64,000 nt of DNA, taken from Styela clava (taxonomy: Eukaryota > Chordata > Ascidiacea > Stolidobranchia > Styelidae). How positions within the stretch are numbered: the first letter of the stretch is position 1; every line of letters begins with the position of its first letter. The notes under the pieces are model-generated. The model had not been told where the DNA came from. It was given only the letters and a program-made list of their open reading frames with translations, and did not search any database. The DNA is taken from NCBI RefSeq assembly GCF_964204865.1, contig NC_135252.1, positions 14,405,383 to 14,469,382 on the forward strand, given 5' to 3'. The position numbers were made by a program, and so were the translations under genes. This document shows, in pieces, positions 1 to 64,000 of this stretch.

Positions 1-150
1 ATATTCCAGAGGAATATGTTGTTGGGTTATGACTTTTATTGACGATATTGATGTATATATTTTCAATGAAATATATAACGCGAAATTTACTTGTATTAGA
101 AATGATTTGCCCGCAGGGATAGACAACGTCACAGAAGTCGTGTTCTTATA
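1..150 (-). other. Possible further exon of the leftmost secreted gene, cut by the window edge
   Basis: On the minus strand an AAG acceptor near base 151 is followed by a frame that stays open to base 1. It contains a Cys-x5-Cys-Gly-Gln pattern reminiscent of the Cys-x3-Gly-Gln spacing in the neighbouring exons. The acceptor sits in a TA-rich stretch with a poor pyrimidine tract, and the phase agrees only if the phase-1 pattern continues. This is a guess at the next exon of the gene at 588-2150. Confidence 0.2.
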
Positions 151-587
151 TATATATTAGCAAAGATACCTGCGGAATCATGTTTACTTGAAATAACAAA
201 AATATTATCAACTTAAATATGATTCAGAGGTATTTGATAAAACCTCAAATCGGGTTAAACGCAGGTTATAATTAAAAAGTTGCGATCTATACAGTAGGTT
301 CAAATCATGGTTGTTACTAATTATAGAACTGAAACATTTCTGATATACTTCTACATTTATCAGGTATTCGAAAATATTCAATTTTTATACTGTTATACAT
401 AAAAGTGCACATGGACATTTAGATTAATCGAGCACATGCAAAAAGGTAACTAAGTTATTACTCAAGTCTTTCCAAATCATTTGAGTTTTGGAAGGGGTAA
501 TGTTACGTATGGCCATAATGTGTTGATATATTTTCACTTTACAATAACTATTGAAAAATTAAATTGTAAAATATTAATGATTCTTAC

Positions 588-2150
588 TGACGCATCTTCC
601 ATTGTAAAAGTCTCCTCTTCTGCAAACGCATCTACCATCTTTACATACTTGACCAGACGCACATGGTGATGAACACGTATTTGGATCTGTAAACGAACGG
701 AAGTCAAGCAATTTTGCACTTGTTCACTTAAATCAAATAAAAGCAAATTCAGAATAACAATAAAACTATATACAGCAAAAATGAAACTCTTCGACTATAA
801 CATTAATATCTCATAGACTTACCAACACATATTCCATCAATACATATCTGTCCTACAATGCATGTAACTGCTGCACATGAAGTACTTCTTCCTGTATATG
901 GAGTGTTGTCTTGTTTATTCAAAAGTAATACTGTGCAACGGTTTTATCGCGTGCGGAAAGTGCATTTATATTATCAAAATTATCTTTAACAAAATTACAT
1001 ATTTTAACAAATTTCAAACATGAGCATTGTATATCTATATATGTTGGTTTTTCTGGTGATTACTGTATCCTAGCCTATAACATAACCTAAAGGATGTTTA
1101 CGCCTGAACTGCTATCTGGAGATTCTAATTATAATAGTACCCAAAACATGCTCTTTATGAGAATTCACTGAAAAGACATTCATTTGTTATTGTATAATGA
1201 AATTGTTTAAAATTCGAGAATATGCAATTGTATACGTACGGACGCATTCGCCAAACCGACAGTCTTCCGTATGTTTGCACGGGGGCCAGCATTCACCAGG
1301 TGGTATACCGATGGCTATAACTGAAAAAAGATTTTAAAAAGTAATAAATAAACATGATATTTTCTTTCTTTCGTATTTTTACGTTATTTTGAAATAAGAA
1401 ATCACTTAGTATGCAGATGTACCCTTATACGCGCTTGAACAGCACACACATAATTTATTACGTAAATTTTTTATCATTTCTATCATTTTTGACAAAGTAT
1501 ACAATTTTTAAATATATTGTTAACCAGTACTGTGAAAATTGCCTAACTTGACAGTTTTCCACACCTATACAGATATAACTTACGATCGATACATCTTCCG
1601 TCAACACATTGTTTATGAGGTGGACAACCAGTAACCTCACACGGGGGAACTGAAAAATAATTTTGGTAGAAAATTATTCTCAAAAAAACGCTGTTTATGC
1701 CTGAATATTTTAGTATATAGTAGACACAATATTCTCATCATATCAGCAAGCATAGCCAATGAAATGGTCGGAAGGTATTCAGACAAAATAAATTCATTTC
1801 AATTATATTGCGTTCTCAGATCTCAATTAACACCATTGTAATGTTTTTTATTACAATAATATTATGGGATGTATTTCAAAGCTATCACTGTTTTCTGACA
1901 TATTTTATTCTATGATCAGTAATGTTTTCACTGTTTCAAATAACGTGTTGTGAATATGAAAAAGATAATATATCAATACACTACTTGTCTCTTTAAATGA
2001 TAAATTTGTAAAAAATGATATATACAATACAACAAAATTAATGTTACATTTATGTCTATTTTTCAACTTACCGTATTTGTCAACTGATAAGCATGACGCG
2101 GTGACAAATACAAAACTCGTCAAACACAAACTCGATAAAATGGAGGCCAT
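588..2150 (-). CDS. Secreted modular cysteine-rich protein, five exons seen, 3' end incomplete
   Basis: Exons on the minus strand: 2072-2150, 1584-1649, 1240-1320, 823-891 and 588-686, all with GT/AG borders and every intron in phase 1. Exon 1 encodes a 26-residue signal-peptide-like start (MASILSSLCLTSFVFVTASC). Each later exon is one small cysteine module: PPCEVTGCPPHKQCVDGRC, then GECWPPCKHTEDCRFGECV, then CAAVTCIVGQICIDGICV, then CSSPCASGQVCKDGRCVC plus an extra NGRCV tail. The recurring core Cys-x(2-6)-Cys-x(4-5)-Cys-x4-Cys with 'DGxC' resembles EB-module or truncated EGF-like repeats. Symmetrical phase-1 exons are what allow such modules to be duplicated. No stop codon is seen after the fifth exon, so the protein continues. 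A TATA-like TATATAAAT (2216-2224) lies about 70 bases upstream of the ATG. The secreted modular protein is clear; the family name and function are not. Confidence 0.75.
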
Positions 2151-2960
2151 ATTAGCAATATGAACCTCTCAGTATCAAACAAGTTCTAGTTTAATGATTT
2201 CAACACGCGAATTACATTTATATATACCTATAGGAAAAGCGACAGTTGTTTTCTCCTCCTTGACTAATCTAAAAATATGATTTAAGTTCACGGTTTGCAA
2301 AATTGATTAAATCAAATTTTCAGCTTGTTTGCTGTAATAAAATAACAGTCATTCACGTGAATTATACAGTAATTGCTTTAATAATTCATTGAAAATTTTC
2401 TTGTTAAAGAAAATAATCGAGTATGCTTATGTATATAACTGAAACGAATCATGTCATCCTTTTTCTACCATTTTTTGATCAACTATTTCATTACTATCAC
2501 AAAGTTACAAAGATATGACAAGTACTTCACTATTTTTTTTAAAATTGTTGATTGCACAGGTATTGTTGCTCGAGAAAAGATTTTAAACTTATCGATTAAA
2601 TTCGATTGCTTCGATGTAACATTTTAAGTTTAATTTCAAGTTACAATTTTAAACTTAATAGACTTTTGTAAAAATACATCTATTGGGAAGGTTTCATAAT
2701 TACAAGGAAAGCTAACCTCAAATTTGGCATTGTAACGCCTATCGGTTGAGATGTGCAATTTGATGGTTTCTGAACAAGATCTCAGAAAACATTTTTTATC
2801 GACCTTGTTAGACACTGCCCTTTTAAGATAGAAATTATGCACAATAAAACACATTTGTACACATCCGATCAGCGTGAATATTACCACGCAGTATAGTTCT
2901 ACGATTTTAAAGCAACTCTATTTCTAAAATTAGGATTCCGTCACAAAAGTAAACAAACAC
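2151..2960. other. Upstream region of the modular secreted gene, no gene seen
   Basis: AT-rich sequence without convincing coding frames or repeats, apart from the putative TATA element at 2216-2224 of the minus-strand gene. Confidence 0.5.
2216..2224 (-). promoter_or_regulatory. TATA-like element of the modular secreted gene
   Basis: Read on the minus strand this is TATATAAAT, about 70 bases before the ATG at 2150. A start of transcription about 30 bases downstream would leave a 5' leader of roughly 40 bases. Confidence 0.4.
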
Positions 2961-5640
2961 TATAGACCTGGCATCTTGGCGTTATTCACAATGCTAATAT
3001 TGATGTGATTTCAATGGGCGAGTGAATTTTTTACCGAAGTTTGGTTATACTATGTATTCATGCAGTTTTTATTCTATACCAAACTGTTTTCAATTTCCAG
3101 ATCAATCTATCAGTCAACTTCAATTTTCAAAATTTTGGAAGTTTCGAAAGTTTGTTTCGTGCACGTTTTTAGAAATTCGTGAAATTGGCGCATTGTCTGA
3201 ACTTAGTTTTGTCTTTACATAACACTTGACATTCATCGTAAATTCCCCGATTAATCAATTATGAACTGGCGAATATAGCGTGCAAAATATTGCATTCATT
3301 GCATACTTTTGCAATTGCGTTGCAAATCACGAGAGTTATGAAAAAAATCTTTCATTCAGTAAATGCAGTTTTGTCCTGATTAATATGCGATTTATATATT
3401 GAAAAAAACGTTTTGCTTTTAACATAATCGTGTAGATTTAATGCGTTCAATTAAAGCAAATTCGACCTGTTTACGAGTTTTAATATTGTTAATATTTAAC
3501 TAGAACAGAATATTTAACTAGAATTGATTAGGCAACAGGCTGAAACTCCCGATTACAAGCTTTCTTCACAAAATCACCGGCACATTCATTTCTTCCCAGA
3601 AATAGATGATGGTTTACAACCAGTCACATCACGGCCTACGAAAGGGAATGTCCATGACCAAACTTGACTGGTGTTAAAGCTTGATAGACACGTTTGCGGC
3701 AAGCAATAAAAAGGTTAGGCTGGTCTGGCATATGCCAATGGCCACGAGACAATACAGGAAATATATACAAAAGTTTATGGCATTACTTGAGTTTATTCAC
3801 ACAAATAATCAAATTTAATCCAACACCGCCAGGTTAATACTATATATATTACGGATTTGGCTATACATGACTTAATTTATCATTATTAGTTTATGCCCAA
3901 CAATCTGTTATAGACGGGAACAAAATATCCATGGTGCAACGTGTTTATTAAAGCAATAAAAATTGTTGGAAAAAGTAGATGTATTAGATCTGTTCATCAA
4001 ATAAATAAAGCTTCGAGCTAATAAATAAATACAGTTTTAACGTTGAGCGCAAAAAAAGATATCGTAAGATTTTAATCTCTTTAACCACAGTTTCTAGATC
4101 AATATGATTTCGATGACTCCAATTCATCGCCCATAACGTGTATTTCCTGATTTATATTTTGTGAGATAACTAAATGAAAATACTACATATACGTAATAGT
4201 TTACGCCGCCGCTTTACAAGCTAGCAAATAGATTCAAACACTTTTATGAAATATATTTGGCAAAAACTTTCTATTTAATTATGATTAGATAGAACTAAGC
4301 CGTATTTCTATATAATTGTGAAATTGCCCATTGAGCATTCTAGAGAGTTTTATATTTAACAACAAGCGTCTTAATTAACGAAATGAAAAACAGGAAATTC
4401 CAATATAACTCGTTTGTCAACACGAGACTGCGGGTATGGTTAATAATGTGTTGTGTTTGTTTCACGAACTCGGAAGATATATTGAGCAATCATTGGCGAC
4501 GAACGCTGAGTACAATTATAGCAAATAATTTTCAACCTAGGTTTACAAATTAATTTCATTTTGATTACTATTTTTCGTGTCGGCTTTGATCGTTCTTATC
4601 ACCAACGTAAAATAAAAAATGAACAATAACTTTGCTACTGGCTCCGAGATTCGTTGTGTTTTTCTGTATGCATTTTAGTGCGGTGACCGGAAATTTGCAC
4701 CCACGTACATTTGAACCCATACATTTGAACTGATGTATCCGCAGGTTCAATCTATATGCGGGTGATAAAATCCACGGATTGTGCATTGTGCAATCCAAGT
4801 CTTTATTTCAACAACGAGCAGGTGACGTCCCTTGTTCACGTGCATTTACCAGATTTTTGAATTCGTAAACTGCTATTTTAATATCCGACACCAATTCGAA
4901 TATTTTGCCCAGACCTACTCGGTAACCCGTAATTGAATATTGACTTGATCGATTTTATGTAAATAAACTTGTGTTTGATGCAATATGTGAACATTTACGT
5001 ATTTCCGAACTTGACTGGTATTAAAGCTTGATAGACACGTTTGCGGCAAGCAATTAATTTTGTCATGCGAAAGTGGCTTGCGAGACGTAAAAGGTTAGGC
5101 TGGTCTGGCAAATGCCAATGGCCACGAAACAATATACGTAATATATACAAAAGTCTATGTCATTACTTGAGTTCAATCACACAAATAATCAAATTTAATC
5201 CAAGACCGCCAGGTTAATATTATATTACGGATTTGGCTATACATGATTTGATATATTAGTATTAGCTTATGCTCAACATTCTGTTATAGACAGGAACAAA
5301 ATACCAATGGTGCAATGTGTTTATTAAGGCAATAAATAATCGCTGAAAAAAGTGAATATATTAGATCTGTTCATCAAATAAATAAAGCTTCGAGCTAATA
5401 AATAAATACAGTTTTAAAATTGCGCGCAAAAAATGATATCGTAAGATTTTAATCTTTTTTGCGGCATCACAGCTAGGAAATTGATTCAAACAATTTTATG
5501 AAATAGATTGTGCAAGAACTTTCTATTTAAATATGGTGAGATACAAAAAGCCGTATTCCTATATTATTGTGAATTTGCCCATTAAGCATTTCAGAGAATG
5601 TTAAATTTAACAACAAGCGTCTTAACGAAATAAAAAAAAA
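2961..5640 (+). repeat. Segmental duplication, copy 1 (partner at 15919-18790)
   Basis: From 'cctggcatcttggcgttatt' onward this stretch matches 15919-18790 in the same orientation, with only scattered differences in the parts I compared. It also repeats internally: the block starting with 'cttgactggt' at 3663 recurs at 5008, offset about 1345 bases. The second unit lacks the roughly 130 bases around 4086-4215 and is truncated. No long reading frame is present. The copies flank the fold-back region and could be an unclassified non-coding element or true segmental duplications. I see no terminal inverted repeats or clear target duplications. Confidence 0.85.
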
Positions 5641-7260
5641 ACAGTAGTATGCATTCAAATAATCTTATTGTAGAATATATATTTAAAAACATTTCGTCAC
5701 GCCAACTGCAGTTTGAAACTTTTTGTCTCTGGCTGAGCTTAGATACCAATTGGCACTCATGTAAACTGGTAAGACTGTAAGAGGCACGCGATGAAGCAGA
5801 TACTAAGAGTATCCATCCCCCAGCTGTCATTTGAGTGGGTACACTGTAAAAAATATTAGGGGCGATTTACAACCAAACGCGCGGCAGCAGCGATGCCATG
5901 CACTTTGTTGTAAACACCATATACAACTTCAGATGTATTGGATCGTTGCAAGCGGTTGTAATTTTACAACCAAATGTATGTACTAGGCAAAGCAGTGGGT
6001 TGGATGTCTCCGATTTTTACAGCCATAGCGATGCTAACCTTAACTACAAGAAGAAGTTGTAATACTAAACAACATCCGCAAAGTAACTCGATTAACCCTC
6101 ATTCCACCACCTGAAGAAATGAAATACAATTGAAAAGAAATCACTTTTAATAGAATATGTGATCAAATATTAGCAACGAAACAGTATCAAATACACTCGA
6201 GAAGTGATTGTCTCCGCCAGCAAAATAGTTCATTTCATCTCTTCAAATAGGTGGAAACCATTTGAGGTAGATTCAACATTGCAGTGGCCCCTGTCATTTT
6301 TTCTTGCACTTTTTGATTTCTCTGGCTGTTTATTTTGACAATTCGACTGAAAAAAAATGGCATAGCTTGAATAAAATGCAAACAAGTAGTTGAGTGAGAA
6401 GTCAACATATTTACATATGTTATATCTTGATCTTCTGGGGTAAAATGATTCCATTAGCAAAGTGGTAGATTCATATTATATTCAATGCTCAGAAGAAGTT
6501 AAATTTATTATCAATCTCTCCTGAAGCTCGCAATTATATCATTATCACTCCAAACAATGAAAATTGTTATATAAAAAGACAAAAAACTATGTTTGAATTT
6601 ATTTGCCTATTCATTGCACAAAAATCAACTTAGTGCAAGGAGGCTCACTATATACAGTAATATGATGCTCATATGTATAAGAAAGGCTTTGATTTATTAA
6701 ACAGTTAAATTCATACCATTGCCATCGAAAAATGAAACACCAATAGGCTACCAGTTCCTGATCTTTCTAGAAATTCGTTTGTAGTGTTGATACAATGACA
6801 GACTTGATAAGGGCCAAATGCGAATGCCCCAGAGGTAAAATGGCAGGATATGTTTTTCCACTTTCGAACTGAAAGGAATCAGCAGATTGAGGATGTATGA
6901 AAATGATATAGGCATAAAAAGTTCACGACTTTCTACTGCAGTAGCTAATCTTGCAGTTTCACTAGAGATGTCATAAATTAGAAGATCATAAATTAACTCA
7001 CCTTGCAAAACCTGAAGATCTACCGGTAGCCTAGTCTACAGCACCAGTAGTCCAGAGTTTACAACCTAGGTAACGGTATTTCTTTCTCCAAACTTTCTGT
7101 TTTACAACCTTCAGGCACCATAGTGTAAAATATACAGGTTCACACTTTCAAACTAGGCTACTTCAATTGTTTTGAGAGTCGAACCAAGCCAAGTTGCATC
7201 CTAGCGAAACTAGAATCTAAACAGCCATTTTGGCGGGAAGGTACGTCAGGCTTTGGCGGA
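5641..7260 (-). other. Region with weak minus-strand exon candidates, no recognised gene
   Basis: Two minus-strand blocks have strong pyrimidine-tract acceptors: one ending before 6883 ('gattcctttcag') and one before 6338 ('cattttttttcag'). A phase-compatible join exists: exon about 6885-6735 ending at a GT near 6734, then exon 6338-6226 ending in a stop. However, all three frames of the first block stay open, so the frame cannot be chosen by eye. A third acceptor ('attttttacag') precedes 5848. No protein family is recognised. Treat as a possible small gene or a decayed transposon exon set. Confidence 0.2.
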
Positions 7261-7393
7261 GCAATGAGCATATAGAGGACTTGCACGGGTCACGTGACCT
7301 TGTTTACTGGACGGCAATAAAACAAAAACGTCCATTTGGCTCCTGTCAGTTGCAAGTCGGGTTATACGTTTCCGTTTTGTTTGGCTGTTGAAA

Positions 7394-7590
7394 ATGGTTA
7401 TTTCGTATTGTTCCGCTGGCTGTACGTATAATATAGACAACGAAATGGATCTTCAGTTATATTCCACTGTTTTCCAAAGATCCGGAACGTCGCGCAATGT
7501 GGATATCATCTATTGGCAGGACTGCTTGGTGTCAAGTCCAGAAGCCATCTCACTTGTGTTTCACTGTTTGCGGACAGCACTTCGTTGATG
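7394..7590 (+). pseudogene. THAP zinc-finger exon, left arm, frameshifted
   Basis: The start ATG at 7394 begins MVISYCSAGC, giving the first Cys-x3-Cys pair of a THAP domain. After about 25 codons the homology moves to another frame: FHCFP, then KDPERRAMWISSIGRTAW, then CGQHFVDG, whose Cys-x2-His completes the C2CH zinc ligands. At least one base has been lost around 7475-7485. A good donor (GATG|GTAAGT at 7591) follows the domain, as expected if the THAP domain sits in a first coding exon. The domain is a DNA-binding module found in P-element-type and other animal transposases as well as host THAP proteins. This copy cannot encode an intact domain. Confidence 0.75.
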
Positions 7591-7872
7591 GTAAGTCATA
7601 ATGTGCCGTTATCAATTTTTTTGAATATTCATAAGCTCCATCATTTCAATGGAAAGCAGATGACAAACTACTGTTATTGGTAGGCGTAGGCCTACTTGCA
7701 GAGTTGCAGACTTGACTCGTGTAAGGTATTAATCAATAATTGCCATATGGTATTGTTTCCCTAGTTCGCAGGTAATCTATTAGTAAGTGTGAAAAGTTGA
7801 ATAGATAACTAAAGTTTAACGCCAGTGCTAATGCAAAAAATAACCAGAATTCAATTGAATTCTCCATCTAAG

Positions 7873-8045
7873 AATACGCTCGCCACCGCATCTCTGATCC
7901 CCCTGGGAGTTTCACAGGTTCCAATCCCATGCGGGGATAGTTATGTGTGAGGGAATTGCAGCTCTCATCCCACTGAGGGTGGTTCACACGACCGCTGGTC
8001 GATTACGACATCCCCCACCATCAAGTCCATGCTTCTAAAACAAAT
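7873..8045 (+). mobile_element. tRNA-derived SINE copy inside the left fold-back arm
   Basis: Contains a B-box-like 'cacaggttccaatcccatg' and the family tail 'gggtggttcacacgaccgct' followed by 'caagtccatgcttct'. The same order of blocks appears at 9828-9990, 57318-57518 and, diverged, 61808-61940. Confidence 0.6.
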
Positions 8046-9199
8046 AACTGGCTAACTAATCCCGACATAGAATGGTAATCGTACGATGTTGCACCTTGCA
8101 ATCTGTCCCCAACCACAGATAAATTCTATCCTAAAAACTACCCACATTGGTAGGCATAGTTGCGTTTTAAATTGAAAGAAATCTTCATTAATGGTCAGAA
8201 GGTGTTGCCTGATTGTTTTGTTAGTTAGCAGGTAATTTATTACTGATCTGATACACAAACTTGGCACTGTCAAATGATGATTAGTGTTTAATTCATTTTC
8301 AGGAAAAAGGGAAGATAACCCATTATCAGCTGCTTATATGTCCCATCGATATTTGAATTTTCGCCATCCCGAGAGAGGAAGAGAATAGTTAGAAAAAGGG
8401 GGATTTTGAAGAAAGGCAAAAGGCAGGACCATTTCAACAAATTCTGTTAACTTGTATGAGTTGCAATATTAATTTGCAGTTGTTAGCATAGACATTTAAT
8501 GTGTCTTTCGACTAGACCTACCACACTTTAAAAAAAGCCGCCTACACCCCTTTTCACTAGAACCATAATACTGTAAAATATTTGATAGAAATTACCCCCG
8601 AGGCATCATATCTTCTATTTGAAAGGGCTGTGGAGGCAGATACATTTTTTACTCTAAATTATGGAATGTTACTTCCAGGTTATCTTATCCTTGCTTATAG
8701 ATATCTTGAGGTTAGTGACTCCAACTGACCCATGCATGCCACACTGAAAATTCTCTTGTGTACCCATAAAATAATAAGGCTGTTGGAGCCTTCAGACCTT
8801 GAAAACAGTCGAATCTGAGCACGATGGATTCATGTGAAACACGTAATATGCATTTAGAGGCAAAAATATCCCATCCTGAGCAGCACCGATCCACAACCTC
8901 CTGCCTATGGAATCAAAACATTAGACAAATTGGTGTACTGTGCGCATTCACAAATCTTTGCGAATCAATTGTGCCTTTTGACTAAAGAAAATTTAGCATT
9001 GAAATGGTCAATCTCAATATCAACCTAGTATCTGCAGATAAAACCAATTGTTTTTTAAAAATACATTTTTGATGTGCTTTATTTTTCAAATATAATTTAT
9101 AATTACTGTAAAGTGTGTGATACATTTGGTACCATGAATACCATTTGCAAATTAGCTTGGGTTACACCCCTTTCAAATAAAAGTTTAGACTCTTAAGTC

Positions 9200-9660
9200 A
9201 TATCTCATAATATTCTTTAAATAAAAGGTTGCGGCTAGCCGGCTACCCATCAGAATTTCCTTTCAAATCACAAAGTCGCAATATTACGCCTCGGTAAGTT
9301 TCATTGGCAACTGTATCTTGTTGTAGTATCGGTGTCCAACGTTAGACTAAAACCTTCACTACCAGACCCACCGAAACAATTTTTTTTTCTTGATAGGGTC
9401 GTCTTGAAGTTGCTTTCGTTAAAGCACAATGGACACTTTATCTCCACCAATCCACAGTAATCACAAGTTACTTTATCATTACGATAAGCATCAATAAATG
9501 GATACTGAGGATGTATTATCAAGTCACGCAAGCTGAGGTCTTGTGCCACTGTGGTCTTGTTGCAACTTATAGGCTACTTTGCCATCCATCTATTCCATGG
9601 TCGCACCCATATCTGTAAGATAATGGATACAGATAGAGTTTTCATGAAATCTAACGATCA
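9200..9660 (-). pseudogene. YqaJ-type nuclease domain fragment
   Basis: In minus-strand order the frames show YGCDHGIDGW, then HPQYPFIDAYRNDKVTCDYC, then GLVEIKCPLC, then, after a frameshift, HRYYNKIQLPMKLTEA and YCDFVI. These match in order the motifs I know from YqaJ (lambda-exonuclease-like) domains of animal transposon proteins: the H-P-x-Y-P-F-x-x-A block, the V-E-I-K-C-P block with catalytic Glu and Lys, and the H-x-Y-Y-x-x-(I/V)-Q block. Stops and shifts interrupt it. It is on the same strand as, and downstream of, the right-arm THAP exon, so both probably belonged to one THAP-YqaJ element gene. Confidence 0.75.
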
Positions 9661-9827
9661 AGGAGTGTGAAATTTAAGTCCATATCCCACCACAGCCACT
9701 AGTCGTAAATGAATTTGATGCCGGGTAGCATATCTTTTTTACCAATGACAATAAAAAGACATTTTGGATCAGTTGTACAAGCACCATTAGGATAGGATTT
9801 ATCTGGGGGGAGCCACTTATTTGTTTT

Positions 9828-9990
9828 CAGAAGCACGGACTTGGATGGTGGGGAATGGTCGTAACCGATCAGCGGTCATGTGAACCACCCTCGGTGAGAG
9901 TAGAGCTGCAATCCTCTCGCACATAACTATCCCCGCATGGGATTGAAACCTGTGAAACTACCAGGGTGATCAGAGAGGCGGTGGCGAGCG
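9828..9990 (-). mobile_element. tRNA-derived SINE copy inside the right fold-back arm
   Basis: Reverse-complement counterpart of the SINE at 7873-8045, with B-box-like sequence and the same tail. Its presence at equivalent positions in both arms indicates it inserted before the arm was duplicated. Confidence 0.6.
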
Positions 9991-10299
9991 TATTCCTGGA
10001 TGGCGAATTCAATTGAATTCTGGTTATTTTTTGCATGACCACTGGTGTTAAACTTTAGTTATCTATTCAACCTTTCACACTTAGTAATAGATTACCTGCT
10101 AATTAGGGAAACAATACCTTATAGCAATTGATTATTAATTCCTTTCTGTCTTACACAAGTCAAGTCTGCAACTGCAAGTAGGCCCACGCCTAGGCCTACT
10201 AATAACAGTAGTTTGTCATCTGCTTTCCATTGAAATGAGGGAGCTTGTGAATATTTAAAAAAATTGATAACGGCACACTATCACCACATTATCACTCAC

Positions 10300-10495
10300 C
10301 ATCAACGAAGTGCTGTCCGCAAACAGTGAAGTAATATGGCTTCTGGACTTGACACCAAGCAGTTCTGCCAATAAACAATAGATGATATCGACATTGCGCG
10401 ACGTTCCGGATCTTTTGAAATCAGTGGAATATAACTGAAGATCCACTTCGTTGTCTATACTATACGTACAGCCAACGGAACAATACGAAATAACC
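10300..10495 (-). pseudogene. THAP zinc-finger exon, right arm, start codon lost
   Basis: Minus-strand counterpart of the THAP exon at 7394-7590, reading VISYCSVGCTYSIDNEVDLQ. The equivalent ATG is changed to AAG/AGG, and the frame breaks occur in the same area as in the left arm. The exon ends at a GTGAG donor just below 10300, matching the left-arm donor. The YqaJ remnant at 9200-9660 lies downstream on this strand, so this arm is probably the original 5' end of the element gene. Confidence 0.7.
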
Positions 10496-10610
10496 TTTTT
10501 CAACAGCCAAACAAAACAGAAACGTATAATCCGACTTGCAACTGACAGGAGCCAAATGGACGTGTTTGTTTTATTGCCGTCCAGTAACAAAGTCACGTGA
10601 CCCGTGCAAG

Positions 10611-13258
10611 TCCTCTATATACAATGAGTGGAAACTTCCAAATATTTGCTCATTAATCCAAAGTGCCCTGCATTTTTTACGTCGTCCAGCTAAATGGTTC
10701 GTTGCATATGGAGGAAGCATATCGCTCGCTGCAATAATCCTTTGCTTCGGCCGCGCCGGGTGCGAAATTGGCCGTATTGAGGCTTTTAATTTTTCGATTC
10801 GTGTTCGGTTTTGGGTTTCGAAGAATGGTACGTTGAAAGCATACTAACTATAAGCATATGCTCATTGGGAATGCTTATCTATTAGGCAAAAACGTAGCTA
10901 TAGCACAGAATATGAAGTCAAGTGCGGTTATTTCTACTTATAGCATGGGATTTAGGTACATATTTATCCAGGAGAAAGCAATGGAGATAAGAAGGCTCAA
11001 ATGTATGGCGAACCACGGTTTCTCACAATCATAGTTTATAAGGTGCTCCATACGAATCCCCAGAGCTCCCCTATTTTAAATTACTCTGTCAGTCTGGGAT
11101 ATCTTGACATTAAAAACGAAGACAAAAATTCGAAGAATAGCAGGGAATCGGCTTTCCTCTCCACCTGGGTAAATATGTTAACCCCATCCTATATCAATAA
11201 AAACAATGCCCCACGTCCCCTTTTTCATGGGTCGCATTCCGTTTGTGAAACTTTTTTCATGCGAAACTTCTTCCACAAAAAAGCGGCACCGTCGTCTTAC
11301 GGTCGCGCATTATGGTTTCGTCAAAACGATATTATTTTGTGTATTATCACTGCAGCGCAATTAATACCGCAAGACTTTTTTATCTTTACCACATGTTATC
11401 TTTTTTAGTTGGCGCTAATAATGATAAATAAGAATGCGTGATTGTTATTCAGTAAAGCGCATGTCGTTTAGGGCGTTCAAAATGAAAGAAGGGTTATAAG
11501 CTAATTTAAGGACATTCTCTTTTATTTTAATACAAATACAGGGCGCATTGAAAGCAAATTGAAATTTATTAACATAAATTTACAACGAGTTACGTAAAAT
11601 TTACCGACGGCTATCGCCAACAGGCAGAAACGATGAATGTGAGAATTTTTTGTTTTGTTTCATTTTTGCGCCATCATATTTTTTAATTTCTAATATTGCG
11701 TAAATCGTGTCAACATCGTTTTTGTAAATTTAGAAAAGTTGAATCAGATAAGCAAGGCATGTGAATAAGGTATTCTATGCAAATTTCCCGGGATATTATG
11801 GAGAAATAATACTTTGACCACTTGGAAATGCCATTATTGCTGATTTATTCACGTGCTAAGTATCAGTGTTTTAAACCAAAGCTGAGTTACGTGAATACTC
11901 AACAATTTGCGGGTTTTTTTAATTATTATTTGATACGAAAGTAACAACGATATAAAATTAAAACATAAAAATGTCAACTATCAGCTTCACAAATATCGCA
12001 TCCCGGGGTCAGTAAGGATTTTATTGTTCGCTCAAAATTGGTACCGTGACTGTGATACAAATCCTACACAGAAGATAAAAATCAGAATAAAATTAATTTT
12101 TGTTGTGAATGCATTCCTTAATAGTTGTCTTTAACATCTTCGCCGATATTCGTTAAAATATTCGAATAATTTTACATAAAAAAATACGATTTTGCCCACC
12201 ACTAATCACGACGCATGTAAATAATCATTGAATGACAATGAAAAATCAACTTTATTAGCATCAAATTCCAAATAAAAGTTCCACCTTTCATGCATTCGAT
12301 CGGCGCTACACGCGAGCGTGTTTTTGTATATATTCACCAAAACCGTCAGAGGCGAGCTACACGTAACTGTAGAATTTCGCTGTGAACGACGCATTGTTTT
12401 TAATTTATTACCCGCCATTCGCCGTCATGAACTGAACTTTTGGTGCACTGTTTTGAAACCACCGTAGTCCCCCACCCCCCACCTCCCGTCGGAAAAATCC
12501 TGGCTGCGCCCTTTTTCCAAGTTCTATATCTCACTATTAATTACAAATATATAATTGCATCCAAATCAACAGTATCTATATATATGACTATATGAAGGAT
12601 CGTTAAAATTAAATAATATATATGCAAAAATCATATTTGATAACAAAATGTACTCTAAATAATATAATAAAAAATTTTTTTATTGAAAACTGCAAATTTT
12701 AAATTTCAATGGCAAGATATCCCAGAGTAATTTATAGTTAAAATCAGTATTTTTAAGAAGTAAACGAATAGCTTACAAAGTCCTGGCAGTCTGGGGGTTC
12801 ATATGGAGCACAGTGCAATTTGGAGAGGCCATGGTTCGCCATATATGTTCAGGCTTTCGGCTCTCCTCTCCCCCTGGATAAATATGTAAGTTCCATGTTA
12901 TATCAATGAATAAATACAGCAATAACCGCACCCCACGTGGCGACTGATTCATATTCTGTTCTGTAGCTACGTTTTCTGCCTAATAGATATGCATTCCCAA
13001 TATGCATATGCTCCTAGTTAGTATGCTTTCAACGTACCATACTTCGAAACCCAAAACCGAACACGATTCGAAAAATTAAAAGCCTCAATACGGCCAATTT
13101 CGCACCCAGCCCAGCTGAAACAAGGGATTTTTGCAGCGAACGATGTGCTTTCTCCATATGCAACGAACCATTTAGCTGGACGACGTAAAAATGCAGATCA
13201 CAATGGATTAATGAACAAATATTTGGAAGTTTCCACTCATTGTATATATGCTCATTGG
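10611..13258. mobile_element. Second fold-back structure, abutting the first
   Basis: Left arm about 10611-11090 and right arm about 12785-13258 are inverted copies, more diverged than the arms of the first element ('ggaaacttccaaatatttg' and its complement mark the outer ends). The sequence CAATGAG lies at both outer ends. The loop (11090-12785) also holds a short direct repeat of an arm-proximal block ('ctctccacctgggtaaatat' near 11158 and a similar block near 12868). No transposase is recognised. A 70-codon minus-strand frame at 12206-12418 (MAGNKLKTMRRSQRNSTVTC) has a reasonable start context but no family. Confidence 0.6.
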
Positions 13259-13395
13259 GCGGAGTCAGAAAATTCAAATTTGAAATTCGAATCCGTTGCG
13301 ATCTGAGATATTTCTAAAACTTAGGAGCATTAAGCAAATAGTCAAAATAAAAAAATATGCCACTCGATTCAAAATTATATTAACCGAAACATTTG

Positions 13396-13403
13396 CATAT
13401 ACT
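13396..13403. repeat. Left target-site duplication of the hAT element
   Basis: CATATACT, identical to 14196-14203 on the other side of the element. Confidence 0.9.
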
Positions 13404-14195
13404 CAGTGGCGTAGCAAGACTCTCGTGCCCCCCCCCCCCCCCCCCCCCCCCCCGCAAAAATATTTCATGGAAATGACCATAAAAACTCTCGGACATAACA
13501 CATAAGCTAAAACAAAGTTTTTTTTTTATTTCGTCAAAAGCATAACATGTTGCTATAAAAAGGCTATGGTAACCTAAAATTTGCGCTTTCGTGTTAGCAA
13601 ACTCATCCACCATCTTCGTCATATCAATTTTGTCAATTTGCTTCAAAAATTAGTAGCTTACCTGTGATCATTGTCGTGTAAGTTTTGGAAGAAAATTTAT
13701 TCGCGGCGGCGCCATCACTTTTGGAGATTCTGGTTTTCTACCGATACCACCAATGCTAGGCTTAATTCATCCTCAGTTACGTTCGGTATTCCCAAGTCTA
13801 ATTGTTTCAATTTTGGTTTAAATATTTCGTTTATCTTGGTTACTTTAGTTTTTTTCTTCGTCCTTCATCTTCTGCCCTTTATTCTTCGTTTTTGTGCGCC
13901 ACTAAGGGGTTTTGCTTTCGACATCAATCTGACAGCCTTCGTAATTGTGGATGCGATGGTGTGATCAAACCACACGACGCCGAAAATCGACGACATCGGC
14001 ATTGTTACGTAACAAAACGATTTATATATTTACGGCAGAACTAACATCAACATTATAAGATATGCATTACTGCTTTTGCAATGCAACTTTTGGTTTTGCA
14101 GCTTAAATTTCTAAATTTTACCCGCTTGGGGGCCCCTTTTCGCTGACCCCCCCTCCGCGATCGCGGGGGTTGCGGGGGTGGATGCTACGCCACTG
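13404..14195 (-). mobile_element. hAT-family element with perfect 8-base target duplication
   Basis: The ends are CAGTGGCGTAGC and GCTACGCCACTG, exact 12-base inverted termini of hAT type. The 8 bases CATATACT occur directly outside both ends (13396-13403 and 14196-14203), the hAT signature. A 26-base C run lies at 13428-13453. On the minus strand, 13924 down to about 13710, a fragment starts MSKAKPLSGAQKRRIKGRR and continues past a stop into KVTKINEIFKPKLKQ. This resembles the N-terminal LSGAQKR region of ZMYM-like hAT transposases. About 0.8 kb is far too short for a full transposase, so this is a deleted, non-autonomous copy. Confidence 0.9.
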
Positions 14196-14203
14196 CATAT
14201 ACT
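14196..14203. repeat. Right target-site duplication of the hAT element
   Basis: CATATACT, identical to 13396-13403. Confidence 0.9.
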
Positions 14204-15670
14204 GTGGTCCGATAAAAGATATAGCGATACAGCGTAAAACTACTAGATTCGCCAGTAGTTGGAGTCGTGACTGCAGGTAGACCTGTCCGTTTGAGAATGA
14301 GTGCTGTCAGTTTAATCACCAGTTTACATGATGCCTAAAATAAAATATCCTTCCACTCGATATAATATTAAGTGCAATATTAGGATTTTTTTTATCGTAA
14401 GCTATAAATTCTATATCGCGATGACATGCGAAGCCGCAGGTTTACGTAGCATTGTATGACTTGCGCCTTATGACGCGAAGCCAAATTCGTATCAGTTTGG
14501 GACCAAATTCGTCGCACCAATGTATTTTTCATGGGCATGCATTTTGCTGATGATATGTGGAAGACTGTCTTCTGAACTCTTTGCTTTTGATTACTACCAA
14601 GTGGACTTATTTCAACATAACCGCGAGATAGTTGTTTTCAGTAGCCTACAGCCGTTTTTGTATGTTACGTATAATTCATTGTATATTTAACAACCGTATG
14701 TTTGTTTTATGATTATGCAACAGTTAGAACAGTATATGTAATTTTACGTCGTACATGCGGTGAAATTACATAACGATGATGTAAAAATACGTATAAATAG
14801 TTGCTCGTCCAAAATACTGCCAAACGGTCGTATTTTTTTACAAAGAAATGGCTTTAAAATTACAAATTTATTTACAGTGTACTGCTGTTTTTATTGCAGA
14901 TGTCACTGATCTTTTTGTATTAAAGATTTACTGGCATCACCGATTTAAGGGTGTTGGAAACCAACGCGCAATATTACAGAACTTACTTTCAACACGCGGT
15001 TTGAATGAATGAAAAAGCTGAAACTAGTATTCTTTAGAACAGCATAGAAATTCTATGGAATGAAATACACAAAAGCTCGTCAAAAACCTATAGCTCAATA
15101 ATCAAGTGGAATTTGATTCATGTGCGCAAAAATGTGCGCGTTACTACGTACAACCGAAGCACGCAAGAAAATGTGTGAGATGTACTAGTATTCAAAACGT
15201 TTGACTCAACTATGTTGGCATAACAGGTGCACATCTTGGTTTCGCAGACGCATACCTTCTATCTCCACAAGGATATATTAATTTTGCCAAAGACAATGCA
15301 GCACTGAAAGGTTGCGGTTCTTCCAAAAGAAAACACGTTACACATCGTTAGATACCAGTGGATGGTTTTACATGGCCTTGTTCGGAGTGAAAGACGAGGT
15401 CAAATATTCCAATTCAATTCAACTAATAAAATATTTCCCAAGTCCCTAAGCTTAAACTAGGAAAACGAAATGCGCGCGGCAACGCAAATGTAGTTTGAAG
15501 AGCGCAATAGAAAGTGGCTAGATGCTGTCGATGGATCTTGGCTTGTATTAGTGAAATAAACTACCATTTATTCTACTAAAATTGAATTTCTGACATTGTA
15601 AGGAGATTCAATGTTACTATGTATGCAAAACTAAACCATGTAGTTATGAAATAATTGTTTTTAACAAAAA
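14204..15670. other. No gene seen
   Basis: AT-rich sequence without a convincing frame or repeat in either strand. Confidence 0.5.
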
Positions 15671-15771
15671 GGCGCTCCTGAAGTATTCGTACTAAGATGG
15701 CGCACAACCTGAACATTGTATGTTTACCAGGTTTGGGTTCAGGATGTGCGTCATCTTGGACCGAATACTTT
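15671..15771. mobile_element. Hairpin MITE, copy 1
   Basis: The left half reads 'tcctgaagtattcgtactaa' then 'gatggcgcacaacctgaac'; the right half is its approximate reverse complement, with a short spacer around 15718-15735. The same palindromic unit occurs at 21716-21832. Confidence 0.7.
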
Positions 15772-15918
15772 AAATCTACTTAAAAAAAATTGCTCAACAT
15801 TATATACTTCACATTCACCTGGGTATCTTTATATATGTCATATACATTATATCTAAACAATGAAAAAAAAAATTTATGTCCCAAAACAATGTTAAGGCCC
15901 GATTCTGCCGGACTAATA

Positions 15919-18790
15919 GGCCTGGTATCTTGGCGTTATTCACAATGCTAATATTTATGTGATTTCAATGGGCGAGTGAATTTTTTGCCGAAGTTTGGTT
16001 ATTCTATGTATTCGTGCAGTTTTTATTCTATACCAAACTGTTTTCAATTTCCAGATCAATCTATCAGTCAACTTAAATTTTTACAAAATTTTGGAAGTTT
16101 CGAAAGTTTGTTTCGTGCACGTTTTTAGAAATTCGTGAAATTGGCGCATTGTCTGAACTTAGTTTTATCTTTACATAACACTTGACATTCATCGTAAATT
16201 CCCCGATTAATCAATTGTGAACTGGCGAATATAGCGTGCAAAATATTGCATTCATTGCATAAATTTTGCAATTGCGTTGCAAATCACGAGAGTTATAAAA
16301 AAATCTTTCATTCAGTAAATGCAGTTTTGTCCTGATTAATATGCGATTTATATATTGAAAAAACGTTTTGCTCTTAACATAATCGTGTAGATTCAATGCG
16401 TTCAATTAAAGCAAATTCGACCTGTTTACGAGTTTTAATATTGTTAATATTTAACTAGAACAGAATATTTAACTAGAATTGATTAGGCAACAGGCTGAAA
16501 CTCCCGATTACAAGCTTTCTTCACAAAATCACCGGTACATTCATTTCTTCCCAGAAATAGATGATGGTTTACAACCAGTCACATCACGGCCTACGAAAGG
16601 GAATGTCCGTGACCAAACTTGACTGGTGTTAAATCTTGATAGACACGTTTGCGGCAAGCAATAAAAAGGTTAGGCTGGTCCGGCATATGCCAATGGCCAC
16701 GAGACGATACAGGAAATATATACAAAAGTTTATGCATTACTTGAGTTTATTCACACAAATAATCAAATTTAATCCAACACCGCCAGGTTAATACTATATA
16801 TATTACGGATTTGGCTATACATGACTTAATTTATCATTATTAGTTTATGCCCAACAATCTGTTATAGACGGGAACAAAATATCCATGGTGCAACGTGTTT
16901 ATTAAGGCAATAAAAATTGTTGAAAAAAGTAGATGTATTAGATCTGTTCATCAAATAAATAAAGCTTCGAGCTAATAAATAAATACAGTTTTAACGTTGA
17001 GCGCAAAAAAAGATATCGTAAGATTTTAATCTCTTTAACCACAGTTTCTAGATCAATATGATTTCGATGACTCCAATTCATCGCCCATAACGTGTATTTC
17101 CTGATTTATATTTTGTGAGATAACTAAATGAAAATACTACATATACGTAATTGTTTACGCCGCCGCTTTACAAGCTAGCAAATAGATTCAAACACTTTTA
17201 TGAAATATATTTGGCAAAAACTCTCTATTTAATTATGATTAGATAGAACTAAGCCGTATTCCTATATAATTGTGAAATTGCCCATTGAGCATTCTAGAGA
17301 GTTTTATATTTAACAACTTGCGTCTTAATAATCTTAAAAACAGGAAATTCCAATATAACTCGTTTGTCAACACGAGACTGCGGATATGGTTGATAATGTG
17401 TTGTGTTTGTTTCACGAACTCGGAAGATATATTGAGCGATCATTGGCGACGAACGCTGAGTACAATTATAGCAAATAATTTTCAACCTAAGTTTACAAAT
17501 TAATTTCATTTTGATTACTATTTTTCGTATCGGCTTTGATCGTCCTTATCATCAACGTAAAATAAAAAATGAACAATACCTTTGCTACTGGCTCCGAGAT
17601 TCGTTGTGTTTTTTTGTATGTATTTTTGTGTGGTGACCGTAAATTTGCACCCACGTACATTTGAACCCATACATTTGCACTGGTGTATCCGCAGGTTCAA
17701 TCTATATGCGGGTGCTAAAATCCATGGGTTAGGGTTAGTATGGGTTCAAATATCCGTAAATAAATCCAGGGTGCAATATTATGCAGGTGCAATCATCTTG
17801 GGTTAGAATTACGGAGCAAATGTACGTGGGTGCAAATGTAATGGAACCATTTTTGTGCATATTATGTTTGCGTTAAATGAAACTTTTTTGCAGATTCTCG
17901 TTTGATTGTCAGAAATCCATAAGTGCATTGTGCAATCCAAGACTTTATTTCAACAACGAGCAGGTGACGTCACTTGTTCACGTGTTACCAGATTTTTGAA
18001 TTCGTAAACTGCTATTTTAATATCCGACACACTATTGGAATATTTTGCCCGGACCTACAGAGTAACCCGTAATTGATTATTGACGATTTTATGTAAATAA
18101 ACGTGCGTTTTATGCATTATGTGAATATTTACGTAAATCCGAACTTGACTGGTATTATTGATAGACACGTTTGCGGCAAGCAATTAATTTCGTCATATGA
18201 AAGTGGCTTGCGAGACGTAAAAGGTTAGGCTGGTCTGGCATATGCCAATGGCCACGAGACAATATACGTGATATATATGAAGGTCTATGTTATTACTTGA
18301 GTTCAATCACACAAATAATCAAATTTAATCCAAGACCGCCAGGTCAATATTATATTACGGATTTGGCTATACATGATTTGATATATTAGTATTAGCTTAT
18401 GCTCAACATTCTGTTATAGACGGGAACAAAATACCAATGGTGCAATGTCTTTTATAAGGCAATAAACAATCGTTGAAAAAAGTGAATATATTAGATCTGT
18501 TCATCAAATAAATAAAGCTTCGAGCTAATAAATAAATACAGTTCTATAATTGCGCGCAAAAAATAATATCGTAAGATTCTAATCTTTTTTGCGGCATCGC
18601 GGGCTAGGAAATTGATTCAAACAACTTTATAAAATAGATTGTGCAAGAACTTTCTATTTAATTATGGTGAGATACAAAAAGCCCTAATTATTTCTATCTT
18701 ATAGTGAAGTTGCCCATTAAGCATTTCAGAGATTGTTGAATTTAACAATCAGCGTCTCAACAAAATACAAAAACAGGAAATTTCCATATA
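15919..18790 (+). repeat. Segmental duplication, copy 2 (partner at 2961-5640)
   Basis: Direct-orientation copy of 2961-5640, about 12.96 kb away. It carries roughly 190 bases around 17724-17910 that copy 1 lacks, and it runs a little further at the right end ('aactcgttggtcaacacgag'). The inner repeat is present too: the block at about 16619 recurs near 18143. A short 'gggttagggttag' at 17727 is telomere-like only by chance. Confidence 0.85.
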
Positions 18791-20227
18791 ACTCGTTGGT
18801 CAACACGAGACCGTATGTGTTATGCTCGTACACCAAATATAGGTATATATATTCAAGTGATGCGCACACACATTTTACATACATGCCGTGTGAGTGACAA
18901 GGTACAAGTTATGAAAGGTATTTATTCTATATTAACAAACAAAATGCGACAAAAAAATGCCAGACGATATGAAATTAAAAAGCATAAGGCCATTAGAAGA
19001 AAAAAAAAACACCGAGACCGCTGCTGCCAAAATGGGACCCAAGCACTAAAAGCGTTTAAGTTGTGTTCATCAAATATACTCATATACTCATCGCATACTG
19101 CGACAATATGAACGTACTGTTAATGGAGCTACTTGATACGTGCAACAGGTGGGTACAATAATTGCCTGGCTTGAAAATCGGCCTAACCAGCCAATGAAAG
19201 ACCAAATCATTGTTGATGAGAATGACTCGCCAAGCAGCGGTAATATCAAATGTACAATTGAGGCCGCTGGGAGGTACTTACAATGCAGACAACGTTCCAA
19301 AATCCGAATCGGAGGTCAAATAACCCTTCTCAAATGCAACTCAATAGTTATAATTCAATTGGTTAAAAAGCAGATAATAGTATATTAGTCAACTTCACGG
19401 ATCAAATATTTTTATGTAGCAAGAGTATTTTTCGACATTTTTTCAATTTCGTCACCAACTCTATAGAAAAGCCAAAATGTGTATATTTAATATTATGTAT
19501 TTATTGTGTTTTATTCATGAGATCAACATAAGAAGTATGTGGTTAAATACGCAACACCATCTTTGTATTCCGATATCATCTGTCGACCGTGTGTTATGGG
19601 CACATACCCTCATGCAATTCACGATTGAAACGATGTCGTATTTTTAAAATAAACGTTGAGTTCATATAAATCATGAACGCCCGTTATATTTATGTTTGAT
19701 CGTTGCATCCCATATTACTTAATAAAACCATTCACAAAATGAATCAATGTGAAAAACGAATCTGGCGTGATTTCCGCTCTCGCGTTTATTATTATTGAAA
19801 CCCAGCAATAAGGAAACACCGCGTTAATCATTATGGCAGATTATGATTAAAAGCCAAATTGATCACTTCGTACTTCAACAGAACGAGGATATCCACTGCT
19901 TATCGTAGTTCTCGTTAGCAAAACATTTAGGACCGGTAGGATTTGTTACCAGCGCGTTTGTCATTGAAAGATTGTTTTAGTATTTATCCCGAAAAGTGAT
20001 GGAATGGACATATGAAAAATAAATACCGGATTTACTTTATGATTGTTCGCAATGTTTATGTACTTTTAGTTATATTTTATTACGTTATCTCACTAAAAAA
20101 ATGCAAAGTAAGGTGTAGTCAGCCAGGATCGCAGATGGAAATTTACAATGCATGAAATTGCATGCTGAAAGCTTGTATTGCGGACGAGCGATTGCACGAC
20201 CACTCAATCGCGATATGTCCAGCAATC
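18791..20227. other. No recognised gene; two unassigned plus-strand frames
   Basis: A 98-codon frame (18815-19111) is basic in its middle (KKHKAIRRKKKHRDRCC), and a second frame (19140-19388, no ATG) has an ordinary-looking composition (ENRPNQPMKDQIIVDENDS). The first begins in the edge of the duplicated repeat. Neither shows a family motif, and together they may be debris of one element. I would not call them genes. Confidence 0.3.
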
Positions 20228-20236
20228 ATCTAGCAC

Positions 20237-20488
20237 ACCGGTTCTCAACCAGTGGGCCATGGCCCACTGCTGGGCCACAGAAAGATTTGCAGGTGGGCCA
20301 CAAATTTGTTGAAAATTGTTAGACTTATTGATAAATTGGTTACATTTGATGGTATTAGAAATTAAAGATGATAATGCCGTATTTGCTATTGATTGATAAT
20401 TTTCACATTGCATATGAAAGTTAATAGCCCCCGAATTTTTTTGTGCAACGAAAGTGGCTACGAAAGGAAAAGGTTGAGAACAACTGCA
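20237..20488. mobile_element. hAT-type MITE with flanking direct repeats
   Basis: Inverted ends CACCGGTTCTCAACC and GGTTGAGAACAACTG, of the widespread 'GGTTCTCAAC' hAT type. The 9 bases ATCTAGCAC occur immediately outside on both sides (20228-20236 and 20489-20497), consistent with the 8-base hAT duplication plus one chance base. About 250 bases, no coding content. Confidence 0.85.
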
Positions 20489-20670
20489 ATCTAGCACAAG
20501 TAATTCTCATAGAATGCAGGCGTACAGAATGATCAGTGATGTGTTTGATGAGGCATTAATTACTTACAGCACAGCCAACATTCCAACGTTCCGCCAAGTA
20601 TCTTGCTATAAAATCACTGGAATATCATCGTTTTTATAGCCTATATAAAAATACGAGTTAGATATTAATT

Positions 20671-21378
20671 ATGGCAACCCGTGCGTACGAAGCTTTGAAA
20701 AAAATGAAAACCGAGATATTTATTCACAAAGAGTCGACAAACATAATTAGTAATTACAACAAATGGGCAGAAGAATATGAAAAAGATATTGATGCAATCG
20801 GATATAAAATTCACGATGAATCAGCAGAAGTTCTAATGCGTCACTTGAAGGAAAATAATAGAGACACCAATGTGTTGGACTTACTATCTGGAACCGGACT
20901 TGTCGGACACTACCTGCGAAAAAGAGGTTATTCTGGAATATTGCACGGTATAGATGGAAGTACTGAAATGTTGAAAAAAGCGAAAGATAAAGATGTATAT
21001 CAAGAGCTTCAAAAACAGCAGTTGGAACCTGGGAACATTGGAATTCTTAAAGACAGAGAGGGCTATTATGATGCGGTCACGTGTGTTGGGGGTTTTCTTC
21101 GTGGTCATTTGGATCCCAAAATGCTTCCAGAAATGGCAAAGCTGCTAAAAGATGGTGGCCATTTGGTATACACTGCTCGAGTGAGTGTTGACAATGAAGA
21201 TTACCGTCTGCCACTCGAGAGCGAAGCTAAAAATCTTGTAAAATTGAAAATCATTGACAATGACGAGATTGTCAAGACTTCATACGACGTTGACTGGAAC
21301 GTGGAAAATTACAACGACGGTGAGGCAGAAAACCGTGACCCGTCCCCTGTTTGGATTTACTGTTACAGAAAAATTTGA
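20671..21378 (+). CDS. METTL27-like class I methyltransferase, single exon
   Basis: A 235-residue intact frame. It has the seven-beta-strand SAM-dependent methyltransferase fold motifs: YNKWAEEYEKDI near residues 29-40, typical of the METTL27/WBSCR27 group; motif I VLDLLSGTG (68-76) for SAM binding; IDGSTEML (94-101) after strand 2; YDAVTCVGGF (133-142) as motif II; and KDGGHLVYTAR (160-170) as motif III. It ends in the CYRK typical of the group. Length agrees with the family, so the copy looks complete. The ATG is supported by the start of homology shortly after it. TATAAAA-type sequences lie at about 20606 and 20642, and an acceptor-like 'cgtttttatag' ends at 20640, compatible with a 5' leader intron or trans-splicing. 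Substrate unknown. Lack of introns might reflect retroposition or lineage-specific intron loss. Confidence 0.9.
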   Translation: MATRAYEALKKMKTEIFIHKESTNIISNYNKWAEEYEKDIDAIGYKIHDESAEVLMRHLKENNRDTNVLDLLSGTGLVGHYLRKRGYSGILHGIDGSTEMLKKAKDKDVYQELQKQQLEPGNIGILKDREGYYDAVTCVGGFLRGHLDPKMLPEMAKLLKDGGHLVYTARVSVDNEDYRLPLESEAKNLVKLKIIDNDEIVKTSYDVDWNVENYNDGEAENRDPSPVWIYCYRKI

Positions 21379-21715
21379 GCAATTTTGTCAAAGGAAAATT
21401 TATTGACTACGTCCAACGTCTGAATTTGTCTCTTTATATAAAGTTTTATTATACATTGTCAGCACTAATTGATAATAGGACCCTGGAGGGTGCTATTAGG
21501 TGAATTACATTTGGCTATAGGAAAAACAAACAAATATGAAATATTAATGATCAAAACTTTTCCATTTTATGAGAGATTACATTACATATAGCATTGCGCG
21601 AATTGTTAGTCTTTTAATATCTTCTCTTGAATAGGAGGAAGTCGGTGTCATACTAGGATGAAAGAACAATATTTCTCAGTAAATGAGAATGTTTTGAACT
21701 CTGACAATGGTCTAA
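21379..21715. other. 3' flank of the methyltransferase, no further gene
   Basis: No canonical AATAAA was found close to the stop codon. No repeats or frames of note before the hairpin MITE. Confidence 0.4.
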
Positions 21716-21832
21716 GCCCAAGGGTACTCCTGAAGTATGCGCACCAAGATGTCGCACAACCTGAACCCTAACCTGGTACACAAACTGAGTTCAGGTTGTG
21801 CGCCATCTTGGTGCGCATACTTCAGGATGTCC
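21716..21832. mobile_element. Hairpin MITE, copy 2, nearly perfect palindrome
   Basis: The left half 'tcctgaagtatgcgcaccaa' plus 'gatgtcgcacaacctgaac' is mirrored almost exactly by the right half, separated by a spacer of about 25 bases. GGTCTAA flanks it on both sides (21709-21715 and 21833-21839), a likely target duplication. Sister copy at 15671-15771. Confidence 0.75.
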
Positions 21833-21839
21833 GGTCTAA

Positions 21840-23690
21840 ATATATGTAATCAGATGAAAAAGACTTTATTTCATTATCAGGCGTTTATTGATATATATTG
21901 TTTTATATATCATATACGAAACCAGGAGGTTTGGAACATATAAAAAACTTTTACAACTGCAAGTCTTCAGATGGTGCTTAATAAAAAATTGTATGACAAA
22001 GCTTTTATTCTTGTTATTTTTCGGACGCACTAATATCCGATGTAGTTGTTGATCATTATTCTCAAACAATTTTGCAATTAGTATGTGAAGTACTGAGCTT
22101 GTGCGTGGTTTAACGCTGCAGCGTTTCAAAGATCGGTGTTTTCTCACGCGGTATCAAGACATTTTGCAATGTACTTTTTGTACTCGTACCAAAAAGTGAA
22201 GAGGAGTTTACAATGAAGCTTCGACAGAGCTTCAGCTTCCACTGACTACAATTTAGCATCCATTGGTTTATTGTACATTAAATGATAAGTAAAATATTTC
22301 GACCTGTCCAGGTTTTGAACATCGAACTTTGCTAAATTTGTTGGCAAGGCTTCAATTTGTTGTTAATTGTATATTTAAAAAGGAGAGTAATGTCATAAAG
22401 GTATTATGCTTTTGGATCGAGTACCGAAATGCCATGTTGGCGAGTACATTAACTCAGCAATAAAACGGGGATTTGACTACCGATGCTTAATATTACGATT
22501 GCTGAGCTGATTCTGAGTTGTCAAAGTTAAATTCCGAAATACTGTTTAGGTGGGAGTGAAAACTTATCTCAAAATGTGAAGCAATGTAATGCGGTCGTTA
22601 GTAGTAAATGTCGTGTTTCGGCTACTACATAATGAAACATGTTTTTGCATAAAAGTCTACAATATTGTTAGCCTATTCGGATATAGCGTGAGAATTCTAC
22701 AAGGCACATAACATTTTACATTTTTCTATATCGCTGAGATAATGGATCCAGATATGTTTTATTCGTTTTACTATAAACTATTTAATTTTTAAAAACGATG
22801 CCTACCAAGGGAGTAAATTCAGACAGTAATTCTGTTATTTACGCTACTGAATCGACCCCGTATATTGTATAGTCTGGTTGGGATGGTGCCGAGAGTACTA
22901 TTTTTTTCATTTTATACGTCCGCATCTTTAATGAACTTGAATGTTGCAATGTCGTCAATACAATACTATTCTGATAAAATAGTAATCATGAACTTTTATT
23001 AACATAAACATTAATGGAAACGATATTTATATATAAATAAATTAAAATATTTGACAAATAGTAATGCAAAGTATAGAACAATGAAAAATTTAATTTGTTT
23101 TACGCAACTACTTTATTCATTTAAGTGGACGGAAATAGTTTTAAATGTCAATAAATTAGGTATATCTGATATGCTCAGTCATTGATACATACCTCCATAT
23201 TATGTTTTCACTCTATCTGTTTAGTTTTTGTAAATTAGTTCCAAAATAAACTTTTTTTATAAACAATTGTTCTGACGTGTAATACAAAATCAATCAGTTT
23301 GTTAGGTATATTTTACCCAATACCCTTGAACATAGAAGTAACCATGTCAATTGTAAATCATCAAAAGTAACGTACTGAAGAGGTGACTCATGTTGGTCAC
23401 CAGAACTAAAATAATTAACATCAACATGATCTTCTTTATTCAACAGATCCTCAGTTCACATGTGACGTATTGGGAATTTGTGGCTTAAGTCGGACGTTGA
23501 ATTTATTTTCGTAAAAACCCGAAACACGAATTAACCACGTCAACCTTTTAAAAGATTAATGTCATTCTTAAAATCGTGAGTTAATACTTTTCAACTTTAC
23601 CCCGGTCGATATCTTCATTTTTAGGTGTGAGTCAGGAACAATAAAAGGAGTATTCTTTGCTTATTTATACCTGGTCGTAGCGACCGTGCT
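21840..23690. other. No gene seen
   Basis: Strongly AT-rich. A minus-strand 93-codon frame at 21866-22147 has no family features and is probably chance. Confidence 0.45.
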
Positions 23691-23796
23691 CTGCCTTCTA
23701 CAGTCAGTCAGCAGAGGAAAAGATCACAAACTAAAAAGAAAAGAATTGTGTTTTATTATTTCTGTTGAATATATGATCGACTTTGAGTGATAAGAG
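23663..23796 (+). promoter_or_regulatory. Putative promoter and 5' untranslated exon of six-cysteine gene A
   Basis: TATTTATA at about 23663-23670 is followed 30-35 bases later by 'ctacagtcagtcagcag', a plausible transcription start. An AAGAG|GTATAA donor follows at 23796. A matching acceptor, 'gtatttcag', ends at 24349, 31 bases before the ATG of gene A. The model is an untranslated first exon joined to the exon containing the start codon. Only the coding part is well supported. Confidence 0.35.
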
Positions 23797-24380
23797 GTAT
23801 AAAATATGCATTCCAATATCTACCAGTTGCGTTTGTGGTATGATTTTTCGGAAGCAAATTATTGTATTAGCTCAAAAAATTTGTATCTTCGATTAACTAA
23901 GTAAAACAATAAATTTTTGCCCATAAATTATATTTGAAGCTGGACTCGTCAATCATTAAATAGAGTTCAAATATGTATTTTAACTTCCATTAAACAAAGC
24001 CAAATTGTTTAGGCTTCGAATCGAAATTTCGCGATTTTGCAAAAACATTTTAAGTGAAAGGTTATTTCATATCGTAAAATTTCTGTTTCTATTATCATGC
24101 GAATAAGTTGTTGATCATTGTTTTTAAGTTAAATAACTATGACGAGTAGGAATTGTAGCAGTAATTTCAGACAACTGATAAAAAAGTCTTTAAAATTTGA
24201 GAATGTTGAGGTAAAAAATTTAAATTAGTGGTTTTTGAGCAAACTATCACATCAAATTCATCTTTCATGTCATTGAATTTACTTCTTTTAGATATGTTTT
24301 ATTACATTTTTGAAAAATATAATTTAGTGTACTAAATTAAGTATTTCAGAAAGTAAACGGAAATCACAAAGAAGAGCAAA

Positions 24381-26441
24381 ATGAACAAAGTAGCCGTTTT
24401 GATCGGCCTGGTTTTAACACTAACTGTTACTTCATTCTTTCCACTCGTAAGCGCCATGAGTGAAGATAAAGGTAAGACAATACCACCAACAAACTTTTTA
24501 TTTTTATTGCACTAATACTCGATTTTCTATATGTACAAGCATGGAGATGTCGAAAATTAGGTACAAATACCCTAAAACGCAAATACTTATCGTGCCTGAA
24601 ATTTATGATTTGATGCGCATTCCTCTTCACGCGGTGCGTCAGCAAACCTTTTTACGAATATATATAATTTTTTTTGTCGATTACTGGATTCGCGTTACAT
24701 AAACTTTTTAAACCGCATTAGACTATAATTTTCAACATTACATAAGTGAAAATATACAGTTTCTCATTTTTGTTGGTTTCTTTTATTTTTAGTTCTTGAT
24801 ATAGACAAAGTTATTGTCTACTATGTAAACTTCCCAAATCTTTTTGCGTCTGACTGGGCTATCAATCGATCCGCACGTTCAAAATGTCTGGTGTACACGT
24901 AAAGCTGAATGTACAAGTTAAACCTAGAGCCTAAAAATAAGCTTGGAAGCTTATATAGCGTATAGCTTGGAAGTCCACTGACCTCTAAAGTCGTAAGTTG
25001 AAGCTGAAACAAAACTGAACTGCCCGTGGAATACTTGATTCGGGATTCGTTTTTTGAAGTTGAAAAACATACGGGAACATTTTGGTATATTTTGTATTAG
25101 TGCTATATATACAATAAAAAACTGTAATGAAAATAAAGTGTGTAGTAGTTAAGTCAGGGTTGGAACAGATGTAAATCTACGCCATGTTGAATCTCAACCG
25201 TAGCGCTATATGCCGATGCTCTGTGAGTTTATTTCTGGCCACTAACTTGAAATTGATCTGGCAGACGGTGAACTGTGGGAATTATAGACATTTGATTGGC
25301 ATGACATAATTCTGTTAATTTTCTTTTGAGATGAACAAACAAGTAAGCATGTTTTATACCACTAAGCACTGGTTCCATTCCGAATATGAACCAATGAATG
25401 CAAAGAATTCCAATTCGCACGATTCGGCGACCACGTGGAAAATCGCCGAGTATTTCGCAACTTTATAAAAGAGTGCGATTGGTTCAGCAAAAGACAAAAT
25501 GGCAATTTTAAACGACCCTTCTTTCTTCTATCAAAAAACGTCTTTATCTCGTCCTATTCTCAGTATTCATAACTATGAAAGAAACTATAATACATACTTT
25601 ATAAAAACTAGTTTTTCTGTAGTAGCATATATTAATTTATTGAAAATATATTCACACATTTAAATACTGCCTAGTAGCGCATGTTGTTAAAACTCTCTAA
25701 AGAGCGCCACAGAACTTTTGAAGTAACCCGTACTCAGACAGACTATTATAAATTCGATCGATTCGATATTTAGTGTTGGAAATTATATTGGTGATGTGCA
25801 GACCAATAGGTATTTTAATGACAATAATGAATTAAAGTTTCATTCCCCTTTTTCAGTTAATACAAATGAATTAAAATGTATTATGTAATGTATTAAAAAT
25901 TTTCTAACAGTTCATTGATTTGATTTTTAATATCTATTTAGGTGTCATGATAAGTCGGATAATTGCCAGATGTTCTTCGAAATATTGTCCGGTACTACAA
26001 CGATCAGTAACTTGTTCCGTATTTGCGACAAAATTTGAACAAAACTGTAAGTTATAGGACACTTATAACATGAAGCAAGTACAATCTTGTTTAAAATAGG
26101 CTACAGCATCGGTGAAATCACTGTAATGGATAGCGTGCGTGAAAAATAAGGAGAGGGTAAAATCAACAATCATTTGAAAACGAAATCATATATTTTTAGC
26201 AGTATTGAAGATATTTTCCCATTCACTTACAAGCCCAATTTTGAAACAAATTGTGTTAATTTAAAATGGACGCAAGTTTAAAGCATTCAGTTTTCCAGAT
26301 ATTTTTCATTGCTTTACAAATTCATTATAAATTTGATTTTAATTTTATATTCTTCTAGTTTGTCAGATGTGCTGGAATCAGGAAATCTGCGCAAGAAGAC
26401 GATACAATCCGTTTATCGTCACCGGCCGAAAGTACGAATGA
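24381..26441 (+). CDS. Six-cysteine secreted peptide gene A (92 residues, three exons)
   Basis: Coding exons 24381-24471, 25942-26046 and 26359-26441 (stop TGA), with borders AAAG|GTAAGA, 'ctatttag', AACT|GTAAGT and 'ttcttctag'. Both introns are in phase 1. Exon 1 gives a signal peptide starting MNKVAVLIGLVLTLTV, probable cleavage after VSA at residue 25. Exon 2 holds RCSSKYCPV and VTCSVF, exon 3 FCQMCWNQEICARRRY. Cysteines lie at 41, 46, 55, 67, 70 and 76: C-x4-C-x8-C-x11-C-x2-C-W-x4-C, a spacing shared with genes B and C. The mature part is about 67 residues and basic. An AATAAA at 26796-26801 followed by TG-rich sequence is a good polyadenylation site. I recognise no known family. Three disulphides are expected; defence peptide, venom-like peptide or ligand are all open. 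Confidence 0.82.
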
Positions 26442-27530
26442 AAGATAAATGTCCACTTCATTTTGTTTTTATATCAGTAAAGCAATAACATAATTTATTG
26501 TATTTTTGCCCGCATATAGATTTTTAGAACAAACTTTATATTATTAAATATAACTTAAATTCGTTGATTTCGCTTAAAATAATATTTTTTTTATGTCATA
26601 TAAAATTAATGAATCAAAATACTGACAGGCATATATATGACAAATGCACCCAATGAGATAATTCTAAGTTCCCAAATAATGGTGTTTTCGTGTAAATCCT
26701 GCTTCTACTCAATGTTTACTTTTTATGTTATCGTCCTTTATATTATTCTATTGCGTTATTAATCCTTAATACAGAATACCTGTATGACAATATTTAATAA
26801 AATGTTTGCAATTATCGTGTGCTTATTTTCGTGTTGTACTAAATTATATAGGATTAGCCAACACCACTAAACTTTAGAATAATTTTAGCATGGAAATAGC
26901 CTGCTAGTACGCTCACCAAATAAAAGCTTTTGATTCCATAAGTGAATTGAATAGTTTTTCGTAATTGAATCAACTATTAGTCCAAATTGGACTGACGGGT
27001 ATATTTTTTAAATATTGTAGTAAGAGGTAATAAATTAAAAAAATAATATTTAAATCCCGTTTAAAGACCGTGTTCCACGCTATTTTAATTTTTTTATGTT
27101 TTTTTCTCTTGACAATTGTTTTTTAATATTTATTTTGATTAAATTAGTTGAAAACGGTTCTGGCAAATTATTAAATTCTACTGTAATGCTCTTCTTGTAT
27201 TTCACACATGTGCACTAGGTTTATTTATTTTCGGCCAAGTATTTAGGACTCATGACAACATATCGACTGACCATAAAGGTCAAAATATTTAGTTATTTTC
27301 CACTAACAAGAACAAGAATACTCGCACTTGGCTTGGATTGAATGTTATCAGAAATAACCTGCCAATATCATTGAAAGTAGGATAAAATTAATTCATAAGC
27401 AGTCCATAAGCGTAATGGATTGCACAGCATTACGAAGCATCATCCTACGAATTACATCCCAAATAATATGTCGAACAGGGCAAAATGGACAGGAAAAATG
27501 ACATTTATTAGGAATTGTATCTGGTGAATG
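26442..27530. other. 3' untranslated region of gene A and empty intergenic sequence
   Basis: Includes the AATAAA at 26796-26801. The rest is AT-rich with no frames of interest. Confidence 0.5.
26796..26801 (+). terminator. Polyadenylation signal of six-cysteine gene A
   Basis: AATAAA about 355 bases after the stop codon, followed by a TGTG-rich stretch. Confidence 0.6.
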
Positions 27531-28810
27531 TAGGAGCGAAGATAACTTCTAGTTTTGCTTTCCTGCAAACGATACGATAAGTTCAAAACATAAGCATGAC
27601 GTAAATTGACTTATGTTCGATATTATGTACATGCTTTTAGTTTATTAACAAAAAGATATCCTGAAGACAAGCTACTGGTAAAAGCCATAACAGCTTCTAT
27701 TTTTATACTTGTCTTAGGTCATGTTCATAATATTTGCATAACGGTATCCGGTTTGGGAATAGGAGAAGAACTTGAGTCATGTTTCGATAGTTTATGTCAA
27801 AGGTATTAAAAAGCAAATACCAAAAATGATAAATAATGCAAAAGTTTGAAAAGGTACGAGATGACAGGTTCAATTTGTAATTCAACAAGGATATAATGAC
27901 AGATCTCTCAATGCGTGCCGATAGTTCGATTGCCGTGACATCACAGACAATAAAATATTTTATTCAAAAACATTATGTGAAATGTCGGTCCCGTGATCAA
28001 TGATCTTGGGTATCATTTTGTGTAATCATCAACAGGTATTTTATAATAATATCAGATATTTTCATTGTATGATCTTGTATAATATGCATTTTTCCCCTTT
28101 AAAATAAGTTGCTCTTAACATATCCTTTCATGAAACTTGACTTTTGTATTGTTAAATGCTGTACTCCTTTATGGTGTCAATAAAAGATTGTTGAAGACTT
28201 CTTGGTCAAAATTGTTTTATTCATAGATAGTTTTTGCAATACAAATATATACCAATAATGGGAAATGGAGTATTGCCTAGAAAAAAGAGTGATTATGTAA
28301 AATATTTCCTCATCTCTAACATACACAATATAATCTCCCGTAATATATAGGATAATAGGGTAATGACTTTGCGCCTGACATATTTTCTGATGGTTACGCG
28401 TATCAAAACATATTACATAACACATTTATTAGAATAGGACCTATGTCGACGAAAACATTTAACACTTTTATTTATTCTGATATTCCATATTCACTCGATG
28501 CTTTTATTTATTCAGACATCACTTAAATTATTGAATAGCCTACAAATTCAAGTAATTGTATTTGATTTGCTCAGAAGCAAACCTGTTCGTGGGAAATGGT
28601 AATTTGATCAACATTATACGAGTTCATTAGCACTTTGTCTGGTAACGTAGCAGAAGTTCAAACGGTAGTCTCCTCTATTTGGTTTAAAGGTCAAATGCTT
28701 CGTTCAATACTATTTTTTTGCAATCCACACGACGTCCGTGATTTCTTCAAATTGTCCATGCACTAATGCACTAATATATACTTTAGGAGTAGTAATTGCA
28801 TGAATTTCAA

Positions 28811-29213
28811 ATGGCACGGGCCTCAAAGCTAGAGTGTCACACATTGTGGTCTAGATCGCATTTCCATTCTTGTGAACATAATCACGAACATCTGAAATTT
28901 CACCAGGTATTTTTTCTCTTTGTTGTTGTGTACATTTACAATAAAACTGTTTTGTGTCATATATATTTAAGAAAATATATTTCATGCCGCTGCCACATTT
29001 TAGGGTAAAGGTTATACGGAAATTAGTGAAATGTTCAGGTTTAAAATATGTATTGAGATGAAATATCGATCATGTTTTAACGAAAAATGGATTTGGAAGC
29101 CATGTCGATGCTGCATATGTTATAATCTGCTGGTAATTATATCGCATTGCTCCTTTTGTAGTTTACGGCTCAAAATGCCCAATTGTCCATTTTTCAAGTT
29201 GACAGAGAAATAA
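28811..29213 (+). CDS. Candidate two-exon cysteine-rich protein (101 residues), in repeat Y1
   Basis: Exon 28811-28906 ends TTTCACCAG|GTATTT; exon 29004-29213 follows 'ccacattttag'. Phase-0 joining gives 101 codons, from MARASKLECHTLWSRSHFHS to FFKLTEK and a stop that overlaps an AATAAA. The second half is rich in cysteine (FRFKICIEMKYRSCF, KPCRCCICY). The copy at 31739-31942 keeps the frame open although it differs by one 3-base and one 9-base indel, which hints at protein constraint. Against it: no signal peptide, no known family, no resemblance to the six-cysteine spacing, and a location inside a rearranged repeat. Confidence 0.35.
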
Positions 29214-31738
29214 AAACTTGATTGAAAACAAGCGTTATAATTCGCATTTTATTACTATTAGTAAGGCTATAGATCAGATACACTATCCCCGACAATATTT
29301 AACTAAGTGGAAACATATATCAATAAGGATACTTTGTTTGTTCGCTGTAATCACTATCCAAGCTAAATTTGAACCCTCACTCTGAAAGAATATGCATTTT
29401 CATTTAGTGGTTTTAACTCAACACATCACCGGGTTAGGAAGATATTTTCCCAAAGGAAGACATAGAAAGTTTCAGGGTTGTTAATAGATTATGTAAGTTT
29501 AATTCTCGTCATATTGTTAAATTAATAACTAAGCTTTTGTTCCATCTTCGGGAGGCTGTTCATTGTGTTCAATGTATTCATATGCATATTGTGTAGCTAT
29601 AGGGTAAGGTTTGTCATGGTAGTTGCGCATTTGTGCTTACGATTTCTTTTAGAAATAGGGAATTCAAAATCACGAGTTTTCTATTAGATTGTCCAACACA
29701 AAGAAAGTCTCGTTATATTACTTTTTCGCGTGGATTCTTCACAACGCTGGACTTCGTTGAGACGTGCATATTATCCATCCACAACTCAATAATGTTTATA
29801 CTGCGTTATGAGATAGTTTTATTGAAAATAATATTTGTTCAAGTGCACTCAGAAATAGAAAGTAAACATACAACTAGTAACAACAATAAAGTTACTGCAA
29901 TATGAGATTTATTGAAAAATTGCATTTGTTCAAGTGCACTTAGAAGTAGAAATTAAACATACAACCGTATTAAAGTGTCACGCCCCCACTATCCTTTTAT
30001 ATTCTGTCGCGTGCTTTATGATATTTGAATATATTAAATTTATAGAATGATATTGAATCTAGTCTGTTGGTATTCAAACGATTCCAACCATAGATGCAAT
30101 TGTCTCGATAGTTTCAGTGAAAGAAAATATGGGATACTTTGTTGCACTGGAAAAATGCAATATTGAACAATGTTTTGATTTATTAGTTTTGATTTGAGAT
30201 TGAACAATATCGGTATTTCGTTATGCTGCTTGGGGTCACAAAAGGTTAATATGTATGAGCGAAGATAACTTCTAGTTTTGCTTTCCTGCAAACGATACGA
30301 TAAGTTCAAAACATCAGCATGACGTAAATTGACTTATGTTCGATATTATGTACATGCTTTTAGTTTATTAACAATAAGATATCCTGAAGACAAGCTACTG
30401 GTAAAAGCCATAACAGCTTCTATTTTTATACTTGTCTTAGGTCATGTTCATAATATTTGCATAACGGTATCCGGTGTGGGAATAGGAGAAGAACTTGAGT
30501 CATGTTTCGATAGTTTATGTCAAAGGTATTAAAAAGCAAATGCCAAAAATGATAAATAATGCAAAAGTTTGAAAATGTACGAGATGACAGATCCAATTTG
30601 TAATTCAACAAGGATATAATGACAGATCTCTCAATGCGCCAGATTGTACAATTTCGATTGCCGTGACATCACAGACAATAAAATATTTTATTCAATAATA
30701 TTATGTGAAATGTCGGTCCCGTGATCAATGATCATGGGTATCATTTTCTGTAATTATCAACAGGTATTTTATAATGATATCAGATATTTTCATTGTATGA
30801 TCTTGTATAATATGCATTTTTTCCCATTTAAAATAAGTTGCTCTTAACATATCTTTGCATGAGACTTAACTTTTGTATTGTTAAATGCTGTACTCCTTTA
30901 TGGTGTCAATAAAAGATTGTTGAAGACTTCTTGGTCAAAATTTTTCCATTCATAGATATATCAATTTTTCAATAAATCTCATATTGCAGTAACTTTATTG
31001 TTGTTACTAGTTGTATGTTTACTTTCTATTTCTGAGTGCACTTGAACAAATATTATTTTCAATAAAACTATCTCATAACGCAGTATGAACATTATTGAGT
31101 TGTGGATGGATAATATGCACGTCTCAACGACGTTGAGCAGCGTTGTGAAGTATCCACGCGAAAAAGTAATATAACGAGATTTTCTTTGTGTTGGACAATC
31201 TAATAGAAAACTCGTGATTTTGAATTCCCTATTTATAAAAGAAATCGTAAGCACAAATGCGCAACTACCATGACAAACCTTACCCTATAGCTACACAATA
31301 TGCATATGAATACATTGAACACAATGAACAGCCTTCCGAAGATGGAACAAGAGCTTAGTTATTGATTTAACAATATGACGAGAATTAAACTTACATAATC
31401 TATTAACAACCCTGAAACTTTCTATGTCTTCCTTTGGGAAAATATCTTCCTAACCCGGTGATGTGTTGAGTTAAAACCATTAAATGAAAATGCATATTCT
31501 TTCAGAGTAAGGGTTCAAATTTAGCTTGGATAGTGATTACAGCGAACAAACAAAGTATCCTTATTGATATATGTTTCCACTTAGTTAAATATTGTCGGGG
31601 ATAGTGTATCTGATCTATAATCACGAACATCTGAAATTTCACCAGGTATTTTTTCTCTTTGTTGTTGCGTACATTTACGATAAAACTGTTTTGTGTCATA
31701 TTTAAGAAAATATATTTCATGCCGCTGCCACATTTTAG

Positions 31739-31942
31739 GGTAAAGGTTATATGGAAATTAGTAAAATGTTCAGGTTTGAAATATGTATTGATGTGAAATA
31801 TCGATCATGTTTTAACGAAAAATGGATTTGGAAGCCATGTCTATGCTGCATATTATGTCATAATGTGCTGGTAATTGTGTGCTTTTGTTGTTTACGGCTC
31901 AAAATGCCCAATTGTCCATTTTTTAAGTTGACAGAGAAATAA
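31739..31942 (+). pseudogene. Truncated second copy of the candidate cysteine-rich gene
   Basis: Equivalent of exon 2 of the candidate at 28811-29213, with the same intron and acceptor. Its upstream exon is cut off at the junction with the inverted repeat piece near 31620, so only about 12 bases of exon 1 remain. The frame is still open (RSCFNEKWIWKPCLCC) and ends at the same stop and AATAAA. It could be transcribed only as a fragment. Confidence 0.35.
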
Positions 31943-33000
31943 AAACTTGATTGAAAACAAGCGTTATAATTCGCATTTTATTACTATTAGTAAGGCTATA
32001 AATCTGATACACTATCCCCGACAATATTTAACTAAGTGGAAACATATATCAATAAGGATACTTTGTTTGTTCGCTGTAATCACTATCCAAGCTAAATTTG
32101 AACCCTTACTCTGAAAGAATATTCATTTTCATCTAGTGGTTTTAACTCAACACATCACCGGGTTAGGAAGATATTTTCCCAAAGGAAGACATAGAAAGTT
32201 TCAGGGTTGTTAATAGATTATGTAAGTTTAATTCTCGTCATAATGTTAAATTAATAACTAAGCTCTTGTTCCATCTTCGGAAGGCTGTTCATTGTGTTCA
32301 ATGTATTCATATGCATATTGTGTAGCTATAGGGTAAGGTTTGTCATGGTAGTTGCGCATTTGTGCTTACGATTTCTTTTAGAAATAGGGAATTCAAAATC
32401 ACCAGTTTTCTATTAGATTGTCCAACACAAGGAAAATCTGGTTATATCACTTTTTCGCGTGGATTCTTCACAACGCTAGTCTTCGTTGAGACGTGCATAT
32501 TATCCATCCACAACTCAATAATGTTTATACTGCGTTATGAGATAGTTTTATTGAAAAATAATATTTGTTCAAGTGCACTCAGAAATAGAAAGTAAACATA
32601 CAACTAGTAACAACAATAAAGTTACTGCAATATGAGATTTATTGAAAAATTGTATTTGTTCAAGTGCACCTAGAAGTAGAAATTAAACATACAACCGTAT
32701 TAAAGTGTCACGCCCCCACTATCCTTTTATATTCTGTCGCGTGCTTTATGATATTCGAATATATTAAATTTATAGAATGATATTGAATCTAGTCTGTTGG
32801 TATTCAAACGATTCCAACCAAAGATGCAATTGTCTCGATAGTTTCAGTGAAAGAAAATATGGGATACTTTGTTGAACTGGAAAAATGCAATATTGATCAA
32901 TGTTTTGATTTATTAGTTTTGACTTGAGATTGAACAATATCGGTATTTCGTTATGCTGCTTGGGGTCACAAAAGGTTAATAAAGGATTGCTTTGAATAAA

Positions 33001-33029
33001 TTGAATGAATGAATGAATGAATGAATGTA
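33001..33029 (+). repeat. (GAAT)n microsatellite
   Basis: Six or so GAAT units at the right border of the Y2 repeat block. Such tails are common at the 3' ends of non-LTR elements and SINEs. Confidence 0.85.
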
Positions 33030-33590
33030 AACATGCTGTAGCCTACAACCTACAGCTGTAGCCTTTTATTATTTATCAACCTGATTGTCCAGGTTATTAA
33101 TTAACATGGTCGGTCACTTTGATAAATGACATCATTGACACTTTACATCAAATTGCTTTAAAAAAATATTTGTATCATAAAATTAGCAATAGCGAACAGT
33201 TTAGAAGGCCGGCAAACAGGAATGAAAATGAAATCATCAGATACCAAACAACATTTTTTAAATTTATAAATTAATTCTATGAAGGCTTGATTACGTAATT
33301 TTTCATCTCGTAGGAAAGATCAGGACGTTAACAAAAGCATGGTTTTGATGCTCATGAAGCGTGGAACGATAGTAAAGTTATAATAATAGTAACAATTCGT
33401 TGCCATTTGGAAATGACCATCTGTCATCGTGTAGCAATCGATGGCATTCATTAGCAAATTTATTGAATATTGCCTTAGATTGCGTGCTTGTTTATGTGAA
33501 ATAGGTAGATTGTAACTAAACTAATTCCTTGTTTTTACCTATTCACCTAGCAGAAGAGAAAAAAAATTGAAAATAATAGTAAATATAAGC
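33030..33590. other. 5' flank of six-cysteine gene B
   Basis: No frames of note. A pyrimidine-rich acceptor ('gtttttacctattcacctag') ends at 33550, 40 bases before the ATG, indicating a 5' leader intron as proposed for gene A. Confidence 0.4.
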
Positions 33591-35096
33591 ATGTACAAGT
33601 TGACAATTATAGCATGTGTGGCAGTTTGCGTTGTGGTTCACATCGTGCTGTTGGATTATGCGGATGGAGACTCCACACGAGAAGGTAATCTAGTTGTAAA
33701 TTAAAATTACTCAATTACATCTAATGCGGTAATTCAAGTCACAACTCCGTCAATATTCACGAATTATCGCAATAATTACACTCCTAGAAAGTGTACTCTA
33801 CACGCTACTAATTGCTGTTAGATTTATTACACTTCGATGATACTTTATAGATAAGGCCTCCTTTTTGTTATGTTATTATTGATGATAATGCTCGGAGTCA
33901 ATTTACTGTCAGATATATAAATGTAAGAATGCTAACAAGTTTGAGTTTATTTGAGGCAGACTCAAGCAAATTTACAACCTTAGACTCAGTGGTTCTCAAA
34001 ATTTTTAAGCCGCACCCCTTTTTAGAATTTGCAACTCTCGCGTTCCACCTCAAAATTAACTAGCTAACAATAAGCTACAAATAGCAAAGCAAAAGTATGT
34101 TTTATTCAAAAAACACGTTGAAAATACGTGGAAGAAATCGCAATCTCTAAACAATAAAGAAATGTGAATATTTAAAATAAGGCGTGCAAGATCAAATCTG
34201 AGAAATAATTTTTTTTTTAATTAGCTTCATGCCCCCAAAAAATTGTCTACGCCAGCCCATAAAATCCCCCCCCCCCCCTTGGAGGACGCGCCCCGCCGTT
34301 TTAAAAACCACAAGTACATAGTTTCAATATACCGGCTGAAACAAAAATTCCGATGGTTTGACTTGCATATTCGATAAGTAGATAGTAAGTTGATAGTTGT
34401 TACATTTATTTGTGTTTTTATTTCAGTGTTTAGAAGGATGAAGAGAAGATGTTTGAACGCTTATTGCAGTAAGCTTAAGCAAAGAAGAACGTGCGGAATA
34501 TTCCGGGGTCCTCTACGAAGAAACTGTACGTTACATTTTCCTCATTTAGTTGTTAATCGATTGTTATTAAATTGTAGTGAATAAGATCAAATTTCCATGA
34601 AAAATTTTATAATTTTATATATGCCTTTTACTTGCATATATTCATAAAATTGGATAGATTTTATTCTCGTTGGATTGAATCTCAAATATAAAGTAGCAAA
34701 AATCATTCGTACCTGGTACCTGTCTTGACTTACTTGCTACATTAATCCTTCACATGAACATAACGAATTGAATCAATCAGTTAAAGAACAACAATGAACC
34801 CGTAAATATAGAAATGATGCCGTGAATTGAACTTCAGTAATATTCAGTATTGTCAATCCATACCAGAGCTATGATCGTTCATTAGCAAAAGATATATATG
34901 CCGTCGGTTTTGCATTTCCATGCATCTGTTTATGAATCACCTGTCGAAATGACGTCACTTTCCCACTACGTGGATTTATAGTTATGAACTAATTGTACTC
35001 CTTTTAGATTGTGTATTTTGCTGGAGGTATCATTGCAAAAGTTCAACAAACACCCGTTCTATGTACACTATGGGAGCTTTGTCTCGATTACGTTAG
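33591..35096 (+). CDS. Six-cysteine secreted peptide gene B (93 residues, three exons)
   Basis: Coding exons 33591-33684, 34427-34525 and 35008-35096 (stop TAG), with borders GAAG|GTAATC, 'tatttcag', AACT|GTACGT and 'ccttttag', both introns phase 1. Exon 1: MYKLTIIACVAVCVVVHIVL, a signal peptide probably cut around residues 24-26. Exon 2: RMKRRCLNAYCSKLKQRRTC; exon 3: YCVFCWRYHCKSSTNTRS. Cysteines 40, 45, 54, 66, 69 and 74 give C-x4-C-x8-C-x11-C-x2-C-W-x3-C. It is strongly basic between residues 34 and 63, as in many membrane-active peptides. Exon 2 is closest to that of gene C: both begin VFR and share a KRRCLNAYC / RTKCLNFYC block. AATAAA at 35157-35162, 61 bases after the stop. A hAT-like MITE sits in intron 1. 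Function unknown. Confidence 0.85.
33987..34313. mobile_element. hAT-like MITE in intron 1 of gene B
   Basis: The left end CAGTGGTTCTCAAA has the common hAT terminal form; the right end TTTTAAAAACCACAA is its approximate inverse. A C run lies at about 34266-34278. I could not find a clean target duplication, so the right boundary is uncertain. Confidence 0.55.
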
Positions 35097-35156
35097 AGAT
35101 GAACAACGTCATATGGAATCATGAAGATGTTGTAAATATTGATATCGCTGACAACA

Positions 35157-35162
35157 AATAAA
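35157..35162 (+). terminator. Polyadenylation signal of six-cysteine gene B
   Basis: AATAAA shortly after the stop, followed by a T-rich stretch. Confidence 0.65.
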
Positions 35163-36079
35163 TACCACATTTATGTTTTGACTAAATGTTGGCTAGAACG
35201 TTTTATTTCGAATCAAGTTGGAAATAAATTAAGTTACGTCATCGAAAAATTACTGTGTTGTTTGTAGAATTTGTGATAAACCGAGCAGCGGTTTACAAAC
35301 CTCAGGGTGTTTACTGATACACCTGATATGTAACATCTGTAACTTCGACCCCTTCTCCAGAAGGTTTTAGAGTTCTTCGAAAGACAAGTTTCTTGTAGTA
35401 GAGGAATAGTATTTTAATTTGAAGCATATATTGTTGGGGAATAGATTTTTTACTAAGGGCTTGCTTAAGATTTCGTAGAAGTTTCATAGACTTTTTGAAA
35501 AAGGAGATGGTCTAATTACCTTATGTCTGTCAAAAGTTCTTGTTTTGCAGTTATTGGGAATGCTACTGCTGTGAAAATAAGTAATATCGCGCAGATAAAA
35601 ATAAACTTTGTAGTGGTGAAGTCTGCAAACTATGTCAGAATAGTGATTAGTGAACGGAGGATAATTTCTATCCCAAAGCATCTGTGCGTTGATATATTTA
35701 TAAATTTAAACAATTGCTCTTTCATTAGGATATATTTATAATGATATGTTTTCCTATATTTGTGTAATTTGCTGAAATGCTCAATATAGCGCTGAAAATT
35801 TTTATGTAAACAATATTAGGTTCTAGTCATCTAGTTAGTCTATATCTGCAAAAATGTATTTAGAAGGATTTTCACAAATAAATATTGTGTTTCTCCATAT
35901 ATCAAAATATTGAGATAATCTTGTAAATGGCCAAAACCGTATATTGCACTGTTCGGAATACATTCTGTGTTCATTCGACTACGGTCTAAACTGGACTAAA
36001 TGGTCATGTGAAAAATTACAAAGACATACCGAAACGACATAAATACAAAAGAACAATGCTAAAGTATATATTCATGCGA
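35163..36079. other. No gene seen
   Basis: AT-rich intergenic sequence. Frames around 35484-35741 on both strands overlap each other and show no family features. Confidence 0.45.
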
Positions 36080-36125
36080 TTTGCTCACGTTTTGTCCTTG
36101 GTCCAGTCGATGGTTTGAGTTGGTC

Positions 36126-36185
36126 GAAGTCGCTACAACCTCCACACGTGTATAGTTCTTGCGAACACTTGAGAACACAACAAAA
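36126..36185 (+). repeat. 5' LTR remnant of the gypsy element (right part)
   Basis: Matches 38471-38533 with few differences (core 'gaagtcgctacaac'), ending at 'agaacacaaca' in both copies. Confidence 0.7.
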
Positions 36186-36492
36186 CTGGCGATGAGGATA
36201 AAATACACACGCGTGGAAGATTCGTAAGATTACAGCGATTGCTCAGACTTTAGTGAGACACTGTTTATTGTTAATATGCGAGACCGCGTAACAAATTTCC
36301 TGTAACTCAAAAAATGGCTAAGAATATGATTTGATATGATGAAAGTGATTGGCCACTTAGTATTTTATTGCAAATGATATTGTCGATGAGAAAAAGGTAC
36401 CAACGTTAATAACTTACCTACTAAATACTACACAATCTTTTTGCACCGGCCCAGTTCCAAAACATATTATGTTATAAAGTAAACCTTGCAAG

Positions 36493-36986
36493 ATGATTCA
36501 AAACCGATGCGTTCCGTTTTTATGGAAAGGTTCACATTCCACAGAGAAGATCAGAAGCTTTCTGAAGGGTTTCGTGAATATGCAGCAGAGCCAAGAAAAT
36601 TGTCCCGAAGGGTGTAAATTCGGTCCATTGAGAGATGATTTCATTCGCGATCGCTTAATTTTTGGTATACTCGATGAGGCTACAAGAAAAAGGTTGATGG
36701 TAAAAGATGAGGAAAAATTAGATCTTCAAAGGACATTTCGAATTGCAACGTCGATGTAATTGGATGTGGCTGAATTATCGGGTGGCAGTGTTATGCCAGT
36801 GGTGAAGGAGCAGTATTTTTCTACAAAGCAACGGTTCAATACCGCAAAATATACCTAAGCACTGTGGAAAAACTGCACACGATTTCAAAAACTGTCGTTA
36901 CAAAAACTTCCGGTGGTCGCCGTGGTCATAATCAACAGGTTTGCACACGACGTAAGCCAGTGGTGTCGGCAGAAAAGACGAGTGAC
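36493..36986 (+). pseudogene. gag fragment of the gypsy element
   Basis: The frame 36493-36759 ends in the typical gag block CKFGPLRDDFIRDRLIFGIL followed by DEATRKRLMVKDEEKL. Further on, another frame (about 36855-36905) shows CGKTAHDFKNC, the second half of a CCHC zinc knuckle. The reading is broken between the two. Structural protein of the retrotransposon; inactive. Confidence 0.8.
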
Positions 36987-37252
36987 CAGTGGCGTATCTA
37001 GGGTGTGGCAGCCATGGCTCGTGGCAGCCATGGCTCGTGCAAGCCATGGGCGCTGTTTGAACAGGGGTGCAAAAACGACGAAAAGTGTTAATAATAAAAC
37101 GTTTCAATGAAATAATTTCAAATAGGGAATAACTAAAACTCGTATAGAAGTATCCTAATTCTTTAATAATCATTATAAATTATCAAACAACTATCAAGGG
37201 GGCGCATTTTTAGACTTTGCCATGGGCGCCATTTTAAGTGGAAACGCCACTG
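36987..37252. mobile_element. hAT MITE nested in the gypsy element, perfect 8-base duplication
   Basis: The ends are CAGTGGCGTATC and the inverse AACGCCACTG; CGAGTGAC lies immediately on both sides (36979-36986 and 37253-37260). The element is 266 bases and contains a short tandem 'gcagccatggctcgtg' repeat. Terminal bases match those of the hAT element at 13404-14195, so both were probably moved by the same transposase family. It is younger than the gypsy insertion that it interrupts. Confidence 0.9.
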
Positions 37253-37469
37253 CGAGTGACCGACCCAATAATGATGAATCACAAAGTGCAAGTGTTATGG
37301 AGAACGACAGCAGTGACAGTCCTACTTTGGGGAATTTGTCGTCTATAGAGGTTGGTAATTTGTCTCCTATCCGTTTTAATAATACAAAAATTTGCCTGAA
37401 ACTTATTCCAGGGGGAAGATGTATCCACTGGGTGTCCTCAAAGTCAATATAGAAATGAATGACCAGAGT

Positions 37470-37620
37470 TGAAAACCCAGATTGTACGTAATGAGCACAA
37501 ACGGTCCTAGTTTGTTTGGGCGTGATTGGTTGCATCAAATTCAATTAGACTGGAGAAGGATTTTCAATATACGTGAGGTAACGGAACCAGATTGTTCTCC
37601 CAAAACTAAAACTCGATTGA
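37470..37620 (+). pseudogene. Protease-reverse transcriptase linker fragment
   Basis: A short frame contains NGPSLFGRDWLHQIQLDW, the conserved G-x-x-L-x-G-R-D-W-L block between protease and reverse transcriptase of many animal Ty3/gypsy elements. Confidence 0.75.
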
Positions 37621-37679
37621 AACATTCATTAAATAAAATACAGTGATAAATTTTGGCTGCATAAAAGGGAAAAAGATAA

Positions 37680-37985
37680 ACTGGTTTCGAAAAAGGGCGC
37701 CACACCTAAATTCTTTCCTCCTAGGCCTGTACCCTTTGGACTTTGGCCTAATATTGAAGCGGAGTTGGAAAGGCTCAAACGTGATGATATAATCACCAAA
37801 GTCTCTTTTAATGAGTGGGCTACTCCAATAGTTTCAATTCTTAATAAAGGCGGTAAAATACGATTTTGCGCTGACTTCAAAGTAGCTGTTAATCCTGTTC
37901 TTTGAGTAGATCAATATCCATTACCAACAATAGATGACCTTTTCACATTTTTTGCAGAAACCCAGTATCAAAGCCTACTATTCTA
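37680..37985 (+). pseudogene. Reverse transcriptase fragment of the gypsy element
   Basis: Blocks in order: FFPPRPVPFGL, AELERLKRDDIITKVSFNEW, ATPIVSILNKGGKIRFCADF, and after an in-frame stop VDQYPLPTIDDLF. These are the N-terminal motifs of a Ty3/gypsy reverse transcriptase. The catalytic YxDD region is missing because the sequence is deleted after about 37985. Confidence 0.85.
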
Positions 37986-38074
37986 ATAATCGTGAAATAC
38001 TGGCACATGTGATAGTGGTTTGATGTGAGGTTTGAGAGTAATCATACCAAAATCTCTAAGATCACGTTTGCTGC

Positions 38075-38415
38075 AAGAATGCCATGTTGAACATTTTGGA
38101 ATTGTACTGGTGGCCAGGGTTAGACAAAGACATAGAAAGTATGGTTGAAAATTGTAATAACTGCCAAATGCAGCAAAATGTACCTACACCATTAGGAGTT
38201 GCCCCAAGCACCATAGATCAGAGTCCACGTGGATTTTGCCGGGCTATTCAAGAGGGCGATGTTTTAAATAGTAGTAGATGCATATTCAAAATGGCCGGAA
38301 GTTATAAAAATGTCGTCAACTTACGCCCATAGAGTACTATCCGTGTTCTAAGAACTCTTTTTGCTAGATATGGTTTACCACAATATCTTGTGAGCGACAA
38401 TGGGCCTCAATAGTC
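38075..38415 (+). pseudogene. Integrase fragment of the gypsy element
   Basis: YWWPGLDKDIESMVENCNNC followed by Q belongs to the HHCC zinc-binding domain; further on, in the next open part, TIRVLRTLFARYGLPQYLVS and DNGPQ belong to the catalytic core. The middle of the core is missing and stops interrupt it. Confidence 0.8.
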
Positions 38416-38470
38416 TTCACATGAACACGTTTTGTCCTCTGCCGGAGTTCCGCCAGTTCATGATTTAAAA

Positions 38471-38533
38471 GAAGTCGCTACAACGTCTATACTTGTATAT
38501 TTCTTGCAAACATAAGAGGCTTAAGAACACAAC
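38471..38533 (+). repeat. 3' LTR remnant of the gypsy element
   Basis: Counterpart of 36126-36185; directly follows the broken integrase. Confidence 0.7.
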
Positions 38534-38584
38534 AGTAATCTTTTACAGTAGACTATACAGGTAGAGTAGTCTTTCCGATTTTGT

Positions 38585-39720
38585 CTGACCACCAGATAGC
38601 AACGACCGCAAACGTCACAAGACGAGCAAATTTCGACAATGATAACGTCATCGCATACCAAAATCTATGAAACCTACAGAAATCTTTCAAATAAATAAAA
38701 GTAATAGCCTGTTTGCAAAAACTATATTCTTCAACCATTGAAAATTTCACATTAGTAGATAGAGTCATTTTCCACAACAACAACAAGAAATATACTGACA
38801 AAATAAATAAAATACCGCAAGAGGGCACAGTGTCCACATATATGCACATGGAGGCCAAAATAAAGTAGTAGGAATTTTTTAAACAGTACCGATAGTATGA
38901 CCTCCAGATCACTGAGATGTGATCACAGAAACACGGCACGCAATTTTTCGTTACACGAAACTTTGAAGTGAAATACGAATCCCATAGAGCCCAGAGAAAT
39001 TCTTTGAATCGAAATAAAGCCATTTACTTCTAGCGACAACAACACGCTTTACCAACCGGTAATTTCAAAACTTTTGGTCCAGTAGTTGAAGAGAAAAGCG
39101 ATAATTTCACAACGACAACATAAAAACAAAACGACCCATAGGTTTATCTGGTGTCCAATACTTCACTCTTCTTCAAATACTGCCCTTCGTGCACAATAAC
39201 ACTTTGTTTCTTACAATTAATCTGTCAAAACATACCGGTAACAAGTGAGTGGAACACAAATATATAGACACGGAAGCCAAAACGAAGTAGTACGGGTATG
39301 CAATCTGTCACAATATGCTGCCAGCACCGCGGTTTTTATGAAAGCAGAACCGCAACAAGGCTGATGACGTCAACGCACATAAAACATGAATACCATATCC
39401 CGCATAAATTTCTGAAAGAAGTAATAGCCTTTTAGTGGAAACTACAATCTTTAACCGCACTTAAAATTTTAAAGCAATTGGTCTAGAAATAAACAAAAAT
39501 CACAAATATCACGTCAAAAACACGTCTCTTCTAGCGACAAGAACAAGCTTTACCAACCGGAAATTTCAAAGCATTTGGTCCAGTAGTTGAAGAGAAAAGC
39601 GATAATTTCGCAACGACAACATAAAAACAAAACGACCCATGGGTTTATCTGGTGTCATGATGAGCAGAGCAATACAATAACACTTTCTTTTTTACCATAA
39701 GTCAGTAAAAAGACACCAGT
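38585..39720 (+). repeat. Diverged non-coding tandem repeats
   Basis: The 130 bases at 39025-39160 ('ttctagcgacaa' to 'tttatctggtgtc') recur at 39530-39660 with few differences. Blocks around 38690-38760 ('gtaatagcctgtttgc') recur, diverged, at 39420-39480. Long minus-strand frames here follow the repeats and are not convincing genes. Confidence 0.7.
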
Positions 39721-40141
39721 AGAAATACTCGAGAGAGACTGGCAATCTCTTTGATAGACGAATGTTTGGTCACAAGCTGCCACGAGGTTGTAACTGGTAG
39801 CCACATCAAAAAATAATTGCTTGGTCTGTAAGTGCTAGCTCAAAACAGTGGTATCTATTTCTATCCCTTTAACTAGATTGATTGACTTTAAAATTGTTGC
39901 ATGTTACAAAAACCACTTCAATCCACCAGCAAGATGTGTACGGTAGTGGTGTGTCAGTGACATTTTATAAAACACTGTCTTATTTATTTTATTTTACAAA
40001 TTTCTGTCAAAACCTGTAAATAATCTATGAATTAACCCAACATTTTCCAAGTCTTGCTTAACTTCAATTAATTTTATTAGGCATATTCTAGTCGGAAATT
40101 CAATTCTCCATTACCTCATGGTAAAATAATTTATTGAGAGA

Positions 40142-40315
40142 ATGTTAACAGCATCTGATTTGAAATATATAGTCTGCTGTAGTGATGCTGTTTCGCGATT
40201 GGGTTTGCTCGCAAATTCTGTAAAGATTCCTCGTGCTGCAAAGCCACACAATAGGTTCGATAGTTTGATGACGCAAGTAAAACACTTTAATATGGGGCAA
40301 AATGATACAGATTGA
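40142..40315 (+). CDS. Small open frame, 57 residues, unassigned
   Basis: MLTASDLKYIVCCSDAVSRL is followed by basic sequence (SVKIPRAAKPHNRFDSLMTQ) to a TGA at 40313-40315. Local composition is richer in GC than the surroundings and amino-acid use is protein-like, but there is no signal peptide. A minus-strand frame (40111-40344) overlaps it completely. I know no family; it may be a fragment of a repeat. Confidence 0.25.
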   Translation: MLTASDLKYIVCCSDAVSRLGLLANSVKIPRAAKPHNRFDSLMTQVKHFNMGQNDTD

Positions 40316-41055
40316 AGTCCCAACCGCGGCACACTACTCCACACGTAATCTTTGACCCTAATATAAAATATATTTAGACAAAACGATGAAAAATACCAAT
40401 ATCGATAAAAATGAAGATGAGATGATAGTCGAATGAAATGCTATCCATTTGAAATATTTCGTTGTCTTTACAAAAATCGTTTCTAAAGTTTACACCAAAT
40501 GTAGGTTCATGGGTGCGTATTTGTAATATTTTCTGTTTTATTTTAGGCCAAAACGTCGAAATATTAAACAAACGTTTGGTATTCGGCAACTCATCTGGTT
40601 CAGTACATCTAAGAGCGTAACAACACATGGGTCAAAAGGTTGCAAACTATATTCATAACATGCAATGATTGACAAGGTCACAGGGCACACGAAATGATGC
40701 ATTTTATGAACATGAGTCATGACGTCATAGTTACAGATAAGGAATCTTGCGAAAAGTATTTTATTAACAAATAAAGGCAAAAAAATCCTAATTTTAAAAT
40801 TAATTTTAACTTCAAGGCTTGCAAAAACTCAGGAAATATCGGAAACTTTTAGCATCTTATTGTGTTGTTGTCACAACACCACCATTTGACTCGTAGATGG
40901 AAAGCATTGGTGAAGCGAGAATATTTTTGTTGTAATAATGATGTATTAGTGGTGGTGATGAATATGATCATGGCTGTTTCATGACGATATTTTGTGTATA
41001 GACGTCTCTAAGGGAATTGAAAGACATTGCTTGCTTTGTTGCATATTGATTAGAT

Positions 41056-44000
41056 ATGAGTGATCCTTTGGTTTATACTATAATAACGGTATCCATTTGC
41101 AGCATCACTCAGTCAGCTGAGTTATGCGGAAACTTTGTAAGAGACTTCATAGTAGGTAGGCATAGTAAAAGTATTGAACATAATACAAACTCTGAGAAAC
41201 GATTTACATCAACTGTATATTTTATTGTACCCGAAGTGGATCTATGGATAGTTTTCTGTCTCGCTATCCAACCAATTACTTCGACATTTTCAGTGGTTAA
41301 AGAATATTGTTGTTGCTAGACATCTTAATTTAAAAGTTTGTGTTGGCTCTATGAATTTCGTTTTTCACTTTAAAGTTTTGTGTGATGACGTTATCAAAAT
41401 TGAAAAGTTTTGTTTGTATTTCCGATAACGGATTAGAAAACGCCGAATATCGAAGTCAAATTGATTGTGAAGGTTAAGTTATGGAAGGCGGGCAAATTTG
41501 TCAATGGCGGTATAGAGGTCACAGTGAATGTTTAGTCCCAAGCAAAACAGATTTTAAGGGTTTTATATGATGTGTTGAAGTCACCGTAAAATCCGACGCC
41601 GATGGCAATAAGCAGCTGTGTGCAAAGTGTGTGATGGTTGTATAATACATGCATGAATATTCCAAACGCGGATTTGCAAGTTGTATGCAGTTGACTTGAC
41701 CAGAAAGTTGTTTACGAACGATAACTGAGAGCAAGTCAAATAAAATTTGAGATGACTAAAATCTTTGCTTATGTTTTTCGTTTTTTTTTTATTGCAATTC
41801 AGCAAGTTTAGCTTGAAGTTGTTGGACTAATCCTTAAGGGATTTGTAAGGAATTCGTTTAAATAGACGACAAGTTTGTTAAATACCAAGACACTAATTTT
41901 GTTGTTGTTGTTGTTGTTATGTTTTATGGCGCTTATAACTTCAGTGGTTTTTTGCGCCTTTGATCATTTTGAATTTAAAAATCCTATACTAACATATAAT
42001 ACAATATTTACGAATATATAATTATACAATTGAATCAATTACAATAGGTAATTTTTCTAAATATTTCTGCCCGTAGACAAAACAAATTCGATAACAGTTT
42101 CAATAATATCCATGTTACTAAACACTTCTTCCAAAGTCATTTCCAGTTTAAGTTTTCTGGCTTTGGTAATGACTGGTCTTCTTTGATGATTATATCGTTG
42201 ACAATGCAATAGGTAGTGGTCTACGGTCTCGGGTACGAAACACTGTCCACAAAATCCGTCAGAATGACAGCCAATTTTATGTAAATGTGCCTTCAGGGCG
42301 CAATTGGTGAACGTTGTATATTTTACAAATATTCAGTCTGTTGCTATCCCACGCAAATAGAGTCAAAGAAAGTAGCCATCGGCATATAAAAATATGATGG
42401 ACAAATATTTATACATTATGTGCTTGTCACAGGGTAGCGGCGATTGAATAAGTGATTGTTTATGTTACCGGTGTACATAAATCTGTTGCGCAATTGAATG
42501 TTTTAAAAGATAGATTCATATCAAATATTACCTTAAGGTCGAGTGAAGTGATAATAAAACATTTTATTCTCTCAATTTCGTTCACAACATTGTGGATTCA
42601 CGCATTTCGATAACCCATACCCGTATTATACCGCCGATCTAAAGTCATATCCACGTCTGTTACCTACGATTACTACTTCGTCTTGCTACTTATAAAATAT
42701 CTTGCTTTCATGGATGACGATAATGGAAAATTTTTATTAAATATTTCATTGATAAAATTCTGTAAATAGTTCAACTTGACGAAGTTTATGATTTCAATTG
42801 TTTTTTGATGCTGACCACGTAACATAAATCGATGACAAGAAAACAAAGAGTAATTGAAATAAAAAAGTGTTATTTCCTACGTGTCATGTTTCGCGTACAC
42901 GACTAGTTTTTAAGTCGCAAAGCATGAAACTCGTTTTTAAAACTTAGATCTGATAAGTTTTTGCAATTCTTATAATTTTATATCACCATTTCTCTTTCTC
43001 AAACAACTCAGGAAATACTTAATATATACGAGTTCATTAAACTATCACCTGATGTTCTCCATCGTTTCGACGTTTTCAGATTCACGCTTTTCTGATTAAC
43101 ATAATCTCCCGCGGTGTTGAATTGTTGATTCCAAATTTGAAAGGACCGTTTCGATATTCGGTAGCTTCACTGCGAATAAACACTTTACAAAAAGTTTATA
43201 GTGTGTTTTTAATTTTTTTTATTACATTTTGGGCAATCTTGAACGGACCAGTGACGTAGACGTTGCAAATTTGAATTTTCAGAGTAGTAAATATTACGAT
43301 TATTCGATATTGAAGTATCATTTATGTGTGTATCAAACATCATAATTGCATAAATTGTCAGTGAAATATATTTGGGAGTTATATCAGATGCTTCAAACAG
43401 TCAAATTAAAACGATGTTTTATAGATGATCATAAATCATATTGTGTCCGAACTTCTATAATATATGTATGTACATGCAGATAGGTCTTGTCGAATCAAAT
43501 ATTTTATATGGTTACTCGTATCATGGCGGTATAATTATCAACTGTTTTATGAGCCAGAAATGCCCAAGAGATTTAGAGTAGAATAAGTTCAAGTTAAAAC
43601 ATGTTGTCATGAGCCAACAAAATAGATATATGGATCAGATACTATTTCGGATGCTAAGGCGCTGGGCTCAGATCGGATCTGCCATGAGATATATTGAGAA
43701 TTTTTCTGGTTTTAATTTCAGCATTCTTATGGGATCAATAAGCTGACATGTAGATAGTACTAAATCTTAATTATGTTATAAGCTACAAGTGTTTTTGTAC
43801 GTTTAAATATTGATGTCACCTTTGTACAAGTTTCGAGAAATTATTTTTACCTCGAGCAAATACTATCGACGTGCAAAAAAGAAAACAGGTTTTACTTTCA
43901 GGCTTTGAGCGTAATTTTGATACTCAAAAAGACGATCATACACAATTACAATTTAAGCTCCATAAGAAATACAGCACTATTCAAATTTTAGACTGAAGGG

Positions 44001-45130
44001 GAACAAGTTAAATATCCCAGGGCTGATTATAATTAAATGAACAATTAGGAACAACATATGATTCGTAATGAATGAATTGAATGATTCTGTGAATATTATT
44101 CGAAGAAACTGTGATCCGAATCAAAGTATTAATTGAAATCTAAATAAAACAATTTCAGTGGACATTTTATAGTTGAATCATTTCATAACCGTCAAAAAAA
44201 TTGTGAAATAAAAAATGGAATAACGATCAGAATATAAACTTTGAAAAATATCTATGTGGAGGTTAATATTCTGACTACTTTACAGATTGAAAAATAATAA
44301 TAATATTTAATAGTGACAGCCAATTATGTTATCGGTGTTACCTTGATGATGAGCATTGAGCATTAGCAGAGTGACATGAGTGAAATTGTCTAAAGAGATA
44401 AAATAAAAGAGATCAGAATTTGGAATCATTTTAAATACCAACAATTCGCTTCTGTGTTTATAGGTCAGATCGGGGTTATCGATAATATTTTACTCCATAA
44501 CATGACTAAATCTACTAAGTTTGTAGAACAGCTTACAGAAACTACCGAAGACGACAAGGGCTTACTACAATTTCTCAATAGAGTTATTCTAAAGCACTTG
44601 GATTTACTCATAGACGTTTATAAGTAGGTTTTGGATACAAATTGCAGCAACATTGCATTCTATTTCTGTACACGATATGCTATAACATACCATTAGCACT
44701 ACGAAGTTATAGTAAAAGTAAGATCATTTGGTTAGACTTTACTATATATTCTCAGTATATATGACAATTTTTGTATTAGGCCAATTTGTCTAGCTCAGTG
44801 TAATAACGAGAACAACAACAGTTGGGTCATTGGCTTGCAAACTTTGTACAAAATGACAACTTGCATTGATTGACAAGGGTAAAGGGCACACGAAATGATT
44901 CATTTCATCAGCATTACGCGTATTGTAGGAGCTTCAACAGATTTTGTAGTAAAGTATTTCATTGACGAGTAATTTTTCTGTTTGAGCATCATTTTTCATT
45001 TTAAACCTGGCAAATATTTTGGCAACTAGGCGGAAAATCTTCAAAACCTTACCGATGCTTTTGTTGGTTTTTACAAAGCAATCGTCAACCATACGATGGC
45101 GATGTAAAATGGCGCGTGATCGATTTATAA
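41056..45130 (+). CDS. Candidate three-exon small secreted protein, hypothetical
   Basis: Exons 41056-41155, 44464-44623 and 45079-45130 join in consistent phases (1 then 2) to give 103 codons and a stop. Exon 1 starts MSDPLVYTIITVSICSITQS, signal-peptide-like with possible cleavage before ELCGNF. Exon 2 reads IDNILLHNMTKSTKFVEQL and LLQFLNRVILKHLDLLIDVY, strongly helical in pattern. Exon 3 ends YDGDVKWRVIDL. Borders: 'tgtgtttatag' and 'gtttttacaaag' acceptors, G|GTAGGC and AA|GTAGGT donors. Support comes only from open frames and splice grammar; the first intron is 3.3 kb and contains a LINE fragment. A possible relative of exon 2 lies at 46012-46157. Confidence 0.25.
41899..42335 (-). mobile_element. 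LINE 3' end: reverse-transcriptase C-terminal finger plus tail
   Basis: On the minus strand a frame from about 42335 to the stop at 42057-42059 reads LKAHLHKIGCHSDGFCGQCF then VPETVDHYLLHCQRY. The Cys-x2-Cys-x8-His-x4-Cys finger after the 'ETV-H-LLHC' pattern is the C-terminal zinc knuckle of Jockey/I/CR1-like non-LTR retrotransposons. It continues to a normal stop, followed by a 3' tail ending in (AAC)n, seen as (GTT)n at 41900-41919 on the plus strand. Only the extreme 3' end is present, as in 5'-truncated LINE insertions. Confidence 0.8.
41900..41919 (+). repeat. (GTT)n microsatellite, LINE tail
   Basis: About seven GTT units; on the LINE strand this is an (AAC)n tail. Confidence 0.85.
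43040..43270 (+). repeat. Diverged copy of the 46.8/50.7 kb repeat
   Basis: Shares 'ataatctcccgcggtg', 'gaattgttgatt', 'atattcggtagcttc' and 'gaccagtgacgtagacg' in the same order with 46783-47036 and 50677-50945. Confidence 0.6.
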
Positions 45131-46011
45131 TAAGACTAATATTGGTTGTATTTCATCGACCTGTGGGAAACGATAGAATTCTCGGATGTTTCCGAAAAAC
45201 ATTTTTTGTTAGATGATGAACAAATCAATATCAATTTACGTCCCTATTAAATGATAGAAGTTTTTACACTAAACGTCTACATGTTGCTACTAAAAGTATG
45301 CTCATTTGATCTGGGTCTTATTAAATCGGTTATTTAAGTACACTTATGTTTGTACATTTTATTACTAACAACTTCATTGGTTGATTGTTCCTCTCCGTCG
45401 ACAAATATAGTACTCCTAATATACACACATCTATAAACTTGCGTTTTTCCATGGTTACTGGAAAGAAAAACAATCGAATATGACAGTTTTAGGAAGTATA
45501 GTTATTTACAATTTGTACACTTGCATATACGTATATTTTCTGTAACGGTTTTTTCGCTAGAATCGACTTATAGGGGACTGCTATTCTCGAAGGTTAGTCG
45601 GCTTTGTGTACCGCATATGTATACCAATGCCATTCATGTACTGTCAGTCATAGTCATTGTTAAGAAAAAGTAAAGCGTGCCATAATGTAATATTGACATC
45701 AAATGCAGTGCTGTAAATTGCAAGTTTATGTTTTGTTTTCAAATTCCCCATTCAATATTCATTGGCCAATCGTTGGTTTACAGATACGTAGCAGCGGGTT
45801 GTCCTGTGTAAATATACTTCACAAAGAAGTCCGTACATCTGTATGCTTCATTGCTCAAAACTTTGAGGTCACATCGCTTTTCTATCCCGGTAAATGAGAA
45901 CACGCGCTGAATATAGGCAGGTTGGTCTCAAAAGTTTATTTATATCGAACGGACGGTTTCGGCAAACGAGTTTAACGAAGTAAAAGGGCTAGTGTGACTT
46001 TTTCACGCTTA

Positions 46012-46157
46012 TGCCTAGAGCTGACCAGTCGGTAACACAGCAGTTCGCAGTAGAACAAGATTTCAAAGAGTTCAGAAAATGTATAAAAATACGCAATGTT
46101 GTATTTAAATTTGTAACAAACTTGGACATCGATAGCGATATTGCTGACATACACTGA
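46012..46157 (+). other. Exon-like open block ending in a stop
   Basis: After the acceptor-like 'cacgcttatgcctag' a frame reads DQSVTQQFAVEQDFKEFRKC then IKIRNVVFKFVTNLDIDSDI to a TGA at 46155-46157. Helical pattern and residue use look protein-like, and the end faintly resembles exon 2 at 44464-44623. There is no upstream partner that I can defend. Confidence 0.25.
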
Positions 46158-46483
46158 AGGAACCGTAGAAATTCTTTGAGGGCAAAGTAAAGGTAAATCT
46201 GTTGGAATAACCATAAAGTTTGAATTAGCAAAATAGAAAAAATATTCATTCGACAAAGCTTTCAGGCTGACATTTGATAATCATCGCCTATATAGTTTTA
46301 GGACACAGATAGTCTAAATGAGTTAGTTGTAGCACCGCCGTAGCGGGCAAAGAATTACAGAAAAGTCGCCAAAGGCAATTAAAACTATGCTTGATGAATA
46401 ACAGTATATTGTTGTTTACATTAGGTACGAAGTCGTTGTCGAATAAATGACCGCGGTGTGTAGTGAAGTGTGCAGTTTTGTGA

Positions 46484-46542
46484 GGCGATCGTGCTGATGA
46501 GTGTACTATGGTTTGGTTTTCTTCAGCTTCATCACGATCGCC
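46484..46542. repeat. Inverted repeat hairpin
   Basis: GGCGATCGTG (46484-46493) pairs exactly with CACGATCGCC (46533-46542), with extra partial pairing inside; loop about 39 bases. No function assigned. Confidence 0.5.
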
Positions 46543-46782
46543 ATCTCTTTCAGATTATAATAGTTCCTGGTATGAGTGACCAACTTTCTCACTAAGCCGA
46601 CTAATAACGAAATTGAAAGTAGTACGCTATAGATTATAAGAAATACCCATAGGCTGAAAAATACGAATTACTACATATATTTCAATTCAAGCTTAAATCT
46701 AACGTATTTCTGAGATAAATATGCATATTAAGTATTTTCATCATAATACGACAATCTCAATTAACATAGAGGCTCAACTTAT

Positions 46783-49700
46783 TGACGTATTCCATCAAAC
46801 TATCTCTTGGTATTATCCATCATCACACCATTAACGCTTCCCTGCTTCACATTAATATAATCTCCCGCTGTGACGAATTGTTGATTTAGAGTTGAGAGGT
46901 CCGTTTTAATATTCGGTAGCTTCCCAGCATACTCTTACAATACCAAATGATATGTTTATTGCGAACTTACGAAACTTGGCTTCATGAAACGTGTTATTCC
47001 TTTCAGGCCTAAATAAAACAGACCAGTGACGTAGACGAAATAAAATTGTTCCGATGCAATCGTAATTTTGGGTGAAAATCAACTCCATGACTTGGATAAA
47101 ATTAAATGAAACTAATAGCGACATCTTTAATTGCGTTAGTTGAAGAGAAAAGTTTTTCTTCTATCAACAATTAGCAACAAGAAACGCAGATTTTCATTTT
47201 ATGCCTGAGTATAAGTTTTGTTACCAATACGAGTTTTTTCGTCGATCAAGATGGGATTAAAAATTGTACAAAACTTTGTAATGTGGCTTATTGTTAGGAA
47301 AAAAAAATTTTTTAATGCCTTCACTCAACCAATTCAGATCTGTTTTTAATCCCGAAATTTTGAAAATAAATCATTTTCTGTTTATATGGTAAGCAAAGAT
47401 TGCAACTTTAAGTAACAAAGAGGCTGTGTCTATCCACGCGCGTACTCACTTAAGTTGCAAGGCAGTCCAACAAGTTTATGTCAAACGAAAAAGATTGCAA
47501 ACGTATCATTTTCAAAAAATCTATCTCGGTGTTGGTGATACAGTAAGACTTCGGAATTTTGCATTAGTGCATAAATGATTCTTTTTATCATATACAATGA
47601 AAAGCCGCTATCGGGGAGGATTTTTCAATTTTAACAAAGTGTTCGTGTTCGCATGAGGAATTCATTAACTACTTCGATTCGATTACTCATGGAACATCTT
47701 AATTCATCTGATGTACACTGCAAACGTAATTCTAGCATGTTAACCCCTGCAGAAGATTCTTGATATAAACATTGAATTATTGTTTATTCTATCAGAGTTG
47801 CAGTGACGGTCATTTATCGGTATTTTTTGCTCAATACTAAATAATTCACATACATTATTGATCTCTTTCGTGAGAGAAACTAGATTGTGAAGACATTAGC
47901 AGGAAAAATACAAATATTTTTTACATAGATATTTGCCCATGCAGCAGTAATTTTAACTGTTTTGCGAGATAGCAATAATAAAGATATTTAGACCCGAATG
48001 ACCCAAAATGTTTAGTAAAATATGACATCACAATAGAAAACGAGAGAGAGAGAGACAGTTATACTTGGTCGAATATCGACATGCTTCGTCGCAAGACAAT
48101 TTCGTAATATTGACTCCGGAACTATTGTGGGTAGTTTGTAATGAATATACATCATGTTTTGCTAGTTTGTATATTGATCCCGCCATTTTACGCCTCTTAT
48201 ACTTTAAATGTAAACATTTTTGGACACGAAATGGCTGGTTTTATTATATTTATTTTTTATGTTGTTACTTGTTAGTATTCTGGAGCTGCCATCATCGTCA
48301 GAATTGATCGAAAAGTGGGTTACCTAAATCTTGGTTTGTGAGCATCGTAAATAATAGTATTACTTTTTTGCAATACTATTCTATTCCTTATCGCCAACCT
48401 TTATTGCTACAATCTGAAAGAAGAAGTGGAAAAAATCATAGAGTCGGTGTTGCTTTTCCACGGTAAGCCGAGGAGAAATACCACATTTGAACAATAGTTT
48501 GGTACATATTTAAAACAATCCAGTTTTTGTACTTTTTAATATCAACCTGTAAGTGTCTCCTCCCTTATTTTGTAGTTATCGAACACAAAAACGAAAGAAG
48601 TTGATGAAATTAGGAGGATTCAGTTCATAAGCTTAGACAGTATTTTATTCAATACTTATCCTACTAGGAAAAACTGTGTTGTCAACGTAATGCCAACATA
48701 AAAAAATTGCACGTTGTGCAAACACTAAAATTAAGAAAAATATTTTTTTGTACACATTCTTTGAGTATTTATTATAATAATGGGAATTGTAGTATCCGTT
48801 GTATCATAATATGTAAAGTGCGTATACGCCTTGCGTTCTGCATTTGCAAATCTGTGAATTTGATTTTGTAGCGTGGGCATTTCAAACACTTTTGTTAGCA
48901 TTAAAGTTCAAAAAATTAAGCCCGATTTCGTCGTGTACCAATGCAGACTCGTTAACAAAGCCTTTAAATTAGGATAAAAGTATCTATTCGTATTGCAATT
49001 TAAGCATGCGGTATTGGTCAGATTCAAGCTCTGTCATCCATAGGACTATAACAAGCCGTTCGTAAAATATTCATAAGTAACATTTATATTACCACATTGT
49101 AACTTCTTAAACTTTCTACATTACAGAATCAAGTATAATAAATGTATTGTATATCTTTCCCTTGTTATGGGAAATTAAATTCATGTGTTGTTATCGGAAA
49201 TTTGTTTGTAAAGTACATGTAACTCTCGCATTTTACATGCAAAACCCTTTTACTTTTTCAAAATCTCAACGATAGTTCACGTTTATAAACTTATTCTAAG
49301 CCCACAAAAATTCGTCTGCTGACGGATATCTGAACTGTTAAGTTATCGCATTGATGAAAACGAATCCGTTCAATTAATTATAAAGCGTTTTTTTTTAGTT
49401 TTGACAGCAGGTATTTATAAAGAAACATTTAGTGTGCTCGATGAGTCATCTCCCACAAAGCTTAAAGCATCAGTTTTTCTTTTGTTTCCATCTCTTTGAC
49501 GTCGTTGGTGTTTCAAATAATTTGGTAAAATGTTTCATTATCGTAGATTTATGAATTTCCTCGCAGTTGTAAAAGCAGTGATTGCGTATTGATGGTGAAT
49601 TTTTTTAGGCAGTAAACATCGGGTCCTTGAATTAAATTTGTGCGGCCTTCGAGTCGGTTTGATAAAATTATTATCTAAGTCAAAAAAGTTGGTAGTCCTA

Positions 49701-50510
49701 AATAAGCACGCGGTCACTTGTTAGATTTCATTGATCCCTCAGATTAGGATGCGACCGGGTTATAGTCTAGATCTAGAATAGCGCTGACAAATACCAAACG
49801 TTTGGCACATCAATATGTTTTCAGACTTAGCGATTTGTAGGTTGTCTTATATTCATAGAATTGACGTAGTGTGTATGTAAGTTAAAGACATTTGTAATTT
49901 GAGGCTGTCTGGTATGCCTGTAAACAATTGATATTTTGACGAAAGCTATTGCCGTAATTTGGGAAACATGCCTCAAGATATGACTGAGTAGTAAACAAAA
50001 AATATACATTATTTCTGTCACGACTTCGATATATTTCATTGTCATTCACAAATATTCATTTAGATAGCACTATAGCAGGGATATCAAGAAAGTAATTCCT
50101 TTCAGATTGTTCTGGTTAGATATTTTCAGAGTCTCAAGTATCCAATTTAGAAAGATAGAAGTAATTGAAAAGTAAAATTACGAATAGTTGTATTAACTAA
50201 AGCTATATTAGAGACAAGAAGTTAGCAAAACCGTAGCAAAGCAAGAGTTGGTGAATATTCTTCATAGTTTCGTATAACTAATTTTGTTGGGAAGTAATCT
50301 CTTTCTTTGTAACAATTTTAAAAACATTTTAATTTGTGTTCGAGTTCTATCGGACAAACGTATAAAATAATTTTTTTCACGAGGATGATATCTCCGCTTG
50401 ACATGTGTAATTTTATGGTGATGTTGAATATCATAAAAGTATGTGTTATTTATTTATAACATTCTACCTATATATATTCCAAATAGATTTAACATGAATA
50501 TCCATGGATA
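46783..50510 (+). repeat. Large diverged tandem duplication, unit 1
   Basis: Anchors shared in order with unit 2: 'aaactatctcttggtattat' (46798 / 50689), 'gattaaaaattgtacaaa' type block (47255 / 51735), 'cccgaatgaccc' (47993 / 51830), 'gaatcaagtataataaat' (49125 / 51941) and 'gttgaatatcataaaag' (50424 / 53274). Unit 1 has about 1 kb around 48060-49070 that unit 2 lacks. No gene is defended inside; a frame at 48340-48475 ending at a GTAAGC donor is only suggestive. Confidence 0.7.
48043..48056 (+). repeat. (GA)n microsatellite
   Basis: Short GA run inside the tandem unit; unit 2 has an imperfect equivalent near 51872. Confidence 0.7.
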
Positions 50511-50676
50511 AATCTGGCATATTTTGGCCTTGCTATTTGAAGAATACCTCGGCATTCACATCCTAGCGGCATTTATAGTAAAGGTATTATGTAAATTGGT
50601 ATTTCGATGTTTATTATCTGTAAACAGATCGCAATTCAGCGAACGTATTTCCGCGTTGGAAACCAACCTATCTAGT

Positions 50677-53350
50677 ACGTATTCTATCAAACTATCTCTT
50701 GGTATTATCCACCATCACGCCATTTTATGGTTTACGCTTCCTCGATTCACATCAAGATAATCTACCGCTGTGTCGAATTGTTGATTTTTTAAAGTTGAGA
50801 GAGACGTTTTAATATTCGGTAGCTTCCCAGCATACTTTTACAATACAAAAATATTATGTTTTATTGCGAACTTATAAAACTTGGCGCCATGAAACGTGTT
50901 ATATAAATTTCAGGCCAACCTTAAACAGACCAGTGACATAGATATTGCAAACAATATTAAAAAAAATTGAATGTAGTTAACTTCTATATTACGATTATGC
51001 AATGTGGATATTGAAGTAGCAGTGGTATATATAGCATACCGCACAATTATACAGGGTGGGGTAAAAAACTCTTCACATTTCAAATTAAAATCAATTTAAT
51101 TAAAATGAAATATGCAGGGGAGTTTTCTTGTCCCACCCTGTATTAATGGTTAAATATATTGTTAGTGTTTTAAGAGGTTGTGGATATACATACATACAAC
51201 TACCGTTACATACAGAGCTGGCAACTCTTCGGCTTACATTTTGGCATGATATGGATATATAATCGACCATTTTAGCAGTGTTACTGCGTCAGGTGTATTT
51301 ATTTATTTATGTGAGATGTAAACAATATTTTCAATTTTATATTCGCATATAAACTCATAATAGGAGCGAAATGCTTAAATGTATGGTCGCGAATGCCCCT
51401 TGGAGTAGGCACACCGCCGTATAAGCATGGAAGAGACGTTGAAGCGTGGTGGAATTGAAAATTGTTTCGATGTAATTATAATTTTGGGTGAAAATCGGCT
51501 TCTATATGACTTAAAAATATAATGCAACTTTTCTTTTTTATCAACAATTAACAACAATAGACGTAGGTAAAACACAATAATTAATAAACCGTGAGTTAGT
51601 TTGCAATTTTAAGAACCTAAATTAAGATGGCTTGTCCGGGTGTCATAACATGGTCTATAAACCTGTAGGTTTTGTTGTATAATCTAGTATAAGTTTTGTC
51701 AACAAAACGAGTTTTTCCGTCGATTAAGATGGGCTTAAAAATTGTACAAAAGCTTTGTAATGTGGTTTATTGTAACGAAAAAAAATTTCCATCGCCTTCA
51801 TTCAAACACAAGCAGATATTTAAACCCGAATGACCCTAAATTTATGGTAAAATATGACATCACAAAAGAAAGCGAGAAAGAGAATCAGTAAGTAACATTT
51901 ATATTACCACTTTGTAACTTCTACAACTTTGTACGTTACAGAATCAAGTATAATAAATATATTGTAAAACTTTCCCTTGTTACAGGAAATGAAATTCATG
52001 TGTTGTTATCGGCAATTCGTTTGTAAAGTACGTGTAACACTCGCAGTTTACATGCAAAACTCCTTTACTTTTTCAAAATCTCAACGAACGCTCACGTTTA
52101 TAACGTTATGCCAAACCCACAAAATTCGTCTGCCTCGGATATCTGAACTGTGTCTAAGTTATCCTAATGATGAAAGCGAATCCGTACAATTTACTATTAA
52201 GCGACTTTTTAATTTTGACAGCAGGTATTTATAAATAACTTTTAGTGTACCCGATGAATCATCTCCCACAAGGCTTAACGCATTCATTTTTCTTTTGTTC
52301 CCGTCTTCCATTTGACGTCGTTGGTGTTCCAGTAATTTGTTGAAATTTCTCATTATCGTAGATTTTTGAATTTGCATTTCCTCGCAGATTGTAAAAACAG
52401 TGATTGTGTATTGATTGTGAATTGATGTGAAGCAGCGAACATGGAGTCCTCGAATTAAATCTGTGCGGTCTTTGAGTCAGTTTGATAAAAATTTATATAC
52501 TTCTGAGTTTTTGCATTGACTTGCGGTCACATACGCTAAATAAGTTGATAGGCTAAAGTAAGGACTGGGTTGCTTGTTACGATTTATTGAGCCATCAGAT
52601 TTGGATGCAACCGGGTCATAGTCTACTCTAGGCCAGCGTTGCAAAATACCAAAAATTTGGCATATTTATATGATTTTAGACATGCGATTTTTTAGTTGGC
52701 TTATTTTCATAAAGTTGACATAAAGTGCATGTAATTTGAAGCTTCATGGTACACCTGTATAAGATTGATATGTCGCCCGTAAGCTATTGCTATAATTTGG
52801 GAAGCATGCCCCAAGATATCAGTAAGAAGGGAACAAATAATATACATTGTTTTTGTCGTGGTTTTATTGTCTTTCAAAAATATTCATCTATATAGCAGGG
52901 ATATCGGGGCAAGTAAATCCTCGCGGATTGTTCAGATCAGATAATTCCAGAGTCTCAAGTACCCACTCAAGAGGGATGGAAGTCATTGAAAAGAAAATTA
53001 CGAATCGTAGTAATATATAAAGCTATACAGGGACAGGGAGTTAGCAAAACCGTTGCAATGCAGAGTTAGGGTGAATGATGTTCTTTGAGTGAAGCTGTCG
53101 GTTACACTTTCTTATAACTAATTTTGTTGAAAAATATGTTTTTATTTTAAATTTTTTTAAAAAATATTTGAGTTTAAGATCGAGTGCTATCGAAAAATGT
53201 ATACAATGATTTTTTTTTTCACATGGTGGTGATGTCTTCACTTAAAATAGCTGAATGTGTAAATTTATGTTGATGTTGAATATCATAAAAGCATTCGTGA
53301 TTATTTATAACATTCTATTTATACATATGCACAAAAGATTTAACATGAAT
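50677..53350 (+). repeat. Large diverged tandem duplication, unit 2
   Basis: Partner of 46783-50510. It carries an extra 0.5 kb (50946-51455) that includes the small MITE at 51052-51140. On the minus strand 52377-52159 a frame (MRNFNKLLEHQRRQMEDGNK) stays open, while the equivalent in unit 1 (about 49590-49430) has a one-base shift and early stop. If it was ever an exon, at most one copy is usable. Confidence 0.7.
51052..51140. mobile_element. 89-base MITE with TA target duplication
   Basis: Inverted ends CAGGGTGGGGTAAAAAACTC and GAGTTTTCTTGTCCCACCCTG, flanked by TA on both sides (51050-51051, 51141-51142). TA duplication and CAGGGTGGG termini suggest a Tc1/mariner-type element. No coding content. 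Confidence 0.75.
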
Positions 53351-53699
53351 GCCTCAGTTTATTGCCTCAGTCATAAATTTTCACTAAACGGCATGCTATC
53401 CATAAAAAGTTATTTATTAAGTCTCGAGCTCATAAAAAATCGATCTGGTTTGCAATTTATTGAAAGCGTTTCTCGAAAAATAATTTTTTTTGTCAATTAA
53501 TTAAATTATGTTGTCGGATTTTCTGAAGATCGATAAAGGCTATCCAGACTCTAGGAATAATTAAAAAAATAAAAAGATTTTTTGATAAGATCAAATTCTA
53601 GCAAGGTGGAGTATGTAAAGTAGAGGATCGAGATAAATAATCGGAAATAAATTTAGCCAAATCGGTCACCTTTAAAGCAAGAGAAAAGGAAATAGTGCG

Positions 53700-54095
53700 A
53701 AGCGATATTTAAATTTTGGCACTACAATCTGAAAGAGATGTCGAAAACAACAGATTACAATCGGGTTAACTTTGGTGCAAGGAGCACAGCAATCTGATCC
53801 TTTCTAAAAACGCAATATTTCAGCGTCCTTGAAAAACTAAATTTTGAATGGCATAATGCATTGGTCAGTCAACTGGTATGCGCATTGCCTGAAAGTAATC
53901 TTTCATATAAACATGTTGTATTAGACATGAATGGTAAATTACGGAAACATGCAACCTAATATGTCCGCAAATTCTCTCAAGTATTTCGCTGGACATGTGC
54001 CAGAGGACGTCGGTAAAGAGTTTTTATCATCCGGAAATGTGCGCGTGAAAGACTCGTTAGTCGCTATTATGCGATCGTCTGAGACGAGACGCTAA
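53700..54095 (+). pseudogene. Decayed coding stretch ending near a polyadenylation signal
   Basis: One frame gives FWHYNLKEMSKTTDYNRVNF, a TGA, then QYFSVLEKLNFEWHNALVSQ and LSYKHVVLDMNGKLRKHAT up to a TAA at about 53958-53960. In a second frame, starting at an ATG at 53931, NMSANSLKYFAGHVPEDVGK and VRVKDSLVAIMRSSETRR lead to a stop at 54093-54095. AATAAA follows at 54126-54131. Long stretches of natural-looking protein in adjacent frames plus one internal stop suggest a gene or element that lost its frame. I do not recognise the family. Confidence 0.4.
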
Positions 54096-54131
54096 ATACA
54101 ACTGAAAATCCAATTTCAACTGAAAAATAAA

Positions 54132-56850
54132 GAAGTGAATAATTAAGAATAAAAACGGTGTTGGTATATATAAAACGGGAAAACCATAAATTTCGATTTA
54201 GGAGTGCCGCGGCAGATTAAAAACTGTATTTTAGATGTTTTCGAATCGCAAAATTTCAGAATTTTCAATCGTAAGCTAAACCGTAGTCACCTGAGGTTGA
54301 TCCATTCCATTATCCATTATTAAATTACCCCCGGGTCGCACACGACGTCTTTACTTATTGTGGTGATATTGCAATAATGTAAAATGTTAAATTTCATTGT
54401 CGACCTTGGGATTTTGCTAACGTCGACATCTTGAAAATAACTGCGAGCGGCTCAAATTTAACAAATTACCAAGATCGGAAAAATGCGAATCAATTCTAAT
54501 TATAAATCGGGCAGTATACCATATATGTTCATGTACGCAAATTGCAGTATTTCAGAGCAATAATACTTTTATTCCATTGTGCGTAGTCGCAACGGCGAGT
54601 GACGTTGAAATTGATTATATTAATACGACAACAGGTCATTGAGCTCAAGGGTAGGCATTAAACGCTTGCTTTATATTTTAGAATCACAAAATTGAATTTG
54701 TATGCCTAATAATATTTTTTGTTATTTTAATAAAGGGAGTTTTGTTTTTAATGCATGAAAATATTTTTCCTTCACGCAACATTTTCATCGCTGCAAAGTT
54801 TTTTAGAAAGTAAAAAGCACCAAATATCGCTTATACGACTCGAAATGGTACATTTTTAAATCGTATTGAAAAAAAAAACATTATTTTGATATTTGAAAAC
54901 GTAAATACGACACATTTTTAGTTTTAATTTTATTTTTGTGACAAAGCACGAAACTTTTAAAAAATTTGTGCTTTGTATATAAATGTCTTGATTGACAAGA
55001 AAAAAAATATTAAAAACTAGAGTGGAAAGTAAGTACGTAACTGCTAGATGTAAGTACTCTCACCTCAAGTAATTAAAAGTGTAATGGGTGATATCGCTTG
55101 TGTTGACAGAATATTATGCGGTTGACTTGTGGCAGCTGCCTGAACACAACCCAACGAACTTCTAACACGCATAGGGGTTGACCCGTAAAGATTGAGAAGT
55201 GCAAAATGTCATCAGCATATACAGACAAACACATATACGTCATATTAAGTGCATATGGAATTTATAAATGTTTGTGAATTTTAATACGCATAGCTAAATT
55301 GTCTTTAAGAACAAGAACTTCGTTTTGATCGGATTTCCATTCAACTGAGCTACTTTGATCTTGCTGACTTGCAAAATCATAATGTCCGATCCTAGAATTA
55401 GTAGCATTGTGGTTATATTTGACTTGGCACAATATAATAATATATGAACAATACATTGCGCCAACCTCTATCTCAATTCCCGTTGGGATTTTGGAATATT
55501 CTCGCAGTCTTTTGTATCGATGTTTACAATGTACAATGTACTGGAAATTATTATCATAATCAGATACGCCAATTAATTTCATATAGCCCTTAAATGCTAC
55601 AAGAACTTTATATCATATGTTGTTTGACTTTGATCTCCACTAAATATTCCGTTCCGTTATCTCGTGGGAATATATCTGAATCCAATTCTCCTTCCAATAT
55701 ACCTGCCATCCAATGAAAATAAGTTTCGATGATTTACATTGTGGCGTGTGTGTAATCATGACGAATAGGTTTCCTAAGTAATGGAAAATGTAGAAAAAGA
55801 TTTCCGACTGTATACAAAATTTTTGAATATTTATTTTCAGGGCGAACGTAAATTGAAATATTTATTCGAAAAAAATTACTAGAAATTCGCATTAACGTTA
55901 TACAGATATTTTCAATTTTATTTTATGCTTCGAAATACCAGTTGACGAAAGTGAATTCTCCACAGTACATGATATTAAATTTACTTTGTGAATATACTAA
56001 AGCATGATATTTGTTCAGACAGACAGACAAGTAATTGCATGCTGACGCCAAATCATACAATGAAATTCAAACTAGAATTGAGTTGTGACAGTATGTTTGT
56101 CAAATACCAATTGAACGTTTGTTGATGGAAGAAGTAAAATAACAGATAAACGAAGATTAGATTTAGATCAAGTGCAGTTGCCCATCGATGAGAAAAAGTC
56201 TCTCAAATAAGTGTATTGAGAATACCATTCACCATCGTTTGTTTAATATTTCATTTTTGTTGACGGAACAATGGTTTTCTATTCTATTTCATGATTCAAT
56301 GCGTGTAAATGGATCATGCAGTCAATGCGGTTTAACAAATTCTCGTTGTTTTGCTTTTAAAATGATAATCGTGGTCGCATTGTTTCAAGCATAAAATTTG
56401 GGATTTATTCATCTATTTTATGCTGAATTTTCTTATATAAACATATATAAAGAACGTGAAAATTTCAATATTCCATTATAGCTTAACTATCAATTATAAT
56501 CGAAAAAATTATGCTTTCATGCTGAAAATACATTAGCTGTCAATTATTGCCCTTTAACGCATAATTTCTCAGTGACATTATTAACTCATAATTTTAGTGC
56601 TTCAGAATCTCGAAAGTTTGTCAGAGAATGTAAAAAGAAAACGGCAGAAAGGCTGTGATCTTTGGGACAGTGTTGTGAAAATTGTCTTATCTGATAGCAT
56701 GTTAAAGTTTCTGTAATGATAACAAACACAGGGCAAAACAACCAACAGAGAGAGGATAATGGGTAAAAAAACGACAATAATTACGCGAGTATTTATGCTT
56801 GAAGGCATTTCTTTATTTACTTGCCTAAAAATAATTTGAACTTTTTTTTA
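54132..56850. other. No recognised gene; one unassigned minus-strand frame
   Basis: A 106-codon ATG-initiated frame at 55262-55582 (minus; MKLIGVSDYDNNFQYIVHCK) is the longest here. It has no family features and no evident promoter or polyadenylation signal. The remainder is AT-rich, and small frames at 56188-56394 are unconvincing. Confidence 0.3.
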
Positions 56851-56902
56851 CAAAATAGAACATAGTTTCAACGTAAAGTAAAGTATTTCTGTTACCAACA
56901 TC

Positions 56903-59900
56903 ATGAAACGGATTGCTTATTACACCCTATGTGCGTTGTTTGTGCTGGTCATCTGCATTTTGTATTCGGATGCAAGAAATTCTCATGCAGGTACGCGCTT
57001 TTGGCTTGTTTCCAGTTAAAGTCTTAAAAAATGAGATGCACACCGGAACGTCATTCTACAACGAATATCGATATTTGGAAATTTTTGTGCGCTTTAGTTG
57101 AGACAAGCATTTTTGATTGGGCGATTTCATTCTCTTTAGTCTTTCGAATGTACAAGAAGATGCGAACAAAATGTTTGAACTTCTACTGTCCAGCGCTGGA
57201 AGAAGAAAAAAGTTGTCATCAATTCAACACGAGAGGCGAAAGAAAACGTAAGAATATAAATGTGTTGTGTTAAATTACTTCAATTCTTCCTATTGTGAAC
57301 GTATAAAAATGAACTTCCAGATAAATGGACTTGATGATGGATGAAGCCGTAACCGACCAGCGGTTACGTGAACCACCCTAGGTCGGAGAGAAGCCCAGTA
57401 TTCTTCCCGCAAATAAATATACCCCACGGGATCAGAACCCACGCAGGGTAATCAGAGTTGCGGTGGGAAGCGTGTTTCTAACGCTTAGCACGATGCGCCA
57501 CACGCCGAGCCGAGCAATAGAACAATGCTACACGAGTATGGCACTATATTTTATATTAACCACGAGAAGATAATCTAATTTGATCTATATTATTATATAT
57601 ATAAATGCGCGATGATTGCGTGATTAATCCTTGTTGAATAACACTTAAATACAATAGGATTTCATCTCTGTTCAGTGAAAGAGAATAAATTAAAATATTT
57701 GTGTCCTTCCATGTGAGAGAGTGAGATTTTGATGAATAGCATTAAAATGCAGCAAATTGCTGTTAAAAAAGGAGAGAATAAATATTCGTTCATTCCATTC
57801 GTTTACTCATTTATATTTAGTTTGCATCGCTTTTAGCTTTTCATATCGCTTCTGTTTCTGAAAGTTTGTAAAGATGATTCATCACAAACTGCGGTCAGAC
57901 TAACCGTGAATAAGCTGGTTCATTAATCAACGTAATACACAAACAACCCCCTCAAAAACACTCAAATATCTCGAAAAGGACTCGCAACACCATTTAGCGT
58001 GTGTGTGGTCCGGTACCATCATGGTAATCAGCGATAAAAAAGCCGGCTTCGTTGTTAAAAAAAAAGATATTTAGATAATTTACTATGGTAGATGCATAAA
58101 TGATTATTACAAAGTATAACCAACTTTTATAAATATCTTTTTGCGTGAAGCTTTATTAATTTTGATTACATTACAATGAAAAAATTATATATAAATAACC
58201 ATTGTTGTCATTTTATCATATTGGTTGGAAAAAGTATGAATAATCGAGTGATGAGTATTATCTTGTAATACGAAATCCCTAATTATGACTTATGGATACA
58301 CTCATTTGGGGTACTGAATTTTTTTTGTAAAGTGCTGTAATGGATAAATGAGGAGCATCGTTTCCGTAAGAAAATTTTGTGGCAAAGCATGTATTACTTT
58401 TGGCCCATTCGCATGCTGGTTTCAAATTTCAAAACAAATCTCAAGAGAATAATTTAAAGAAATACATATTGGCTGCGTGTTTATATTACCCTCTTTCAAG
58501 ATATCCTATATAACAACTCATTACTCTTTTTCACTCATTTTCTTTTGGTAACTGCTAGCCATCTATGTGCAACCCAGAGCCCAAATAATTAGTAAATCCT
58601 TCATTGGCTAACCATTTAAGTTAAATTTTAACATATAAAAGTTTCGTGAACGATTGCGCTTGAGTGTAAATTTTTTCAAATAGGTCAAATAAGTTTGTTT
58701 TATCGTACGGCCTCGTGTATGATACCTTAATCCAACTGTTATCTTTGCTTGGGGCAGGTGGTGGTTTGGTGAACGCTACCGAAAAGCAATGTGTTTTTGC
58801 ATTACGAAATAAGTTGACTTCAGAAATATGGTTGTAATGCTTTTAGACGGCACAGTAAAACGATTAAAACTCTAGAGGTAACGCCAATCATATTGCATCA
58901 TCGGTATTTCAAACTTCAAATAATAGCTACACATAAACAAGGGATGAAAATAGAGCTGCGAACTGTTTTGTTCGGAATATTGCAATTCAATATTTTTCAC
59001 CACTTTGGGGAGCCGTGTGTTAACTCTGGTGGGTGAGTGATGCTTTATATATACGCAATCTATCCACAATGCGAACTGATGTAAAATCATATTATACCAA
59101 TGGTGAATACCAACAAATGACGAGCAACTGTTATACCAAAATAGATATATTTACTTTCGTGAAATAGAATCAAAGAAATTCTGTTTATTGTTTTCAAAAA
59201 TAAATCTGACTAATGATTGAATTGGCGATTAACAAATATTTAGTGAAAGATTGTACAAACAAGTTGTAACAATATTCATAAATTCTATGTCAGTTCCCGT
59301 GCTGCGGATTAGACCATGAAATTTTGGAATTAAATTGAATCAACAACCTCAAATATTTTATAAAGTCCGAAGGATTTTTTCTTTATTTTTATTTTGTAAT
59401 ACTTACCGGTTCGGTATATATATTTGTTATTTTCTTAATCTTTCTTTCCGTTTTCCTCAACGAGTTGTTCATTACTGGCTTTGATTTCAATTTCGATTTA
59501 TTTTATACATTCGCAAGAAAAATCGACGCTTGCCTGGCAACTAGCAATGATTTTGGAATTTCACACTTCTATCTCTTGATTGGCCCAGTTTGATAAGACG
59601 AAGTATTTATTTTTGTATTAACGTTAATATATGCTTCATTACATGTTCAATTTAACCCTTTTGTTTAAATCATTCTCCGTATTCATTTCCATGAATTCTG
59701 TAATCACCCTCTTATGTGTGTGTGTGTGTGTGGGGGGGGGGGGGGCAAATTACTGACAACTGTAAAGAAATTCTAATAGAAGGGCATATGGGGTCGAGAT
59801 TCACATGGGTTCAATCTTCATCATCCATCAAGACTTGGAGGTTCCAAAGTAAACTTTTTCTTAGAATCAAATTTCTGGATAACAAATTTATTTCGATTAC

Positions 59901-62900
59901 GAACCAGCAATATTATAAATGCCAGCTGTCATCTCGTTGTAATTACTTTGTAATAGGTAATAACATTGCCACATCAAAATGTAGGATCAAGGTTGTCAGA
60001 CGTGTGTTGTCCTTTAGTGATGAATTTTCTCACAATGATTAAATTTTGCGGTGATAATATCCCACGCGCAAACAGTTTGAACAAGTTCGAACTTGAGATC
60101 TGAAAACTTATATATGTCACTGTCACTATGGGAGAATTCAAGAAAAATATACATGTAAAATCAAATTGATACATGTACAAGGTGCATGTAGAATTAAACT
60201 TTCTTATTTCTATTCATCTTTTCTGACCAAAAAGAATAAAACTTGTATAATTTCATGTTCACATAGGATTAGTTAAGAAACTAGACGTTAATGCATTTTA
60301 GATTATTCCATTTCTCAGTTTCTGCCCACCTGTGACCAGGATAAAATTTAACCAAACCTTATTATTTAAATTGGTTTGTATCACAATGTGGCGGTGTTAA
60401 TTTTAATGTGTCATAAAATTGAATCATATACATTATATAATATTAGCTTTATTTCAGGGTCTCCCAAACTAGGGTCCGTGATGACTGCACATGGGGTCCG
60501 CAACGATATGAAAAGAGTCTGAACATATACAAATAGGTCATAATCTAATATAATTGCTATTAGCCTGCCAGTTAGTATGCATTGATTCAGACTTTCATTT
60601 CGTCAAAGGAAACATCATCTTTTCTCGTTGGTTAGGCACATCAATTGACACCGCATAAGACGGGGTCCGTCATAAAAAAGATTCACAAACAGTGGTCCGC
60701 GGTCGAAAAAGATTGGTTGGGAAATCCCTGCTAATTTATTTAAGCAATAAGAGCGTCAAAAATTTAATATCAAATGAAAACTAATTGTCTACACCACAAC
60801 ATTGGTTAAAACAAATAAATAATACTATATTCTGTAGTCAATTTCTAAGGTGCACTGTATGCAATGAGATCTTCTGACAAATTCCAAGACCGACCACACA
60901 TTACAAGATTCACCCACAAGCATTTAAAAACACATGAACAATGATGAGAATGATATATACGAATTCAAATAAAATATCAATAGTACAAATAATTTGGGAA
61001 TAAAAATAGTCAATAAACCCATCCCCAGAACCATAAAATAAAATTAAATAAAAATTCATTTGCTTAGGAAAGAAATGAGTCGCTTGCCATTACCATTGCG
61101 TGACAGAAACAGATATATATACGTAAGAGCCGTATTTTTGACCTATATCCAAAACATCGACACACTTTTCTTATTTTTCTAACACACACACAAAGTGAAT
61201 CTAGACTTTAAAGTTTATTGTTTTGAGTCAAATAAAAACTTGGAGATGGAATTTAGAACAAAACGAGACACTCCCAAAAAGTTACTATAAAGTTTACTAC
61301 CATTTTATGTTTTTCATGAAAACCGTACCGTTAAAGTATTCACCCGCCCCATCCTAACAGCACGTATGCTTCAATGTCTTGCCTATTTTTAAATTTTCGT
61401 CGCCAGTTCTTACGCCCGCTAATTTATTTGTGAATGCAAATCAGGAAACCTACGTTAAATTTGTGGAACTGTCATTATGGCCCAAAAAATGAACCATGTA
61501 AGCTATAATGAAATTTACGACCCCAGTTACGTAAGTAAAGATTTGTTGAAAAGGAATTGTTTTAAAATAATCATTTTAAATCGAGTTTTTTTTACCTGCT
61601 TTGTTTAAAATGGATGTGGTATTCGATTTTTTTGTATCAAATAGGCTAAGTCTAAAACAAAAATAAAAAATGGATGTAAAAACTTTCCAATCGCGATAAA
61701 CCTTTCGAAACGCCACAAATATTGATGACTAGCCACCTTTCGAAACGCCACAAATATTGATGACTAGCCCATAGTCGCCTTCTCGAGCTGTAGCGCAATA
61801 CGTCCGCAAACGTGGTTGTTGGAGAAAGACGCAACCGGTAAGCCGTTACGCCCTTAGGTGAATCACTCTGCGGCGGCGAGGATTTCAGCAATCCTCTTCC
61901 AAATTGTCACATCTCTCATGGGATTTGAATCAGGGTCAACATTTACCAATTAAACGAAATGAAATTGGAATACGAACGAATTATTGAATTTGTATAACTT
62001 TAAAAAACCTATATATATATATATATATATACATCGTTTCGGTAGCCAAAATTTTGTAATTTACGCAATTTTGAAATGTACTTGCGGTGTCATATTACAT
62101 AACTTCCAAATCCCCCTTATAACGTCATAAGAAATTGGTTGTGACGCCATTGTTATAGTCGGAGATTCACAATCAGCATAACCTGAAATGTCTCATCGTA
62201 CAAGTCCGGCCCCGATTCGAACTTTGGTTAGTTGCCACCGATCAAAGTATATTCCACATTATTGTATCAACGTACTTGTTTGGCCAAATTTTGGCGGTAA
62301 GCGGGCCCCCTGGTATAACTGCTTTTGGATTCTAGTAGGCCCGTGAGCTATGTTTCATTAGTTTTCATGCATTTTTTACTCAAATCATCTTTCAGATATT
62401 TCGGATAAACATCCCTGTTTAAATCTTATGACTTTGGGGCATGTACTGACTTAGCAATAAAGTTGCGCAATGACAGTAGAAGTCGAAATTTTTATTTTAT
62501 TTCTTATAATATTTTTGAACGTATTATTCCAGCAGCATGTTCAGCTGCCAGAACGCAACATTTTGGCGTGAATACAGAAAAAAAAATTGCTTTAAAACAA
62601 GCCCTTGTTTATAATTGATAAAAATCAAAACCCTACGCGCAAGGATGATATCGACGATTGTTACGGGTGATATGACTTCGTTGATTAGTTTTGAGGTTTG
62701 GATCCAACACTTAAGACAATTGTGTTTATTTTTTAGTTATTTTTTTTAAATTAAATTCTTTTTTTGAATGTCTAATATTGCTAATCTAAGCCACAAACAT
62801 CACATTTGCTATGTGAAGCTAGCTTCTTTACTTGCTAGATCGCATTCACTCAATTCGAAGTGGACACAACTGAGCACAAAATGATATAATTTTTGAATTT

Positions 62901-63280
62901 TTTCGGAGGAATTACATCTTTTAGGATACTTGATCTGGTTTTAAGGGGCTGCACATAGTATTGCTTGAAACAGTTGATGATGGCAACGAATACATATGAT
63001 TTTCTCTAATATAATCGCAATTTCGTACATTTGAACGACGAAAATAGATCACAAAAGAATTAGTAAATGCATCTGGGAAAATAACCATACTAACAGATTT
63101 CTATTGAAACTTATCGATTTGTATTGAGATTGAATTATGCCAGTGTTTGATAAATTTTGATTTTTTGATAATATTTATTCATTTTTTTCAGTTTGTCGAT
63201 TCTGCTGGAAGCATTTTTGTCAGCCCGGAAGAGAATGGTCTATTTTCAAGTTGAAAACGCGTTCATTTTCTACAGCATGA
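56903..63280 (+). CDS. Six-cysteine secreted peptide gene C (94 residues, three exons)
   Basis: Coding exons 56903-56990, 57140-57247 and 63192-63280 (stop TGA), with borders GCAG|GTACGC, 'ttctctttag', AAAC|GTAAGA and 'tttttttcag', both introns phase 1. Exon 1: MKRIAYYTLCALFVLVICIL, signal peptide likely cut after SDA (residue 24). Exon 2: MRTKCLNFYCPALEEEKSC; exon 3: LCRFCWKHFCQPGREWSIF. Cysteines 41, 46, 55, 67, 70 and 75 give C-x4-C-x8-C-x11-C-x2-C-W-x3-C, identical to gene B. Unlike B it has an acidic patch (EEEK) between cysteines 2 and 3. Intron 2 is about 5.9 kb and filled with a SINE, a hAT MITE and simple repeats, whereas introns of A and B are 0.3-1.5 kb. I found no other matching exon 3 in between. 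AATAAA at 63475-63480. Confidence 0.78.
57318..57518 (-). mobile_element. Complete tRNA-derived SINE in intron 2 of gene C
   Basis: Read on the minus strand it begins with a tRNA-like head: 'gtgtggcgcatcgtgctaag' as A-box region and 'gtgggttctgatcccgtggg' as B-box/T-arm. A unique body and tail follow ('gggtggttcacgtaaccgct', then 'caagtccatttatctgg'). It is the best-preserved of the four copies and defines the family. Likely derived from a tRNA with a long variable arm (Ser or Leu type); this is inferred from spacing only. Confidence 0.75.
59711..59746 (+). repeat. (TG)n(G)n simple repeat
   Basis: TG repeats running directly into a G run of about 14. Confidence 0.9.
60455..60730. mobile_element. 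hAT-type MITE in intron 2 of gene C
   Basis: The left end CAGGGTCTCCCAAACTAG and the right end inverse of CAGGGATTTCCCAACC have the common 'CAGGG-CCCAA' hAT terminal form. GGTCCG motifs recur inside (60473, 60494, 60664, 60692). A clean 8-base duplication is not obvious. Confidence 0.65.
61701..61770 (+). repeat. Two-copy 35-base tandem repeat
   Basis: The 35 bases starting 'cctttcgaaacgccacaaat' at 61701 recur immediately at 61736 without change. Confidence 0.9.
61808..61940 (-). mobile_element. Diverged tRNA-derived SINE copy
   Basis: On the minus strand 'cctgattcaaatcccatgag' is a B-box-like segment, followed by 'aggattgctgaaatcctc', 'gtgattcacctaagggcgta' and 'acggcttaccggttgcg', parallel to the blocks in the other three copies. 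Confidence 0.5.
62010..62031 (+). repeat. (TA)n microsatellite
   Basis: About eleven TA units. Confidence 0.85.
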
Positions 63281-63474
63281 ATATAAATATTAGAGATATA
63301 ACTGATTTCCCGTATCAAGGGAAGGGTGCTTTATTTACCGAGCATTCATTATCTTCAATCGCGCTGCTTTGTTTTTTAAAGTGATGTAAGTCAACGGCAT
63401 TGTTCGACAAGAGTAGGCAAGATATATATATAATATGATCCTGCTGATAAATTACTTGATTCAACTATTGGAAT

Positions 63475-63480
63475 AATAAA
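63475..63480 (+). terminator. Polyadenylation signal of six-cysteine gene C
   Basis: AATAAA about 195 bases after the stop. Nothing else of note from here to the window end. Confidence 0.55.
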
Positions 63481-64000
63481 CAAAATATATGTTTAAAAAA
63501 CGAACAAGTAACCTGTCGCTCAGAGCTGTATAAGTCGGGATAAGTCAAGAAAAGTACATACAATAAGTCTTTGAAAAACAAAAAAATTCAATGCAAGTTG
63601 CAAATATGGCATATAGATAGACACATGTTTTAGGAGTTTTGTTCTGTTAGTAAAAACTTTTTCAATAAAAAGAATCCCAATATTTTTATTTGTGAAAACC
63701 GTTGGTATAATTCTTGTCTAAAAATGCATGGCGATATAAAATCAGATTTTCATGACTTTGGGAAGTTTTTCAATTTTTCTGTTAATTTCATTAAACGAAA
63801 CTAAAATGGCTGCTCAATACTCAATCAACATAATAAGGAAAAACGGTTGACTGGCGTCCAAATTCGAAAGTTCTGATGCAAAACCACAGTACATCAATGC
63901 AGCTGGAATTCCTATACGGTATCTTGGGTGGTAATACTATCTAATATCATGGGGTGATAAGTCTTTTAAAACATATGATTCACCGTGAAGACGTACTTTT

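Follow-up and report, generated by a model that had tools for sequence, protein, structure and literature searches.

The window, by which we mean the whole stretch of 64,000 nucleotides of Styela clava DNA that was analyzed, contains three genes on the plus strand that encode small proteins with a common framework of six cysteines; the presence of three genes sharing this framework was confirmed. They very probably represent a genuine family of secreted six-cysteine peptides. As the best explanation we propose, with a probability of a little under one half (about 0.47), that the genes form an orphan tandem family whose products are basic, secreted, disulfide-rich host-defence peptides; given that the family is genuine and secreted, the chances that it serves host defence would be about even. 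Counting toward this explanation are the intactness of the three genes, each with three exons and all alike in intron phases, orientation and framework, first exons that encode signal-like peptides, and an agreement of residues outside the framework that none of 100,000 shuffles reached.

Gene structures and cysteine framework

The nine exons lie where the initial annotation had placed them (Table 1), all with GT-AG borders and unbroken frames in the window sequence. Each gene has three exons and two introns, both in phase 1, and the products are 92, 93 and 94 residues long for genes 1, 2 and 3, respectively. The exon frames are short, as had been claimed, and the hydrophobic, signal-like peptides are encoded by first exons of only 88-94 bases. 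The complete spacing is C-x4-C-x8-C-x11-C-x2-C-W-x4-C in gene 1 and C-x4-C-x8-C-x11-C-x2-C-W-x3-C in genes 2 and 3, with the x11 interval spanning the second intron. Fixed cysteine spacing and a Trp after Cys5 can be read in all three translations, the interval from this Trp to the last cysteine being the only one that varies. The second introns differ in length (0.3 kb in gene 1, 0.5 kb in gene 2 and 5.9 kb in gene 3), and the first AATAAA follows the stop codon by 354, 60 and 194 bases, respectively. Acceptor-like sequences, chosen by eye from several AGs, end 31 (TTTCAG), 40 (CACCTAG) and 44 (AAAATAG) bases upstream of the ATGs of genes 1, 2 and 3; these putative sites could mark a 5' UTR intron or the addition of a spliced leader.

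Table 1. Exons of the three six-cysteine peptide genes (positions in the window)
Feature	Coordinates	Strand	Content
Gene 1 exon 1	24381..24471	+	Start codon, signal-like peptide; donor GGTAAGA; best mean hydropathy 2.69 over 12 residues
Gene 1 exon 2	25942..26046	+	C-x4-C-x8-C
Gene 1 exon 3	26359..26441	+	C-x2-C-W-x4-C; stop TGA ending at 26441; first AATAAA 26796
Gene 2 exon 1	33591..33684	+	Start codon, signal-like peptide
Gene 2 exon 2	34427..34525	+	C-x4-C-x8-C
Gene 2 exon 3	35008..35096	+	C-x2-C-W-x3-C; stop TAG ending at 35096; first AATAAA 35157
Gene 3 exon 1	56903..56990	+	Start codon, signal-like peptide
Gene 3 exon 2	57140..57247	+	C-x4-C-x8-C
Gene 3 exon 3	63192..63280	+	C-x2-C-W-x3-C; stop TGA ending at 63280; first AATAAA 63475

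Comparison with chance expectation

The window was scanned for sites that combined the cysteine spacing with an open frame, a pyrimidine-containing acceptor and the correct phase. With this pattern, which was devised after the genes had been seen, three exon-2-like and three exon-3-like sites were found on the plus strand and none on the minus strand; 300 one-strand Markov shuffles gave means of 0.047 and 0.007 sites, respectively, with a maximum of one each. When splice borders were not demanded, there were five open C-x4-C-x8-C stretches on the two strands of the window, among them the three of the family. A scan of both strands for a signal-like first exon followed by a phase-1 donor returned three matches, which are these genes. 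The shuffles, however, had a mean of 0.63 matches, with three or more in 2 of 60, and 200 kb of real flanking sequence had five start sites, so that the first-exon scan is by itself a weak line that supports the family and does not prove it. When the framework Cys and Trp columns were removed from the alignment, 21 identical residue pairs were counted over the remaining 32 columns, the number that no shuffle attained, and three non-framework columns were invariant (Tyr, Leu and Phe; p 0.0008). The initial proposal of a three-gene family is thus upheld by the exons, the phases and the framework together with a non-framework similarity above chance.

Predicted function

Each of the three proteins begins with a signal-like peptide and continues with framework cysteines that are even in number, as judged by hydropathy and by eye, which is the general architecture of secreted disulfide-rich peptides. 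Past residue 25 the balance of K+R over D+E is +6, +16 and +10 in genes 1, 2 and 3. This basic charge, in a tandem family seen nowhere else in our searches, fits release and binding in host defence. Under the host-defence explanation, three old tandem paralogues would give rise to predicted secreted precursors that, without the signal peptide and counting from past residue 25, have about 67-69 residues. Their six cysteines would most likely pair as three disulfides around a small core, which may pack on the conserved Tyr, Leu and Phe and on the Trp after Cys5. The basic peptides might then be released by blood cells or epithelium and bind acidic microbial surfaces. We infer expression, secretion and disulfide bonding of the three peptides; antimicrobial action is a guess from class resemblance, just as any role as defence peptide, toxin or ligand is guessed from charge and architecture. 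An AlphaFold model of the piece encoded by exon 2 of gene 3, made with the three-row alignment, had two helices at a mean pLDDT of 58.9 and is too uncertain for use.

Many basic secreted peptides are ligands, and this counts against host defence. Nor was there any sign of the faster amino-acid replacement that immune effectors often show, in data that cannot measure such a rate. The main rival to host defence, possible although we consider it unlikely, is that the three are secreted signaling ligands (peptide hormones, cytokine-like or reproductive), in which the framework would be the scaffold and specificity would come from the variable surface. Ligand genes usually have a signal-peptide exon, then phase-1 introns and one small domain, and basic residues ahead of Cys1, such as RRMKRR in gene 2, could serve as a processing site. 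Gene 1, however, does not have a site of this sort, and no relative was found in the protein set searched, although many ligands have been conserved throughout the animals. Doubtful, in our view, is the wider proposition of a tunicate-lineage peptide family with a previously unseen disulfide framework and fold, confined to a single genomic cluster and used for variable recognition or effector action outside the cell; its members would be immune effectors or ligands for recognition of self or partner.

In favor of host defence there is an ascidian precedent, the turgencins, which are cysteine-rich antibacterial peptides without database relatives (PMC7024374).

Searches for relatives

The three proteins appear to have no credible relative in Pfam, NCBIfam, the PDB or a set of 5.8 billion proteins, which agrees with the initial annotation, where no named family with this framework was recognized. 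Pfam, at E values up to 10, had no match for gene 1 or gene 2 and gave two unrelated sub-threshold matches for gene 3; no ShK domain, Kazal or defensin match was obtained for any of the three at this cut-off, at which the HMMER filters drop most weak matches. NCBIfam gave no match. Among the 5.8 billion proteins, an alignment query found 14 candidates sharing words with it, none at E up to 1, and genes 2 and 3 as single queries found no candidates. Because such searches need shared words or sequence similarity, relatives as distant as the paralogues are from one another would be missed. Up to an E value of 10, neither gene 1 nor gene 3 matched any PDB chain. Gene 2 gave seven weak PDB matches: three recA fusion chains were the best (E 0.00046 to 0.027, with no single stretch passing), followed by Rabex-5 (0.047 and 0.23), a Zfand5 chain bearing an A20 domain (0.16) and an uncharacterized protein (0.88). 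The family profile matched formin-binding protein 1 (E 0.078) and Rabex-5 (0.2 and 0.32). The framework was absent from the titles and abstract openings listed in searches of an open-access library, a weak negative as most subscription papers lie outside that scope.

These results bear on a second rival, that the genes encode protease inhibitors or channel-acting, venom-like peptides. Both groups often have a compact core of six cysteines and loops that vary, but Pfam offered no such family and the PDB no such structure for any of the three proteins, and we consider this rival improbable.

If expressed, the genes would give the tunicates a further peptide family, undescribed in the sets searched, and would illustrate how small peptides split over several exons would escape ORF filters. 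The surprise is modest, as animals commonly have cysteine-rich secreted peptides confined to one lineage: this is an interesting orphan family, but one of a common general kind.

Comparison with named systems

Several ascidian peptides resemble the family in part. Turgencins A and B of Synoicum turgens are, like the Styela proteins, basic ascidian peptides with six non-adjacent cysteines, a C4-x2-C5 interval and no database relatives; they are described with antibacterial activity, C1-C6/C2-C5/C3-C4 bonding, amidation and the shared motifs CXMAC and KKXGG (PMC7024374). Unlike the three genes, the turgencins have 35-36 residues, no Trp after Cys5 and a spacing of x3,x4,x7-8,x2,x3, compared with x4,x8,x11,x2,x4-5 here. 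Membership in the turgencins was rejected, since C4-x2-C5 is the only interval that agrees, and genes 2 and 3 have C5-x4-C6, which exceeds the turgencin interval by one residue. Comparison of the family with the turgencins by hhalign gave a probability of about 0.1% with one column aligned, which is no match. The difference in spacing and the lack of a profile match count against host defence. The St-CRPs, also from Synoicum turgens, are again six-cysteine peptides without database relatives but differ in their length of 18-19 residues, CC-C-C-CC pattern and neutral charge (PMC13208793). Rusticalin of Styela rustica is a secreted basic ascidian protein with six-cysteine units; it differs in its spacing (x6,x6-7,x8,x7,CC) and in having two repeats fused to a peptidase-like domain (PMC6339383). 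The three genes do not have the spacing of this beta-defensin-like repeat, Cx6Cx6-7Cx8Cx7CC.

The A20-type zinc finger, present in the weakly matching Rabex-5 chains, shares C-x11-C-x2-C-W with the three genes. This finger is an intracellular zinc site built on four cysteines, C-x(2-4)-C-x11-C-x2-C, and the Rabex-5 PDB chain carries C-x3-C-x11-C-x2-C. In the zinc finger a further Cys lies four positions upstream, whereas the three genes have Arg, Gln and Glu four residues before Cys3. An A20 assignment was rejected on the missing Cys, the secreted context and the lack of a Pfam match to A20.

N-terminal sequences and paralogue divergence

The N-termini are signal-like by hydropathy in all three proteins, in keeping with the signal peptides previously assigned. 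The best mean hydropathy over 12 residues is 3.2 in gene 2 and 3.5 in gene 3, and each of these two proteins has two extra cysteines within the hydrophobic stretch. Such long hydrophobic stretches might be retained as signal anchors, making the products of genes 2 and 3 membrane-bound; we regard this as quite improbable, as plausible small-residue cleavage sites (VSA, ADG and SDA, one per gene, identified by eye) follow the hydrophobic stretch in all three.

Over the core, 14 of 38 codons encode identical residues in genes 1 and 2, 13 of 38 in genes 1 and 3, and 15 of 38 in genes 2 and 3. By the NG86 method, dN is 0.60-0.74 and dS 1.6-3.4 over this core, and the duplication looks old. For a slightly different core, pS was 0.66-0.73, pN 0.42-0.48 and pN/pS 0.58-0.70, with one of three pairs at p 0.017. 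When the shared Cys and Trp codons, by which the family had been defined, were removed, pN/pS rose to 0.74-0.90 and no pair departed from neutrality (p 0.14 to 0.81). With synonymous sites so close to saturation, the variable part allows no claim of positive or of purifying selection, and the diversifying change suggested in the initial annotation is not supported. That the exons are unexpressed relics or chance alignments, as a pN/pS not different from 1 outside the shared Cys and Trp might suggest, is hardly credible, as all nine are intact despite the near-saturated synonymous sites, chance rates are far under three sites and the residue agreement exceeds that of every shuffle.

Search for further members in the genome

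The genome (376.6 Mb in 379 contigs) was searched with exon-3 signatures and with the single proteins. Within the limited sensitivity of these searches, no convincing fourth member was found within 100 kb on either side of the window or elsewhere in the genome. A looser scan over 264 kb recovered the same six sites and, in the 200 kb of flanks, four exon-2-like and no exon-3-like sites; two of the four have a stop just ahead of the core and resemble one repeat. Exon profiles gave their own six exons E values of 3.2e-12 or better, as their construction dictates; the candidates that ranked next in the 264 kb (E 0.02 for exon 2 and 0.29 for exon 3) were without the framework.

Genome-wide, a first exon-3 DNA pattern had 29 matches compared with 8 in the reversed control, and three of these were the window genes. 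Of the other 26, none of the 14 examined has a sixth Cys separated from the Trp by x3 or x4, and the remaining 12 were identical copies taken as a repeat. Of two fuller patterns, one had 12 matches against 6 in its control and the other 13 against 3, three of the 25 matches being in the window. Nine of the other 22 were examined with 2 kb of upstream sequence; the 13 left out comprised three with in-frame stops, seven resembling a single dispersed repeat, one near-duplicate, one double listing and one further site. One of the nine was interrupted by an in-frame stop, and in another (L045) an open C-x4-C-x8-C stretch overlapped the exon-3-like site itself. Closest to a fourth member was L044 on contig C10, also among the nine, with an exon-3-like CFHCWTSFC and an open C-x4-C-x8-C 1.2 kb upstream. 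Its acceptor is poor, its donor would yield x8 plus an extra Cys, and the conserved Tyr, Leu and Phe are absent. Because of the poor splice sites, the lack of a signal-like start in the preceding 793 bases and near-zero exon-profile scores (about 0 bits for one profile and 4 for the other), L044 was taken as probable chance and not counted as a member. A tighter pattern matched only genes 2 and 3, with one match in the reversed control.

Protein searches of the genome recovered the query's own exons. Gene 2 also reached exon 2 of gene 3 (E 0.007), and genes 1 and 3 recovered neither sister; as sisters were mostly not recovered, sensitivity is low and distant members may have been missed. Four other weak matches on other contigs (E 0.1 to 3.5) lacked the framework and were rejected.

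Genomic surroundings

On the minus strand at 577-1734, four short open stretches with C-x(3,4)-C-x5-C-x4-C-like spacing are perhaps exons of a cysteine-rich secreted gene; their Pfam matches (TIL, EB, short-toxin and others) were all below the cut-off. A signal-like start followed by C-x5-C-x4-C, on the plus strand at 14375359 of contig C3, about 30 kb before the window, resembles this kind. Between genes 1 and 2, at 27528-32854, there is a direct repeat with a spacing of about 2.73 kb, pieces 94-99% alike and inverted copies. Other repeat pieces, at 2962-5459 and 15916-18589, lie about 12.95-13.13 kb apart, the two-copy pieces being 95-99% alike, with more copies about 1.4-1.6 kb further on. 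Rfam and tRNA scans of the window had no matches. A search for COX1, intended for reading the mitochondrial code, likewise had none. An unbroken class I methyltransferase frame (Methyltransf_25, E 4.6e-11) occupies 20671-21378 on the plus strand.

Cellulose synthase joined to GH6 is a hallmark of tunicates. Elsewhere in the genome, on contig C9, a cellulose synthase domain (E 2.2e-4) is followed on the same strand, after about 2 kb, by a GH6 domain (E 1.5e-6), both over the cut-off; this pairing supports the assignment of the genome to a tunicate. The transfer of cellulose synthase in ascidians is noted in PMC6339383.
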